Made by a program: the position numbers and the translations under genes. A model generated the notes under the pieces. The model was not told where the DNA came from and did not search any database. It worked only from the letters and a program-made list of their open reading frames with translations. A DNA stretch of 64,000 nt from Candidatus Methylomicrobium oryzae. Lineage in GTDB: Bacteria; Pseudomonadota; Gammaproteobacteria; Methylococcales; Methylomonadaceae. Of this stretch, positions 1 through 64,000 are shown piece after piece. Position 1 is the stretch's first letter. Every line of letters begins with the position of its first letter. The stretch lies in assembly GCF_016745425.1 (NCBI RefSeq), contig NZ_JAERVK010000018.1, forward strand, positions 1 to 64,000, given 5' to 3'.

Positions 1-42
1 TCTCTTTTTTCATCCCCCTGATTTGGGGCCGCTGGGGAATTT

Positions 43-191
43 ATGCAACAAAGCCCCTACAACTCATTAAAGGTGAAAAAGAATTAGCCACATAATGATT
101 AGCATCATTAATGTCAATTTCAGGCTCTATAAACCGATCCACATTACATAGATCAATCAACTCTTGAAACTCTTTTTTTGAAGGAAACATT
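43..191 (-). pseudogene. Short ORF ending at a putative IS terminus
   Basis: A 49-codon minus-strand reading frame begins MFPSKKEFQELIDL and stops where the sequence turns into GGGGCTTTGTTGCATAAA, which resembles the terminal inverted repeat of IS5-type elements. This looks like the 5' part of a gene cut by an insertion whose body lies left of the window. No clear ribosome binding site precedes the ATG and the product is not recognised. It belongs to whatever element precedes the integrase at 337-1377. Confidence 0.3.
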
Positions 192-336
192 GGCTATTTC
201 ATATGTTATTGGGGTAACTGAGCGCTCTGCTTAATTGAAAATTCTCACTACAATGCCTCAAGCAGAAAGGCTAGCCAGTCTGGCAGATAATGGATTTTTC
301 CTTTGACGTACACATCATAGACTGGCTAAAACCGGG

Positions 337-1377
337 CTATAAGCTAATTGATTTGCTCATCGTATCATTCAATACTTGAGATTTATGTGCCGTTGATAAA
401 TGCGTATAACGATCGGTACTGGCCAAGCTCTTGTGGCCGAGAATTTCAGCAATTTCTTTCAATGTTCGTCCGTCCCGAGCCAAAGTTGAGGCGGTATCAT
501 GGCGTAAATCATGCCAGCGGAACTGATGTATGTTGGCTTCCTTCAAGCATCTGAACCATTGTTTCCGATAGTCAAAGGGTTTGTTTGGGTCCGTGCTAGA
601 AGGAAACAACAATCCGTTCCCGATTTCCCGATGTTTTTTCAGTTCATCCATTATGACTGTGGGGATAGGGGTATGGCGAGGCTGACCGTTTTTGGTGTCG
701 GCTAAAAGTGCCAGTCCTTTATCGAAATCGATATCGCACCAGCGCAATTGATCCAATTCGCCTTTCCGCATGCCAGTGGTCAAGGCCATCAGTACTTTCA
801 GGTAAAATTTGCCGCCAATCGCTTGCCCGGCGCGAATCAAACGCGGCTTTTCCTCGTCAGATAAATAACGGACTATTTTGTTATTCAGGGGTTGAGATCG
901 GACTTTCTTGCAAGGGTTTTCGTCGATGTACTGTTCGCTAACCAAGTCGTCCTCTTGCTGGCGGGTCGCAAAATCGAGGATTGAGGACAAAACGGCCAAG
1001 TAACGGTTATAGGTTGCCGCAGCTTTCGAACGATGGAGTTTGAGTTTGGCGCGAATTTCATCGGGTGTGATGTCGGACAACACGGTTTTACCGAATTGAT
1101 CGCCCCACCATTTGACTAACCGGGCACGGTCATGGTCCTTGCCGGTCCACCAAGTCATGTACTCATCGGCCAGACGGTCAAAGGGAATGGTGCAAGGCCG
1201 AACGCCTTTGGCTTCGTATTCCTGATATTCAAGTACAGAACGAGTGCCCCAAGTGCGGGCATCCTGTTTGCGGCGGAAAGTTTTGGTCTTGATGCCTTTC
1301 CCGGATCGGGTAAGGATGGTGCGGTAACGAGTTTCGCCGTTTTTGAGAGTAACCTTGATAATGTGGAAATTAAGCAT
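337..1377 (-). CDS. Tyrosine recombinase / integrase of an upstream element
   Basis: Phage-type integrase of 346 residues, full length for the family, catalysing site-specific recombination. The catalytic set is visible: Arg204 (TGMRKGEL), His289 and Arg292 (WHDLRH), His315 (ILGHKS) and nucleophile Tyr324 (TDRYTHLS). Its start lies 124 bp from the tRNA-Lys 3'-end repeat at 1501, but on the far side of that repeat from the 42.6-kb island, so it most likely belongs to a second element stacked to the left, whose other end is outside the window. It is not closely similar to the integrase at 42971-44032. Confidence 0.9.
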   Translation of the reverse strand: MLNFHIIKVTLKNGETRYRTILTRSGKGIKTKTFRRKQDARTWGTRSVLEYQEYEAKGVRPCTIPFDRLADEYMTWWTGKDHDRARLVKWWGDQFGKTVLSDITPDEIRAKLKLHRSKAAATYNRYLAVLSSILDFATRQQEDDLVSEQYIDENPCKKVRSQPLNNKIVRYLSDEEKPRLIRAGQAIGGKFYLKVLMALTTGMRKGELDQLRWCDIDFDKGLALLADTKNGQPRHTPIPTVIMDELKKHREIGNGLLFPSSTDPNKPFDYRKQWFRCLKEANIHQFRWHDLRHDTASTLARDGRTLKEIAEILGHKSLASTDRYTHLSTAHKSQVLNDTMSKSISL

Positions 1378-1500
1378 CTGTGTTTCCTCGCGATTGAGGT
1401 TAAAAACAAGACTACCATTAAAATCACTGTAGTCGATGGTTTTTAGTACACAGCTACTGAGGCTTTTTATCCTTAAAAGCCCTTTAGTATCAAAGGTTTA

Positions 1501-1551
1501 AGTTGGTGGGTCGTATTGGATTCGAACCAATGACAACCGCATTAAAAGTGC
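1501..1551. repeat. attL: 51-bp copy of the tRNA-Lys 3' end
   Basis: Fifty-one bases identical to 44116-44166, covering the 3' part of the tRNA-Lys gene (anticodon-stem side, T arm, acceptor 3' strand and CCA) plus three flanking bases. The match ends at 1551 and the 5' half of the tRNA is absent, so this is a crossover duplication and not a functional tRNA. It marks the left end of the island and, from the integrase at 337-1377, may also be the right end of a neighbouring element. Confidence 0.93.
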
Positions 1552-1968
1552 CTTCGCTGATTTTTATTCCATTATTTATCAATAACATAAAGTTTGGCTT
1601 TTCGTTCGCAAACCTAATAAAGCCTAACTGAGCCTACATTAAAATCGTCAAAAAATCGCCAGCCATCGTTACTGATCTTTGGTTTAGCGCATCCTTCCCC
1701 TTCGCCTGATTTTGGTCAGCGAGTCGTTATAAAACTGTCCAATAACTCTTACCAAGCCTTCCCGCGTCTTTAGGTCTTCTCTAATTTTTTAAACAAGTTC
1801 TCTTTTTTTCAATCAGCACTTTGTTACCAACCCCTCCGGAAGATCTCCGGAAGATTGGAGTCCTTTTGTCGAATAGCATGGTATCGCTCTTTTGGCACCA
1901 AACCATCCCGTGTTGATGTGGTGACAGAAGGCAATCTTTATTATTGACTCTATAACAAGGAGAAATTT
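1552..1968. other. Intergenic, left island end
   Basis: About 417 bases without a recognisable gene. The only structure noticed is a tandem 10-bp repeat (TCCGGAAGAT) around 1837-1857. The downstream gene is preceded by an AAGGAG ribosome binding site. Confidence 0.4.
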
Positions 1969-3477
1969 ATGCGTATTCCAAATCCGAATCCATTTCCAAT
2001 TGATAATTTCCCATTAATTATGAAAAACGCTATTCTGGAGGTACAAACCAATGCTGGTTTTCCGATTCCATTGATCGCGGTGTCGGCCCTTGGGCCTGTT
2101 GCCGCTGCCTGCCAAAATTTAATTGACGTTGAACTACCCATCGGGAGCGTATCACCTACGTCGCTATTCCTGTTGATCATTGCTGAATCCGGCGAAGGTA
2201 AGACTCCAGTCGACCGACTCTTTGCTAAATCACTTCGAGACTTTGAAGAAAACGAGGCGAAGAAACTCCAGGCAGTAATCCCTAAACTGAAGGCGCAGAG
2301 GGAGTCTTGGGAAATTCAACGGCGAGAAATTTTAAGAGCGATAAAAATAAACCGGAAAAATGCCTTAAGACAAAATGATCCCGAGGAAAATGATTTACTC
2401 GACAAGGAATTTGAACAGCTTCAACAATCATTAGAAGATCACCTTGCCAATGAACCAAAGCGGGCACGACGAGTTAAAATTTTTCACAACGACACGACGC
2501 CAGCCAAGATGTTGTCAGATTTGCACGAAGTTTGGCTATCCGCTTACCTGAACTCGGATGAAGCCGGGAGCATTTTTCGAAGTCGTGCTATGGCTGATAG
2601 AGGGATGATTAATCAGCTGTGGGATGGAGCCACGCTGACTGTTGACCGAATTAGTGCGCCGAGTTTTCAGGTAAAAGATGCTCGACTTTCCATCTCTTTA
2701 GCCGTTCAAAGTGGTGTGCTAAGAGATTTTTTAAACGACCGGGCGACAGATTTTCGGAGTATTGGCGCTCTGGCTCGCTACCTTGTGGCTTGCCCAGTTT
2801 CTACAAAAGGAACGAGGATATTGGATGATCGGCCTCAATTCACTGAACATTTAACGGCTTATCAACAGCGTATAACTGCTATTTTGGAACATGACAAGCT
2901 GGAGATGGACAATGGAAGAAAAGAAAGGAAAGTTCTCATATTTTCGTTAGATGCGAAAAAATATTGGTTCGATTTTAAAAATAGTATCGAATTGGACCTA
3001 ATACCAGGACGATATTTATCAGACATTGATGATTTTGCATCGAAGATCACAACGAATCTAGCGCGGATCGCGGCGTTGTTTCATCATTTCGAAGGACACG
3101 AAGGCGATATCTCACTGGAGACGATAAGCCGTGCTGGGGCTTTGTGCAATTGGTTTATTCACCAGTTCAAGAGTTTGTTTTCATCATTGCCAGAAATTCC
3201 ACAAGAAGTTGCGGATACCTATGAAATGGAACGATTCTTATGGGATTGGTGCTCTCGGCATCAAGGTCATTCATATATCCTAAGGTCTCTGGTCAGCCAA
3301 TATGGCCCTAATCGCTTGCGCGGGGCTTCTGGTAAAGGACGTAGAGCATATGCCCTCGATCAACTGGCTATGCAAGGCAAGATTTGGTTGGAGTTTCATG
3401 GCAAAAAAAGCTGGATTAGATTAAACCCCCAATATTTCCCAGTGAACGTTGCACTTCTGCAGTATCAATCTTATTAA
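1969..3477 (+). CDS. DUF3987-type island/phage protein
   Basis: A 502-residue protein resembling the DUF3987 (YfjI-like) family found in prophages, plasmids and islands, often next to replication genes. The N-terminal part carries a P-loop-like stretch, AESGEGKTPVDR, around residues 73-84, followed by a charged, probably coiled region (about 90-165). The biochemical role of the family is not settled; a helicase or primase-associated ATPase is the usual guess. An AAGGAG box lies 6-7 bases before the ATG, and a strong terminator follows at 3503-3536. It is the first gene inside attL and probably part of the replication or maintenance module. Confidence 0.7.
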   Translation: MRIPNPNPFPIDNFPLIMKNAILEVQTNAGFPIPLIAVSALGPVAAACQNLIDVELPIGSVSPTSLFLLIIAESGEGKTPVDRLFAKSLRDFEENEAKKLQAVIPKLKAQRESWEIQRREILRAIKINRKNALRQNDPEENDLLDKEFEQLQQSLEDHLANEPKRARRVKIFHNDTTPAKMLSDLHEVWLSAYLNSDEAGSIFRSRAMADRGMINQLWDGATLTVDRISAPSFQVKDARLSISLAVQSGVLRDFLNDRATDFRSIGALARYLVACPVSTKGTRILDDRPQFTEHLTAYQQRITAILEHDKLEMDNGRKERKVLIFSLDAKKYWFDFKNSIELDLIPGRYLSDIDDFASKITTNLARIAALFHHFEGHEGDISLETISRAGALCNWFIHQFKSLFSSLPEIPQEVADTYEMERFLWDWCSRHQGHSYILRSLVSQYGPNRLRGASGKGRRAYALDQLAMQGKIWLEFHGKKSWIRLNPQYFPVNVALLQYQSY

Positions 3478-3502
3478 CTCTTTAAATTCCAGCGATAATA
3501 AA

Positions 3503-3536
3503 ACCGCCGAGCCAATTTAGGCCGGCGGTCTTTTTA
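3503..3536 (+). terminator. Rho-independent terminator
   Basis: Stem ACCGCCG (3503-3509) pairs with CGGCGGT (3523-3529) and is followed by CTTTTTA. It lies 25 bases after the stop of the DUF3987 gene. Confidence 0.8.
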
Positions 3537-3698
3537 TACCTATGGATCCGTTATGTGATTAAAAATAATTACGTACACGATTTGACGAGTTAATTCGTTT
3601 AAAGCCCCTAACAGATTTTATGCAATATAGGCCGGACAAGCTCTTAATGCTGCCAATTTATGGCCTATTAAATTCAAACTCCATTAGCTTCTAAAAAT

Positions 3699-4577
3699 AT
3701 GATAAATGCAACCTTAAATTTAGGAATACTTGCTAGTTCTCCTCAGACTCTACCAGTGGGCAAACATTGTTTAATCAATGTGGACCAGATAAAACCTAAT
3801 CCCCACCAACCACGTACCCATTATTCCAAAGAATCATTAGACAATCTCGTACACTCAATTCGAGAAAACGGCTTACTTCAGCCTATCATTGTTCAAAAAA
3901 CAGAAACTGGCTATCAACTCATCGCTGGCGAACGGCGATGGCGAGCTCATCTGATTCTGAATAAGCCACAAATCGAAGCGATAGTCAGGACAGTTGACGA
4001 CCAAAACCAAGCAATTTATGCCTTGGCAGAAAATATAGTCCGGGAAGATTTGAGCGATTACGAAATTGGTAAGGCAATTCGAAGCATCGAGGATGAATTT
4101 CCAAACAAAAAAAACCTCGCAGCGGCGATCGGTATTAATCGTACCGATATGTACCGTTATTTGGCTTTTGACAGCCTGCCCGAGTTTATCTTGAACGACC
4201 TCAATGGAGCGCCGACATTACTATCACGTACTGCGGCAGAGCAGATTAAAAAGATGTTAGGCCAGCATAAAAATTCCGACTCAGTAGTTTCATTTTTAGA
4301 AACTGCGTGGACTTTACTCAAAGAGGGGGAACTTCAACAAACCCAAATAACTCGATTTATTGAAAAGAAACTCCAGGAAGTCTATGAGCTAAATCAAACT
4401 GCCACTGAAAACGTACTTCTGAATGAAAATGGCAGTCAGCTTGGACGAGTAAACCAGACAGAAAAGTACTGGACAGTTCATTTGAATGTTGCCGGGGTTA
4501 ATGAGCATCAACGGGAACAAATTCTTAATTTCATCCGGAAACTCCTCAATGAACAATCCGGAAGTGTCGCAAGTTGA
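3699..4577 (+). CDS. ParB/Spo0J-family partition protein
   Basis: A 292-residue ParB-like protein. The N-terminal ParB/sulfiredoxin-like domain (about 22-115) contains the CTP/DNA-binding signature GERRWRA at 77-83 and the AENIVREDLSDYEIGKAI stretch, followed by a helix-turn-helix region (about 125-160). Known members bind centromere-like sites and segregate DNA with a ParA partner. No parA adjoins it here; the only ParA-like gene in the window is chromosomal at 54.2 kb. It may stabilise an excised island or act as a regulator. A 35-bp palindrome follows 51 bp after the stop. Confidence 0.88.
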   Translation: MINATLNLGILASSPQTLPVGKHCLINVDQIKPNPHQPRTHYSKESLDNLVHSIRENGLLQPIIVQKTETGYQLIAGERRWRAHLILNKPQIEAIVRTVDDQNQAIYALAENIVREDLSDYEIGKAIRSIEDEFPNKKNLAAAIGINRTDMYRYLAFDSLPEFILNDLNGAPTLLSRTAAEQIKKMLGQHKNSDSVVSFLETAWTLLKEGELQQTQITRFIEKKLQEVYELNQTATENVLLNENGSQLGRVNQTEKYWTVHLNVAGVNEHQREQILNFIRKLLNEQSGSVAS

Positions 4578-5492
4578 GACACCATTTGCAGCACTGACCA
4601 CATTTTTAATTAAGTCCCACTGGATTCACCTGCTAATACCGCTAATTTAGCGGATTTAGCAGGAAATTTTGGGAGCATCCATGGTTTTTTTCAGAAATCA
4701 GGAATGTCGAAAAATTACGATTCGAAAGCATCATTCGAGGGCATAAAGATCGATCTGTTGTTTTTGAATGCCTATTCCTAGGAAATTCTGCAGCAAGTCC
4801 AACTTCAAAAACGCCTAGCTTTTCAATCTAAAACCACCACAGACGCTGCTGGCCAATACACGACTAACCGCTTCACGGCGATGAATATTGCTGGACTGGC
4901 GTAATCATATCGGATTCGATGACAGTTTTGCGATTTTAATCGATCACCGATCTTTGATGATTGGAACCTGTAGTGGTTTTCAATCGGCAGATGGCTTGTT
5001 TGGTGCATTTTAATCAGAAAATCTTATTCAAATTTTCATGGTTTCTTAAGGGACCGATTGTTTTCCATGCAGGCAACAATTGAAGATGCCTTCAGGATAG
5101 CGGTAAATATTTATAGTTATGCATATAGTATGGACATGCACTAACTAGGTATAAAAAACGGATTTCACTTTTACTAGCGATCAAGCATTCAACTACTATC
5201 GCTATAAAGCATTTAAAGGCATTTTTATCAGGCATGAATTTTGGTTTTTATGTTATTAATAGTAAAGCACTCCAGCATTCATTATTAACATATCTTTCTC
5301 AATCTTTAAACCCTGAAAAGATCAGCCCTTTTAATAATTAATATATATACAGAATTGAGAGAACGAATCAGTCTCGCATAGGATTATTAGTTATAAGAGG
5401 AAGATGAATTGCACAAAACAATTCATCAATAAAATATCAAGGCAGTGCAGGTTCAAAAAACACTTTTTATCAACTTCAAGCGAAGGGTTTTT
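4578..5492. other. Long AT-rich intergenic region with one palindrome
   Basis: About 900 bases with no recognisable gene. The clear structure is a nested palindrome at 4629-4663 (outer CCTGCTAA/TTAGCAGG, inner CCGCTAA/TTAGCGG). It could be a terminator-like hairpin of the parB transcript, although no T run follows, or a protein-binding or origin site. The rest looks like decayed or regulatory AT-rich sequence. Confidence 0.4.
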
Positions 5493-6512
5493 ATGAACAC
5501 ATTATCATTCAGCGAACAACTTTCCCACATCGGACAATTGACTCAAGTCATCACTAATCAACCGAATGACCCGTTATACGTAGTCATCGATCAAGGAAAT
5601 GGCGTATTGAAAGTTAAAACCACGAAGTTAGCGAAATCCATCGAGTACACTGTGGAACATTATCTGTACGAGATCATGGAAGGGTTTCAAATTCATGGTT
5701 TTCATCCCTATGTAAGCATATTTGTTAACAACGCTTTGGACTGTAATCTACGATCAGCGATAGAACTTCAACGCTCGTTGAAAAAAACAAACGACTTGTA
5801 TCAGTTGGGTGGCGACTATGACGTAATATTAGATCTCATCTTCAGAATGAAGACCTTTGTTATGAAGATACTGGAAATTACCGGGAGCTTCGAGTTCAAG
5901 AAATTGATCGATAAGGCAAATCGCACCGCAAATAAAAACCATGAAGGGATGATGCGCTATATCGATTCCTTGTTCGAGCATTACTCTCGATTGGTCGTCA
6001 TTAGGCTAGATTTGTATGAGGATAGTCCCATCATGAGTCAAAGTGATATCGAAAAGAAATACTGGCAAGCGAAATACCACTTTAAACGTCTACTAAACAA
6101 CGCCAAAATGAACTGTTTATTCGATGCGATGGTGGGTTACATTTGGTCCTTGGAATATGGACCAGAGCGGGGATACCATTATCACTTTGTCTTCTTCTTT
6201 GACAGCTCTCAGGTCATAGACGATGTCTACCTTGCTTGGCAGATAGGCGAATACTGGAAAGGGGTTGTTACGGACGGACGTGGTTCCTACTGGAACTGCA
6301 ACGCTGAAAAGAAGAAATACCCTCATCTTGGTATCGGCATAATCCATCACAGTGATGTTGAAAAGATCAACTGCCTGAAACGAGCGGCTGCGTATCTGGT
6401 GAAAGTCGATCACTACGTGCGTATGCTGACACCGGATAACGGTAGAACCTTCGGTCGTGGTGAGATACTACCTCCCAGAACAGGAACAGTTGGTAGACCA
6501 AGAGCCGCCTAA
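5493..6512 (+). CDS. Inovirus Gp2 / YagK-YfjJ-like protein
   Basis: A 339-residue protein, starting at the ATG at 5493 preceded by AAGGG; an in-frame GTG lies upstream at 5445. The C-terminal half matches the pattern of YagK/YfjJ and inovirus-type Gp2 proteins: YHYHFVFFFDS, then the aromatic and Cys-containing YWNCN, then YLVKVDHYVR and the terminal GRTFGRGE. The HYH and YLVKVDHY stretches recall the HUH and tyrosine motifs of rolling-circle initiators, so a role in replication is plausible, but that is inference. It sits between parB and a small unknown gene in the maintenance region. Confidence 0.65.
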   Translation: MNTLSFSEQLSHIGQLTQVITNQPNDPLYVVIDQGNGVLKVKTTKLAKSIEYTVEHYLYEIMEGFQIHGFHPYVSIFVNNALDCNLRSAIELQRSLKKTNDLYQLGGDYDVILDLIFRMKTFVMKILEITGSFEFKKLIDKANRTANKNHEGMMRYIDSLFEHYSRLVVIRLDLYEDSPIMSQSDIEKKYWQAKYHFKRLLNNAKMNCLFDAMVGYIWSLEYGPERGYHYHFVFFFDSSQVIDDVYLAWQIGEYWKGVVTDGRGSYWNCNAEKKKYPHLGIGIIHHSDVEKINCLKRAAAYLVKVDHYVRMLTPDNGRTFGRGEILPPRTGTVGRPRAA

Positions 6513-6739
6513 TACGTTTCGTTCAGTGCAAATTGTCGTTGGCATCCACTTGCTTGATTCATGGATGCCAACGACATTGATTTAAACATCAGTATCCAGC
6601 AACAGGATCAACACATCCTCGTTGTCAACAAAACCCCTAATACTATGGGGAATGTACACCCCGATTCTTACCGTACGTCTGGAGAACACTATCAACAGGC
6701 GGGCGTGTATTTCCAAAACCCTTAGCTAAGAGAACGAAC

Positions 6740-7093
6740 ATGTATCAAGACAACCGTGATAAATTTGCAAGATTAAGAGCCCTGCAATCAGGTCAAACGT
6801 CTGATAACACCAGTGATGACGTTAGATTTTGGAGCTTTGAAAAAGATGGCGACATCCTGGGAACCATAAAAGGGTTCAAGAGCTTTACGCATCCCGTGTA
6901 CGGTGATCAGCATACCGTAATAGTGCGCCTTGCGGACTCGGATGAGTTGGTTTCGGCTTTTTTAACTGGCTACTTACAGCAAGGCATGGAGCGTCAACAA
7001 GCCGCAGAGGAGGACTTGGTTCTAATCCGGTATTTTGGTAAACAACCGGGTGAGCGATTTAATCGCTTTCAACTCGAGATTCAAAAAACCTAA
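6740..7093 (+). CDS. Hypothetical 117-residue protein
   Basis: Not recognised with confidence. It is a small soluble protein with an N-terminal polar stretch and a beta-rich middle (VRFWSFEKDGDILGTIKGF, then HTVIVRLADSDE). Its place after a Gp2/YagK-like gene would fit a single-stranded DNA-binding helper such as those of filamentous phages, but no diagnostic motif supports this. AAGAGA precedes the ATG, and a GC-rich hairpin at 7124-7157 follows the stop. Confidence 0.55.
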   Translation: MYQDNRDKFARLRALQSGQTSDNTSDDVRFWSFEKDGDILGTIKGFKSFTHPVYGDQHTVIVRLADSDELVSAFLTGYLQQGMERQQAAEEDLVLIRYFGKQPGERFNRFQLEIQKT

Positions 7094-7123
7094 ATTTGGA
7101 ATGCAGTAACTGACATAGTAACG

Positions 7124-7157
7124 GGCGGTGGTGAGTAAAGCTTAAATCATCACCGCC
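7124..7157 (+). terminator. Hairpin after the 117-residue gene
   Basis: An 11-bp stem (GGCGGTGGTGA with TCATCACCGCC, one G-T pair) closes a 12-base loop. There is no clear T run, so it is either a weak terminator or a transcript-stabilising structure. Confidence 0.5.
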
Positions 7158-7309
7158 TAACTGAACGGATTTGATTTGGCAGCTTAGCCCAAAGAATGGG
7201 TATGAAGCGGATGCTTTGTCCTTTCTCCGATGCCATTTTGCGGCATAATGGATTAAAGATCGGCAAAAAAGATTATTTGGGGAATGTTGGATAGCCAGAA
7301 ACTAAACAA

Positions 7310-7376
7310 CCACCTGCTAAAGCAGGTGGGTTTAAATAACGGACTGAAAGTCCGGATACACGTCGCCTAAACGACG
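7310..7376. repeat. Three consecutive small hairpins, IS200/IS605 or REP-like end
   Basis: CCACCTGCT-aa-AGCAGGTGG (7310-7329), CGGACT-gaa-AGTCCG (7340-7354) and CGTCG-cctaaa-CGACG (7361-7376) follow one another with short spacers. Such strings of subterminal hairpins are typical of ends recognised by IS200/IS605 or REP-associated Y1 transposases. No transposase gene is adjacent, so this would be a solo end or REP-like unit. Confidence 0.5.
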
Positions 7377-7510
7377 CGTCTTAATCGGGCTCCATTTTGA
7401 AATTGTCGTTTGGTTTTGGCTCAAAATGATGATGTCATGGGCAAAAAACTGAGGTTAGTTTAATCACCCAATGTAAAATAACGCTATAAGAAAGCTAATC
7501 GGACATAAGC

Positions 7511-7801
7511 ATGACTTCTTCACTCATACAATTTTCAGGCTGGGTTCCTGCCGTCGTATTTCCGTTAGCCTGCCTCGCACAGTTAGTAAAAATACTACGT
7601 GAACAATCGGCCGACGGGGTAAGCGCCATGGCCTGGGTCGCCTTTGGCTTAGCCAATATAAGTTTGTATGTTTATACAGAGAAATACGCGTCGCTACAAA
7701 CGATCATCGGAATGTTGGGGCAAGCAGGGATCGACTTCTTGATAGCTTTTTTCACGTTCTATTTCGGCCAGAAATTACAGGTCAAACAACAAATCAAGTG
7801 A
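7511..7801 (+). CDS. PQ-loop / SemiSWEET-like small membrane protein
   Basis: A 96-residue integral membrane protein with three hydrophobic segments (about 7-24, 39-57 and 63-86). Length and layout match single three-helix-bundle SemiSWEET proteins: the stretch [20 protein letters not shown] aligns with the PQ-loop region of that family, with AQ in place of PQ. Family members are small-molecule transporters acting as dimers in the cytoplasmic membrane. Its stop overlaps the start of queC (TGATG), so it is translated in one unit with the preQ0 genes, which makes transport of a deazaguanine precursor a reasonable guess. The substrate is not known. Confidence 0.7.
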
Positions 7802-8481
7802 TGTCTATGCAAAACAACAAGGTTGTCGTCATCTATTCTGGAGGCATGGATTCATTCACTGTGCTCAACAAAGCGTTGCAAGACGGCCTGGAAGTTTTTC
7901 CGTTAACCTTTAATTATGGTCAACGCCATGTTAAAGAAATAGTGTTTGCTGATGCGGTTTGTAATAGATTAAACCTTGCACATGAAATAGTTGATATTTC
8001 GGCAATTAACCATCTATTGCAAGGCTCTGCTCTGACTTCTGATATAGATGTACCAGAAGGACATTATGTCCAAGACAGTATGAAAGCAACGGTTGTTCCG
8101 AACCGCAATATGATTATGCTATCTCTGGCCATTGGTTATGCCGTTTCAAAAGGAGCAAATAAAGTCTATTTTGGCGCTCATTCTGGTGATCATGCGATTT
8201 ACCCTGATTGCCGACCCGAATTTGTTGAAAAAATGAATGCGGTTGCAAAAATCGCGAATTATCAACCCGTTGAAATTACCACGCCTTATTTGAACCTAGA
8301 CAAGGGGCAAATTTTAGCTGATGGCCTGAAAATGGGTTTGGACTATAGTCAGACCTGGACATGCTACAACGGTCGCGACAAAGCATGTGGGAAATGCGGC
8401 GCTTGTGTCGAACGTCTCGAAGCTTTTGCTAACAATGGTGCAATCGATCCAATAGTCTACGAAGATGCCCAGTCCTTATAA
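7801..8481 (+). CDS. queC: 7-cyano-7-deazaguanine synthase
   Basis: QueC is the ATP-dependent enzyme that turns 7-carboxy-7-deazaguanine plus ammonia into preQ0. The 226-residue protein shows the PP-loop SGGMDS near the N-terminus and the C-terminal zinc cluster [15 protein letters not shown]. The ATG at 7801 overlaps the stop of the PQ-loop gene; an in-frame GTG at 7798 is less likely. It overlaps queE by 17 bases. In the canonical queuosine route this is the last step before preQ0; here it should feed DpdA, which inserts preQ0 into DNA, and can also serve tRNA modification. Confidence 0.96.
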
Positions 8482-9130
8482 AATCAAGGAAATTTTTTAT
8501 ACTTTACAAGGCGAAGGTGCCCACACTGGTCGACCTGCGGTCTTTTGTCGATTCAGCAAATGTAATTTGTGGAGCGGCAAAGAAGAAAATCGTGCTGAAG
8601 CAATCTGTACGTTTTGTGATACCGATTTCATCGGCACTGACGGAGTGAATGGTGGTCTTTATGAAATACCCCTAGATTTAGCCAAGAAAGTTTACAAACT
8701 TTGGCCAAAACAGAGTAGCGAAAGACCTTTTGTTGTTTGCACGGGCGGAGAACCTTTGCTTCAGATGGATAGGCCTTTAATTGACGCTTTTCATCAACAA
8801 GGTTTCGAAGTGGCAGTCGAAACCAACGGCACCTTACCCATACCGCAAGGGATTGACTGGGTCTGTGTAAGTCCTAAGGGGCAATCTAAAATAGTTGTGA
8901 CCGATTGTAATGAGCTGAAACTGGTTTTCCCCCAAGACAATGCAATGCCTGAGCAATTCGATTACATAAAAGCCGATTATTTTTATTTGACACCAATGTC
9001 CGTTCCGAACTCAAAGAAGCCTGGCAATCTTGCACAGGACCCTCATACGCAACAAACAATTCAATACTGCCTAGACCATCCGAAATGGCGATTGAATTTG
9101 CAGACTCATAAATTGATCGATATCGCATAA
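8465..9130 (+). CDS. queE: 7-carboxy-7-deazaguanine synthase (radical SAM)
   Basis: QueE rearranges 6-carboxytetrahydropterin to 7-carboxy-7-deazaguanine using S-adenosylmethionine and a 4Fe-4S cluster. The 221-residue protein has [17 protein letters not shown], then a first cluster Cys in [12 protein letters not shown] and the CTFCDTD pair, that is the long-spaced cluster motif characteristic of QueE rather than the usual CxxxCxx[11 protein letters not shown] and ETNGT follow. It is translationally coupled to queC. The next gene of the operon, queD, is broken. Confidence 0.96.
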
Positions 9131-9179
9131 TCGTCATTCACATCAATACCAATCTAAAAACACTTAAATTCTTTAGTTA

Positions 9180-9194
9180 ATGGAAATCTATAAG
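9180..9194 (+). pseudogene. queD: queD 5' stub left of the IS
   Basis: ATG GAA ATC TAT AAG encodes MEIYK, the usual beginning of QueD proteins, and runs straight into the IS481 left inverted repeat at 9195. The matching remainder resumes at 10064. Confidence 0.7.
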
Positions 9195-10063
9195 TGTAAG
9201 AATTTCTAGCGTTGTTTACAGTATTTTGGAAAATACTGTAGATGAACATTCACAAACGCACCCGCTTAACCTTACTGGACCGCCAGGAAATCTGGCAGCT
9301 TTATCAAACCCGGCGCTGGAAAGTCACACAGCTGGCGGAACGCTTCCGCGTCAGTCGACCGACAATTTATGCTGTGCTGAAACGCGCCCGGCTGCAGGCA
9401 TTTGCCCCGCGTAACAGTACCAACCATCGCTTCAAAACTCTGCAGTATGGCCTTAAGTGCTTAGCCAAGGTCGAACACGCGATCCAGGATCGCCTAAAAC
9501 AGGCAGCGAAGCGCTACAACAAGGCCTATCCAGGCGAACTGGTCCACTTTGATACCAAGCGGCTTCCCTTGCTGAAAGGACAGTCCGCCAGTGAGCCTCG
9601 CGAGTACCTGTTTGTCGCTATCGATGACTTCTCCCGGGAGCTCTATGCCGAGATCCTGCCCGATAACCCAGGACAGCGCTGCCACTTTCCTAGCCCATGT
9701 GATCGCTCAGTGTCCGTATCAGATCGACTACACTTACTCGGACAACGGCAAAGAATTCAAAGGCACACCCGACCATGTCTTCGTCAAAACCTGTAGGCAG
9801 CACGGCATCGGCCAGAAATTTACCCGCGTCAATCGCCCTCAAACCAACGGCAAAGCCGAACGGGTCATTCGCACACTCATGGAGATGTGGCATCACCAGC
9901 AGATCTTCAAAGATTTAGCTCATCGCCATATCGAGCTTAACCGCTTCATTAATTTCTACAACACGGTGAAGCCTCATAAGAGTTTGAATAACGCCACCCC
10001 TTATGAAATACTCACTGCTTACTTCAATCAACCTCTCTGTAAACAACCCTGAGATTTCTTACA
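9195..10063 (+). mobile_element. IS481-family insertion inside queD
   Basis: An 869-bp element with 27-bp imperfect terminal inverted repeats at 9195-9221 and 10037-10063 (22 of 27 positions match; both begin TGTAAGAA and end GTTGTTTACAG). It contains one transposase broken by a frameshift. No obvious target duplication is seen, and about 20 queD codons are missing at the insertion point, so insertion was accompanied or followed by a small deletion. Confidence 0.88.
9242..10052 (+). pseudogene. IS481-family transposase, frameshifted
   Basis: The N-terminal helix-turn-helix part (TLLDRQEIWQLYQTRRWKVT, then RVSRPTIYAVLKRA) and the first DDE aspartates (HFDTKR, AIDDFSRELYAE) are in one frame; the rest (YTYSDNGKEFKG, NRPQTNGKAERVIRTL with the catalytic Glu, and VKPHKSLNNATP) is in the +1 frame. 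The shift falls near 9665, where DN is followed by TQDSAATFL of the other frame. Combined length is about 270 residues. The element is probably no longer autonomous. Confidence 0.85.
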
Positions 10064-10358
10064 TGTGTCAGACTGCACGGACATTCTTTCCATGTGCGTA
10101 TCGTTGTAACCGGTAATGTTGGCGAAACAAGTGTCTGGGTCATGGACTTTGCAGACATTAATTAAATCAATTGTTAAGCCAATCATTAATCAACTTGACC
10201 ATTATTACCAGAACGAAATGGAAGGCCTAGAAAATCCTACCAGTGAAAACATAGCAAAATGGATTTGGAACAAACTCAAGCCGAATTTACCTGAACTGGG
10301 ACGCATAGAAATCAAGGAAACTTGCACTTCAGGATGCATCTTTAGAGGTAACGATTAA
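10064..10358 (+). pseudogene. queD: queD 3' remnant (6-carboxytetrahydropterin synthase)
   Basis: Directly after the IS right end the frame reads C-V-R-L-HGHSFHVRIVVTG and continues to VMDFADIN, then a stop. The remaining protein, beginning IKSIVKPIINQLDHYY and containing GLENPTSENIAKWIW and ETCTSGC, lies in another frame. A tandem duplication ATTA-ATTA at 10157-10164 explains the shift: removing one copy restores ADIKSIVKPII. The active-site Cys and two zinc His remain, but the N-terminal segment with the first zinc His is missing. QueD normally makes 6-carboxytetrahydropterin from dihydroneopterin triphosphate, so this copy cannot work. Confidence 0.92.
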
Positions 10359-10614
10359 GCGCTTAGCAATAAATCGCCATGCATTAAAATAGCGAGATGT
10401 TAAATGCCGAGAATGCGATGGTATGAGCGTAATACCGATTGAGCATTGAGCGAAATCGAACGAGAACAACTGTGTTTTTCAATACTATCTAAATGCTAAT
10501 CGAGACTAATGAAAGTATAAGTTAGCGTGCTAATCGACGTATTAGCCAATAACAATCTAATTCGTGCTGTGTTGAACGGTTTACTGATTGCTGGGTTGAC
10601 ACTCATAACATTGC
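10359..10614. other. Intergenic before the dpdE operon
   Basis: No gene recognised; both strands are broken by stops. Short GCTAATCGA-type motifs recur near 10493-10550. The promoter of the large dpd operon probably lies in or just after this stretch; a TTGACA is present at 10596 but no well-spaced -10 box was found. Confidence 0.35.
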
Positions 10615-10755
10615 GTGAGAGACATCGGTGATCTTATAAAACATCCGACACAACATCGAACATCATTCGCCAATCAATTTTTAGATGCTGTACAATATGG
10701 TCCAATCCCCAAATACGAAACTACTGAAAGTATCCGATTGATCGAGGAAAGGTAA
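10615..10755 (+). CDS. Possible 46-residue ORF abutting dpdE
   Basis: A GTG-initiated frame (VRDIGDLIKHPTQHRT to the end IRLIEER) stops three bases before the dpdE start. Codon use looks protein-like, but no family is recognised and there is no convincing ribosome binding site. It could be a leader peptide, the tail of a decayed gene, or chance. Confidence 0.25.
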   Translation: MRDIGDLIKHPTQHRTSFANQFLDAVQYGPIPKYETTESIRLIEER

Positions 10756-10758
10756 ATT

Positions 10759-13700
10759 TTGTTTTGTACCGTACATAATGCAGAAAAAGACGGATTTGGA
10801 AAAATCATTCACATTGAGGGTCAGTGGGTTGTCGTCGAGTATTTTGATTCGCCGGCCATTGAAAAGCATCCCCGGGTGAAAGTTCCACAAACGTCAATTA
10901 CACCGAAACGATTAGGATGCAATACACGCGTGTTCATCTTCGACGAAATATCGAACCAGTGGCGTATCGGTAGGGTTCGACATGACGACGGCGAAGGGAT
11001 CGAAGTCCGTTTGGCACACAAGCAGGATTTCTATATGCCCTATGAACGGGTTTTTGTTCGATGGAAGCGCCCAATCGAGGATCCCGTTGACTTCCTGGGA
11101 AATTTCGTTACCGAAACACCCCAGTATGCCGAGGCTCGCTCTGGATTTATGAGAAATTATGTATTTCAAAGGGGCGCAGCATTCGGAATTTCAGCCTTAC
11201 TATCCTCGTCGATCGAACTCGAATCGCACCAAGTCGAGGTGGTCCGGCGCGTCTTGACCGACCATACCCAGCGTTATTTGCTCGCTGATGAAGTCGGATT
11301 GGGAAAAACGATCGAAGCCGGAATCGTCATACGCCAAACCGTGCTCGACGACATGCGCAGTCATCGGATACTTGTCCTAGTTCCTCCCGAATTGGTAAGC
11401 CAATGGCGTGAAGAACTGATCGTACGCTTTGGGCTTTTAGATTTCCTCGACGAATCGGTGTTTGTGCTTCCCCAGGAAGACAGCGAGAAATTGAGGGAGG
11501 CTTTCAGTAACCTTTCCTTGCTGGTTATCGATGAAGCACACCACTTAACTGCACCCAATGCGGCGGAGTCCGTGCAACGCGTGTACTGCCTAGTGAGGGA
11601 GATGGCACAACGAGCAGAACGCCTGCTGTTGTTATCGGCGACACCGATTCTGCGTAATGAAGGTGGATTCCTCCGCATGCTGAACCTTTTGGACCCAGTG
11701 GTTTACCCACTTGATGACCTAGACGGCTTCCGTTCGAAGGTCTCCAACAGGCAAGCATTGGCCGAAACTGTCGCCGCTCTCGATCCCAACAATTCGTTTT
11801 TCATGGATTCGGCTCTTGACGACCTGTTGAGTCGACTTCCGAACGACCCCCGATTAGCCGAGTTAACGCGGAAGCTAAAGGAAAAATTACTCGACATACC
11901 GGAAGAGACCGATCCGGAGTTTTGCGCTGCCGTGAGGCAGTTGAGAGCCCATATTTCCGAAACCTACCGACTCAACCGGCGCATCTTGCGAAACCGCAGG
12001 ACGCAAATCAAGGGATTGACGCCGGAGCGTAAAGGAGCCGAACTTTGGCAAGTGGAAGATTCATCGATGGAACGGATCGAGTCCGCTCTAGAGAATTGGC
12101 GAGTAGATGCATCCCCGGCGGCAGGTGCGATGGGTACGGACAGGGCTTATGAACTCGAGGAATTTTACTTGGAAGCTGTCCGCTCTATCTTCGAAGGCCT
12201 TCCTGGGTTCCTGCGGGTCTGTGTCCAACGGTTGAATGCGATCGACAGCGGTACCTTGGTGCCATTCGATGGCGAACAGTCGCTACTCAACTCCATAATC
12301 GGGACCATTGACGTCGAGTATTGGATGGCCAATCGTCTCGAGAGGTTGTACCGGGGATTGGAGTCGCTTCCAGAAGCGTCCAAAGCCGTAATTTTTTGTG
12401 CCAACGAAAGGAGCGCCGACCAAATCTTCCAGTATCTGAATGATCGACGGGGCAATGTGGTCCGGCACGGCGTTGACGAAGAGTCCGAACGCACGGAGGG
12501 GTGTTCTTGGCAAGAGTTCCTGACCAATCCGGCGATTCGTGCCACCGTTTGTGACCACCGTGCAGAAGAGGGGATAAACCTACAAGGGGGGAACAAGGTC
12601 ATCGTCCATTTCGACCTGCCTCTTCAACCCAACCGAGTTGAGCAGCGCATGGGGCGTGTTGATCGCTACGGCTCTGGTAATCCGGTACCTTCCTACGTGC
12701 TTCTCGACGGGGGAACTCCGCTCCAAATGGCGTGGTTCCGTATCCTTGACGATGGTTTGAGCGTGTTCGACCGTTCAATCTCCAGTCTGCAATACCTAGT
12801 TGAGGATGAAATTGCATCCTTGGACTGTACATTGATCCACGAGGGATCTGAAGGATTCGACGCCCTGCGTGAGCGCTTGGCAGGACCAACCGGTGCTGTA
12901 GCTAGAGAGTTACGTCTCATTGATCAGCAGGATGCCTTAGATCAGTTATCCCCGGTTCCCGAACTGGAATTGGAAGAGTTATTCGATGCGGATGCGGATT
13001 GGAGGGAAATCAGCGACGTAATGACTTATTGGATCGAGAAAACACTTCTGTTCGAGAAGGTGAAATTACCTCGCCCAAATGGAAAGCCTTCAGTCGATGA
13101 TCCTTTCCGTTTCCATTATTGCTCTCCCGACAACGGGACTGGTCAATCGACCCTAATTCCATTATCCGAGTTCATCGACGATTTTCTGGGCGCCATCGAC
13201 TTTGACGCACCGGGCAACCGGTCGACCCGGCCGCAATCTTATCCCTATGTCGCCCACAGACCTTCGGCGGTCAAGCGCGGCGTGCGTCCGTTGCGTTACG
13301 GCGCCGAGTTCGTGGAGTCGATCAGGTCGTTTTCGGAGTTGGATGTTCGTGGTCGAAGTTACGCCATGTGGAGACAGATATTCGGCCAATTCCAGTCAAT
13401 GGAAATCCGCTCCTGCTTTCGCTTCGATTTCCTGGTCGAAACGTATTTAGACGAAGCCCTGGCTATACTTGCGAAAGAAGGGTGTTCCGCGAACGAATCG
13501 GCGCAGTCGTCTATCGCCCGGCGAGGCGACGCGTTGTTCCGTCCAGTCGTTATCCAGGTTTGGCTGGATGAAGAAGGCGATGAATTGCCACAGGAATTTA
13601 TCGAACGGTATCTGGCTGCACGGTATGCAAAGGAAGGTAGTAATGGATACATCGACAAAAATCTGGACATATCATATTTGAATGCTTTTAAGAGATGCTC

Positions 13701-14046
13701 ACCGGATATCTTCAAGAATTGGAACGAGCGGTGCGAACGCATGCGCGACAAGGCAAAAGTTATCGTGGAATCCAGGTCGGAACTATTAAATCGACAGAAA
13801 GATTCGCTTGGAAGGGCGTTAGCGGAAGATGAAATCCGCTACGCCCAGTTACAGACTCGTATCCAGTCGCTTGATGGCAGGGAGGCGACTGCCGAAGCGG
13901 AGCAACTGGTACTCGAACAAACCCTCAACGAAGCGCTTCACCGAGGCATATCTTCCCCTTCGATCAAGGTTGACGTCGCCGGGGTTGTTTTTCTAACGAG
14001 CGAACCCGTATCTCTTATAGAGGGATACCTAGAGGAAGATCGATGA
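10759..14046 (+). CDS. dpdE: DpdE, SNF2/DEAD-type helicase
   Basis: A 1095-residue SNF2-like superfamily 2 ATPase, matching DpdE of Dpd clusters in size and place. Walker A DEVGLGKT at 177-184, DEAH at 257-260, LSAT at 291-294 and the motif VI-like QRMGRVDRYGSG in the C-terminal helicase lobe are visible; a predicted coiled segment ends the protein. The start is TTG at 10759, chosen because AGGAAAGG precedes it and no better ATG exists upstream. In S. Montevideo dpdE was reported as needed for the restriction-like phenotype. It opens an eight-gene operon and overlaps dpdF by 4 bases (ATGA). Confidence 0.9.
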   Translation: MFCTVHNAEKDGFGKIIHIEGQWVVVEYFDSPAIEKHPRVKVPQTSITPKRLGCNTRVFIFDEISNQWRIGRVRHDDGEGIEVRLAHKQDFYMPYERVFVRWKRPIEDPVDFLGNFVTETPQYAEARSGFMRNYVFQRGAAFGISALLSSSIELESHQVEVVRRVLTDHTQRYLLADEVGLGKTIEAGIVIRQTVLDDMRSHRILVLVPPELVSQWREELIVRFGLLDFLDESVFVLPQEDSEKLREAFSNLSLLVIDEAHHLTAPNAAESVQRVYCLVREMAQRAERLLLLSATPILRNEGGFLRMLNLLDPVVYPLDDLDGFRSKVSNRQALAETVAALDPNNSFFMDSALDDLLSRLPNDPRLAELTRKLKEKLLDIPEETDPEFCAAVRQLRAHISETYRLNRRILRNRRTQIKGLTPERKGAELWQVEDSSMERIESALENWRVDASPAAGAMGTDRAYELEEFYLEAVRSIFEGLPGFLRVCVQRLNAIDSGTLVPFDGEQSLLNSIIGTIDVEYWMANRLERLYRGLESLPEASKAVIFCANERSADQIFQYLNDRRGNVVRHGVDEESERTEGCSWQEFLTNPAIRATVCDHRAEEGINLQGGNKVIVHFDLPLQPNRVEQRMGRVDRYGSGNPVPSYVLLDGGTPLQMAWFRILDDGLSVFDRSISSLQYLVEDEIASLDCTLIHEGSEGFDALRERLAGPTGAVARELRLIDQQDALDQLSPVPELELEELFDADADWREISDVMTYWIEKTLLFEKVKLPRPNGKPSVDDPFRFHYCSPDNGTGQSTLIPLSEFIDDFLGAIDFDAPGNRSTRPQSYPYVAHRPSAVKRGVRPLRYGAEFVESIRSFSELDVRGRSYAMWRQIFGQFQSMEIRSCFRFDFLVETYLDEALAILAKEGCSANESAQSSIARRGDALFRPVVIQVWLDEEGDELPQEFIERYLAARYAKEGSNGYIDKNLDISYLNAFKRCSPDIFKNWNERCERMRDKAKVIVESRSELLNRQKDSLGRALAEDEIRYAQLQTRIQSLDGREATAEAEQLVLEQTLNEALHRGISSPSIKVDVAGVVFLTSEPVSLIEGYLEEDR

Positions 14047-16634
14047 GTTTCGACCTCAACGACCTGCAGGCCGTTCTTGCAAACTGGCCTTCGGTGGCTT
14101 ATTGGCCCGACAAGGTTGAGGACAGTCTCCTAGACCGAATTTGCCAGGTGCTTTGGGTTGCTCATGGCAGTCGAAGACCTGGTCAGTGGCACGGTGACTT
14201 ACAACCGTTAGTTCGGCACGCACTGCTGCGCGCAAGCAAGACTGCCAGAACGACAATCAATTTAAGAGTGCCCTCTGACAATGGCTGGCCGGATGCGCAG
14301 AGTTGGGCCAAGCACGGCATCGAAGTTTTGGAAGTTGGACCTTCCGCCTTTCTGCTGACGGCGCAGGAGTGGCATCCAGATTGGCTCGGTAGTGGTGAGG
14401 GAGGGGTTTTCTCGGATGCTTTCTCCGATAGAGAGGTCCGAAAAAAAAGCTTCTGCCCTGCTGACCCTTTCGTGAGGGATGCAACCGGGTTCGAAATGTA
14501 TTCATGTCCTGGGCAAAGGGAAGCGGTACGGGCCGCATTCCTGATGCCGGAGGGGGATACCCTACTGGTAAATTTGCCTACCGGATCCGGAAAGAGCTTG
14601 GTTGGACAGGCGTCCGCCCTAGTCCATAAGGAAGCCGGCCACCTTACACTTTTTGTGGTTCCCACGGTTGCATTGGCTCTGGATCAGGAACGCGCGATGC
14701 GTGCGTTGTTTCAGCGCCAAGATCCTTCCCGTGCTGATTGGCCGCTTGCTTGGTCCGGCGGTTTGTCTCAGGAATATCGCACGGAAATTCGGCAACGCTT
14801 ACGCAATGGCACGCAGCGCATCTTGATCACCTCGCCCGAGGCGCTTACGACTTCGTTGCTACGTGCAGTTCTGGAAGCAGCAACTGCAGGGATGATTCAC
14901 TACCTGGTGATTGACGAAGCACACCTGATTACTCAATGGGGGGATGAGTTTCGTCCCACCTTCCAAGCATTGTCTGGTTTGCGCAGCAGCATGCTAAAGC
15001 GGGCACCAAGGGGTTTTCGAACCTTGCTCATGAGTGCAACTTTTACGGAGGAGACGGTAGATACATTGGCTAGCCTTTTTGGTCCTCGGGAGCGAGTGCA
15101 AATGGTGTCAGCCGTACATCTGCGACCTGAGCCGCAATATTGGTTTTCCGGCGCGAGGAGTATTGAGGAAAAGCAGGAACGCGTCTTGGAAGCATTGCGA
15201 CATGCGCCACGACCTTTCATCCTTTATGTCACAAAAAGGGACGAAGTAAGGCAATGGAATTCAATCCTTCGCCAATCCGGAGGACTTTCCAGAATCGCCA
15301 CATTCGACGGCAAGACCCCTCCCTCTGAGCGACTGAGGATCATTCGCGAATGGGCCGCAAACCGTCTCGATGGCATTGTTGCTACATCTGCTTTCGGTGT
15401 CGGTCTCGACAAGGATGATGTTCGGACCGTCATACACGCTACAATCCCCGAGACGCTGGATCGGTATTACCAGGAGGTTGGGCGCGGCGGTCGTGACGGC
15501 AAGCCGTCCGTGAGCCTGATGGTCTTTGAAGATGCCGATTGGAACTTGCCCAAGCGCCTCGCGAAACCAAGGATTATTTCAGACGAATTAGGCTTTAGTC
15601 GTTGGAATGCAATGTATCGATCTCGCCGCGCGACTAGTGAGGAGAACTTATGGGAAATCGATATAGATGCCGTTCGAACTGGACTGCTTGGCGGGAGCGA
15701 GGAAAACGTCAATTGGAACATGCGAACCTTAATCCTAATGGCAAGGGCCAGACTGATAGCGCTCGAACTCGAGAACAATCCTGATGAAACGCTCGAAGAA
15801 CCGGGTGAGGACGCATCTTCGCTGTTGGCAGCCATTGCCAATATGAGAGTGCGAATCCTTGATTACGGACACCTTACAGAACGCTGGGAAGAGGCAATCA
15901 GTGCTTCGCGTTCTGCTACGCTACAGGCTGCAGGCCGCAACTTGCAGATGATGCATCAACTCCTTCCTGGTTCGTCCAGGAAGGAGGCTCAGGTAGGGAA
16001 GGAGGTAGGGGAAACGCTTTGCCAGTTATACCGCATCACGTCTCCGCAATGGCCTGTGTATGTGAGCCATGCATGCGGTGGCTGTCCTAGTGATCGCTTC
16101 GAACCAATTGAGCATGGCCATTATGCGGAGCCTGTTGCAATACCGGTCAATCGTGTAGTTACCTCTAGGCCTGAGGCGTGGTTGGAGAGATTTCCATGGC
16201 TGGATCCCTCTTTTGTGTTCGTCTTTTATGATGAGACACAGCCAGAGTCGACAATCCGTCAGGATTTTATTCGGTTCGCGGCATGGCTCGTTCAGTGTTG
16301 CGGAGTACGCGAGATTTCCATCAATCCCGCCTCTTCCTTTGCACAACTTCCCGAGTGGAACGGACTTTACAAGCGTGCGCGGGACAAGGTGGTTCTGCAT
16401 CGTTCGTTGATGGAGTTCGATATGGAACCCTATTCCCCTCTCGCCCGGATGACTTTACTGGATCCAGACGCATCTTTGGAGCTCGTCCAAAAAGTTCAGA
16501 TGCTGCAACGACCTTTTCACTTGGTACTCCTTCCGCTCGCCCTGCCCGATCCTGGGAATAGACAGCGCCGCTTGTACGATGTGAGTCCGAATAAAATACG
16601 ACTAGACGACTTGATACAAGAGATCATTCAATGA
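14043..16634 (+). CDS. dpdF: DpdF, RecQ-like helicase
   Basis: An 863-residue RecQ-type superfamily 2 helicase. Walker A PTGSGKS lies near residue 178, DEAH near 290 (VIDEAHLITQWG), then LLMSATF, and the C-terminal lobe has TSAFGVGLDKDDVRTVIHA and QEVGRGGRDG. A Cys pair (HACGGC) sits late in the protein. Known as DpdF in Dpd islands and presumed to unwind or translocate on DNA as part of the restriction machinery. ATGA overlaps couple it to dpdE and dpdG. Confidence 0.9.
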   Translation: MSFDLNDLQAVLANWPSVAYWPDKVEDSLLDRICQVLWVAHGSRRPGQWHGDLQPLVRHALLRASKTARTTINLRVPSDNGWPDAQSWAKHGIEVLEVGPSAFLLTAQEWHPDWLGSGEGGVFSDAFSDREVRKKSFCPADPFVRDATGFEMYSCPGQREAVRAAFLMPEGDTLLVNLPTGSGKSLVGQASALVHKEAGHLTLFVVPTVALALDQERAMRALFQRQDPSRADWPLAWSGGLSQEYRTEIRQRLRNGTQRILITSPEALTTSLLRAVLEAATAGMIHYLVIDEAHLITQWGDEFRPTFQALSGLRSSMLKRAPRGFRTLLMSATFTEETVDTLASLFGPRERVQMVSAVHLRPEPQYWFSGARSIEEKQERVLEALRHAPRPFILYVTKRDEVRQWNSILRQSGGLSRIATFDGKTPPSERLRIIREWAANRLDGIVATSAFGVGLDKDDVRTVIHATIPETLDRYYQEVGRGGRDGKPSVSLMVFEDADWNLPKRLAKPRIISDELGFSRWNAMYRSRRATSEENLWEIDIDAVRTGLLGGSEENVNWNMRTLILMARARLIALELENNPDETLEEPGEDASSLLAAIANMRVRILDYGHLTERWEEAISASRSATLQAAGRNLQMMHQLLPGSSRKEAQVGKEVGETLCQLYRITSPQWPVYVSHACGGCPSDRFEPIEHGHYAEPVAIPVNRVVTSRPEAWLERFPWLDPSFVFVFYDETQPESTIRQDFIRFAAWLVQCCGVREISINPASSFAQLPEWNGLYKRARDKVVLHRSLMEFDMEPYSPLARMTLLDPDASLELVQKVQMLQRPFHLVLLPLALPDPGNRQRRLYDVSPNKIRLDDLIQEIIQ

Positions 16635-17554
16635 GTATCCTTAACCGTGAAAGCGACGGCCTCTATTCTATTCTTCTGACACTCGTAACTGCTCTTATTC
16701 GGGAAAAAGAAATTTCGCGAGATGATCTGATCAGTACTTGGGGGCGAATACCACCACAAGAGGATGGGAAAGATCGGCTAAGCCGTCTCCGAGGGACGCT
16801 AAATCGTTGGATCGCACTCGGTTTATTTGTCGAAGACGAAAAATACGTTAGTCTTGCCTTCGATCCCAAAAAAGGCGAGTCGGTGGAGTCCTATCTAGTG
16901 CGAATTCCGGCAATATGCCGTGAACTTGCTTTTCGTTCGGAACATGGCAATCCATTATGGCCTGAGGGCGACAAAGTCACTGAAGAAGACTTGGGGGTGA
17001 CCGCCGACCTATGTCGTGGATTGGCATGGTGTCTTTGTCAGGACATTTATACACTCCCAACTTCTTGGGATCGCGGGGTCAATGATCTCATCAAATATCA
17101 GGTAGTGCCTGGACGTGCAATTATCCAGAATAACACCCGTTGGAATGGATTGGCAGATTGGGCTCGATTCTTGGGGTTTGCCGTGGATACCAGAGCGGGC
17201 ATCTTCTTTGATCCCACGACTGCTGTTCGGTCGGAATTGGACAGTTTCATGAAATGTGGTGTACAGATTCCTGCGGAGGAGTTCGCCTCGCAGTTGGCTT
17301 TTCGTTTACCCGTGTTGGATACCGGATCATATCGAGTTGAGGTGGAACGGGCGCTTCGACCCGAAGCCTGGTCGGAACCTCCTACCGGATCTCTGTCAAC
17401 TGCACTGTCATTCGCTTTGCGGCGGCTTCAGAAACAGAATGTTATCGACTTGAGAACCCTATCAGACGCCAACTCCAAACTGACGTTGACCAGACAAGGG
17501 GGGCGGGTTTGGGATAGCTTCACCCACGTAAGTCTGAAGGAGAAGTTGTCATGA
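16631..17554 (+). CDS. dpdG: DpdG
   Basis: A 307-residue soluble protein identified as DpdG mainly by position between dpdF and dpdH and by size. No catalytic motif is visible; the N- and C-terminal parts look like winged-helix segments (for example LLTLVTALIREKEISRDDLI near the start and LSFALRRLQKQNVIDLRTL near the end). In S. Montevideo dpdG was implicated in restriction. Four-base overlaps with both neighbours suggest it is made in fixed ratio with them. Confidence 0.8.
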   Translation: MSILNRESDGLYSILLTLVTALIREKEISRDDLISTWGRIPPQEDGKDRLSRLRGTLNRWIALGLFVEDEKYVSLAFDPKKGESVESYLVRIPAICRELAFRSEHGNPLWPEGDKVTEEDLGVTADLCRGLAWCLCQDIYTLPTSWDRGVNDLIKYQVVPGRAIIQNNTRWNGLADWARFLGFAVDTRAGIFFDPTTAVRSELDSFMKCGVQIPAEEFASQLAFRLPVLDTGSYRVEVERALRPEAWSEPPTGSLSTALSFALRRLQKQNVIDLRTLSDANSKLTLTRQGGRVWDSFTHVSLKEKLS

Positions 17555-20500
17555 GCCTACTGAAGTATTGGCCTACCGCCGACCAAATCAACGATTGTAT
17601 AAAGCACGAAGCTGAAGGGGCGCACGACGCCGTATTGCTGGCTGCCCACCGGCCTTCACCACTTAGTTACAAGCAGATTTCCTCCGGTGAGAAATTCAAT
17701 GCCAGCGAAGAGGAACTATTCGAATATCTGATTTCCAAAGACGTGCCGTCTGGTGCCCACGTCGTGCCCATCACGGGAGTTTCTGGTGTCGGTAAGTCGC
17801 ACATGGTGCGTATACTGAATGCCCGTTTGCAAAGTTTGAATGGTGACCGCAAGTATGTAGTGATCCGCATTCCGAAGAGTGCAAGCCTGCGGAAAGTTGT
17901 AGAACTGATTTTGGAAAAGCTTCCGGAAGATGAATACGCCCAAGTGAGGATGGAATTCGCAAAGGCGCTGACTGAGGATCTCGACGTAGAAACTGCGGTC
18001 GTACGGTTCCAAGGGGAGTTGAACGTCGCATTGGGTCAGTTGAGCAAGGCATTGGAAATCCGGGCACGGGAAAATCCGAGCGATTCCAAGTTGAGGGCTC
18101 AATGGGGGCATGCGCGCGAACTACCTAAGTTTTTGGCAGATCCGGTCCTTGTTGACCATTTTTGCGAGAGAGTGTTTCCTCGGTTCGTCCGGCGTGCTAT
18201 CGCAGGAAGTCTAGATGCCGAAAACGAGGCATTCGTGAAGGATTTCATTCCTGACGATTTACTTCTGCCAGATGATCTTGATCTTACCAAGGCAGCCCAT
18301 TCGACTAAATTTTACTACACCGGAAACCTACTGGTTCGCGACAGAGAAGGGATGCGTGTGGCCACTCGTCTGCTTAACGAGAATAAGGTTGTTGATCAGG
18401 CCATCCGTCAGTTGTTCAACCTACACCAAGCATTGGGTGGCATGACCCTGCAGGATGTCATACTTGAGATTCGTCGCCGCTTGCTTGTAGAAGGCCGGGA
18501 GTTGGTGATTTTCGTAGAAGATTTCAAGGCACTTACCGGGATTCAGGACATATTGCTTAATGTCCTGATCCAGGAAGGTGTTCGGGACGGGGTTCAACAA
18601 TTAGCCACGATGCGATCGGTTATCGCGGTCACAGACGGGTATCTAGATCGCGCGGATACGATCGCGACCCGCTCTAAACGGGAGTGGAGGGTGGAAAGCG
18701 AGTTATCCAGTCCAGAGGAGGTTTTTAGTCGCACCAAGACCTTGGTTGCAGCGTATTTGAACGCCGCTCGATGGGGGTTCAAAGAATTGGTGCGCCACTT
18801 CGAAGCAAAAGGTGATGCGGGTGTTGACCAAAGCGCGTGGATTGGCCCTTACGTCGATCCTGATGACGATGAAACTCATCTTCTGGAAGCCTTCGGTTCC
18901 AAAGACGGAATTCCGCTATTCCCATACACTGAACAAGCCATTGAACAACTAGCCCGAATAGCACTTACTCGTAACGATAAACTAACGTTCACTCCGCGTT
19001 TCATTATCGATAACATTCTCCGAACCCTTCTTTTGCAAGGTCGTCCAGTCTTTGAGAGAGGGCAATTTCCACCCGTCAGCATCAATGCGCCGAGGATGGA
19101 AGCAGAGATTGATCAGTGGTTGGCGTCGCTGCCCGTTTCGGTTGAAATCAGGGAGCGCTATCGGCGTGTCGTAGCCATCTGGGGTAATACGCCGCGGAAG
19201 GTGGCAGAAATAGGCTATATCCCTAAAGAAGTGTTCGATGCGTTCAAGTTAGACCGCCCGAATATCGTGTTCCAGAACCCACCTGAGCCGAAATCCCCAG
19301 GGACGAATGTAAAGGACGGGCCAGCACCTCCACCACCTCCACCACCCAGAACGGAGGATGCTTCCCTGATTGAAGCGCTTGAAAAATGGGTTCAAGGTGA
19401 GCGCTTGCCCCAAGGCGTGGCCAACCAAATCAGAAATTCAGTCGCTGATGCGCTAAATGACCGCATTGATTGGAATGCCGAGCGATGTGCGAAGATAGAG
19501 AAGATCGTGGAAAGATCAAAAATTTCGATTCCAAATGCAATGGGCGAAACTACGATCGATAAGAACCCTATTATAGTTGCGGACGATCATACTGACCCTA
19601 ATGGGCAGCTACGCTCCGAATTGGCTGCGGTAACACGTCTCTACGGATTAAATTCAGGCAAGGTTTCTTATGCGGATGCCGATGACGATATGATTTGGGT
19701 GGGCAACCTTGTTGACCGACTCATGCCCCAAACGCTATCCCTAATCCGCGCCGAAATGCAGCAGAGACTTGGTGTAACCCTAAGACTTCTACAGACAAAT
19801 AGCCAAATATTGGGCTTGATCGCTCGTGGTAGGACCCCCGCTAGTCTTGCGCCCTTTTTATTTGATGACGTTGAAAACTCAACGAGTCTTCCTTTGGATT
19901 GTAATCAAGCCTTCAAGGATTGGTACGCATTGAAGGGGGCAGCGCTCCGTGTCCGCCCTGAATTGATCCCAAAGGTTGTGTCTTTCTGCGGAAGCTTCCA
20001 AGGTGACAGCACCAAGACTCCATATGCAATTGATATGATTAGACTTTCGAACTCACTACAGTCTGAGGTTGGATCAATAAGGCCTGGTGATCTTGGTTTT
20101 ACGGCTGATTCAGTGGGATTACTCCAAAATGAGTTACGCGAATCCGTTGTGAAGATAAAAGCTAAAAATGTACTCAAAGAGGCGACCTCTATCCGAACTA
20201 CTCTCATAGCTGAATTTGGGGAAAGCTTCGATAAACAGGAGATTGTTGATGAGTTCGAGGCGCTGGCAGACCAGTTAGGTGAATGCGGTGCCTGGTCGGA
20301 GCAAGAAATCGGTATGGGCAAACTTGCTTTCAAGAACCGTTGCAAAGAATTCCGAGGCGTAGCGGTGCGCGAAGCTCTTGCTACGCTTTCGATTGCAGGT
20401 GAGGAAGGTACAGAGCAAAGTGATGCCCAGCTGCTGAGTCGGATGGGTCGACTCAATGTCAATCCGCTTATCGTTGCAGGCAATTTCGTGGAAAAGGCCC

Positions 20501-20655
20501 ACTCGGTGGTTCGTGTCGCATTACGTCACGCCAGTACGGAAGAAAGGAAATTCGAAGGCGTTAATCCTGACGCGGAGGCAGCAGAAATTCAGTCGGTGTT
20601 ACAGAATCTGAGTTGCGAGTTGGATTCCTTTGCGGTGAAAGGAGAGGCGTCATGA
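17551..20655 (+). CDS. dpdH: DpdH, large P-loop ATPase
   Basis: A 1034-residue ATPase with Walker A GVSGVGKS at about 75-82 and a Walker B-like LVIFVEDFKAL near 320. An Ala/Pro linker with eight consecutive prolines (19327-19350, about residues 593-600) separates the ATPase half from a helical C-terminal half. It matches DpdH of Dpd clusters by position and size; its biochemical role is not established. Overlaps of four bases with dpdG and dpdI show tight coupling. Confidence 0.85.
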   Translation: MSLLKYWPTADQINDCIKHEAEGAHDAVLLAAHRPSPLSYKQISSGEKFNASEEELFEYLISKDVPSGAHVVPITGVSGVGKSHMVRILNARLQSLNGDRKYVVIRIPKSASLRKVVELILEKLPEDEYAQVRMEFAKALTEDLDVETAVVRFQGELNVALGQLSKALEIRARENPSDSKLRAQWGHARELPKFLADPVLVDHFCERVFPRFVRRAIAGSLDAENEAFVKDFIPDDLLLPDDLDLTKAAHSTKFYYTGNLLVRDREGMRVATRLLNENKVVDQAIRQLFNLHQALGGMTLQDVILEIRRRLLVEGRELVIFVEDFKALTGIQDILLNVLIQEGVRDGVQQLATMRSVIAVTDGYLDRADTIATRSKREWRVESELSSPEEVFSRTKTLVAAYLNAARWGFKELVRHFEAKGDAGVDQSAWIGPYVDPDDDETHLLEAFGSKDGIPLFPYTEQAIEQLARIALTRNDKLTFTPRFIIDNILRTLLLQGRPVFERGQFPPVSINAPRMEAEIDQWLASLPVSVEIRERYRRVVAIWGNTPRKVAEIGYIPKEVFDAFKLDRPNIVFQNPPEPKSPGTNVKDGPAPPPPPPPRTEDASLIEALEKWVQGERLPQGVANQIRNSVADALNDRIDWNAERCAKIEKIVERSKISIPNAMGETTIDKNPIIVADDHTDPNGQLRSELAAVTRLYGLNSGKVSYADADDDMIWVGNLVDRLMPQTLSLIRAEMQQRLGVTLRLLQTNSQILGLIARGRTPASLAPFLFDDVENSTSLPLDCNQAFKDWYALKGAALRVRPELIPKVVSFCGSFQGDSTKTPYAIDMIRLSNSLQSEVGSIRPGDLGFTADSVGLLQNELRESVVKIKAKNVLKEATSIRTTLIAEFGESFDKQEIVDEFEALADQLGECGAWSEQEIGMGKLAFKNRCKEFRGVAVREALATLSIAGEEGTEQSDAQLLSRMGRLNVNPLIVAGNFVEKAHSVVRVALRHASTEERKFEGVNPDAEAAEIQSVLQNLSCELDSFAVKGEAS

Positions 20656-21374
20656 TGCTCGACGAAGCTAGAATTGCGCGCGAACGCCTAATGTGCGCCG
20701 AAGCGGCCAAACTTAACGTAGTAGAAGCTCGAGAACTCGCTAATAAGAAATACGAACTTCGCGAACTGGTGAAAGTGGTCAAGTCTTTAGCTGAGCGACG
20801 GGAGTGGCTTCAACAAGGCGGTGTTCCATTGTCGCGGGCGCCTGATGTGGATAAGGCTAAACAATTGTGCGACAAGATCCTTGTCCGCTTTATTGAGTCG
20901 CCCAAGAACGACACCTTGGTGCGCAATAGAGGATGGATTAACTTGTTGGACGCCTTGAAGGCATTCAAGATCGAGGAAGAAACACAGCAGAAACAGGATT
21001 GGAAGGAATACTTCGCATGCAAGTTGTTTGGAGGAGTACCGCCAGAGCAGCGCAAACAAACCCTCACGCTGTCGTTACCGGTGAATAAGAGTGCTTTTGA
21101 ACGCTATGAGCATATGTATCGGCTTGTCAGCCAATACAAAAGCGCAGTACCCAATTCTAAAGAGCAGTTGATCAACGTTCAGACTTGGTCTGAGCAACTG
21201 GCTGAAATTAATAGCGAGTTTGTGGAGAACGACGATGTGCCTGTTGCAGTACGGGCATTTTTCTCAGCCACCGCTACGACTCACGGAGCCAGTCTGGAAT
21301 TGTTGACTGAAGAAGTGATCACGTGGCTCCGTGCTAATAATATGCTTAACAACTACGCCGTTCGGGCGCGTTAG
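20652..21374 (+). CDS. dpdI: DpdI
   Basis: A 240-residue, largely alpha-helical protein. The start at 20652 is chosen because ATGATG overlaps the dpdH stop and follows AGGAGAGG. Long charged heptad-like stretches at the N-terminus (AKLNVVEARELANKKYEL onward) suggest a coiled coil. No enzymatic motif is seen. Position between dpdH and dpdJ supports DpdI, reported as part of the restriction function in S. Montevideo. Confidence 0.8.
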   Translation: MMLDEARIARERLMCAEAAKLNVVEARELANKKYELRELVKVVKSLAERREWLQQGGVPLSRAPDVDKAKQLCDKILVRFIESPKNDTLVRNRGWINLLDALKAFKIEEETQQKQDWKEYFACKLFGGVPPEQRKQTLTLSLPVNKSAFERYEHMYRLVSQYKSAVPNSKEQLINVQTWSEQLAEINSEFVENDDVPVAVRAFFSATATTHGASLELLTEEVITWLRANNMLNNYAVRAR

Positions 21375-21386
21375 TCAGAGGTGGCT

Positions 21387-24300
21387 ATGTTGGAACCGCG
21401 AGAAAATTTTCTTGCATCTATATTAGATCGTATCGAGGAGCGCGAAGCTAGACTGCTTGCTTGGGGGATAGTGGATGGTGCATTCGGACACGACGAGATT
21501 TGCGACCTGCTCAATCCTCTGATAGATGAAGCCATCAACGGTGGCTTGGAGGAGTTTTTATCACCCGAAGAAGTGCTTGCCGAGTTGCTGCGGCGAAAGT
21601 GGATAGCCGAAGTCCTTATGGCTGGCGGTTCCACCGGTTATCGATCACGCATGGCGGAAACGGTTCGTCTTATCCAGAGACTGAGACAGTTATTCCCTAA
21701 ACATGCTGGGCACTCTGGATGGCAACGAGCTCCCGGGTTGGTCGCAGACTTCCGTTTCCTCCGCCGAAGGCGCCGCTACCCTGCACGCGATATCCCTGCT
21801 GAGCAGGCGCTAGCCATGATAGGGGATGCAGCAGAAAGCCCAGCACTGCTGACAGCGGTCAAGGCGCTGTTGGCACCGGGTGGTCGTTCCGTCAGATTAT
21901 CCGGTTTCCAGGCAAGAGCGGCCCAAAGGATCCTTCGTGCAATCGAGACAGGACAGGAGTTGGCTACCATCGTTTGCGCTGGCACCGGAAGCGGGAAGAC
22001 GCTAGCTTTCTACCTGCCTGCACTAGCATCGGTATACCGCCACATGCTGGTAGACGGGAAGAACTCCGACTGGGTTAAGGTCGTTGCACTCTATCCCCGC
22101 ACTGAATTACTCAAAGATCAGTTGCGCGAGGTCCTGCAGCGAATCCGTAATCTCCGGGCAGATTTGCCTAACGGTGAAGCAGCCCAAATCCGCATCGGAG
22201 CACTATATGGTGATACTCCTCACTCCGCACAATACTGCGATTGGTCGAATGGCGTCTGCCCGACCCTGGTTTGTCTGGTCTGCGGTGGCGAATTACGTTG
22301 GCTCAAACAAGACCTTGCCAAGGGCATCGAGCGTCTGGTTTGCGCGTCGTGCTCAGAGGTTTTGGACGGTGGAGTGTTCCCGATAACTCGGGAGTCCATG
22401 AAGAATTGCGTCCCAGATATCCTGTTTACTACAACAGAGATGCTCAACCAGCGCCTCTCAGATATGTCCATGGCGCATCTATTCGGCGTCGGACCAAAGG
22501 CCCTCCGTGCCCCAGAGTTGGTGCTGATGGACGAAGTGCATACTTACGAGGGCAAGCACGGTGCGCAAGTTGCTTACCTCATGCGCCGTTGGCAACGAAT
22601 GCTGGATCAGCGTTTGCGTTTCGTTGGTTTGTCGGCCACATTGCGCGAGGCATCGCAGTTTTTCGCAGCGTTAACCGGTTGCCGCAACAACTTAGTGGAC
22701 GAAGTGTCACCACGCGCAGACGAGATTGAGTCGGAGGGTGCTGAATACATGCTCGCGTTGCGAGGCGATCCGGTCTCACATGCGGCGTTACTATCCACTA
22801 CTATCCAAACATGCATGGTAATGCAGCGTAGTCTCGATCCGAAGGCGATCAAACCCGAAGATTCTGTTAGCCATGGAGCGTTTGGTCAACGATCATTCGT
22901 TTTTACGGATAATCTGGACGTAATAAATCGACTATATTTCGATTTGCTTAGCGCCGAGGGGCGGAACAGTTATGGCGATCCTGACATGCGCCATGCTCCC
23001 GACGGCGGATTGGCAGTACTACGTGAGAGTGGAACGTCGAACGCGCGCTATTTCAATGGGCAGGATTGGCGTTTCTGCGAGGACTTGCACAATGGCCTTA
23101 GACACCGCCTCGTAGTTAAAAGGGTCAGTTCCCAGGACCGCGGGGTAGATCCGGGTGCGGACGTGGTTGTCGCAACCGCCGTACTGGAAGTGGGTTTCGA
23201 TGATCCGGTCGTCGGTGCGGTTATCCAGCACAAGGCACCGCGCGGCATGGCCGGGTTCCTTCAGCGCAAGGGTCGTGGTGGGCGTACGCGCGGCATGCGG
23301 CCATGGACGGTGGTCGTGTTGTCCGATTACGGACGCGACCGTGCTACCTACCAGAGTTACGACTTGTTGTTCGATCCGGAACTGCCGGTCCGTACCTTGC
23401 CGTTGGGAAACCGGTACGTAACCCGGATGCAAGCGGTATTCGCGACGATCGATTACTTGGGCTCGAAGTTGGATGGCGCCCCAACTGGAAGCGTTTGGAA
23501 CGACCTGAGCGGAGGCGAGAGGTTTAGCGTCCAGCGACGCCAACGACTGCTACGCGAACTGCGCAATATCGTCGAGACGGAGGCCGGGTCAAGGCGTCTC
23601 GGCAACTACCTGAGGGGCGCTTTGGATATATCCGAGGAAGACCTGTCGGCGATCATGTGGGAGTTCCCTAGACCCCTCCTGACGACCGTCCTGCCTACCG
23701 CACTTAGGCGCTTGGCAAGCGATTGGGGCGCGGGAGGCAAGTCGCAGCAGGATTACCAGTCGTTCAACAACCCACTGCCCGATTTTATCCCCGGCTCCCT
23801 TTTCGCAGATCTCAATTTGGCTGAGGTAGCCATCGATTTACCTCGAGCAGTTCCCGCAGTTTCTTTCAATGCTCCCGCGATGCCAGTTTTTGCGGCACTG
23901 CGGGAATTCGCGCCCGGTCGAGTTAGCCGTCGTTATGGCGTGAGCCATCGTAACGAGCGGCATTGGACTCCACCAGCGCCGGATTTTTTGGGCGGATCCG
24001 GCCCGTTCGCGCTCGATATCGATTCAATTGGGAGCCACCAACCCCTTGGCGACTATCAGGTTCAGGTAGGCGGCGAAATCGTATCGCTGCCGGTCTTTCG
24101 TCCGGTCCGTCTAGCGCCGGAATCTCCGCCGAAAGCGGTGGCGGATTTCTCGAACGCTTCCCTCAAGTGGCACAGCCAAATCGTCGCCGCAGTCGAACCG
24201 GCGTGGCTGTCGCCCCCGGCGGGAAGCCTTTGGACAGTGATCGTGCCCCGTATCGGTTTCTTTACGCACTCCCGCCACGCTCCGCTCGAAATCCGACGGT

Positions 24301-25925
24301 TCGCCGTTGGGGCTTCGGCAGAAATTGGCCTCGGCACCGAGAAAGTCCGTGCCGATACTGCCTTCCAGGCCAATGGCAAGCCGGCGGGCCTCGGAGCCCG
24401 GTTTACTGCAGACGGAGTGGTGTTTCAGATCCGCATTCCCTCTGGATTGCACCTTGCAGGAGGAAGTGAGAAATGGCGGGCCCTTCGCGCTGCTAGATTC
24501 GCCGACCTCGCCTGGCGCGGCGAGCGGTTAGAGACCATTTCCAGTCCGTTCATGCGCGAATGGCTCGCTCAGATTTACCTGTCGGCTTTAACCTACGAGG
24601 CGATGCACTGCCAAGTCGGATTGGCAGAAGCCGGTGCCCGTATTCGGGAGGATCGGGCATCTATATCGCTGTCGGACGTCCTAAGCCTGTTGTTCCAGTC
24701 GCACGTGGTAGAAGAACAGGGCAATGTAGAAGCCTTAGGAAACACCGACAAGCTGCGCCAAGAATTGGATGCCTGCCTTCGGGAATCTTCGGTGGTCGAA
24801 GAATTACATGATTTTGCGGCCATACTTTGGGAACCGATCGGAACTGATTGGGAGCCATGGCTGCGAGGAGTCTACCATTCCACCTTGGCAGCGGCCTTGC
24901 TCCGTTCGATTACCGATCTCTGCCCAGGGATAGACCAGGAAGACCTGTCGGTCGACTTGGACCGAGGCCCTGCGCCCGATGGTCAGGCGACCGGCCTGGA
25001 CCAGGATGCAGTGGAAGCCTGGTTTACCGAGAGGAACCCGGGCGGCAACGGACTGATCGAGGAGTTCATGCGCAGCTTCGCGGAAGATCCCCGGCGTTTC
25101 TTCGCTACCGTACGCGCGAATCTCGGAATGGGCGAGTTCGAGCTCATCGACCACCAATTAGGCCAAATCGTGACCTTACTGGCCAATGATGATGGCAACA
25201 GCGATTCGAAAAGTGTCGAGTTGGTACGCAAATTCCGGGTGGCTGGAAGCCAGGAAGAAATGGCACGCTCGTTCAAATCCCTGCGTCGGTCGCTCATTCT
25301 CGAGGGGTTTTCTCCGTTCCACGGATTTCTGGTCGCGCTCGGCAACCGCATCCTTCGCCCAGGGTCGGGCGCGGCAACGGACATTTACCTGTCACGGGTG
25401 CTTGAGCAGTGGCAGGGCGAGGAAGAGCGAATCGGCATCGAGATTGACCTCCGCGTCATGACCTACTACCTCAGCCAATCAGAGGCCATCGACCGCGTAA
25501 TTTCTGACGTCGGTGGTCCACCCGTTGGCGACCGTACTTCTTGGAGAAGTGGAGCCATCAGCGGACTCCTATGGCCCCGGGGGCAAGCGATACGTCGATC
25601 TGCTCTGCACATGCGGAATCCTTTCATGGAATTACCTTTGGTCGAACGCTTGCTGGTCGCAGCGTCCATTAGCGACGACCGCGTGTGCGTTTCCGTGCTA
25701 AAAAAAGATTGGTTGGAAAAAGTTGCCGAGCAGTTGGCTGCGGGTCGCCAAGTTACGCTTACCTGTCCGGAAACAGGGCGTGGCAATCTGGCAGCAGCTC
25801 TTAATGAGTTGGTAACCAATCCGGTCGAATCCGGCTACCTGCGCGCATATGCTCGTCTCCAGGGGATCCGCCAAAACCGTTCTCTGATCGAAGCCGACAT
25901 CGAACTCGTGGAGGCCGTGCAATGA
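21387..25925 (+). CDS. dpdJ: DpdJ, giant DEAD/DEAH-type helicase
   Basis: A superfamily 2 helicase of 1512 residues. Walker A GTGSGKT lies near 198, a DEVH box near 380, then GLSAT, and the C-lobe reads VATAVLEVGFDDP and QRKGRGGRTRG. Between motifs I and II a four-cysteine zinc-finger-like insert (CLVCGG then CASC, about 291-318) is present. The ATG at 21387 is preferred over the GTG at 21381 because AGAGGTGG then serves as ribosome binding site. It is the largest gene of the window and overlaps dpdK by 4 bases. Its involvement in restriction is regarded as likely in S. Montevideo. Confidence 0.9.
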   Translation: MLEPRENFLASILDRIEEREARLLAWGIVDGAFGHDEICDLLNPLIDEAINGGLEEFLSPEEVLAELLRRKWIAEVLMAGGSTGYRSRMAETVRLIQRLRQLFPKHAGHSGWQRAPGLVADFRFLRRRRRYPARDIPAEQALAMIGDAAESPALLTAVKALLAPGGRSVRLSGFQARAAQRILRAIETGQELATIVCAGTGSGKTLAFYLPALASVYRHMLVDGKNSDWVKVVALYPRTELLKDQLREVLQRIRNLRADLPNGEAAQIRIGALYGDTPHSAQYCDWSNGVCPTLVCLVCGGELRWLKQDLAKGIERLVCASCSEVLDGGVFPITRESMKNCVPDILFTTTEMLNQRLSDMSMAHLFGVGPKALRAPELVLMDEVHTYEGKHGAQVAYLMRRWQRMLDQRLRFVGLSATLREASQFFAALTGCRNNLVDEVSPRADEIESEGAEYMLALRGDPVSHAALLSTTIQTCMVMQRSLDPKAIKPEDSVSHGAFGQRSFVFTDNLDVINRLYFDLLSAEGRNSYGDPDMRHAPDGGLAVLRESGTSNARYFNGQDWRFCEDLHNGLRHRLVVKRVSSQDRGVDPGADVVVATAVLEVGFDDPVVGAVIQHKAPRGMAGFLQRKGRGGRTRGMRPWTVVVLSDYGRDRATYQSYDLLFDPELPVRTLPLGNRYVTRMQAVFATIDYLGSKLDGAPTGSVWNDLSGGERFSVQRRQRLLRELRNIVETEAGSRRLGNYLRGALDISEEDLSAIMWEFPRPLLTTVLPTALRRLASDWGAGGKSQQDYQSFNNPLPDFIPGSLFADLNLAEVAIDLPRAVPAVSFNAPAMPVFAALREFAPGRVSRRYGVSHRNERHWTPPAPDFLGGSGPFALDIDSIGSHQPLGDYQVQVGGEIVSLPVFRPVRLAPESPPKAVADFSNASLKWHSQIVAAVEPAWLSPPAGSLWTVIVPRIGFFTHSRHAPLEIRRFAVGASAEIGLGTEKVRADTAFQANGKPAGLGARFTADGVVFQIRIPSGLHLAGGSEKWRALRAARFADLAWRGERLETISSPFMREWLAQIYLSALTYEAMHCQVGLAEAGARIREDRASISLSDVLSLLFQSHVVEEQGNVEALGNTDKLRQELDACLRESSVVEELHDFAAILWEPIGTDWEPWLRGVYHSTLAAALLRSITDLCPGIDQEDLSVDLDRGPAPDGQATGLDQDAVEAWFTERNPGGNGLIEEFMRSFAEDPRRFFATVRANLGMGEFELIDHQLGQIVTLLANDDGNSDSKSVELVRKFRVAGSQEEMARSFKSLRRSLILEGFSPFHGFLVALGNRILRPGSGAATDIYLSRVLEQWQGEEERIGIEIDLRVMTYYLSQSEAIDRVISDVGGPPVGDRTSWRSGAISGLLWPRGQAIRRSALHMRNPFMELPLVERLLVAASISDDRVCVSVLKKDWLEKVAEQLAAGRQVTLTCPETGRGNLAAALNELVTNPVESGYLRAYARLQGIRQNRSLIEADIELVEAVQ

Positions 25926-26455
25926 GTGTCCAATACCGCCGCATTTTTAAGACCCAAACCACCGGAGTTGCTACCATCCAGGAACTGATGCAGACGATGT
26001 TCGTGGCTGAGGTGCTGCAACCTGGCGATGATGTTTGGATAGTCTCTCCTTGGATTAGCAACGTCGTGCTAATCGACAACCGATCCGGAAACTTTGATGC
26101 TCTGAATCCAGAGTGGGGGCGCCGTGAGATCCGCCTTGCAGACGTACTGGTGACTTTAATGAGCCACGGCACGAGGGCGCATGTTGTTACGCGCAACGAG
26201 AGCAGTAACGATTCGTTCCGTACTAGGATTGCCGACCTAGCCAGCGAACACGACCTGGAGGACTCCTTAACGGTATACATCCATGACCAACTCCACACGA
26301 AGGGGATACTGCTTACGAGATGCCTGCTAATGGGATCGATGAACCTGACCTACAACGGCATGACCATCAACGACGAATGGGTGGAGTTTTCTCTTGACCC
26401 GATCGATCTCAGTCGGACGCGACTCGAATTCGCGCGCTACGGGGAAGGCCAATGA
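25922..26455 (+). CDS. dpdK: DpdK, phospholipase D-like nuclease
   Basis: A 177-residue protein of the PLD superfamily with a single HKD-type site: HTK near residues 124-126 and GSMN near 137, inside HDQLHTKGIL and LLMGSMNLTYNG. One HKD per chain usually means an active homodimer. As the only clear nuclease candidate of the restriction arm, it is the likely DNA cutter acting on unmodified DNA; that role is inferred from the family and the published phenotype of dpdK. ATGA overlaps with dpdJ and dpdD. Confidence 0.9.
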   Translation: MSVQYRRIFKTQTTGVATIQELMQTMFVAEVLQPGDDVWIVSPWISNVVLIDNRSGNFDALNPEWGRREIRLADVLVTLMSHGTRAHVVTRNESSNDSFRTRIADLASEHDLEDSLTVYIHDQLHTKGILLTRCLLMGSMNLTYNGMTINDEWVEFSLDPIDLSRTRLEFARYGEGQ

Positions 26456-28731
26456 TCGACACCTTACTTCCGCGGGACATATCCTGGCTCGAAGCCTTTT
26501 TCTCGGGCCGTAACGCATTGAAATGGGAAGCTGTCATTGGGCGTAGTGCGCCTCCGGCATGGTTGGAGCAAGTCCTCCCGTGGATCGCATCACTTGCCAG
26601 TTCGGGGGCTAGTTCGCCCATCGTCTTGCCTGTTTTTGGACCCAATGGGCCTTGCCAATGGTACGGCATGGCATCTGATGAGGTGGGGGCAAACGCGTTG
26701 TCCCAAGAATTGACAGCGTTTGTCGGTCCAAGTTTTAGTGACTTTCGGGGACAATTTCTCAGCCCGGACCCAGTCGACGCAATCGAGAGGGTCTTGCTTG
26801 AACGCTTCGGCCGTTTCGTGTTTCGCTTCGACCCGGTTAACGGAGCGGCTTGCTCCGTCATAGCTGACTCCCTCCAGTTGTATTTGGGCTTGCTCCGGCG
26901 CCGTCCCAAAATTCCTGACCGGACACAGCGCCCGTTCGGCAAAGTACGCGCCGAGTTCGACCGCGCCTTGCTGGTCGGAAGCGAATCGGACGCGCAGCGT
27001 TTGCGCGAAGAATTGGTCAGCAGTGGACGGTTGGACGCAGAGCAGCAAAAGTACCTGGACATCCGGATGCTGGCTGGCTTGGGCCGCCAGTATCAATTGG
27101 CGCATGATTATCCCCTCGTGAAGTCGGTTCTTGGCCTATCGCTTCCCGCTCAAACCATTGCCGACTTGGTCGGAGCCCTCTATACGACCTATATCACTGA
27201 ACTAGAAGACAGCGGTAATGACGATGCGCTCCTGACCACGTTCCGGAAGGAGATCGCGGACAACTTCGGTCCGCTGTTCCTCGAACGGAAAGGCGTCATG
27301 CACCCAAGTGTGCTCAAAGCCTTCATGCTCTACGAACTCGTACAGGCCGAACCTAACAGGGAACGCTGCCAAGCTATTGTCTCCATCTACCCGGAGGATG
27401 ACGGACGCGCCCTGGTCGAGCGTTGGGCCGGACGCTTGGCCGCGAATGCCTTGCCCCGGACCGATCTTTTCGAGTCCGCACGCCAAGCATTGGCAGACGA
27501 GGACTATGGGTTGGCACTCCATCTCTCATTCGATGCCTTTCCAGCATTGTGGACGTATGGTGCGATGCTCCGTTGCGCGGCGGAGATGGAGGACGAGGAA
27601 GTCGCGCTCAGGGTTCTCGCGGCGGTGGAAGCGGCGCCCGATGCCGAGCGCCTGAACTGGACGAAGAGGGATCTGGCCAGGCTCCAGCAATTGCGCGCCG
27701 AGTTCTCCGGAAAGTCCGAGGAAACCATTGTGATGGCAAACCGTACACCCCGTCCGGAAGCGGATTGGCTATCGTGGGTCAGCTATGTCGAATCTGGGAG
27801 ACACGACCGTCCGCCGCTGCAGGTCTTGGAAGATGCCTTGCCCCGCTGGAGCGTCGAATCTTATGCCTCGGATCCACCTTTGTGCCGTGAATTGGCGGAA
27901 AGGATCGGGAATGCTGGCGGTGCCGCGGAACAGATACTCCGCGACGCGTTCGTTCCCCTGGTCGAGTTCTTCGTAGACCGGCCGGCCCTTCCGGTCCGTG
28001 GCTTCGGCCCCCTCTACGCGATGCTGATCCGTATCGTTGCCTGGAACGGCATGGTCTCCGCAAACGAACTCGAGTTGGCTTCTGCGCTTGTGCAGGCGTT
28101 GGTCAGTCTCGCACCATCGAGGCAGGATTATGTGGAGGCTGTCGATGCCTACGCAGAGATACTAGGCGCGAACAACGCTCCGAGTAACGTCGATTGGGCC
28201 CTCAACGCGGCCGAAATGCTGGCACTGCATGCCTCTCCGGATAACGGCGAGTCGCGGTTACGGTTCTTTATGGCAGTTGTCGAGATGGCCCGCGCGTGCG
28301 CGCACCGCCTCCGACCGGTCCAGTATGAAATACTGTCTTTGTTGGCCAAGGATTATGGCTGCTCTGGTTTATTGGAGGCTTTTCCAACCCTACAAGGCGC
28401 TTCTGAAGAACTGACACTGCGGACCGACTTCGCCGGCCTGATAGGTATCTATACCCTGACGGAACCGGCAGGGCAAAGGGCCCAGCAATTCCTTCGCAAG
28501 TTATTGCCGCAGGCCAAGGTAGAAGTGAATGCTGACCACGTTGCGACTGACAAGCTCAAGCATCTGGCGACCAATGCCGACATCTTCGTTTTTGCATGGA
28601 AGAGCAGCAAGCACCAAGCCTATTTTGCGGTGAAGGACGCTCGGGGATCCAAGCAAACCCTTCTCCCTCTGGGTAAAGGAAGCGCCAGCATTCTTGACTG
28701 CGTACTGGGACAACTCGAGCGGAATGGTTGA
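26452..28731 (+). CDS. dpdD: DpdD
   Basis: A 759-residue protein, last gene of the restriction operon. The N-terminal third is variable, the middle is made of helical repeat-like segments, and the C-terminal region (VEVNADHVATDKLKHLATNADIFVFAWKSSKH) is the conserved DpdD-like end. No classical nuclease or ATPase motif is visible. In S. Montevideo dpdD was among the genes required for restriction. It converges on the H-NS-like gene with only three bases between the two stops. Confidence 0.85.
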   Translation: MIDTLLPRDISWLEAFFSGRNALKWEAVIGRSAPPAWLEQVLPWIASLASSGASSPIVLPVFGPNGPCQWYGMASDEVGANALSQELTAFVGPSFSDFRGQFLSPDPVDAIERVLLERFGRFVFRFDPVNGAACSVIADSLQLYLGLLRRRPKIPDRTQRPFGKVRAEFDRALLVGSESDAQRLREELVSSGRLDAEQQKYLDIRMLAGLGRQYQLAHDYPLVKSVLGLSLPAQTIADLVGALYTTYITELEDSGNDDALLTTFRKEIADNFGPLFLERKGVMHPSVLKAFMLYELVQAEPNRERCQAIVSIYPEDDGRALVERWAGRLAANALPRTDLFESARQALADEDYGLALHLSFDAFPALWTYGAMLRCAAEMEDEEVALRVLAAVEAAPDAERLNWTKRDLARLQQLRAEFSGKSEETIVMANRTPRPEADWLSWVSYVESGRHDRPPLQVLEDALPRWSVESYASDPPLCRELAERIGNAGGAAEQILRDAFVPLVEFFVDRPALPVRGFGPLYAMLIRIVAWNGMVSANELELASALVQALVSLAPSRQDYVEAVDAYAEILGANNAPSNVDWALNAAEMLALHASPDNGESRLRFFMAVVEMARACAHRLRPVQYEILSLLAKDYGCSGLLEAFPTLQGASEELTLRTDFAGLIGIYTLTEPAGQRAQQFLRKLLPQAKVEVNADHVATDKLKHLATNADIFVFAWKSSKHQAYFAVKDARGSKQTLLPLGKGSASILDCVLGQLERNG

Positions 28732-28734
28732 GAG

Positions 28735-29043
28735 TTATGTTTTAAATATATCAATAGATTGACCTTGATTTATATATGCACTTAACCATCTAGGGATGCG
28801 CCCTTTTCCCGTCCAAGTGTTTTTATGGTTGTTGGGATCTCTATACTTAATAGAAGGACGGACTTTATTTGAAAACCTTTCAATATCGCCTGGCACAAAA
28901 ATCTCAACATGTATATTGATGCTTTCAGCCAATTGTTTAATCTGTTGAATTCCACGAAGTCTTAGCTCATTTTGACGCTCCTTTAGTGAAAAAATTAAAT
29001 CATCAATTTCTTTTACTGAAAGATTGTTATTGTCAATTGCCAT
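28735..29043 (-). CDS. H-NS-family nucleoid protein
   Basis: A 102-residue H-NS-like DNA-binding protein. The N-terminal half is a short coiled dimerisation region; the C-terminal half carries the diagnostic core TWTGKGRIPRWL (about residues 76-87) preceded by YRDP. Such proteins coat AT-rich foreign DNA and silence it. Lying between the dpd restriction operon and the AT-rich modification operon, it may restrain one or both, or silence competing foreign DNA. AGGAT precedes the ATG. TATAGT upstream (near 29083) may be its -10 box. Confidence 0.88.
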   Translation of the reverse strand: MAIDNNNLSVKEIDDLIFSLKERQNELRLRGIQQIKQLAESINIHVEIFVPGDIERFSNKVRPSIKYRDPNNHKNTWTGKGRIPRWLSAYINQGQSIDIFKT

Positions 29044-29197
29044 AACTTATCGAATCCTATTGGTTTATAGTTAATAATTTCTGATACTATAGGGCATAAA
29101 GAATCACTCAGGTAAGGCTGGATCTTGATCACCCCAAGATAAAATCACCCCACAACCCGGACTCTCATAAAGATCAATTCGATCAACTTGGGGTATC

Positions 29198-29395
29198 GTA
29201 AGCGGCCAGTCATTCCACATCGCCAGGTCGTTACCGTTATGATGTAATCCAAGGCAGCAATTCGTCGATGCGGATGTTGGGCCAGGCGGGGAGCTTTTTC
29301 AATATCTCTTTTAGCCAAGCAGAGGGATCAAGGCCGTTGAGTTTGGCGGTGCCATTACCAATAGTTTCAAGACATAACCCTATCGGTACGTCTTG
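29198..29395 (-). mobile_element. IS66-family scar
   Basis: A minus-strand remnant of an IS66 TnpC C-terminus: GTAKLNGLDPSAWLKEILKK then RIDELLPW and a stop at 29237, followed by non-coding sequence that ends in the IS66-type terminal GTAAGCGG at 29198. Only the last 45 or so codons survive. It abuts and slightly overlaps the 3' end of dpdB2, whose last residues (RTDRVMS) may come from the junction. Confidence 0.7.
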
Positions 29396-30446
29396 AGCGT
29401 AGATCAGATCTGACAATGGAGGTAAGATAATGAGTGAGAGAGACGATATCTTTATTAATGTTTTGAATGGCTTTCCAGTGGCGAATATCATTTTCCGCCA
29501 ATTTCCACTCGCCGTGCGTCCATGCGGTACGTCCAGATAAACATCCCATGCCCTTTGCGAAATCTTCCCAATTTCTTGCTCCGTCAAGCAATGCCAGTAT
29601 TTCCATAACGTAGCCCAATGAAACAATCCCTGCACCGTGAACTAATCGCGATGTCTTTGGCGTATGCCCATTCCATTCATTTGCAAATACTTTTTGGACT
29701 GCTCGATAAAATTCGCTAATAAGACTAAAACAGCGCTCGGCACCATCATTTTCTTTTATAAATTCGCGCATCATTCCATCGTTAACGGAATTCATAACCA
29801 CTCGTTGAATTGAGGTGTCTGCAATAAAGCCATTTGGATTAGTTTGCTGACGAATTAATCCTTTCAGTGACGAGTTAGGGTCATAATTAAGGCGGACTGT
29901 TAAATCGGCCGCAAAAGTGCGTCCGTCTAGTCTGTGGGGAAGTCCATTTACGGTGGGCAACAACTCGTAAATAAGTGATTTTGGAAGTGGTTTTGTATTG
30001 TTAATCAATACAAATTGTCGTCTTAGTTCTGCATCGTCTTTACAGATCAACGCCGAAACGAAAACCTGAAAATCCTTATTTTCAATTTGGCTTAGTGCGC
30101 TCAATCTTTGTTGACCATCTACAACAAGTCCTGGTGGAATATCTGAAGTTTCTATCAATATTCGGCAGACGTTTCCATTCAACGGTTCGATCGTAATGCC
30201 ATCAGTAAAAGCAACTACAATGGGGTTGGGTAGAACTGCTTCAGCTTTTTCAAGATAATCGCGAATTTCTCTAATATGTGAAGCAATTTGTGGGCGTTGA
30301 AACCCACTGAGATGGCCCTCTGAATCTCGGCCAATTCTTTCGATAGATGCAAAGCGTAAAAGATCTTCGGCACTTGCAGCAAAAGAAACAACTGTGTGGT
30401 TAGGACTTTGTTGAGCGCGAATTGCTAAGAACGATATTTTATCCAT
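29367..30446 (-). CDS. dpdB: DpdB-like DGQHR-domain protein, second copy
   Basis: A 359-residue protein of the DGQHR/ParB-related family. DGQQR lies at 110-114 in LVVDGQQRLSALSQ, followed by RRQFVLINNTKPLPKSLIYELLP. DpdB in S. Montevideo is needed with DpdA for putting preQ0 into DNA. It overlaps dpdA by 8 bases. A second gene of the same family precedes dpdA, sharing GFQR..I.SHI, VLPN, the DGQQR box and the KPLP..LI.ELLP stretch, so the two are paralogues. The C-terminus borders an IS66 scar and may be slightly altered. Confidence 0.85.
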   Translation of the reverse strand: MDKISFLAIRAQQSPNHTVVSFAASAEDLLRFASIERIGRDSEGHLSGFQRPQIASHIREIRDYLEKAEAVLPNPIVVAFTDGITIEPLNGNVCRILIETSDIPPGLVVDGQQRLSALSQIENKDFQVFVSALICKDDAELRRQFVLINNTKPLPKSLIYELLPTVNGLPHRLDGRTFAADLTVRLNYDPNSSLKGLIRQQTNPNGFIADTSIQRVVMNSVNDGMMREFIKENDGAERCFSLISEFYRAVQKVFANEWNGHTPKTSRLVHGAGIVSLGYVMEILALLDGARNWEDFAKGMGCLSGRTAWTHGEWKLAENDIRHWKAIQNINKDIVSLTHYLTSIVRSDLRSRRTDRVMS

Positions 30447-31716
30447 TTAGTGAGCCTTGTTTGTTTAGGGTATCAATTATCCCTTTATATACTTGGAGAT
30501 TATGCATTCCACGTCGCCTATTCCTATTGCTAGCACGAAAAATCATTACCTCTATAGAGCTCTGCTGGCAAATTGGACACGGACACTTTTTCCAAGGTTT
30601 TTCAGTGAGAGTTTCGAGGTATTGCGCCTTTAACGTAGTAATTTTATTGGTGTGCTTTACTTCGTCATAAGGTTTCTCCAGCATAAGAGGAGAGCTGTAC
30701 AACATGACGGCTTCAAGGGTTTCTTCTAATTCAGCAAGTCCTTCGTCATATGCTCTTAGATAAAGAAGTGCATTTTTTTCCAGCTTGACTAAATCTTCCG
30801 AACGAAAGACGCCCCGCTTAATTAGTCTTAGCAATCGTTGGTTCTCAATTGCTTGGGGTACACGAATTGCTGTGAAATAGCGTAAAGAAACTTCGCCTGT
30901 GCGGACGTAATAGTTCTGTTTATTATCTTTAAATGCCCGAATTAAAGGAGATGTGGTATCAAAGCTAGTGATGTTATAAGGTGTAAAAGTCGAAATCTCA
31001 TCAGCTTTTGCGAAACCCAAGATATGTAACCGGGTAGATGCGGGAATGCTTGATCGGATACACTTAAGGCACATTTTAATTTGCGCTGCTTTTAGTGGGA
31101 CCATCCCTCCTACAGCCAGATATGTATATCCCATAGAAACCAGGCGTCGTGCTGCTTCGGCCATGCTCTCTGGAGACCAACCTTGAACCACTCCGAGAGG
31201 GGTGAATCCTTTTCCTAAGGCTCGGCTTTCTTTTAAAAAAACATCAGCATTTTCTAACGTTATATCAAAACGTCGCAGTGCTTCTTCACTCCCTCCTTCC
31301 AGACCTTTTACTGTAGGATCAAAGTCGAAAATAATGTGGTCAACTGAGCACCCATGAGAAAACTGACCATCATGGTAAAACTCCAGCATATTTTCTGGTG
31401 AGAATGGTGGCACGTCTTCTTTAACATATGAGAATGCGCCACAATCGCCAAAGATATCTAGGTGACTAAATTTGGGATGATTGAGTCTCAGAAATTCTCG
31501 TGCTCCAATTCTACGGAATCGCATTGCTTGTGAGTCTGTATATATGCCATCTACAGTTGCTCTTGATACTAAGATGCCATCATAGGGTGCTGAGATAAAC
31601 ATTTCATGTGGGTAACAATCGTCCCAATATACTTTCCGGCTAGGTTTCGATCGATCGTTTAAAAAGTCATACTCGGGATCAACCATATCCATGCTGTCGG
31701 CAAAGATAAACTTCAT
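30439..31716 (-). CDS. dpdA: DpdA, DNA 7-deazaguanine transglycosylase
   Basis: A 425-residue paralogue of tRNA-guanine transglycosylase, which in Dpd clusters exchanges guanine in DNA for preQ0. Active-site-type features are the first Asp at 91 in GDCGAFSYV, VGGMVP at 202-207, and the nucleophile-type Asp253 in SFDTTSP. The C-terminal zinc site reads CPCPIC (C378, C380, C383) with MHN about 20 residues later. The divergence from tRNA enzymes and the company of dpdB and dpdC identify DpdA. Four-base overlap with dpdB1 upstream and eight with dpdB2 downstream. Confidence 0.94.
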   Translation of the reverse strand: MKFIFADSMDMVDPEYDFLNDRSKPSRKVYWDDCYPHEMFISAPYDGILVSRATVDGIYTDSQAMRFRRIGAREFLRLNHPKFSHLDIFGDCGAFSYVKEDVPPFSPENMLEFYHDGQFSHGCSVDHIIFDFDPTVKGLEGGSEEALRRFDITLENADVFLKESRALGKGFTPLGVVQGWSPESMAEAARRLVSMGYTYLAVGGMVPLKAAQIKMCLKCIRSSIPASTRLHILGFAKADEISTFTPYNITSFDTTSPLIRAFKDNKQNYYVRTGEVSLRYFTAIRVPQAIENQRLLRLIKRGVFRSEDLVKLEKNALLYLRAYDEGLAELEETLEAVMLYSSPLMLEKPYDEVKHTNKITTLKAQYLETLTEKPWKKCPCPICQQSSIEVMIFRASNRNRRRGMHNLQVYKGIIDTLNKQGSLNG

Positions 31717-32834
31717 CGATCCCGCCTTGATAATTCCCTATCCAGTCTAATAAGAAATTCACTTAATCTTATAATATGTTGCCCAGTATTTTGAACTTCA
31801 TTCCAACGCCAACCAAGGTCTGGCCAAGTTCCTTCTGTCCACGCACAATGAGGGGCGAGTCTTTGCAAGGAATTATGTACTTCAACTTCTGGGTTAGGGA
31901 AGCCATCCGCCCTCAACATAATTTGATCCATTAATGCTCCCAATGCTCGAATCCCAGCTGAATGCATCAATCGACTTTCAGTGGGAGGCTTACCCCAAGC
32001 GTTTTGAAAAACGTCACGCGCGGCAGACCAGTAGGTAATTAGAGTCCTATACATGCCTTCCGTATCGGTGACGTTAGAAATCTTGAATTGACTAAGAGCT
32101 CCCAATGGAGATTTTAAATTTCGGCGAAAGGCTTCAATTAATGCAGAATCGACTACGATGGCATTGGTGCTTTCAGAATCAGATTCTCTTCGGATCAAGC
32201 GGTAAAATGGGGAGTTGGGATCTTTATTAAGAAGGTTACATAATTCGCTCGGAAGTTTTCTTACAGCTAAATCTTTAGGCAAAGCCATATTTACCTCTGG
32301 AAGTAGTTCGTTGATCAATCGAGTTGGAAGCGGTTTCGCTTTGTTAACCAATATGAACTGCTCTCGCTGAATTTCGATATCTGGACAAACGAAGCCTACA
32401 ACTGGAATTGCGATTTCATTGTTCTTTGCTTTAGCCAAAGCCAATGAGCGCTGTTGTCCATCTACAATCCAAGCTATACGCTTGCCTTCAGGATAAATAG
32501 GAATAGATAGTGTTCCTGCCTGAGCAACGTCTATAAAGTTTATAGGGGATGGACCTCGAGTTTGTTTAAATTCAATTTCGTTCGAGAGAGCTAATATAAT
32601 GGCATTAGGAAATAAAACTGGCCCACTATCTAAGAACTCAACAATAGCATTAACGTGACTACGAATTTCTTTACGTTGGAACCCCCGCATTTCACCCTCT
32701 TCCCTACAAACGCGTGAAATATCAGCGATCTTTGTTATATCAGAGCCAAAAACAAAAAAAGAATAAACATCGACATTATTACCTTGGGTACTATGTAACG
32801 CTCGAACAACTATGTGTTCCATTGCTTTAGGCAT
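31713..32834 (-). CDS. dpdB: DpdB, DGQHR-domain protein, first copy
   Basis: A 373-residue member of the DGQHR family with DGQQR at 125-129 (AWIVDGQQRSLALAKAKN), preceded by GFQRKEIRSHVNAI and followed by REQFILVNKAKPLPTRLINELLP. The family is thought to act in DNA modification or restriction with an NTPase-like mechanism; DpdB helps DpdA in S. Montevideo. It starts one base into the dpdC stop (TAATG) and ends by ATGA overlap with dpdA. Whether this or the 29367-30446 gene is the orthologue of the single Salmonella dpdB cannot be decided by eye. Confidence 0.88.
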   Translation of the reverse strand: MPKAMEHIVVRALHSTQGNNVDVYSFFVFGSDITKIADISRVCREEGEMRGFQRKEIRSHVNAIVEFLDSGPVLFPNAIILALSNEIEFKQTRGPSPINFIDVAQAGTLSIPIYPEGKRIAWIVDGQQRSLALAKAKNNEIAIPVVGFVCPDIEIQREQFILVNKAKPLPTRLINELLPEVNMALPKDLAVRKLPSELCNLLNKDPNSPFYRLIRRESDSESTNAIVVDSALIEAFRRNLKSPLGALSQFKISNVTDTEGMYRTLITYWSAARDVFQNAWGKPPTESRLMHSAGIRALGALMDQIMLRADGFPNPEVEVHNSLQRLAPHCAWTEGTWPDLGWRWNEVQNTGQHIIRLSEFLIRLDRELSRRDR

Positions 32835-33763
32835 TAGCGGACCTCCATTAACTTCGCTACGCCATAGAAGAGTCTTTGAAATCTTTTTTGCTCACAAGCG
32901 ACGCCTAAGGAGGCTCTAAAAAACCTTAACATTTTTGTTGGTGACGTAAAGTTTTCAGACCATTGCTCTTTAATAAGGTTACTAATGTCCTGGTCTGAAA
33001 ATCTGGCACCAGTATCAACTTTGTGCGGTTGTAGTTGCTTCAAAACCTCCTCAACTGAGGCATAGTGATTTTCAGAAGAGTTATTAGTTGAATTTGGAAG
33101 AATAGATTCGACAAAATGCCGTAATGCCCGCTGAGGAAAGTCATTCAATGTTCCCCGATTTGGCCCTTTTTGACTATCAAATCGCTCATCGTACGGCATC
33201 AAATAGGGTAAAAGGCAGCTTGAAATGTTGCGACCGTTCGCTCTTATAAATAACCGGAGTTTCGATTTTTCGGAGTTGTTTAGATCGATAAGTTGAGGCT
33301 CGAACAATCTATAGTAAGGAAGCGACATTGCAATTAATATTAAGTCGTATGAACTGGTATCGAAAGTAACTGAAAAAGGGCTTTTACGATTTAAAGCTTC
33401 CCACCAGTCCGAAGCATTTCCTTGGTTTAGTTTATAAAGTACACAGTCTGGATTCCCTCGTGAAATCGTTAAGTTATAGGGCGGGACCTCTTTTGAACCC
33501 GCTATTAACCCAAGCCCTGCTGAAGCAATAAGCAGGTTCGCATTTAACAACGAAACAGCACTTTTTACCTCTTTGAACACTCTTCCTGAATAAAGGTTTT
33601 CAGCTGAAATTTTCTGATTAGCTTTGGATAATTGCGCAAACCATCGATCTGAAAGTTCATCTGCATTACCAGAATGATAATGACCAATACTACACTCGGG
33701 AAGCGCGTCCATTCGTTTTCTGTTCGTGCAGTTTGTAATGATTAACGTCTTATTTTTCAACAT
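32834..33763 (-). CDS. dpdC: DpdC, YaaA/DUF6884-like
   Basis: A 309-residue protein with the pattern of the YaaA/DUF6884 group: LIITNCTNRKRM at the N-terminus, ENLYSGRVFKEVKSA around 55-70, and ASAGLGLIAGSKEVPPYNLTI around 80-100. DpdC is required in S. Montevideo to turn DNA-bound preQ0 into the amide form (dADG), presumably as a nitrile hydratase. The C-terminal third is helical and specific to this branch. It is first in the modification operon and is preceded by a region carrying a perfect 9-bp inverted repeat. Confidence 0.8.
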   Translation of the reverse strand: MLKNKTLIITNCTNRKRMDALPECSIGHYHSGNADELSDRWFAQLSKANQKISAENLYSGRVFKEVKSAVSLLNANLLIASAGLGLIAGSKEVPPYNLTISRGNPDCVLYKLNQGNASDWWEALNRKSPFSVTFDTSSYDLILIAMSLPYYRLFEPQLIDLNNSEKSKLRLFIRANGRNISSCLLPYLMPYDERFDSQKGPNRGTLNDFPQRALRHFVESILPNSTNNSSENHYASVEEVLKQLQPHKVDTGARFSDQDISNLIKEQWSENFTSPTKMLRFFRASLGVACEQKRFQRLFYGVAKLMEVR

Positions 33764-33792
33764 TTATTCTCAATAAATGAAATCATTTTTTA

Positions 33793-33840
33793 TACAGTTA
33801 TTTGAAAAATAATTTTCAATAAAATCTATGTAACTGTATG
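33793..33840 (-). promoter_or_regulatory. Inverted repeat upstream of dpdC
   Basis: ATACAGTTA at 33793-33801 and its exact complement TAACTGTAT at 33832-33840, 30 bases apart in AT-rich sequence directly before the modification operon. Spacing of about four helical turns between half-site starts would suit a dimeric or looping regulator, possibly the neighbouring H-NS-like protein or an unknown one. Confidence 0.45.
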
Positions 33841-33909
33841 TTATCACATGTAAAAAAATGAATAAAGTTCAGCATTTACTCGCTTTTCTTATCACAAGGT
33901 AAGCGCCTC

Positions 33910-34904
33910 TCAAAAAGTCAGCTTGTATAAGCAGCTGAACCCTTCCCCAATTTCATCGATGGCCCGTTCCAGTTCATCCGGCGTATACAGTTTGAATTTA
34001 AGCCATTCGTATTTCATCTTGCGCCAAAGCAATTCAATCCGGTTCAATTCGGGGCTGTAAGGCGGCAGAAAATAAAAGCGCATGCCTTTTTCTTCCAATA
34101 AGTCCCAGTAAGGCTTCAGTTTTTTGGCGGTATGGATGGACGCATTGTCCAGGATCACCACCAAAGGCTTGCCCACCCGTTCCAGCATGGCCATCAAGAA
34201 GGCAAAGAACCACAACCCATTGATGCTCTGCCACAGTTTTGCCATCACCAGTTTTCCCGATGACAGCATGGCCCCCATCACATTCAGCCGCCGACCCCGT
34301 TTCGCCGTAACAGCATGGGTTTCGCCCTTTTTTGTCCAGGCGGAACGGTTGGGCGGTTGCGGGGCAAACCCGGCTTCGTCAGCATAAGCCAGTTCGATCG
34401 CGCCGGCTTGCGCTTGGACGATAAGCTCGGCTAAGTCGCGCTGGGCTTGTGCGAAGCACTCGGCGTCGCGCTTTTTTTTAAACTGTAGCGCGTCCTTTTC
34501 CAGACACACCCCATGCGTTTCAACTCGTTACGCAAGGTATTGGCGCTGAGGCGAAGGCCGCATTCGGTTTCCAGGCGATCGACCAACACTCGGCAGGTTA
34601 ACGGTTCGGCCTCGATCCATGCCTTTAACCGCGCCCGGTGTTCATCATTCAACTTGCTCGGTGCGCCGCTGCGCGGTTGATCGGGCAGGATAGCGAAACC
34701 GGCTTTGAACCATTTGCGCCGCCATTCTCGGATCGTCTCCGGCAACACCCCTTGCTTTTCCGCTACTTCGAACGTCGTCTGCCCTTCGGCCAGCAGTAAA
34801 ATCGTTTCTGCCCGCTCTCATTCTCGCCAGTCGCTACCTTTCTTGATCAGGTTTTGTAACAACTCTCGTTCGGTTTGGGTCAGTTCAACGCGCACAACTC
34901 GCAT
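33910..34904 (-). pseudogene. IS630-family transposase with stop and frameshift
   Basis: The reading begins at 34904 (MRVVRVELTQTEREL), meets a TGA at codon 29 (34818-34820), continues in the same frame through the helix-turn-helix (WRRKWFKAGFAILPDQPRSG) and then needs a shift at a run of eight A on the minus strand near 34472-34479 to reach the DDE part: ADEAGF, VVILDNASIHTAKK and SPELNRIELLW. IS630 relatives often use frameshifting at A runs, so that shift may be programmed, but the TGA makes the copy probably dead. Element ends were not found. Confidence 0.85.
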
Positions 34905-35262
34905 TTCCTTCCTTGGCTGGCTTCATAAATCTTTACATTCTAAACACCAGACGATTTTTTATTAAGAGCTTAAGTGACTATTTGATCTATTAAAACAATA
35001 GGTTGCAACGAGAATGGCAGTGCTTTTTTTGGCAAAGTAACTCAATCTTTATTTCTACCTTTAATCGAAGATGACGCAGACATTTATCTAATCATTCATA
35101 GATAGAATTTGACCTGGAACTGCGTCAGATAGCGTTCGGTGATGCTATCGGTCGCAGCCTGATCGTCGTTGGTATTGGGGGCTTCATGAACATGACATTG
35201 TCAACCGGCATTGAAAATGTTCCACTGATGGGCGTCGAAAAGTTTCCAGTCAAGATGTAGGG
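34905..35262. other. Spacer between IS630 and IS21 pieces
   Basis: About 358 bases with no gene recognised. The part next to istB probably contains the IS21 right end; the rest is unassigned. Confidence 0.35.
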
Positions 35263-35962
35263 TTATTGGTTTTCAGTGGCTTTTTTCCGCTGCTTAAACC
35301 GGTACGAGTCATTGCCGGTTTCCAGAATGTCACAATGATGAGTGACGCGATAAAGCCGCGCCGTGATCATCTTGGCATCGCCAAAAACCTGCACCCATTC
35401 GTCAAAACTCAGGTTGGTGGTGATAATCAGCGAGGTTTTTTCATACAGCTGACTGATCAGATGGAACAACAGCACCGCCTGACGCCGGGAACGGCAAATA
35501 GCCCAGCTCATCCAGAATGACCGCATCCCTATGTTGGAGTTGCTTGGCGAGATTGCCGGCTTTGCCTTGCTGCTTTTCCTTGTCGAGTTGATTGAACAGA
35601 TCGACCGCATTGTAGAAACGCACGCGTTTGCCTTGATGAATGGCCCCCATGCCAATAGCCGTCGCCAGATGTGTTTTGCCGGTACCGGTGCCGCCAATCA
35701 AAATCAGATTGTAGGCTTGCTCCATGAAGTGTCCCGTAGCCAGTTGTTCGATGCGATACTGGGCAATAGGGGTTTCCTGCCAATCGAAATGCGTCAGGTC
35801 ACGATGGATCGGAAAGCGAGCGGCCTTCAGTTGGTAGTTCAGGCTTCGCGCTTGCCGATCCGCTCGTTCAGCCACAATCAATCGATCCTGCCAGACTTCC
35901 GGCATGACCGGCTTCTGCTGACTGCCGTACTCAGCCAGCCATGCGCTCCAGGCGGCAGCCAC
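35263..35962 (-). pseudogene. istB: IS21-family istB, frameshifted
   Basis: The helper ATPase of IS21-type transposition. The first frame holds Walker A GGTGTGKT ([16 protein letters not shown]) and the Walker B-like [11 protein letters not shown]; the second frame resumes with [30 protein letters not shown] and the C-terminus. The shift falls near 35490. The N-terminus may be short. Upstream on the same strand lies the istA tail at 36017-36142. Confidence 0.82.
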
Positions 35963-36016
35963 TTGTGCCCTGTGGATATGCCGAACAAGTGTAGGGTTTT
36001 CAGTTGTGCAGCACGA

Positions 36017-36142
36017 TCAATGGATAGGGTTCATGCTCCGTAAACTGTCGTAGCGGCTGCAGTCGGCCATCGGTTCAACGGTCAGTGCCGGCGTCTTCGT
36101 CCCCGTTTCTGTCAGCACCGTGGGTCGAGTCGCTTCGGTCAG
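36017..36142 (-). pseudogene. istA: IS21 istA C-terminal fragment
   Basis: Frame LTEATRPTVLTETGTKTPALTV then EPMADCSRYDSLR, typical of an IstA C-terminus, ending 54 bases before the istB frame. Its upstream continuation, GIISAAIVLNEMRRLTE, lies on the other side of the IS66 insertion at 37739-37795, fused there to an IS256 transposase fragment. Confidence 0.7.
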
Positions 36143-37738
36143 GTAACCGTTCACGCCCCCGAAGCCGGAGGCAAGCAAGCCAAAGCCGGGAATGGCAAGC
36201 GGAAGGAGACACGCTCCGCCATCCCCCCTTGCCGACAAATCGTCCGCAGGGCTTGATAGACATTGACCTTGAGCCGCTTGCAGGTCTCAATCAGGGACAA
36301 CATCATGGGCCGAAACTGATTGCCCCGATGCGATTGCGTGAAGAAGCTGATTTTCCGCCAAATGACATACGGGCGCAGGCTTTGCTCCGCGGCATTGTTG
36401 GTCATCGGCACGCCTTGATATTTCAAGAACGTCCACAGCCTGGGGCTGTCGCGTAATAGCTTGCGACAGGCGTGGCCGGTACGCGTATCGCCATGCGTCG
36501 TGGCGGCACGTTCCAAGGTGACTTGAAAATGCTGGCGTAAGCGCTGCAAGCGCCTTCGGTACAGCAAGGATTGGCAACCGCTGTGTTGCCAGCGCTTGCC
36601 GCAGTGCACCACCAGGCGGGCCAGGCGCAACAGATAAGCACCGTCCTCCCCGGCTTGTCCCACGCGTTGGGCAATTTTCTCCAGGTTGCGGATGATGTGC
36701 GCCCAGCAGTATTGATGCCGGTCGACGTCATACTCGTTGTAAGCGCCGTGCCGATCGGTGACCAGAATACCGCCGAAATCGCCCAACAGGGCCTGGGCCG
36801 CCTGTTTGCCGCGCGAATAATGCACCATGAAATACGCCGCCTGCGGCGTACTTAACGACCACAACCAGTAACGGCTTTTCCCGCGGAAATGGCTGGTTTC
36901 ATCGGCGTGGGCCAGGACTGCACCGCGTACTTGGTCGCCAATTTGTTGGTAGACCGGCAATAGCCAGTCGACCACCGGTGCTTGGGCTTCACTGATGGCG
37001 CCCAGACTGAACGTCAGTTGCCACTGCTCCGTCAACAGACTTTCAAGTTGACGCAGACTCAAATGGTATTGGCTGTTCAGCAGACTGATCCAGGCGATCA
37101 ACCCCGGCCCCATTTGCCCGCTCGGCACGTCGTCTGGCAAGGCCGCACTCACGCGCGCCTTGCACGCCGCACAACGCCCTTGAAAACAGCGGTGTTCGAC
37201 CACGTGGAAGCGCACTTCCGGGAGATCGAACACTTGATGCCGCCGGTAACCGTCCATCACAATCTCTCCACCACAGGCGCAATGGCTGAGCGGATAATAA
37301 CGCTCGATGCGATCCACCTCCGACTCAGCCAACAAAGCCCGCTCGTGTTTTTCATGACCGGCTTGTGCCCCTTTTGCCCGCCCGGTCGGCTTTTTCGCGG
37401 GACGCTCCGCGCGTTGTTTGGGGCTGTCTTGCGACGGCGGCTGGGAGGAGTTTTCAGACGAGGTGGACAGCCGCTCTTCCAACTCTGCCTGCCGTTGCGA
37501 TAAGTCGGCCAACAACTGCCACAGCCTCTCAATGAGCTGCTGCGCTTCTTCGAGGCTCTGCACTTTCGGGGCTGATTGTGTAAGGTCTAGGACAAGCTTT
37601 GACATGGCCTCATTTTCTAACAGTCGACAGCGGCTTGGCAAGGGCGTGAACGGTTACGATGGCGGAGCGTGTCTCCTTCCGCTTGCCATTCCCGGCTTTG
37701 GCTTGCTTGCCTCCGGCTTCGGGGGCGTGAACGGTTAC
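36143..37738 (-). mobile_element. Complete IS66-family element
   Basis: A 1596-bp element bounded by identical 81-bp inverted repeats (36143-36223 and 37658-37738, tips GTAACCGTTCACGCCC) and flanked by a 9-bp target duplication TTCGGTCAG (36134-36142 and 37739-37747). It is inserted into the istA remnant. The tip motif is repeated once more just inside the right repeat at 37642-37657. Confidence 0.92.
36151..37605 (-). CDS. IS66-family transposase TnpC
   Basis: About 484 residues from the ATG at 37605 (MSKLVLDLTQ). N-terminal leucine-zipper-like coiled coil (EEAQQLIERLWQLLADL), Gln/Ser-rich linker with PPSQDS, zinc ribbon with CACGG and CQGRC-type cysteines, then the DDE domain: AHADETSHF, VTDRHGAYN and the catalytic Glu in MTNNAAEQSLRP. 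The last residues (LPFPALACLPPASGA) are encoded inside the terminal repeat. It lacks tnpA and tnpB partners, as in single-gene IS66 relatives. Probably intact. Confidence 0.92.
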   Translation of the reverse strand: MSKLVLDLTQSAPKVQSLEEAQQLIERLWQLLADLSQRQAELEERLSTSSENSSQPPSQDSPKQRAERPAKKPTGRAKGAQAGHEKHERALLAESEVDRIERYYPLSHCACGGEIVMDGYRRHQVFDLPEVRFHVVEHRCFQGRCAACKARVSAALPDDVPSGQMGPGLIAWISLLNSQYHLSLRQLESLLTEQWQLTFSLGAISEAQAPVVDWLLPVYQQIGDQVRGAVLAHADETSHFRGKSRYWLWSLSTPQAAYFMVHYSRGKQAAQALLGDFGGILVTDRHGAYNEYDVDRHQYCWAHIIRNLEKIAQRVGQAGEDGAYLLRLARLVVHCGKRWQHSGCQSLLYRRRLQRLRQHFQVTLERAATTHGDTRTGHACRKLLRDSPRLWTFLKYQGVPMTNNAAEQSLRPYVIWRKISFFTQSHRGNQFRPMMLSLIETCKRLKVNVYQALRTICRQGGMAERVSFRLPFPALACLPPASGA

Positions 37739-38707
37739 TTCGGTCAGTCGTCGCATTTCGTTCAGCACAATCGCTGCACTGATAATGCCGGTTTGCAAGG
37801 TCAGATCGAAGGCACGGTGTGCCTGCTCCTGGGTCTCGGCCTGCCAGATTTCGTGCAAGGCGTGTTTGACCTTGGGCTGAATCGATTGAGGCACCGCATT
37901 GAGCACGTTCAGGGTTTTATGCAGCCAGCAACGCTGATGTCGGGTCTCGGGATAAATTTCCTCCAAGGCCGCCCGAAAGCCCATCGCCCCGTCACCGATC
38001 GCTAACTTAGGCGTGTTCATGCCCCGGGCTTTGAGCATCAACAGCACTTCCCGCCAGCTCGGGGTCGACTCCAGCACTCCGTCTTCTATCGCCAGAAAAT
38101 GTTTCTCGCCACGTGCATTGACACCGATAATGACTAGGGCGCAGAGTTTGGCATCCTCCGATCTCAGGCCGCTGTAGACCCCGTCCGCCCAAATATAAAC
38201 CCATGCCTCCTTGTCCAGTTGAGTATTCCGCCAGCGTCGGTATTCATCGCCCCACTGTTGTTTCAGCCTTGCGACCGTGCTGGGTGATAACCCTTTCGCT
38301 TCCGCACCCACCAGAACTTCCAGAGCACTGGCCATTTCTCCCGTCGAAATCCCTTTCAAATAAAGCCAGGGCAATGCCGCTTCCAAAGAACGCGTCTTGC
38401 GCACATAAGGCGGGACCAAAGCCGAACGGAAGGTTACCGCTTCCCCGTTTTTGGCCCGTACCTTCGGTATCTTGACCGCAACCGGCTCAATGCCGGTCTG
38501 GATCTCGCGCTCCGGTTGGTAGCCATGACGAACGACGGTAGCCCGTCCATTGTCCAGAAACTGATCGGCGTACTGCTTCATAAACTCAGCCAATTCAGCT
38601 TCAACGGCCTGCTCGATCAGATGCCGGGCACCGGTTCTTAACAATTCAGTCAATGCATCGGTAAACTGATCCCGACCTGATAACTCTATAACGTTATTCT
38701 TATTCAT
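37739..38707 (-). pseudogene. IS256-family transposase fused to an IS21 istA piece
   Basis: Starts at 38707 (MNKNNVIELSGRDQF) and runs through the IS256/Mutator signature WVYIWADGVYSGLR and the second Asp in IGDGAMGFRAALEEIYP, then QRCWLHKTLNVLN. After AFDLTLQT the sequence changes to GIISAAIVLNEMRRLTE, which is an IstA C-terminal segment, and then meets the IS66 element. The catalytic Glu and the last third of the transposase are lost. A perfect 12-bp inverted repeat (38708-38719 and 38760-38771, AGCGGTGTATCT) lies directly before the start. Confidence 0.85.
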
Positions 38708-38771
38708 AGCGGTGTATCTCTCTCGGTTGGTTTCATTGTCTGGCAACAACGAATCAACCAGATACACCGCT

Positions 38772-39151
38772 ATTTTTCAATACCTCAAACACCAGATTCA
38801 GTTATAACTCCACGGATGTCGATCAACGCCAAAGCCGTTTGAGTTTCTCGATGATCAAGCGATCTACATGACTGGGTTCTGATGCCGGACGGTAAATCCT
38901 CTCCCTGCTGTGCCCCTAGTTTGGCGCCTTGGTCCGTAATCAACCAGCCTTTCAAACCTTTCTTAAACTAGCCCAGCTCCTGTACACGCTACGGTTTCTT
39001 CCTGACACTCGGAGTCTAAGCCGGCTAGCGCTGCCCTTGTGACACCGGTTTTGTTCGAGTGCCTGTCCCTCTCTCAACTGCTTGCTTCACTTACCAGCCC
39101 CACCGGGTGAACTGCCTTGGGCGGCGCTTCAGGTGCCCGGTGGGGTGGCAG
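38772..39151. other. IS256 left end and unassigned sequence
   Basis: The first bases are probably the IS256 terminal region. No gene is seen. An inverted repeat CCCCACCGGG / CCCGGTGGGG spans about 39098-39148 and could form a hairpin with a roughly 30-base loop. Confidence 0.35.
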
Positions 39152-39301
39152 CTAGATTCGGCGCAAGTGGAGCGCCAAGGCTTGGTAGATCCGACAAACC
39201 CGCGGGTAACTCCAGCGAAAGCCTTGGACATGGCGTATATAGAGGTAACAAGTGCTCATCCCCCAATGCGTCTGACGGTTGGCCAGACGCATCAATCCTT
39301 C
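39152..39301 (-). pseudogene. IS3-family OrfB fragment
   Basis: Roughly 49 residues matching the N-terminal HTH_21 part of IS3 OrfB: LMRLANRQTHWGM, then GFRWSYPRVCRIYQALALHLRR. The catalytic domain is missing and upstream sequence in the same frame (to 39811) does not look like transposase. A decayed remnant. Confidence 0.55.
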
Positions 39302-39956
39302 AGCAAGCAAGAGGTTATTGACGGCGCGTTGGCGGCCATGGCGGTAGCCTGTCGGGTTTTTGCCCGCAATCGCATGCCCAAGGCGAAGTCGGCCGGGTTT
39401 AGCCTGACCCCTATTCGACGCCCGCAGGCCTGGGCGAGTGGGCGTCAAGCCTATTTTTCCAAGGCTTCTTTGAGGAGCTAGGTTTGGTATAGCTCGCCTG
39501 CTACCTTCCTTTTGAGCCAATACGTTACCGCTTCCTACGCTTTGAAGGGGAGCCTCAACGCGGCTTGCCGGCCACCGGCCTTCGACCCGCGTTGGCAGCC
39601 GGGGATCGAACCGAGGCCGTACGCGCGGCATAACGAGTGCCGCAATCGCCGTTCCGGAGGCGGCCCCTGACCTCCCGTCCTCCTTGAGGGCACGGTTCAG
39701 TACATGACGGGGATAAGCCCCGCAGAGCGGACAGTGAAGCGTCATACAAATCCTCCCATACGCAAGCCGGCCTGCCAGGTGAGCGGGACGGCGGCTAGGG
39801 AGATAACACATGAAAAAGGCGCAGCCAGGCGCCCTAAGGTCGAATCAGTCATCAGGAACTCCTAAAAACGCATGAGAAAGTAAGATCAGCCCAACCCGGA
39901 GCCCTCGGTCCGTAGGCGCAAGCTACTTGCACCCCAAGGAAGGGGGCAGACACAAA
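39302..39956. other. GC-rich unassigned region
   Basis: A long open frame exists on the minus strand up to 39811 but its product is rich in Arg, Pro and Ala and resembles no family; it is treated as non-coding. The stretch probably joins several decayed mobile pieces. Confidence 0.35.
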
Positions 39957-39991
39957 CAAAAAAGCCCGGTCTGCCAAGGCAGTACCGGGCT
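39957..39991 (-). terminator. Terminator of the glycine-zipper gene
   Basis: AGCCCGGT-CTGCC-aa-GGCAG-t-ACCGGGCT forms a near perfect stem; on the minus strand it is followed by six T. It lies about 100 bases after the stop at 40088. Confidence 0.85.
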
Positions 39992-40087
39992 GGGGTCAGG
40001 ATGGGAAGAGGAATAAACGGTCGATCCGCGCAATAGGGGATGAAAGCCCCAAAGGCGGCAAAACCGAGCACCACAGAGAGGCAGGGC

Positions 40088-40411
40088 TCAGGGGTGAGGC
40101 TGGTTAAAGGTCACCCCGCAGGCGAGGCAGCGGTAATTGTCGAGGATCTTGTCATCGACCAGGGTACCGAGCTGGGCACCGGCAATGCTGCCGATCAATG
40201 CCCCAATCATAGCGCCGGCTAAACTGCCCAGCATCATGCCGGGGGGACCGGCCACAGCCACCCCGACCGTCGCGCCGACTTCGGCGCCTTCCAGGGTGCT
40301 GACCGCACCGCCTGCCGCGCCACCGGTCAACCCGATGAGGCTGCCGGCCTTTTTACCGATCTCGCGGGCCACCACCCGCTGGGAATGGCATACCGGACAT
40401 TGAATACCCAT
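40088..40411 (-). CDS. Glycine-zipper protein with two zinc-ribbon halves
   Basis: A 107-residue protein starting at 40411 (MGIQCPVCHSQRVV), with AGGAG seven bases upstream. CPVC at the N-terminus and CLAC at the C-terminus look like two halves of a zinc ribbon; between them lie Gly/Ala-rich helices with GxxxG repeats (about 28-82: GLTGGAAGGAVSTLEG, MLGSLAGAMIGALIGSIAG), typical of membrane-inserting glycine zippers. Similar small proteins occur on plasmids and islands, without a known role. The own terminator downstream suggests a single-gene unit. Confidence 0.7.
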   Translation of the reverse strand: MGIQCPVCHSQRVVAREIGKKAGSLIGLTGGAAGGAVSTLEGAEVGATVGVAVAGPPGMMLGSLAGAMIGALIGSIAGAQLGTLVDDKILDNYRCLACGVTFNQPHP

Positions 40412-40614
40412 GCAGAATCTCCTATGAAAAAAGACAAATAAGTCCGTCTGGTAAAGAAAAAGAGAGGAAAAAGAGAAGATGGAGATACGGATCAGCCAAA
40501 GATTGGCCGCATCCATGATCAGGACGAAAAAAGAGAGGAAGCTTTAGCGAAAGCTCATTGTCAAAGCGAAACCCGAAGGCTGCGCTCGAATACGGTATAT
40601 GTGATTGAGATTTT

Positions 40615-42573
40615 TTAAGAACGGGATCGTCCTGGGGTATTGATAGCTTTTGAAATTAAAGTGAGGGTTTCTCGATCGTATGCAAGTTTTATTATATTTG
40701 GAGCATTAATGTTTGACATTGCGCAGAAGAAGGCGATGGATGAGAACGTTATTTCATCGAAAACCTCAGCGGCTTTGTATTGATGTAAGGTGACAAGGTT
40801 TTTGTTGATTGAATAGTCTGGCTTGCTTGACCTCATTAACTTGTTAATTACTCGCTGCATCCTAAGGCTTTTTGAATCCTTAGTCTGGTCCATTTTTGTA
40901 TAGCAATCGTATATGTCATATATTAAGTCATCAACTTTTTCAAAAGGATTATATTTTATAGGGTTAACCCCTTCATACTTACAATAGCCTTTAGTATTGA
41001 AGCAGGTTATTTCATCCATGATCTTGGCTAAATAATTTTCTTTAGAAGTGTATCGCCGCAGGTTTTTTTCAATATTATCAGCGCCATGATATTGTTCAGG
41101 ATATGGTGTAAGTTCCAAATTTTGGTCTTCACTCTCAATGATCATTCTTATTTCCGCGTTCAAATGATCATAACTTAGGCTATCATCCATTATCAGTCTC
41201 AAAATTATCAATAGCTTCGCTATTTTGTCCTGGGTTTCACCTGCTGTAACTAGTTTACATCTTTGACTAGCCAAATTTAACTTTTCCAACGCTTCTAAAA
41301 AATCATTCTTTGCTAGAGCGCTCAAGCTTGAGTAATAGAGGAATTCATGTTCATAGATTGAATGATATTTATGGCGCTTTATGCTACTCAATATTTCAAT
41401 AATTCTGCTTTCCTGTAGCGGTTTTTCGGGTGACGAAAAAATATATTCAAGTTCTGTTAATCTTTCGACAATCTCCTCGTGAACATCGTCAATTGATTCT
41501 GCTTCTGTAAGTCTGCTGAAACGAAGAATTCCTTTAGTGAAATTTTCTGTATCAATCTCATCTAACTGATCCTGTGTCGCACTGGTTGTCGTGTAAAGAA
41601 AGGACTCAAATGCAATGCATATTTGATCCCTGTAGTCATCTCTGATTTCTAACCGATCCTCATAACTAACAGCATCATATTCGGCCTCATTCAATTTAAC
41701 TGGAAATAAATTGTTCAATTCTGTCGCAGTCAATACAAATTCATTCCGATAAAAGTCAACGTAAGGCCCTATAAAATCTTTAAATAAGCTATAGCTTTCA
41801 TCGCCTTGGATCAGTCGGTTACTTGTTGCTAGGCATTTCTTGAAATAATCCACCAAGCTTAACATGCATACTTTATTCCCGAACAGTTCTTCTAAATCAT
41901 GGCAAATTCGTGAGACTACTATAGCGACATGAAAAATTGTTTCAATTTCATCTACTTCCTCTTTCAATTCCGGCAGGGTCTTTAACTGATTGATGATTTT
42001 TTGTTTGGTTTTATAACTTGGCGTTACCTCGGGATCAAGTTTATAAAGATAAACGGCCAAAACATTTGTTTCATTATCGCGTATGCCCTTGATAGAGTCT
42101 TTAATGGGAATTAGGTACTCTCGCAGTTTCGCAGTAGGCGATATAAATTTACCTTCCTCTAAGTGTGGCAACATGAAATCATGTTTAATCAGATATTCTG
42201 ATATCTCAAAATCCTTCATGTAATTGCTTAATAGACAGGCCAGATGTGGAATGTAATAAAAGATAAGCAATGCCCAGATTGCTCTTTTATTACTGGCTAT
42301 CGTGTAATAATTTTTGCTGGTTATAAACCTAGCAAGATTTTCGGAAATTATGAGGCATACTTTGATTGCATTCCGCTTTTCTGGGTCTTCTCCAGCGAAC
42401 AGCGAGAGGATTTGGGGAAGATAGTCATCGGTATAACTTTCTCCTAGTTTGATGAAGTCTCTGAGCGCTCCCTTCCTGAATTTGCCCGTTTCCCGTTGCG
42501 TCTCTGAGTACTCCAATCCCAGATAACACACAAATTTCTTAAAGCAGGCAAGATAGTTCGGCAGATTGATCAT
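40615..42573 (-). CDS. Uncharacterised 652-residue protein
   Basis: Not recognised. The start ATG at 42573 (MINLPNYLACFKKF) follows GGAG; an alternative TTG at 42618 would add 15 residues. The protein is large, alpha-helical and rich in Leu, Ile, Glu and Lys, with no P-loop, nuclease or membrane segment visible; helical-repeat-like stretches (for example HEFLYYSSLSALAKNDFLEALEKLN near residue 425) suggest a scaffold. Low GC compared with the chromosome to its right and placement at the integrase end of the island make it a cargo gene of unknown, possibly defensive, function. Confidence 0.7.
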   Translation of the reverse strand: MINLPNYLACFKKFVCYLGLEYSETQRETGKFRKGALRDFIKLGESYTDDYLPQILSLFAGEDPEKRNAIKVCLIISENLARFITSKNYYTIASNKRAIWALLIFYYIPHLACLLSNYMKDFEISEYLIKHDFMLPHLEEGKFISPTAKLREYLIPIKDSIKGIRDNETNVLAVYLYKLDPEVTPSYKTKQKIINQLKTLPELKEEVDEIETIFHVAIVVSRICHDLEELFGNKVCMLSLVDYFKKCLATSNRLIQGDESYSLFKDFIGPYVDFYRNEFVLTATELNNLFPVKLNEAEYDAVSYEDRLEIRDDYRDQICIAFESFLYTTTSATQDQLDEIDTENFTKGILRFSRLTEAESIDDVHEEIVERLTELEYIFSSPEKPLQESRIIEILSSIKRHKYHSIYEHEFLYYSSLSALAKNDFLEALEKLNLASQRCKLVTAGETQDKIAKLLIILRLIMDDSLSYDHLNAEIRMIIESEDQNLELTPYPEQYHGADNIEKNLRRYTSKENYLAKIMDEITCFNTKGYCKYEGVNPIKYNPFEKVDDLIYDIYDCYTKMDQTKDSKSLRMQRVINKLMRSSKPDYSINKNLVTLHQYKAAEVFDEITFSSIAFFCAMSNINAPNIIKLAYDRETLTLISKAINTPGRSRS

Positions 42574-42764
42574 TCTTGTATGAACTCCATGCAACGACAG
42601 CGTGTTCTTGATGACCAAACTGTAGCGCTGTTACACCGCAGAATAATATTATTCATAAACAATAACTTACAATAGTTACCAAGGCCTGTGGAAAACCTCG
42701 TCGAGAAAAGAAACCCAAAGAGTTTATAAAATTCTTTCATCATTACACCAACCATGATGTTTTT

Positions 42765-43097
42765 ATGATTTTACCAAAACTTATCAAGCAACGGGACGCC
42801 CCCTCTTATGTGGGAATGAGCGAACCGATCTTTAATAAATTGGTTCGACCCTACCTGACAGAAATTCGGTTGGGCCGATCTGTTTTGTACGATCGACTTG
42901 ACTTGGACGCCTGGGCTGATACATTCAAAGCCGCGAACGGAAAGCCGGGCAAACCACTAGAGGAAACAAAATGGCAAAATCAACCCCCGGCCTTCGAAAA
43001 AAAGGCAACATCTGGCACATCGACAAAACCGTCGCGGGTGTCAAGCTTCGCGAAAGCACTGGCGAAACGGAGCTCGAAGCCGCTGAACGCTATTTAG
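42765..43097 (+). CDS. AlpA/excisionase-like DNA-binding protein
   Basis: A 110-residue protein whose first 55 residues have the MerR-like winged-helix pattern of AlpA and Xis proteins (IKQRDAPSYVGMSEPIFNKL, then LGRSVLYDRLDLDAWAD). Such proteins regulate or direct excision by the adjacent integrase. The last 43 codons overlap the integrase gene in another frame and are low-complexity (Lys, Ser, Pro), so overlap rather than function may dictate them. It should be co-transcribed with the integrase. Confidence 0.7.
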   Translation: MILPKLIKQRDAPSYVGMSEPIFNKLVRPYLTEIRLGRSVLYDRLDLDAWADTFKAANGKPGKPLEETKWQNQPPAFEKKATSGTSTKPSRVSSFAKALAKRSSKPLNAI

Positions 43098-44032
43098 CCA
43101 AGCGAATCCAAGAGATCCGAAAAGTAGTAGTGTACGGGGAAAGTCGAGAGCGAACCTTCGATGAGGCGGCCGCTCGCTTCATTGAAGAATATGGACACAA
43201 ACGGTCTCTGGATCGTGATATTGATACGCTGAAGGCGGTTATGCCTTACATCGGTGATCTTGCATTACAGAAAATACATTCGGCATCTCTGGACCAATAC
43301 ATTCGAGACAGAAAAGCGGATGAGATTTCCGCCGGAACCTTGAATCGGGACATGGCGGTCATTCGCAGAGTGATGAAGCTTTGCGTGGCTATGTGGCGTG
43401 ACGAGCAAGGCAGGCCTTGGCTCGATACGGCGCCACTGTTGCCGACCGTGCAAGGGGCAAAACGTAAGCCTCGACCCATCTCAGTTGCGGAGCAAGAAAG
43501 GCTGATTCGAGGAATGCCGCAATACTTGGCGGATATGACTCTATTTGCACTACAGACCGGTCTGAGAGATCAGGAAATATGTGGTTTGAAATGGGAGCAT
43601 GAAGCCAAGATTACCGGCAGTCAGGAGACAGTGTTCATCGTCACGGAAGAGCGGGCAAAAAACGGTCATGAACGTATCGTGCCACTGAATACAGTAGCGC
43701 GATCGATTGTGGAGCGTTATCGGGGCCAATCGGACTTTGTCTTTCACCGGAAAGGCAATCGCTTGGAAAGGATGAACAACAGGGCTTGGCGAAAAGCCCG
43801 TGAAGCAGCTAATCTGGCTGAGGTACGGGTACATGATTTAAGGCACACGTTTGGCATGCGCTTACGCGCTGCCGGGGTGAGTTTTGAAGACCGTCAAGAC
43901 TTGTTAGGGCATCATGCGGGGCATATCACTTCGCATTACAGTAAGGCGGAAATAGCTCGACTGATTGAGTGTGTGGAACTGCTTTGCAGCGATAGGCAGC
44001 AACCTGAGCTTACGCTGATCCGAGCAGCCTAA
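42971..44032 (+). CDS. Tyrosine recombinase of the Dpd island
   Basis: A 353-residue integrase, complete: Arg199 (TGLRDQEI), Lys230 (EERAKNGHER), His288 and Arg291 (VHDLRHTF), His314 (LLGHHAGH), Tyr323 (SHYSKAE). GAGGAA lies six bases before the ATG. The gene overlaps the AlpA-like gene by 127 bases and ends 84 bases before the tRNA-Lys repeat, the usual integrase position, so this enzyme most likely inserted the island 1501-44115 into the tRNA. Confidence 0.93.
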   Translation: MAKSTPGLRKKGNIWHIDKTVAGVKLRESTGETELEAAERYLAKRIQEIRKVVVYGESRERTFDEAAARFIEEYGHKRSLDRDIDTLKAVMPYIGDLALQKIHSASLDQYIRDRKADEISAGTLNRDMAVIRRVMKLCVAMWRDEQGRPWLDTAPLLPTVQGAKRKPRPISVAEQERLIRGMPQYLADMTLFALQTGLRDQEICGLKWEHEAKITGSQETVFIVTEERAKNGHERIVPLNTVARSIVERYRGQSDFVFHRKGNRLERMNNRAWRKAREAANLAEVRVHDLRHTFGMRLRAAGVSFEDRQDLLGHHAGHITSHYSKAEIARLIECVELLCSDRQQPELTLIRAA

Positions 44033-44066
44033 TCGTCAAAAAATCGGAAATGAAAATGGCAGGCAT

Positions 44067-44100
44067 AAAAAAACCAGTCGCCGTGGCAAGCTAACTGGTT
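44067..44100 (-). terminator. Terminator downstream of tRNA-Lys
   Basis: AACCAGT (44072-44078) pairs with ACTGGTT (44094-44100); on the minus strand the stem is followed by a T run (A run 44067-44073). It terminates transcripts leaving the tRNA and is supplied by the island itself, and would also shield the integrase from read-through. Confidence 0.7.
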
Positions 44101-44115
44101 GATTTAAATGGGTAT

Positions 44116-44166
44116 AGTTGGTGGGTCGTATTGGATTCGAACCAATGACAACCGCATTAAAAGTGC
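44116..44166. repeat. attR: 51-bp repeat within tRNA-Lys
   Basis: Identical to 1501-1551; covers the 3' half of the tRNA from the anticodon loop to CCA plus three flanking bases. Right boundary of the island. Confidence 0.93.
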
Positions 44167-44194
44167 GATGCTCTACCGACTGAGCTAACGACCC
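44119..44194 (-). tRNA. tRNA-Lys (TTT)
   Basis: Seventy-six bases including encoded CCA. GGGTCGT acceptor strand, AGCTCAGTCGGTAGAGC D arm, anticodon loop CTTTTAA with anticodon TTT, T loop TTCGAAT and the complementary acceptor ACGACCC. The 3' half is the island's attachment site, so the island regenerates the gene on integration. Confidence 0.97.
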
Positions 44195-44210
44195 AACAAA
44201 GACTTAAAAT

Positions 44211-44237
44211 TTTATAACTATTTTTAACTTTTTGCAA
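44211..44237 (-). promoter_or_regulatory. Probable tRNA-Lys promoter
   Basis: On the minus strand TTGCAA (44232-44237) and TATAAA (44211-44216) are 15 bases apart and the -10 box lies 16 bases before the tRNA 5' end. Confidence 0.4.
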
Positions 44238-44310
44238 ATATTTTTCACTTTATCGAAATGCAGTAATGATCTCGAAGCGAATTATCTGAGTATTATATTA
44301 GTAATTGACC

Positions 44311-45441
44311 CTAAATGGAAGCCCTATGACTCGTCATGAGACAAGCTGATGCGTTGGTATAGCCAAAATCCAAAGATTGGGCTACGGCTGCATTTGTTAA
44401 GCGGCCTTGATGGGTCGTCAGGCCCAATTGCAAAGGATGATCGTGGCGAAGCGCATCGAGGCCTTCGTTCGCGAGACGCAGCACGTAAGGCAAGGTGGCG
44501 TTGTTCAGCGCCAGGGTACTGGTGCGCGGGACGGCGCCGGGCATATTGGCAACACAATAATGAACGATGCCGTCGACTTCATAGGTCGGGTCGCTGTGAG
44601 TAGTCGGACGCGCGGTTTCGACGCAGCCTCCTTGATCGATCGAAACGTCGACAATCACCGCGCCTTTGCGCATTTTTTTCAGCATATCGGCCCGAATCAG
44701 CCACGGTGCTTTCGCACCCGGTATCAGTACCGCACCGATCACCAAGTCGGCCTCGTAAACCGCTTCTTCGATCGTATAGTTATTGCTGATACGGGTCTGC
44801 AATTGGCCGCGATAGAGATCATCCAATGCTTTCAGTCTTTCGTAATTGACATCGAGTACGGTGGTGAGGGCCCCGAAACCCACCGCGACACGGGCCGCGT
44901 TGGAACCGGCGATACCGGCGCCGAGGATAACGACGTTAGCCGGCGGAACGCCCGGAATACCCGATATCAGGATGCCGCGGCCGCCGTGATTTTTTTGCAG
45001 ATAGGTCGCCCCCGCTTGGGCCGCCATACGGCCCGCCACCTCACTCATCGGCATCAACAAAGGCAGCCTGCCGTCGGGCGTTTGTACAGTTTCATAAGCA
45101 ATGCTGGTGATACCGCTTTGCAGAAGCGCCTCGGTCAGGACTTTGCTGGAGGCTAAATGAAGGTAAGTGAAAAGAATCACGTCCGGCTTCAAATAGCGGT
45201 ATTCTTCCTCGATCGGCTCCTTGACTTTGACGACCAGATCCGCTTTCCACGCCTCTTCCGCATTCATCACAATTTCCGCACCGACGGACAGATATTCGGT
45301 ATCGGTAAACGAGCTGCCGATACCGGCTCCGCTTTGAACCTTGACCTGATGGCCTTGACGGATTAAGGCGCTAACCGAGCCGGGCGTCAAACCTACTCTG
45401 TATTCGTTGTTTTTTATCTCTTTAGGTAATCCGATCAACAT
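44311..45441 (-). CDS. ald: Alanine dehydrogenase
   Basis: A 376-residue NAD-dependent enzyme interconverting L-alanine and pyruvate plus ammonia. The N-terminus MLIGLPKEIKNNEYRVGLTP is typical, the substrate-binding Lys and His regions (VVKVKEP, FTYLHLA) are present, the Rossmann glycines read VILGAGIAGSNAARVA (about 170-185), and DQGGCVETARPTTHSDPT follows around 270-287. First gene to the right of the tRNA, transcribed toward it. In methanotrophs this enzyme can assimilate ammonia. Confidence 0.96.
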   Translation of the reverse strand: MLIGLPKEIKNNEYRVGLTPGSVSALIRQGHQVKVQSGAGIGSSFTDTEYLSVGAEIVMNAEEAWKADLVVKVKEPIEEEYRYLKPDVILFTYLHLASSKVLTEALLQSGITSIAYETVQTPDGRLPLLMPMSEVAGRMAAQAGATYLQKNHGGRGILISGIPGVPPANVVILGAGIAGSNAARVAVGFGALTTVLDVNYERLKALDDLYRGQLQTRISNNYTIEEAVYEADLVIGAVLIPGAKAPWLIRADMLKKMRKGAVIVDVSIDQGGCVETARPTTHSDPTYEVDGIVHYCVANMPGAVPRTSTLALNNATLPYVLRLANEGLDALRHDHPLQLGLTTHQGRLTNAAVAQSLDFGYTNASACLMTSHRASI

Positions 45442-45746
45442 ATTTGAAATGGGTAACGAATAGAATTTTAAAAAATAGCATTTTTATGCAGGGTGAACAA
45501 TAGAAGCCTCCAGAACACACTCCAAAAGAACATTTATAGGCATGATCCGTTCAATAAACTTTTCTCGCTCATACAGGAACGAGTGCATTGCCTTTTCCGA
45601 TCGAATTCCCGCAGCATGGACGTATAATGGGCGCAGGTCGTCCGGCATAGATTTTATGCTTGAATATTACCAAACCCTAATATAAACTCGATATTATCTC
45701 CCTGATCTTGATCGGGGCCTTATAAAGCAAGTCCTGAGGAGGAATT
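45442..45746. promoter_or_regulatory. Divergent ald / copper oxidase intergenic region
   Basis: About 305 bases between divergent genes. A dyad CCCTGATC-tt-GATCGGGG lies at 45700-45717, directly before the AGGAGG of the oxidase, and could be an operator or an mRNA hairpin near its start. TATAAA-like boxes occur near 45681. Confidence 0.4.
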
Positions 45747-47600
45747 ATGCCGAAGAGCACTCATTACAGCCGCCGTCGTTTCTTGGCGCACTCGAGCCTG
45801 GGTCTGCTGGCCTTTGCCGGTATGCCGCGGATGCTTCGCGCAATGGAAGGCATGCAGGCCATGCCGAAAATTCCGCCACTCAAAGCTTCGGCGAATTTCA
45901 AACCGGACGTCGAATTCGAACTTTACTGCCGTTCCGCTTCGTTGCCGATTCTGCCGGGCAAATCCACCTTGGTTCAGCAATATACCGGCAATTTGATCAA
46001 AGGCCCCGCAGGAACCCTGGTCGACATTCCGAACTCCTATCTGGGCCCCCTTATCCATCTGCAGAAAGGCCAGAAGGTCCGGATTCATCTGCACAATAAA
46101 TTGGCCGAACCTTCCATCACGCACTGGCACGGTCTGCATGTGCCGGCCGAAATGGATGGCCATCCGCGTTACACGATCGATCCCGGCGAAACGTTCGTTT
46201 ACGAATTCGAAGTACTGAATCGGGCTTCCATGAACATCTACCATCCGCACCCGCATGAAATCACCGCCAAACAGGTCTATCACGGACTGGCCGGGGCGCT
46301 GTTCGTGCATGACGGGGAAGAAGCCGCGCTGGAACTGCCGTCCGGCGAATACGAAATTCCGATCGTAATCCAGGATCGCCGCTTCGACGACCAGAATCAA
46401 CTGGTCTATGTCAGCGGGATGCATGGGATGCACGACCGGATGATGGGTTACTACGGCGACCGAATTCTGGTCAACGGCTTACCCGACTATACGGTCGATG
46501 TGGACAGCCGCGCGTATCGCCTGCGGTTTTTGAACGGATCGACCGCGCGGATTTACAAGCTCGGCTGGGACGACGGTACTCCCCTGACTGTTCTCGGCGT
46601 CGACGGAGGGTTGCTGGAAACACCGGAGAGCAAGCCTTACGTAATGCTTGCGCCCGGCGAACGCCTGGATGTCTGGGCCGATTTCAGCGGACGTCCGGTC
46701 GGCTCGCAGTTGGTGATGCGCAGCCTTCCTTTTTCCGGGGTATTGCCGAAAATGATGGAGCGGATGCAGGACCGGATGGGCGGCGATGGCGGCCATCAGA
46801 TGGGCATGATGGGCGGGATGATGCACGAATTGGCACTTCCCGTCGGCAGCGATTACCCGATTTTTACCGTACGGATCAAACGCAAAGTCAGCAATAGCCC
46901 GACACTGCCGAAGCAACTGTCGAACATCCGCCGGTATAGTATCGACGATACCGCCAACGCCGGCAAACCGGTACCGATCGCCATCTCCGAAGGCCATATG
47001 GCGATGCTTCTGAATAGCCGCCCTTATGCATTTGACGACGTGCAGCCGAACGAAAGAATCCCGCTGAACACGGTGCAATTAATGGAAATCTTTCATGCGC
47101 ATGGCGAAGGCGGCGGGCATGGCGCCTCACAGGAAGGCGGCGGCATGATGGGTGGCATGGGCGCCCGGCACGGCCACGGCATGGGCATGATGGGCGGTAT
47201 GGGCATGCATGGCGGAGACGAGGAAGGCGGTATGATGGGCATGGGGCATCGCGGGGGCATGGGTCGAATGGAAGGCATGCACGGCGGTGCTGAGCAGGGC
47301 GGAATGATGGGGATGGGCGGCGGCATGGGCATGATGATGAGCATGGCGCATCCGATCCATTTACACGGACAGTCGTTCCAGATCGTCAGCCGGAGCCTTG
47401 CCGCGGGCAACAAGGATGACTATGAAACCGTGCGCCACGGCTTCATCGAAAGCGGCTTAAAGGATACTGTCCTGGTAATGCCGGGCGAAACAGTCCGGAT
47501 CATTAAGCCGTTTCAGGATTTCAAGGGCTTGTTCATGTACCACTGCCACAATCTCGAACACGAAGATATGGGCATGATGCGCGATTTTCTGGTCGAATGA
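45747..47600 (+). CDS. copA: Multicopper oxidase, CopA type, Met-rich
   Basis: A 617-residue periplasmic copper oxidase. A twin-arginine signal (SRRRFLAHSSLGLLAFAG) begins the protein. Copper ligands are the HWHG and HPHP motifs in the N-terminal cupredoxin, HPIHLHGQSF near 535 and MYHCHNLEHEDMGMM near the C-terminus. Two Met-rich inserts are present, MGMMGGMM near 352 and a long Met/Gly/His-rich run of about 85 residues (about 450-532) just before the last copper motifs. Such inserts bind Cu(I) in CueO and CopA relatives. Role: copper tolerance by oxidising Cu(I) or sequestering copper. AGGAGG ribosome binding site. Confidence 0.93.
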   Translation: MPKSTHYSRRRFLAHSSLGLLAFAGMPRMLRAMEGMQAMPKIPPLKASANFKPDVEFELYCRSASLPILPGKSTLVQQYTGNLIKGPAGTLVDIPNSYLGPLIHLQKGQKVRIHLHNKLAEPSITHWHGLHVPAEMDGHPRYTIDPGETFVYEFEVLNRASMNIYHPHPHEITAKQVYHGLAGALFVHDGEEAALELPSGEYEIPIVIQDRRFDDQNQLVYVSGMHGMHDRMMGYYGDRILVNGLPDYTVDVDSRAYRLRFLNGSTARIYKLGWDDGTPLTVLGVDGGLLETPESKPYVMLAPGERLDVWADFSGRPVGSQLVMRSLPFSGVLPKMMERMQDRMGGDGGHQMGMMGGMMHELALPVGSDYPIFTVRIKRKVSNSPTLPKQLSNIRRYSIDDTANAGKPVPIAISEGHMAMLLNSRPYAFDDVQPNERIPLNTVQLMEIFHAHGEGGGHGASQEGGGMMGGMGARHGHGMGMMGGMGMHGGDEEGGMMGMGHRGGMGRMEGMHGGAEQGGMMGMGGGMGMMMSMAHPIHLHGQSFQIVSRSLAAGNKDDYETVRHGFIESGLKDTVLVMPGETVRIIKPFQDFKGLFMYHCHNLEHEDMGMMRDFLVE

Positions 47601-47755
47601 ACCGGTTGTCGTCCGGACCGCGTAAAATCCGGTCCGGACGGCGAAAATGCCGGACTGATCCCCAGAGAATCAAACGTACGGCGACTTATTTTTTTGCTTC
47701 ACGAGGCCCGCCGCATCTTCTCGAAATCATCCGCCGTCAAACCAAAAGTTTGCTT

Positions 47756-48109
47756 TCAGGTCATATTTCCCCGGAACATGAAATACACCGCACCGACCAG
47801 GCACAGCCCGGCCCATAGATAATCCAGTTTGAGCGGCTCTTTCATGTAAAGCAACGAAAAGGGCACAAAGATAGATAAGGTCACGACTTCCTGAATGATT
47901 TTCAACTGGCCCACCGAAAACTGCCTATACCCGATCCGATTGGCGGGAACCTGCAATAAATATTCGAACAGCGCAACGCCCCAACTGAGCAGCGCTGCGA
48001 CAATCCAGGGTTTGTTGCCGAGATGCTTCAAGTGCGCATACCAGGCGAAGGTCATGAAAATATTACTGCACAGAAGCAGGCCGACGGTTGCTATAAGGGG
48101 AAACGACAT
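47756..48109 (-). CDS. DUF486 family membrane protein
   Basis: A 117-residue inner-membrane protein with four hydrophobic helices; AWYAHLKHL near 23 and FEYLLQVPANRIGY near 48 are the conserved DUF486 segments. Related in fold to small drug/metabolite transporters; function unknown. Confidence 0.9.
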   Translation of the reverse strand: MSFPLIATVGLLLCSNIFMTFAWYAHLKHLGNKPWIVAALLSWGVALFEYLLQVPANRIGYRQFSVGQLKIIQEVVTLSIFVPFSLLYMKEPLKLDYLWAGLCLVGAVYFMFRGNMT

Positions 48110-48461
48110 GGAAAAAATAACGAGGTTGAAAATAAGCTTATTTTACCAGAGGCGCCAAAAGGCAAAATAATCGTCTGGAGTTGGCCCAGACTGTGTAAAA
48201 ACTCATAGTTGAACCCGTCGAAGATAAAAATTATCCCACTGCTCAGCTTGAGATAAGTTAATTCTCAATAATTGGTTCCACAGTGACTGTAATTTTATTT
48301 GTCATCTGGCGGATAAAATTCCATCGGCTTTTCGTTTTTTATGTTTTTACACAGCCTCGGCCGAGGTGAGACAAATTGCCGCAGGAGAAACCCACACTCG
48401 ACCTATCAGTATCTTTTTTTGTTACACTATTACTTCCGATAATAATTAATAAGGAGATACC
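48110..48461. other. Intergenic before the FKBP gene
   Basis: About 350 bases with no gene recognised. A 12-bp palindrome CCTCGGCCGAGG lies at 48355-48366. Promoter-like TTGTTA (about 48419) and TAATAA (about 48440) precede the AAGGAG of the next gene. Confidence 0.35.
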
Positions 48462-48941
48462 GTGGGTAAACTTCAAACTCAAATCATTTCACTTGTGACA
48501 TTGGTGCTTGTTGGTTTAACGATTGTATCCTTGGCAAATGCAACAAATCCGGAAGAGAAAAAAGCGGAAAGCGCCGCTTTTCTGGCTCAGAACGGCAAAA
48601 AACCCAATATCATAACCACCAAAAGCGGTTTACAGTATGAAGTTTTAACAAAGGGCACCGGCACAGTTTCACCTTCCGCAACCGATAACGTAACCGTGCA
48701 TTACAAGGGCACAACCATCGACGGCAAAGAGTTTGACAGTTCCTACAGCCGCGGCGAGCCGATCACCTTTCCTTTGAATGGCGTAATCGCAGGCTGGACC
48801 GAAGGCGTCCAATTGATGAAGGAAGGCGACAAATTCCGCCTTTATATCCCCTCCGAATTGGCTTACGGCGAACGCGGCGCCGGCCCGATCGGCCCGAACG
48901 AAGCGCTGATCTTCGACGTCGAGCTGATCAAAATCCAATAA
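48462..48941 (+). CDS. FKBP-type peptidyl-prolyl isomerase
   Basis: A 159-residue, probably periplasmic prolyl isomerase. GTG start with AAGGAG upstream. N-terminal signal or anchor (about 7-26, ending SLANA). FKBP domain about 52-158: VTVHYKGTTIDGKEFDSSYSRGEP, FPLNGVIAGWTEGVQLMKEGDKFRLYIPSELAYGERG and VELIKI. Helps folding of exported proteins. Single gene. Confidence 0.93.
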   Translation: MGKLQTQIISLVTLVLVGLTIVSLANATNPEEKKAESAAFLAQNGKKPNIITTKSGLQYEVLTKGTGTVSPSATDNVTVHYKGTTIDGKEFDSSYSRGEPITFPLNGVIAGWTEGVQLMKEGDKFRLYIPSELAYGERGAGPIGPNEALIFDVELIKIQ

Positions 48942-49092
48942 TTCCGTAAGCAGCATGGACTTGGGATACGGCTTTATTGAACAAAGCCGTATCTCTGCAT
49001 TCTCCCCCCAGACCGGGTTTCGCTAGGCTGACCCGGCCAAATCCGGATAAAATAGGCGTTTTCGCCTTTCTTCTTACCCTGCCCTATTCAAC

Positions 49093-51303
49093 ATGCCGCA
49101 CTACCCGTTTTTCGCCACGACGCCGAAGGCGATGGAAGCCGTTCTCTGCGAAGAACTGAAACAGTTAGGCGCAGCCAATATCAAACCGGCACTGGCCGGC
49201 GTCGCTTTCGAAGGCGATCTCGCGACCGCTTACCGCGCCTGTCTATGGTCCAGAACCGCCAACCGCATTCTGCTGCTGCTCGGCACTTTCGAGGTCAAAA
49301 GCCAGGACGACCTTTATTACGGCGTCAAAAAAATCAATTGGTTCGAGCACATGCGGCCGGAAAACAGCTTTGCGGTCTCGTTCAGCGTGAAAAACTCCGA
49401 GGTGATTACCCATTCGCACTTCGGAGCCCTGAAGGTCAAGGATGCGATCGTCGACCAGATGCGCGCGAAATTCCACAAGCGGCCGAATATCGCGACCGAC
49501 CGGCCGGACATCCGGATCAATGTCCATCTGCAAGGCCAGAGCGCCCAGCTGAGCCTCGACCTGTCCGGCGAGAGCCTTCATCGCCGCGGCTACCGCGATA
49601 TCACGATTCAGGCGCCGATCAAGGAAAACCTGGCGGCCGCGATGCTGTTGAAAAGCGGCTGGCCGGAGATTGCAAAAGCCGGCGGTACGCTGGTCGATCC
49701 AATGTGCGGCTCCGGGACCTTGCTGATCGAAGCCGCGATGATCGCGGGCGATTTTGCGCCGGGCTTGCTTCGTGACTATTACGGTTTTCTCGGCTGGAAA
49801 AAGCATGATCCCGAATGCTGGCAGGCACTTCGCGAGGAAGCCAGGCAGCGTAAACTGGCGGGTATCGACAAACTTCCGGCGATCGTCGGCTTCGACCGCG
49901 ACCGCGCTTCGGTGAATGCAGCACTGACCCATATCGCGAATGCCGGCCTGCAGCACAAAATCCACGTCGAACGCCGCGATATCGGCGATGCCGGACCGGC
50001 TGCGGGCTGGCAGCCCGGACTGGTGATCTGCAATCCGCCTTACGGCGAACGCCTCGGCGATACGCAGGAAACCGCCGATCTGTATCAGCGCTTCGGCGAG
50101 ACTTTAAAAGCCCGTTTCACTGGCTGGAAGGCGGCTTTGATCATCAGCGATCCGGAACTGGGCTTCCGTCTCGGTATCCGCTCGCAAAAGCCGGTCACCC
50201 TGTACAACGGTGCCTTGGAATGCAAGCTGCTGCGGATGAACATCGAACCCGAGACGTTTTTCATTCCGAAGGCAAAAACGGCTGAGGAACGTATCAGCCG
50301 AGCCGTCGAGGGCAGTCAACAGCAGACCGACGATACGGCCGGCGCCGAAATGTTCGCGAACCGCCTGCAGAAGAATTTGAAAAAGCTCGCAAAATGGGCA
50401 AAGCAGAATCAGGTCACCTGCTACCGTGTCTATGATGCGGACCTGCCCGAATTTGCGGTCGCGGTCGATCTTTACCAGGGCGAAGAAACCTGGGTCAACG
50501 TGCAGGAATACGAACCGCCGAAAAGCGTCGATCCGTTCAAGGCCGACCGCCGGCTCGCCGGCGTACTGGCCGAAATTCCGAAAGTGCTCGGTGTGCAGCG
50601 GGAAAACGTATTCCTGAAAATCCGCCGTAAACAGAAAAATACCGACCAGTACGAAAAACACGGCGAAGCCGGCCGGTTTCATATCGTCGAGGAAGGCGGC
50701 TGCAAGTTTTGGGTCAATTTCGAAGACTATCTGGATACCGGGCTGTTCCTCGATCACCGGCCGATCCGTCTCCGAATTCAAAAGGAGGCCAAGGGCAAAC
50801 GCTTCTTGAACCTGTTCGCCTATACCGGCAGCGCAACCGTGCACGCAGCGAAAAGCGGCGCGATCGCAACGACCACGGTCGACATGTCGAACACCTATGT
50901 CACTTGGGCGAAACGGAACATGGCGCTAAATGGGCTCGAAGGCGCGCATGAATTTATTCAGGCCGACTGCTTGGAATGGCTGGCCCAAGAAGCCGCGCAG
51001 CCCTATTGCCGCCAATACGATCTGATTTTTCTCGATCCGCCGACTTTTTCCAATTCCAAACGCATGGAAACCGTGTTCGACATCCAGAAAGATCATGTGC
51101 AGTTGATTGCTCAGGCCGCAACACTTCTGGATGCAAAGGGCGTATTATATTTTTCGACCAATTTCCGGCGTTTCAAAATGGATCATGAAGCGCTGCCCGA
51201 TCTGCATATTCAAGACATCAGCGCGGCGACCGTCCCGGAAGATTTCGCCCGCAATCCGAAAATCCATTACTGCTGGAGGATACAAAAAACATGCGCAGAG
51301 TGA
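49093..51303 (+). CDS. rlmL: 23S rRNA methyltransferase RlmKL
   Basis: A 736-residue fusion of two methyltransferases acting on 23S rRNA: the N-terminal RlmL half (m2G2445) with THUMP domain (about 45-155) and NPPYGERLG near 313-321, and the C-terminal RlmK half (m7G2069) with FLNLFAYTGSATVHAA near 570 and LDPPTFSNSKRM near 646. Length fits the gammaproteobacterial enzyme. Overlaps the acylphosphatase gene by 13 bases. Confidence 0.96.
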   Translation: MPHYPFFATTPKAMEAVLCEELKQLGAANIKPALAGVAFEGDLATAYRACLWSRTANRILLLLGTFEVKSQDDLYYGVKKINWFEHMRPENSFAVSFSVKNSEVITHSHFGALKVKDAIVDQMRAKFHKRPNIATDRPDIRINVHLQGQSAQLSLDLSGESLHRRGYRDITIQAPIKENLAAAMLLKSGWPEIAKAGGTLVDPMCGSGTLLIEAAMIAGDFAPGLLRDYYGFLGWKKHDPECWQALREEARQRKLAGIDKLPAIVGFDRDRASVNAALTHIANAGLQHKIHVERRDIGDAGPAAGWQPGLVICNPPYGERLGDTQETADLYQRFGETLKARFTGWKAALIISDPELGFRLGIRSQKPVTLYNGALECKLLRMNIEPETFFIPKAKTAEERISRAVEGSQQQTDDTAGAEMFANRLQKNLKKLAKWAKQNQVTCYRVYDADLPEFAVAVDLYQGEETWVNVQEYEPPKSVDPFKADRRLAGVLAEIPKVLGVQRENVFLKIRRKQKNTDQYEKHGEAGRFHIVEEGGCKFWVNFEDYLDTGLFLDHRPIRLRIQKEAKGKRFLNLFAYTGSATVHAAKSGAIATTTVDMSNTYVTWAKRNMALNGLEGAHEFIQADCLEWLAQEAAQPYCRQYDLIFLDPPTFSNSKRMETVFDIQKDHVQLIAQAATLLDAKGVLYFSTNFRRFKMDHEALPDLHIQDISAATVPEDFARNPKIHYCWRIQKTCAE

Positions 51304-51560
51304 AAATCGTGGTGTCCGGCCGCGTTCAGGGCGTTTATTTCAGACTTTTTACTCAGAACAAAGCCAAACATCTGGCGATTACCGGCACGGTACAGAACCT
51401 GCCGGACGGCCGGGTCGAGATTTATGCGGAAGCCGATCCGTTAATGATCGAGAAATTCATCAAATGGTGCAACAAAGGCCCCGTCACCGCCCGCGTGGAC
51501 ACGATCGAAGTGACCGATCTCGAACCGGAATTCAGCTACCAGTCCTTCGATATCATCTAA
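51291..51560 (+). CDS. acyP: Acylphosphatase
   Basis: An 89-residue acylphosphatase hydrolysing acyl phosphates. Catalytic Arg in VSGRVQGVYFR (about 9-19) and Asn in VQNLPDGRVEI (about 36-46) are present. Starts inside the end of rlmKL, so the two are co-transcribed. Confidence 0.93.
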   Translation: MRRVKIVVSGRVQGVYFRLFTQNKAKHLAITGTVQNLPDGRVEIYAEADPLMIEKFIKWCNKGPVTARVDTIEVTDLEPEFSYQSFDII

Positions 51561-51668
51561 AATTCGAGGATTTGCTGCTACGCGTTTCGCAAGGTGGGCC
51601 GGATGCGCAATCCCCGCGTCCTTTCCGCTTCAACAAATCCTTCCGCGCATCCAATCCGCCCTGCCGGT

Positions 51669-53243
51669 TTAGCTATGCTGCCGAGACCGAAGATACCGGC
51701 CGAATATCAGCAATATCAAGAGCCCCGACCAGAGCAGCGCCGGCACCAGATGGAACCACCCTTGGTAAAAAGTCGGCTCGGGATTTTTCCGGTAGCGGAC
51801 CTCATACAAGCCGCTCCAGGGCCGATAGAGCGGAGAACGCTCCAGAATTTCGCCCGACGCCAGCGCAACGGTCGAAATGCCGGTATTGGTGACCCGGAGC
51901 ACCGGAATCCGGAATTCGACGCCGCGCGCCAGCGTCATGTACATATGCTGGTACGGCTCCTGCCAACTCCCATACCAGGAATCATTCGTTGCATTCACGA
52001 TAAATTCGGCTCCCCGTCCGGCCAGCTCGCGCGAAAACTCGGGAAACAGGCTTTCGTAACAGATTTGCGCACCGATCTTGAAGCCGTTCCAGGTCAACAG
52101 CTCGTTCGGCCCCTTGCCGCGGGCGAACTGACCGGTTTCGGGCAGCCACTGTCGAATTTGGGGAAAGAGCCGTTCACCCGGCACGTATTCGCCGAATGCG
52201 AGCAGGATCGTCTTGCTGTAATGCGCGGCCTGGAGTTCGCCGTCCTTGTCCAGTACGAACAACGAGTTGGTCGGCAGCCGCTGCTCCAGGTCATAACCGT
52301 AAGCACCGGTAATCAGCGGCAATTGCCTCTCGCGCAGGTATTCGCGCAGCACGGAAGGATATTCCTGCGTAATGAATTCCGGACCGAGAATCGCCGGAAA
52401 TGCGGTTTCCGGCCACAAAGCGACATCGATTTTTTGATCCTGATACTTTTCTAGCGCCTGATCGGTCAGCCGTATGTAGCGCCTGAAAATTTCCTCCCGG
52501 AAGCCCTTGCCGAGCTCGGCGGCCAGCTTTTCCGAGTTTTCGATACTGGCCTGAACCAGCAGTGCGTTGATCGACGCGTCGGGTTCAGGCAGGCGATTTT
52601 TCAACCACAGTCCGCCGAAATTGAGCAGGACGAACACCGCGCCGACCGAGGCCAGCAGGATTTTGCCCCGAATGGCATGACGGTCAACCCAGGCCCAATA
52701 CAAAGGCAGATTCGCGAGCAGCGTCAGCGCGCTGAGCCCCTTGAAACCGATGATCTCGGCCCACTGAAAAACCGGTACGCCCGCACCGTACCACGAATAC
52801 CCGAAATTCCAGTCGAACAGCGTCAGCGAGTAGGCTTCGCACAGTATTGTGATCATCGCCATCAGCGCGAGCGAAAGCCGTTCGCCCCAATCGAAACGGC
52901 TTCTGCCCCAAAACCAGAGGCCTCCCGCCAACGGCACGAACAAATGCGCAAGCAAGGCATACAATAGCATTCCGGCAACCGCCAAAGGCCAGGGCAAATG
53001 CGCGAACTCGTGCAATAGATAGGCGACCCAGTTGAAACCGATCAGCGTGAAGACAAAGGCGGTTAACAGGCCGCCAAGAAGCACCGGCTTGAGGGAGGTC
53101 TGGCGGCTCCAGAAGCGCCATAACGGCACGAAACAAAATAAAGCGGCCCAGGGAGGAAACGGAATGTAGCTGGTACCGATCAGAATGCCGGATAATACGG
53201 GCAACAGCCAAGGCGTATGGCGCGCGGCAGTAAAGTTTTTCAT
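51669..53243 (-). CDS. lnt: Apolipoprotein N-acyltransferase
   Basis: A 524-residue inner-membrane enzyme adding the third acyl chain to lipoproteins. Six or so membrane helices fill residues 10-215; the carbon-nitrogen hydrolase domain follows with Glu in WPETAFPA (about 275), and Cys in QICYESLFPEFSREL (about 395). A final helix lies near 500-520. Complete. Confidence 0.95.
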   Translation of the reverse strand: MKNFTAARHTPWLLPVLSGILIGTSYIPFPPWAALFCFVPLWRFWSRQTSLKPVLLGGLLTAFVFTLIGFNWVAYLLHEFAHLPWPLAVAGMLLYALLAHLFVPLAGGLWFWGRSRFDWGERLSLALMAMITILCEAYSLTLFDWNFGYSWYGAGVPVFQWAEIIGFKGLSALTLLANLPLYWAWVDRHAIRGKILLASVGAVFVLLNFGGLWLKNRLPEPDASINALLVQASIENSEKLAAELGKGFREEIFRRYIRLTDQALEKYQDQKIDVALWPETAFPAILGPEFITQEYPSVLREYLRERQLPLITGAYGYDLEQRLPTNSLFVLDKDGELQAAHYSKTILLAFGEYVPGERLFPQIRQWLPETGQFARGKGPNELLTWNGFKIGAQICYESLFPEFSRELAGRGAEFIVNATNDSWYGSWQEPYQHMYMTLARGVEFRIPVLRVTNTGISTVALASGEILERSPLYRPWSGLYEVRYRKNPEPTFYQGWFHLVPALLWSGLLILLIFGRYLRSRQHS

Positions 53244-53371
53244 AGGATTGGCGGAATATTTCGGGCCGGCTTCGGGGCGCCGGTATTTTACCGGATATTT
53301 ACCCCGTGCGGCGTGATGATTTCTTGACTGGTGCCGGAAGCCCTTAACGGCAACACCTTCCAGGACAACAG

Positions 53372-54205
53372 ATGCAGAATAAAATTTACCGGATTATCAC
53401 CTCGTTGCTGCTGAGTTTATGCCTGCTCGGCCCTAAGGCCGCCACAGCAGCGCCGACTGCCCCGCTCGATTCCTGGCAATCGCCGGGGTATCTGCTGAAA
53501 AGCTTTATCGAAATCGCGATGTTCAACGAATATTCGGCACAACCGATGGGCGTCCGCAAGTGGACGAGGCCGGTCGGCTATTATTTTGTGCACCGGGTCG
53601 GCGATCAGGCTCTGCACGAGAGATTGGCCCGAATGCATATCGAGCAGCTCGCCAAAATTACCGGCCTGGCGATGGAGCCGGCCAAAACGCCGGCATCGGC
53701 CAATCTGCTGGTCATTTTTTCGACCGAGATGCAGCTGCGGAACGAACTGCTGCAGGATTTCGGCATCCGTTCCAAACCGCAAAGGGAAGCATTGTTCCGC
53801 GACAGCGTCTGTCTCGGGCATTTCACCCCGGCAAAAGACGGCTCTATTGTCCGGGGGGTCGTACTCATTCCGGTCGACCGCGCCAACGCCCACGCCAAGC
53901 TGGTCGACTGCATCGTCGAAGAAATTACCCAGGTTTTGGGATTGCCGAACGATTCGGACAAGGTCTTCCCTTCGATCTTCAACGACAAATCGGTCAATAC
54001 CTTGCTGTCGGGGCTGGATTATCTGCTGTTGAAAATGCTCTACGATCCGCGCATCAAGTCCGGCATGAATCTTCAGGAAGCGGCGCCGGTTCTGAAGACG
54101 ATCGTCGGCGAATTCGAGCGGAACGGGTGGATCCGGAACGCCGACGCCAACGTAAGAACGGGCGGACTCTACGGATTGCTGTACGGCGGCGCAGGCGGGC
54201 TATAA
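53372..54205 (+). CDS. DUF2927 family secreted protein
   Basis: A 277-residue protein with a Sec signal peptide (about 1-27, ending ATAA). The conserved end of DUF2927 is visible: CIVEEITQVLGLPNDSD (about 180-196), a degenerate zincin-like helix with EE in place of HE, then SIFNDKSV and LLKMLYDPRIKSGM. Function unknown; probably periplasmic. Confidence 0.8.
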   Translation: MQNKIYRIITSLLLSLCLLGPKAATAAPTAPLDSWQSPGYLLKSFIEIAMFNEYSAQPMGVRKWTRPVGYYFVHRVGDQALHERLARMHIEQLAKITGLAMEPAKTPASANLLVIFSTEMQLRNELLQDFGIRSKPQREALFRDSVCLGHFTPAKDGSIVRGVVLIPVDRANAHAKLVDCIVEEITQVLGLPNDSDKVFPSIFNDKSVNTLLSGLDYLLLKMLYDPRIKSGMNLQEAAPVLKTIVGEFERNGWIRNADANVRTGGLYGLLYGGAGGL

Positions 54206-54232
54206 GACCGCCTGCAGCCGATGACCCCGGCA

Positions 54233-55015
54233 TTACGATTGGCCGTGAATCTCGGAGTGTAACGCCTTGAACTCTTCGGTCAGTTTATGGCCCGGCACGT
54301 AATGTACCAGCGGCTGCGCCTGACTGTGCGATTCCCGCACCTTGACCGAAGGCGAAATCATTGCAGCAAGCACCGGCAGGCCTTCGGCAACCAACTGATC
54401 GACCAATTGGCGCGGCAGGTTCGCCTGTTTCTGGAACTGATTGACCACGATTCCCTCGATCTCGAGGTTTTGATTGTGGTCGGCCTTCACTTCGCGGATC
54501 GTATTCATCAAAGTCAGCAACGAATCGCGCGAAAAAGTATCGCAGTCGAACGGTATCAGGCATTTGTCTGCTGCGATCAGCGCCGACTGACTGAAAAAAT
54601 TCAGCACCGGCGGCGTATCCATGTAAACCTGGTCGAAGCCTTGCAGACTGTCCAGCGCCTCCTTCAGCTTGAAGATCTTGAAACGCGACTCGAGTTTGCT
54701 TTGCAGAGACTCCAGTTCAGGATGCGACGGAACTACATACAGATTCGGAAACGGAGTCTCATGAATAAAATTTTCCAGCCCGGAACCCGTGCTCCCTCCG
54801 AACAGCGACAGGCTCAGCGTGTCCTTGAAAAACTGCGCGAGCGTCTTTCCGCTTTCGGAAACCTTTTGACCCATCAGGTATTGCGTGGAGTTGCCCTGGA
54901 CGTCCAGATCGATTACCAGAGTCCGCTTGCCTTCGACAGCGCTGATCGCGGCCAGATTGCAGGTAATCGTGGATTTGCCGACCCCGCCCTTTTGATTGAA
55001 AATGACTCTGCGCAT
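54233..55015 (-). CDS. Orphan ParA-family ATPase
   Basis: A 260-residue ParA/MinD-type ATPase from the ATG at 55015 (MRRVIFNQKGGVGKST). Deviant Walker A KGGVGKST at 9-16, DLDVQGNSTQYL near 42, Walker B-like VYMDTPP near 123 and IPFDCD near 148. No ParB is adjacent. Members place or segregate cargo such as chromosomes or protein complexes. Confidence 0.9.
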   Translation of the reverse strand: MRRVIFNQKGGVGKSTITCNLAAISAVEGKRTLVIDLDVQGNSTQYLMGQKVSESGKTLAQFFKDTLSLSLFGGSTGSGLENFIHETPFPNLYVVPSHPELESLQSKLESRFKIFKLKEALDSLQGFDQVYMDTPPVLNFFSQSALIAADKCLIPFDCDTFSRDSLLTLMNTIREVKADHNQNLEIEGIVVNQFQKQANLPRQLVDQLVAEGLPVLAAMISPSVKVRESHSQAQPLVHYVPGHKLTEEFKALHSEIHGQS

Positions 55016-55086
55016 TATTTTACTCGTACCTCGAAATCCGCTGGCTGAAAGCATTATTATAATACATTAGGCGGGGCTTTTGTTGC

Positions 55087-55572
55087 CTACATGCGCACGA
55101 ATGTGGTCGCATGGCAAACCGGGCAAACCGGGATTTCGCTGGTCGTTTTGAACGCGATTTCCTTGCCGCACTCGTCGCATATAAAAGTGCCAGGAATCGT
55201 GATTTCCCCGCTCTGGTATTTGTGCACCTTGGCGCGTTCTTCGATTTCGGCCAGCTGGATGCGGGTTTTGTCCGCGACGCTCAAGAACGCGTCGAGCGCA
55301 AAATTCTCGATCAGCTCGATGTCGAATTTGAACCATTCGCCCAGTTCCTTATCATCCTGCTCGGCACTCAAATCGCGGGCCGCGCTTTCGATGTCGCGCT
55401 TCACGTACCCCGATACCTTGTCCAGCTCTTCCTTACTCAAATCGCTGGTTTTACCGGCTTTTTCGGTCGAGATCTCGAGCGCCTCGCCGAGCGTGTGCAG
55501 GGCGTCGTCCATCGTTTCGTAAAGGTGCTTGACAATGTCGTTGTACGCAGCGACCCATTTGTTTTTATTCAT
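55087..55572 (-). CDS. Zinc-ribbon protein, DUF1451/YbeL type
   Basis: A 161-residue protein starting at 55572 (MNKNKWVAAYNDIVKHLYE), with AGGAGA upstream. Helical N-terminal two thirds and a C-terminal zinc ribbon CDEC and CPVC (about 134-154). Function unknown. Divergent from leuS. Confidence 0.9.
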   Translation of the reverse strand: MNKNKWVAAYNDIVKHLYETMDDALHTLGEALEISTEKAGKTSDLSKEELDKVSGYVKRDIESAARDLSAEQDDKELGEWFKFDIELIENFALDAFLSVADKTRIQLAEIEERAKVHKYQSGEITIPGTFICDECGKEIAFKTTSEIPVCPVCHATTFVRM

Positions 55573-55603
55573 CGTTACATCTCCTGAAAATGACACTCTT
55601 TGA

Positions 55604-58137
<2,534 letters not shown>

Positions 58138-58138
<1 letters not shown>

Positions 58139-58629
58139 TGAAGAAGCTTTTCATTGTCTTACTGGCATGTTGGTTGAGCGCCTGCGGCTATCACTTGCGC
58201 GGGACCGAGCAAGCGGCGGTCAAATTCAAGAAGGTCTATCTTGAAGGCGCCACGGAAGCCTTGCGGGAGCAATTCGACGAAGTATTGAAACTATCGTCCG
58301 CCCGCTTGGCCAAAAGCGCGAAAGAGGCGGATCTGCACATCAAGGTGGACGATGAAAAATACAATCGCCGCGTCGTTTCGCTGAACTTCAGCGGCCGCTC
58401 TAACCAGCTGGAATTGAGTTACCGCCTGAAATTTCAGCTGACAGGCGCCGATAATGCCCCGCTGCCCTCGAACGAACCCCTCCTGATCACGCGCGAGTTT
58501 TTCAACGACCAACAGGACATTCTGGCGAAAAATAACGAAGAAGGCGTGATTCGGCGGGAAATGTATCGGCAGGCGGTACGTTCCATCCTCGACCGCGCGA
58601 AGGCGCAAATTCAGGCTAAAGCCAAATAA
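58138..58629 (+). CDS. lptE: LPS-assembly lipoprotein LptE
   Basis: A 163-residue outer-membrane lipoprotein that plugs LptD. Lipoprotein signal MKKLFIVLLACWLSACGYHLRG with the lipobox Cys at 16. ATG at 58138 overlaps the leuS stop. Confidence 0.95.
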
Positions 58630-58631
58630 TC

Positions 58632-59654
58632 ATGCGCCTGAAGCCGGAACAGACGGCGCAGCATTTACGCGGCAACAAGCTCGCACCGGTTTATCTGGTC
58701 AGCGGCGATGAGCCTCAGCAAATCGCCGAAATCACCGATGCGATCCGCAAGGCGGCACAAGAGGCCGGCTATCTCGAGCGCGAAATTTTTTCGCAGGACA
58801 GCGGCTTTTCCTGGAACGACCTGCCGGCAGCCGCGTACGCGACTTCGCTGTTCGCGGACCGCAAAGTGATCGACCTCAGGCTGCCCTCCGGCTCTCCCGG
58901 CACCGAAGGCGCAAAGGTTCTGGCCGCCTATTGCGAACGCTTGCCCGAAGATACCCTGTTATTGATCACCTCCGGCAAACTGACCGCCGCTTCTCTGAAA
59001 ACCCGCTGGTTTCAGGCCCTGGAACGCGTCGGCGTGTTCATTCAGGTCTGGCCGCTCGAAGGCGAGGATTTGCAGCGCTGGCTGCAGCAGCGGCTTCAGC
59101 TGCGTGGGATCAATACCGACAATGAAGGCTTGAAGCTGCTTACTGGCCGAATCGAAGGCAACCTGCTGGCCGCCGCGCAGGAAATCGAAAAGCTGTACAT
59201 TCTCTACGGTGCAGGCTTTCTGGATACCGTAAAGATCGCCGACGCGGTCGCGGACAGTTCGCGGCATGACGTATTCAAACTGGCCGATAGCCTGCTGGCC
59301 GGCCATCCGGGAAGAATTACCAAAATTCTGGCAGGATTGAAAGAGGAGGATGTTGCCCCTCCGGTCGTACTCTGGTCGATTACCCGAGAAGCTCGCTTGC
59401 TTTGCAAGCTCAAGCGGGAGATCGCCGCCGGCAAAAACCGGGACGCGGCGATGCAGGCGCAGCAAATCTGGGATAAGCGCAAAGCACTGGTCAGCCATGC
59501 GCTGGAGCGTTTGAGCGAAGCCGCTTTACACCGGATCCTGGTACTCAGCGCCAAAGCCGACCGCGAGATCAAAGGCCAGCAACCGGGTGATCCCTGGCAG
59601 AGCTTATTGCAGATCTGCTTGCTGTTTACCGCGATAGGCGGATTCCAACTGTAA
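58632..59654 (+). CDS. holA: DNA polymerase III subunit delta
   Basis: A 340-residue clamp-loader subunit. Begins MRLKPEQTAQHLRGNKLAPVYLVSGDEP, the typical delta start; TEGAKVLAAYCERLPEDTLLLI and ALERVGVFIQVWPLEGEDLQRWL are conserved. Starts two bases after lptE. Confidence 0.95.
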   Translation: MRLKPEQTAQHLRGNKLAPVYLVSGDEPQQIAEITDAIRKAAQEAGYLEREIFSQDSGFSWNDLPAAAYATSLFADRKVIDLRLPSGSPGTEGAKVLAAYCERLPEDTLLLITSGKLTAASLKTRWFQALERVGVFIQVWPLEGEDLQRWLQQRLQLRGINTDNEGLKLLTGRIEGNLLAAAQEIEKLYILYGAGFLDTVKIADAVADSSRHDVFKLADSLLAGHPGRITKILAGLKEEDVAPPVVLWSITREARLLCKLKREIAAGKNRDAAMQAQQIWDKRKALVSHALERLSEAALHRILVLSAKADREIKGQQPGDPWQSLLQICLLFTAIGGFQL

Positions 59655-59753
59655 TTTAGCGCTTTCAGCTTCAGCACAGGGATTCAAAGTGCGACTACCG
59701 GGATCGACGCTAGACGAAGCGAAGCGCGTCCCCCGCACGTCATTATGGAGTTT

Positions 59754-60698
59754 TCAATCTTCCCACTCCAGCTCCGCAAACGCTGTCGACACATTTTTGC
59801 GGTGAAAATCCTCGAAAAGTTTCCATTCGGCTTTCGCTTCATAGCCGACCGCCTCCACCGCCTGTTCGAGAAACCCGCCGTTTTTGATCCAGGCTCTAAG
59901 ATCGGTCAACAGTGTCTGCAGATAGCGTTTTTCGGGCTGCAGACTTTGCGGCCAGTCCCTCACGATGGGGCCGTGCCCTGGAATCACGACTTTATAATTC
60001 CGACGCTCCAGCCGATCAATCTCCGCGAGCCATCCTTTCAGGCTGCCGTCGATCACCGGCAAATGTTCGATAAACAACAGATCGGCCAGCCAGAGGGTAT
60101 CGGTCAAAGGATCGTAAATCGACAGGTCGTTGTCGGTATGCGCAGGCTGATGGGCGGTCAGCTTCAGGATGCGTCCGCCGAGATCGATATCGAGTTCCTT
60201 TTCGACCGCGATATCGGGAGGAATGAGGTCCCCGGACGTTAAATCGATCGCCAGCAGTTCTTTTGCCTTGGCAAGATAGAAAGGTCCGCGCGCCGCCATC
60301 GCACGGCCGAGCAGGTAGTGCCCCACGAACTTGACGCCGTTCGCCTTGAACACGCTGTTGCCGTAGATATGGTCGGGATGCACGTGAGTATTGATCACGT
60401 AGCAGATCGGCTTGTCCGTGTGATGGCGAATCGCATTTAAAAGCGCCCTGCCCTGATCGGGGTTTCCGCCCGTATCGATCACCGCAACGCAACGCTTGCC
60501 GACAATGAAACCGATGTTCGCGATCGCGCCGTGATTCCGGGTGTCCGGAATTTCATGAGGTCCTAAATGAACGTAAATTCCAGGCGCCACCTGGGTCACC
60601 GAAAGTACGTCAACCGCCGCGGCCGGACGAACCGCCGCAAGCAGGAACAGCGCCGAAAGCAGCAAAGCTCGAAACGGAATTAAACCGGAGCTTCTCAT
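59754..60698 (-). CDS. Quinoprotein-relay-type zinc metallohydrolase
   Basis: A 314-residue secreted metallo-beta-lactamase-fold protein. Signal peptide about 1-28. Zinc motif NTHVHPDHIYGN near 103-114, further ligands in HQPAHTDND near 183 and PGHGPIV near 242. It resembles the metallohydrolases linked to PQQ-dependent dehydrogenases, which suits a methylotroph; substrate unknown. Confidence 0.85.
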   Translation of the reverse strand: MRSSGLIPFRALLLSALFLLAAVRPAAAVDVLSVTQVAPGIYVHLGPHEIPDTRNHGAIANIGFIVGKRCVAVIDTGGNPDQGRALLNAIRHHTDKPICYVINTHVHPDHIYGNSVFKANGVKFVGHYLLGRAMAARGPFYLAKAKELLAIDLTSGDLIPPDIAVEKELDIDLGGRILKLTAHQPAHTDNDLSIYDPLTDTLWLADLLFIEHLPVIDGSLKGWLAEIDRLERRNYKVVIPGHGPIVRDWPQSLQPEKRYLQTLLTDLRAWIKNGGFLEQAVEAVGYEAKAEWKLFEDFHRKNVSTAFAELEWED

Positions 60699-60870
60699 AG
60701 GCAGACCACCTTGTAGAGTATGATGATTCGGAAGAGAACGGGTTGAGCATACCCGGTCAGGGAGCCCCGCCTAGGCATGGGCTCTGCCTATACTTCCTGT
60801 ATACTGAGTTTTGAGCGCGACGAACCGGCTTCCGGACCGTCCACTCCGACCCTGGAAGTCCGACCGTGAT

Positions 60871-61593
60871 TTATTTTGCCGCCTGTTCGTCTCGAAGGAC
60901 TTCGGCCAATTGCTTGGCCGGCACATAACCCGGCAGCAGATTGCCTTTTTCGGTCACGATCAACGGGGTACCCCGCGCATCAAAATCCTGCGCCAGCTGC
61001 ATGTGTTGATCGACCGGGTTATCACAGGTTTTTTCTTTCGGGGTGGCGCCTTTCTTCGCTTCGGTCAGTGCCTTGTTCCGATCATCCGCGCACCATACCG
61101 AAACGGCTTTTTTATAGGAATCCGAGCCCTTGCCCGCACGCGGATAAAACAGATAGCGGACCGTAATGCCTTCGGCGAGATATTGGTCGATCTCGGAATG
61201 CAGTTTGCGGCAATAGCCGCAGTCGATATCGGTAAATACCGAAACCTGGTATTTACCGATCTTCGGCTTGAAAATGATCATGTTCTTTTCACCAACCTTG
61301 TCGAGCGCGGCCTGACGGGCGCTGCTCAACTTTTCCTCGGTCAGATCGGTACGCGAAGCCAGATCGATCAGATGGCCCTGCAACAGGTATTTACCCTCCT
61401 CGCTGACGTAAAACAGATTGGCGCCGACCATCACCTCGAACACACCCTTGATCTCCGAAGGCTTGATCGAGTCGATCTTGACCGAGGGCATCGCCTTCGC
61501 AAGCGCCGACTTGACATCGGCTTCATCCGCCTGCAGGGAGCCGGCGGACATCGCCGAGGCAGCGAAAGCAACAACAGAAATAATTCTCTTCAT
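60871..61593 (-). CDS. dsbC: Disulfide isomerase DsbC
   Basis: A 240-residue periplasmic isomerase: signal peptide ending SLQA, N-terminal dimerisation domain, linker, and thioredoxin domain with CGYC near 126 (DIDCGYCRKLH) plus the structural Cys pair in WCADD and KTCDNP and cis-Pro in RGTPLIV. Confidence 0.95.
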   Translation of the reverse strand: MKRIISVVAFAASAMSAGSLQADEADVKSALAKAMPSVKIDSIKPSEIKGVFEVMVGANLFYVSEEGKYLLQGHLIDLASRTDLTEEKLSSARQAALDKVGEKNMIIFKPKIGKYQVSVFTDIDCGYCRKLHSEIDQYLAEGITVRYLFYPRAGKGSDSYKKAVSVWCADDRNKALTEAKKGATPKEKTCDNPVDQHMQLAQDFDARGTPLIVTEKGNLLPGYVPAKQLAEVLRDEQAAK

Positions 61594-61666
61594 GATCTGC
61601 TCGTTTTTGAGTTATTGAAAAAAGTTCGGGCGGCCGCAAAAAACTGGAATCAACCGAAAGGCCGGC

Positions 61667-63040
61667 TTATTGGAACAGACGCTGAATATCCATCACCATC
61701 CCCAACGCCATTAGAGTCACCAGTATCGCAAGGCCGATCTGTTGAAAGAAGAGCTGACTTTTTTCGGACAGGGGTTCACCTTTAATTGCCTCGATCCCGA
61801 AAAACACCAGATGCCCGCCGTCGAGCACCGGGATCGGCAACAGATTCAATATTCCGAGACTCACGCTGACTAAGGCGATGAACTTTAGGAAATGCACGAA
61901 ACCGATTTCGGCGGACTCGCCCGCATATTGCGCGATGCTGATCGGTCCGCTCAAGTTTTTGACCGAGGCTTGGCCAAGTACCATCTTGCCCATCATTTTC
62001 AGCGTCGAAAACGAATAATCGTAGGTTCTGGTGAAGGCAGCCGGAATCGCTTCGAGAGGTCCCAACGCGTATTCAACCTTCAACGCGCTCTTGACTTCTT
62101 CGGGAATCACGACCGATGCGCCGATTTTCCCTTCGGCCTTCGGTGCTTCGCCTTCCTCCGTTCGGGGCATCTCTACGGTCTTCGGCGTGATCGTCAGCGT
62201 TAGACGCGCGTCGTCACGCTCGATCTCCGCCTTTATTGGCCGTCCGGGGCGGTTTTTGACATATTCGACCCACTGCTGCCAATCGGCGATCGGCGTGCCG
62301 TCCGCACTAATCACGATATCGCCGGATTTCATGCCTGCCGCCAGCGCCGCGCCCTCCGGCAACACCTTATCGATCACGGGACGCAATCTCGGCATCCAGG
62401 GATTAAATCCGAGCCGCTTGTAAAGTTTTTCGGGGTCCTCCACATCGGCACCGGTCAACTTGATCCATCGCTCCTCCTCCCTGCCCTGCTTGTCCTTTAC
62501 GAGCAGTTTGATTTCCCGGTCGCTGTCGAGCGCCGCACCGATCAGAACGTTTAAGGTTTCGGACCAGGTCGGGGTCCGCTTGTCGTTGACCGCAACGAAT
62601 TCGTCGCCTTCCAACAAGCCTGCTTCGGCCGCGAGCGTACCCGCCTCGATCTTGCCGAGAATCGGCCGCGTCCCTTCTTCGCCGACGACCAGCACGACCC
62701 AGAACAGGACAACGGCCAAGATCAGATTAAAAACCGGTCCCGCCGCCACGATCGCGGAACGCGCGGAAAGCTTTTGCCGATTGAAAGCATAAGGCAGATC
62801 TTCGCTTTTGACTTCACCTTCGCGCTCATCGACCATTTTCACATAGCCGCCAAGCGGAATCGCCGAGATCACATATTCGGTCGATTCCGGGCCTTTCCGG
62901 TAAGACCACAAGACCCTGCCGAAGCCCACCGAAAAGCGCAGCACCTTCACGCCGACCTTGCGGGCAACCCAAAAGTGCCCGAACTCATGAAACGAAACCA
63001 GAACGCCGATCGTGACGATGAAGTAAAAGAGAGTGCTCAT
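61667..63040 (-). CDS. rseP: RIP site-2 protease RseP
   Basis: A 457-residue inner-membrane metalloprotease that cuts anti-sigma RseA and signal peptides. HEFGHF at 18-23 gives the zinc His and Glu, LNLLPIPVLDGGHL near 395 the third ligand; two PDZ domains lie between about 115 and 310. Follows dxr, as in the uppS-cdsA-dxr-rseP order common in proteobacteria. Confidence 0.96.
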   Translation of the reverse strand: MSTLFYFIVTIGVLVSFHEFGHFWVARKVGVKVLRFSVGFGRVLWSYRKGPESTEYVISAIPLGGYVKMVDEREGEVKSEDLPYAFNRQKLSARSAIVAAGPVFNLILAVVLFWVVLVVGEEGTRPILGKIEAGTLAAEAGLLEGDEFVAVNDKRTPTWSETLNVLIGAALDSDREIKLLVKDKQGREEERWIKLTGADVEDPEKLYKRLGFNPWMPRLRPVIDKVLPEGAALAAGMKSGDIVISADGTPIADWQQWVEYVKNRPGRPIKAEIERDDARLTLTITPKTVEMPRTEEGEAPKAEGKIGASVVIPEEVKSALKVEYALGPLEAIPAAFTRTYDYSFSTLKMMGKMVLGQASVKNLSGPISIAQYAGESAEIGFVHFLKFIALVSVSLGILNLLPIPVLDGGHLVFFGIEAIKGEPLSEKSQLFFQQIGLAILVTLMALGMVMDIQRLFQ

Positions 63041-63047
63041 AAAAAAA

Positions 63048-64000
63048 TTAGCCGGCCAATTGATCGATTATCCGGTTAGACACCTTTCTAGCTAATTTAT
63101 CCTGATCCAAAACAATTTCAAGCGAATCGGCCGCCTTGACCTCGATCGCATCCATACTGCGTTCGATGATGACCGGAATATCGGTAAAGCGTACCCGGCG
63201 GTTCAGAAAGGCATCGACCGCGATTTCGTTCGCCGCATTCAACACCGCCGGCATTGTGCCGCCTGCTTCGATGGCCTTGTAGGCCAGGCGCAGGCAGGGA
63301 AAACGCTCCAGGTTGGGTTCTTCGAAATCCATCCGGCGTACGTTGAAGATGTTCAAAGGTTCCGCACCGGATTCGAAGCGGTCGGACCAGGCCAATGCAT
63401 GCGCGATCGGAATCCGCATGTCCGGATTGCCCATCTGGGCAAGCACGGTCCCGTCGATGTAATCGACCATCGAATGAATCACGCTTTGCGGATGGATCAC
63501 GACCTGAATCTGCTCCGGCTTCATATTGAACAGCAGGCAGGCCTCGATCATTTCGAGCCCCTTGTTCATCATGGTCGCCGAATCGACCGAGATTTTCTTG
63601 CCCATGTCCCAATTCGGATGCGCAACCGCCTGCTCCGGCGTGACATGCACCAAATCTTCAATCGGAGTCTGCCGGAACGGACCGCCCGACGCGGTCAGCA
63701 GGATACGGCGGGCCGCCTGCGCGGTCACGCCGGTTTTATAAGCGGACGGCATACACTGAAAGATCGCGTTGTGCTCGCTATCGATCGGCAGCAGCTCGGC
63801 TCCGGAATCGGCGATTGCCTGCATGAAGAGATTGCCGGACATCACCAGCGCTTCCTTGTTGGCCAACAGGACGGTTTTGCCGGCCTTCGCGGCTGCCAAC
63901 GTCGGCAGCAGGCCGGCCGCGCCAACGATTGCCGCCATCACCGAATCGACATTGTCCAGCGTGGCGGCCTCCGCCAAAGCTTCGGCCCCGGCCAGCACCC
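63048..64000 (-). CDS. dxr: DXP reductoisomerase, 3' part
   Basis: The C-terminal 317 or so residues of 1-deoxy-D-xylulose 5-phosphate reductoisomerase of the MEP isoprenoid pathway; the NADPH-binding N-terminus lies right of the window. Visible are [27 protein letters not shown] with the metal-binding acid residues, LTASGGPFR, and [20 protein letters not shown]. Seven bases before rseP. Confidence 0.97.

What the first reader, a model, noticed from the sequence alone, without database searches (positions are those of the whole stretch)
10759..33763. Complete two-arm Dpd 7-deazaguanine DNA modification and restriction system
Eight coupled genes (dpdE-F-G-H-I-J-K-D) face four (dpdC-dpdB-dpdA-dpdB) across an H-NS-like gene. 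DpdA carries TGT-type active-site and zinc motifs, DpdK one HKD nuclease site, and three different SF2 helicases are present. Together with queC and queE this predicts dPreQ0/dADG in the host DNA.
Basis: partly seen in the sequence, partly recalled or inferred. Interest (0 to 1): 0.85.

Follow-up and report, generated by a model that had tools for sequence, protein, structure and literature searches.

The report
Complete Dpd DNA-modification and restriction island
This stretch carries a complete, known kind of bacterial immune system that probably marks its own DNA with a modified guanine and attacks unmarked DNA, and comparison with relatives shows that its marking half and its attacking half are swapped between bacteria as separate blocks.

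Summary
The finding is right: a complete dpd cluster lies at 10759-33763. Nine of the eleven Dpd families pass NCBIfam's curated cut-offs, DpdC rests on PADLOC (E 1e-83), and DpdI is just under its cut-off. It is a member of a known kind. In the GATOR-GC preprint, intact clusters are the commonest dpd composition and dpdB has the most extra copies (passages).

Corrections: the island's own queD is broken (the host has another copy), and DpdK lacks the D of the HKD motif. The cluster lies between 51-bp perfect direct repeats 42.7 kb apart, one in a tRNA-Lys gene.

New here: the two arms are inherited separately. Methylomonas sp. LW13 has the window's modification arm (dpdB-A-B 94-98% identical) but the restriction arm of another genome, G338 (75-95%; 37-61% to the window's). 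G414 and an Enterobacter cloacae plasmid are a second case. Gene-distance correlations average 0.85 within the modification arm, 0.94 within the restriction arm and 0.39 between arms. In 18 of 22 dpdA clusters examined, two old DpdB paralogues flank DpdA. DNA modification and restriction remain untested.

The parts
1501..1551 (.). left copy of a 51-bp perfect direct repeat (putative attL)
   Evidence: exact match to 44116-44166
7798..8481 (+). queC, 7-cyano-7-deazaguanine synthase (preQ0 supply)
   Evidence: PF06508 E 1.5e-66; TIGR00364 206.5 against cut-off 150.3
8465..9130 (+). queE, 7-carboxy-7-deazaguanine synthase
   Evidence: TIGR04508 315.2 against cut-off 240
9212..10049 (+). insertion sequence with a transposase read in two overlapping frames; sits in the 5' part of queD. 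Ends approximate; IS481-like is my label
   Evidence: rve and rve_3 domains; inverted TGTTTACAG ends; absent between queE and queD in LW13
9986..10358 (+). queD remnant, broken: 5' part cut by the insertion, remainder in two frames
   Evidence: PF01242 in two pieces; three-frame reading, and an intact 119-aa homologue in LW13
10759..14046 (+). dpdE, SNF2/RapA-type helicase
   Evidence: NF041062 1001/500; PADLOC 5e-251
14043..16634 (+). dpdF, RecQ-like DEAD helicase
   Evidence: NF041063 909/550
16631..17554 (+). dpdG, no Pfam domain
   Evidence: NF041064 275/80
17551..20655 (+). dpdH, AAA-type ATPase (weak Pfam, under cut-off)
   Evidence: NF041065 834/450
20652..21374 (+). dpdI, unknown function
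   Evidence: NF041066 141.7, cut-off 150, so just under; PADLOC 1.4e-7
21381..25925 (+). dpdJ, YprA-family SF2 helicase
   Evidence: NF041067 1748/800
25922..26455 (+). dpdK, PLD-type nuclease with H, K and GSxN but no HKD aspartate
   Evidence: NF041068 211/100; alignment
26452..28731 (+). dpdD, helical-repeat protein with a C-terminal alpha/beta domain in a low-confidence model
   Evidence: NF041061 563/300; model pLDDT 73, pTM 0.40
28735..29043 (-). H-NS-like gene between the arms
   Evidence: PF00816 3.2e-14
29367..30446 (-). dpdB2, DGQHR/DndB-like protein
   Evidence: NF041060 389/300; VDGQQR kept
30439..31716 (-). dpdA, DNA-guanine transglycosylase
   Evidence: NF041059 540/200; PDB 7UI4 E 3e-95
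31713..32834 (-). dpdB1, paralogue of dpdB2 (32% identical)
   Evidence: NF041060 441/300
32834..33763 (-). dpdC, DUF6884/YaaA-like enzyme, predicted to turn dPreQ0 into dADG
   Evidence: PADLOC 1.2e-83; weak DUF6884, under cut-off
42971..44032 (+). tyrosine integrase beside the tRNA gene
   Evidence: PF00589 3.5e-24
44116..44166 (.). right copy of the 51-bp repeat (putative attR), in the 3' part of tRNA-Lys (44119-44194, -)

Best explanation
This is a complete Dpd modification-restriction island. FolE, QueD, QueE and QueC make preQ0, partly from host copies because the island queD is broken. DpdA exchanges guanine in DNA for preQ0, helped by the DGQHR ATPases DpdB1 and DpdB2 that flank it, and DpdC converts the nitrile to the amide (dADG). 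The restriction arm (helicases DpdE, F and J; ATPase DpdH; PLD nuclease DpdK; DpdD, G and I) senses and destroys DNA without the mark. Shown here: gene identity, order, apparent intactness, presence of every preQ0 enzyme, the island-like boundaries, and that each arm is inherited as a block and exchanged independently of the other. Inferred from the characterised Salmonella system: the chemistry and the restriction. Inferred here: that the restriction arm reads the chemical mark rather than the modification proteins, since arms of very different ancestry are found together; and that DpdB1 and DpdB2 work as a pair.
For: Profiles over curated cut-offs for 9 of 11 Dpd families, DpdC by PADLOC, DpdI just under. 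DpdA against 7UI4. preQ0 enzymes in the genome. Arm exchange: identity table; trees in which WIN+LW13 (modification) and LW13+G338 (restriction) are each supported 100/100, the alternatives rejected at p-AU 7.8e-17 and 5e-7; DNA block edges; second case G414 against L072; correlations within and between arms. DpdB pair: order dpdC-dpdB1-dpdA-dpdB2 in 18 of 22 dpdA clusters, VDGQQR kept in 18 of 18 DpdB1 and 18 of 18 DpdB2. Literature passages.
Against: No chemistry or phage data for this strain. The island queD is broken, so supply depends on the host. DpdK lacks the HKD aspartate, and nuclease activity is unproven. DpdI is under its curated cut-off. Between-arm correlation is low but not zero (mean 0.39; 24 of 28 pairs at permutation p of 0.05 or less). 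The clades in the AU tests were named after the identities had been seen; the restriction tree has a long branch (L012) and six rows of unusual composition. G338's dpdE is split, so that arm may be inactive there.
Confidence: 0.9

Rival explanations
1. The arms were not swapped; restriction genes merely evolve faster than modification genes.
For: Restriction genes do diverge more in most listed pairs, e.g. DpdA 71% with DpdJ 39-40%.
Against: LW13 and G338 show the reverse: restriction arm 75-95%, modification arm 34-67%. One genome cannot be both by rate alone. Trees conflict strongly, and DNA identity changes sharply at intergenic edges. Between-arm correlation is far below within-arm.
Confidence: 0.05
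2. The island marks DNA but the restriction arm is silent or non-functional in this host, so the mark serves only as protection against other nucleases.
For: DpdK lacks the HKD aspartate; an H-NS-like gene sits between the arms; [quoted passage not shown]
Against: All eight restriction genes are intact and overlapping, and the aspartate is also missing in 4 of 6 aligned DpdK, LW13's included.
Confidence: 0.15
3. The system is decaying: the broken queD and nearby transposons mark an island on its way out, and the DNA carries no deazaguanine.
For: Broken queD with an IS; transposase genes or fragments at 33910-38767.
Against: All twelve dpd genes have intact frames and intact FolE, QueD, QueE and QueC genes exist elsewhere in the genome.
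Confidence: 0.08

Closest known systems
Methylomonas sp. LW13 dpd cluster (NZ_CP033381.1; L008, G127)
   Same: Same gene order and orientation; dpdB1-A-B2 94-98% and queC 88.6% protein identity; H-NS-like gene in the same place (51%).
   Different: Restriction arm only 37-61% identical and instead 75-95% like G338's; queD intact; two further genes (a third DGQHR protein and a 304-aa ORF) between the arms.
Dpd system of Salmonella enterica Montevideo (described from passages; original papers not held)
   Same: Modification genes dpdA-C and restriction genes dpdD-K; DpdA related to 7UI4, whose source I recall as this strain.
   Different: The related enterobacterial type on E. cloacae pPOL9A has one DpdB, after DpdA, and no dpdB between dpdC and dpdA; here two DpdB flank DpdA.
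Double-DpdB dpd clusters of other Proteobacteria (e.g. Sinorhizobium L073, Agrobacterium L074, Cupriavidus L015)
   Same: dpdC-dpdB1-dpdA-dpdB2 order; public annotation already names two DpdB on L073, L074, L075 and L076.
   Different: There the queC/queE genes follow dpdB2, whereas here they lie beyond dpdE at the far end of the restriction arm.
BRIGADE and DISARM
   Same: Share a YprA-family helicase and PLD nuclease with Dpd (passages).
   Different: One YprA-family helicase here, whereas BRIGADE usually has two; the DISARM DrmD match of DpdE is far under cut-off, 147 against 610.

Membership tests
Dpd | DpdA, a TGT-family DNA-guanine transglycosylase | tested here: met
   NF041059 540/200; 7UI4 E 3e-95
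Dpd | DpdB, DGQHR ATPase | tested here: met
   two copies, 441 and 389 against 300; VDGQQR motif. ATPase activity itself not tested
Dpd | DpdC | tested here: met
   PADLOC 1.2e-83; no NCBIfam match
Dpd | Restriction genes dpdD, E, F, G, H, J, K | tested here: met
   all over NCBIfam cut-offs
Dpd | DpdI | tested here: inconclusive
   141.7 against cut-off 150, E 3.6e-41, in the right place; PADLOC 1.4e-7
Dpd | A source of preQ0 | tested here: met
Dpd | dPreQ0/dADG in DNA | not testable with these tools
   needs LC-MS
Dpd | Restriction of unmodified DNA | not testable with these tools
   needs transformation or phage assays
DISARM | DrmD helicase | tested here: not met
   DpdE scores 147 against cut-off 610
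BRIGADE | usually two YprA-family helicases; halophilic archaea | tested here: not met
   one YprA-family helicase, DpdJ, among the twelve genes; bacterial genome. Definition, passages
Dnd phosphorothioation | dnd-associated DGQHR protein | tested here: not met
   both DpdB score 49 against cut-off 450 of TIGR04172; other dnd genes not searched

The most novel reading that the evidence does not exclude
Dpd is not one co-evolving system but two (with preQ0 supply perhaps three) freely exchanged cassettes. Any restriction arm can work with any modification arm because it reads the chemical mark, and in the double-DpdB lineage DpdB1 and DpdB2 form an obligate unequal ATPase pair around DpdA.
Probability: 0.5. 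Interest if true: 0.55.

Novelty: new member of a known kind. Interest (0 to 1): 0.4.

Why it matters
The cluster itself adds one more complete Dpd island. The useful part is the natural experiment: nearly the same modification arm is found with two restriction arms that share only 37-61% identity. If both pairs are active, the restriction machinery recognises the DNA mark and not its partner enzymes, and the arms could be tested in mixed combinations. The conserved DpdB1-DpdA-DpdB2 order gives a direct genetic question: is each DpdB needed?

Tried and rejected
Plasmid megablast of the cluster gave no match. DpdD: the model (pLDDT 73, pTM 0.40) gave no PDB match at E 0.001 or better, so I assign no function; no sequence match in PDB either. 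DpdB1 has no solved relative (best E 0.84). The weak PF01702 and PADLOC DpdA matches in 184 further genomes of the family (33 bits or less) are taken as ordinary tRNA tgt, not DpdA. preQ0 genes as part of the modification cassette: rejected as a general rule, since queC/queE distances correlate only 0.20-0.35 with dpdA/dpdB2, although window and LW13 share both.

Rows dropped: genes whose best ORF covered under 60% of the window protein were left out (for example L013 dpdJ, which is in pieces, and L011 dpdE). Of 17 plasmid records with a DpdA match over 80% of the query I fetched 9 and used 8; L077 was not used. L076 and L079 entered the dpdJ set with a different, much longer protein in L076 (6342 bases annotated) and a partial 27% match in L079; this lowers the A-J value (0.23), but the ten-cluster core without them gives 0.35-0.39 for dpdA against F, H, J and K.
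Full report
Observation. Nine of eleven Dpd families pass NCBIfam cut-offs; DpdC matches PADLOC only; DpdI reaches 141.7 of 150. The three SF2 helicases are DpdE (SNF2-type), DpdF (RecQ-like DEAD) and DpdJ (DEAD; YprA family according to PMC12458937, passages). DpdA aligns over residues 1-411 with PDB 7UI4, a DNA-guanine transglycosylase.

preQ0 supply. The island has queC and queE, but its queD is broken: its 5' part is cut by an insertion sequence and the rest lies in two frames. LW13 keeps an intact queD at the corresponding place. The host has QueD on contig 10, QueC and a QueE relative on contig 62 and FolE on contig 42.

Location. A 51-bp perfect repeat occurs at 1501-1551 and 44116-44166, the latter in the 3' part of a tRNA-Lys gene, with a tyrosine integrase at 42971-44032. 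A third copy (98% over 54 bp) lies on contig 25, and a second integrase at 337-1377 lies outside the repeat. I read this as an integrated island of 42.7 kb; excision was not tested.

Relatives. A genome scan with DpdA gave 11 loci. In a search of 237 genomes of the family, 186 matched the DpdA profile but only two strongly, the own genome and G127 (529 and 531 bits; the others 33 bits or less). G127 is Methylomonas sp. LW13 by its coordinates, so the host is probably a methanotroph of that family (inference). In a phylum sample of 398 genomes, 14 matched the DpdB profile, three strongly: G000, G338 and G414.

Arm exchange. Between window and LW13, dpdB2, A and B1 are 97.8, 96.0 and 94.1% identical, dpdC 71.2%, queC 88.6% and queE 79.6%. 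The restriction proteins are 37.4% (G) to 61.4% (K). Between LW13 and G338 it is the reverse: restriction 75.4% (I) to 94.9% (K), modification 34.3% (C) to 67.3% (B1). At DNA level LW13 matches the window over 4410 bases (89%) ending just beyond dpdB2, and again over queD and queC-queE, while it matches G338 over 16.7 kb (88%) and a further 930 bases (78%) from dpdD into dpdE. Trees of eight clusters conflict as expected for exchange, with 100/100 support on both sides. The direction is not settled. GC content is 49-58% in the window's restriction genes against 35-44% in those of LW13 and G338, while modification genes are 38-43% in all three, so the window's restriction arm may also have come from elsewhere.

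A second case is independent. G414 and E. cloacae plasmid pPOL9A share dpdC-A-B at 92.4% over 3822 aligned bases, ending at the dpdB stop, but DpdJ, F, H and K are only 50, 40, 34 and 51% identical and the arms lie in different relative orientation. Pseudomonas duriflava (L012) has a double-DpdB modification arm, yet its DpdJ is closer to the E. cloacae one (52%) than to those of L014, L015 and L016 (33-36%).

Over all clusters, distance matrices correlate on average 0.85 within the modification arm (6 pairs, 0.78-0.95), 0.94 within the restriction arm (21 pairs, 0.89-0.99) and 0.39 between arms (28 pairs, 0.07-0.57). In the ten clusters with all seven test genes the values are 0.92-0.98 within and 0.28-0.42 between. 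DpdD goes with the restriction arm and DpdC with the modification arm. Of 14 clusters with dpdA and canonical dpdJ or dpdK in view, 10 are convergent, 1 divergent and 3 tandem (my count).

Two DpdB. All 18 clusters that have dpdB1 show the order dpdC-B1-A-B2; of the other four with dpdA, two have one DpdB and in two none was found. The 18 DpdB1 form one group (100/100); the 18 DpdB2 form another (95/88) that also holds a third copy of L012. The single DpdB fall with DpdB1, but on long branches that the tool warns about. Both types keep VDGQQR. The loci were mostly found with the window's DpdA, so the 18 of 22 is not a frequency in nature. Extra dpdB copies are already in print (801 among 2335 unique clusters, PMC11888242, passages).

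H-NS-like gene. A relative was found in 3 of the 23 stretches compared, counting the window: LW13, same place, 51%, and L009, upstream of dpdC, 29%. Its role, perhaps silencing of an AT-rich arm, is a guess.

Mechanism and literature. The chemistry is taken from the Salmonella system as described in PMC12839542, PMC11888242 and PMC12707154, passages only. The primary papers were not held. I found no statement on arm exchange in the listings or in the passages read; as the primary papers were not seen, this does not show that it is new.

Verdict. A genuine, complete and apparently intact Dpd island of a known kind, with new evidence that the two arms are separate, exchangeable cassettes.

Noticed in passing
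window 9986-10358: queD remnant broken by an IS element and a frame change; intact homologue in LW13 and another QueD on contig 10.
   Followed up: yes
window 1501-1551, 44116-44166; contig 25 2766-2819: 51-bp tRNA-Lys repeats with a third copy elsewhere, and a second integrase at 337-1377 outside the repeat, suggesting neighbouring elements at the same site.
   Followed up: partly
L075, L076, L079: Double-DpdB modification arm near a different putative restriction set: in L075 and L076 an AAA/DEAD protein of about 2,100 aa that only partly resembles DpdJ; L079 shows a similar partial match.
   Followed up: no
LW13 composite 21161-23250 (L052-L054); L010, L018, L074: A further DGQHR (not DGQQR) protein near the dpd genes, in LW13 followed by a 304-aa ORF, in Agrobacterium L074 with an HNH endonuclease nearby.
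   Followed up: partly
G338 (L101-L102): dpdE lies in two parts about 2.5 kb apart, so the arm may be inactive there.
   Followed up: no
window 33910-38767: Transposase genes or fragments beside dpdC: DDE_3, IS21 IstB, IS66 and Mutator types.
   Followed up: no
window 40615-42618: AT-rich 667-aa ORF inside the island with no Pfam match and only a very weak PADLOC ankyrin match.
   Followed up: partly
MT835580.1: The only phage-collection record with a DpdA relative (61.7%), an unannotated, unverified clone.
   Followed up: no
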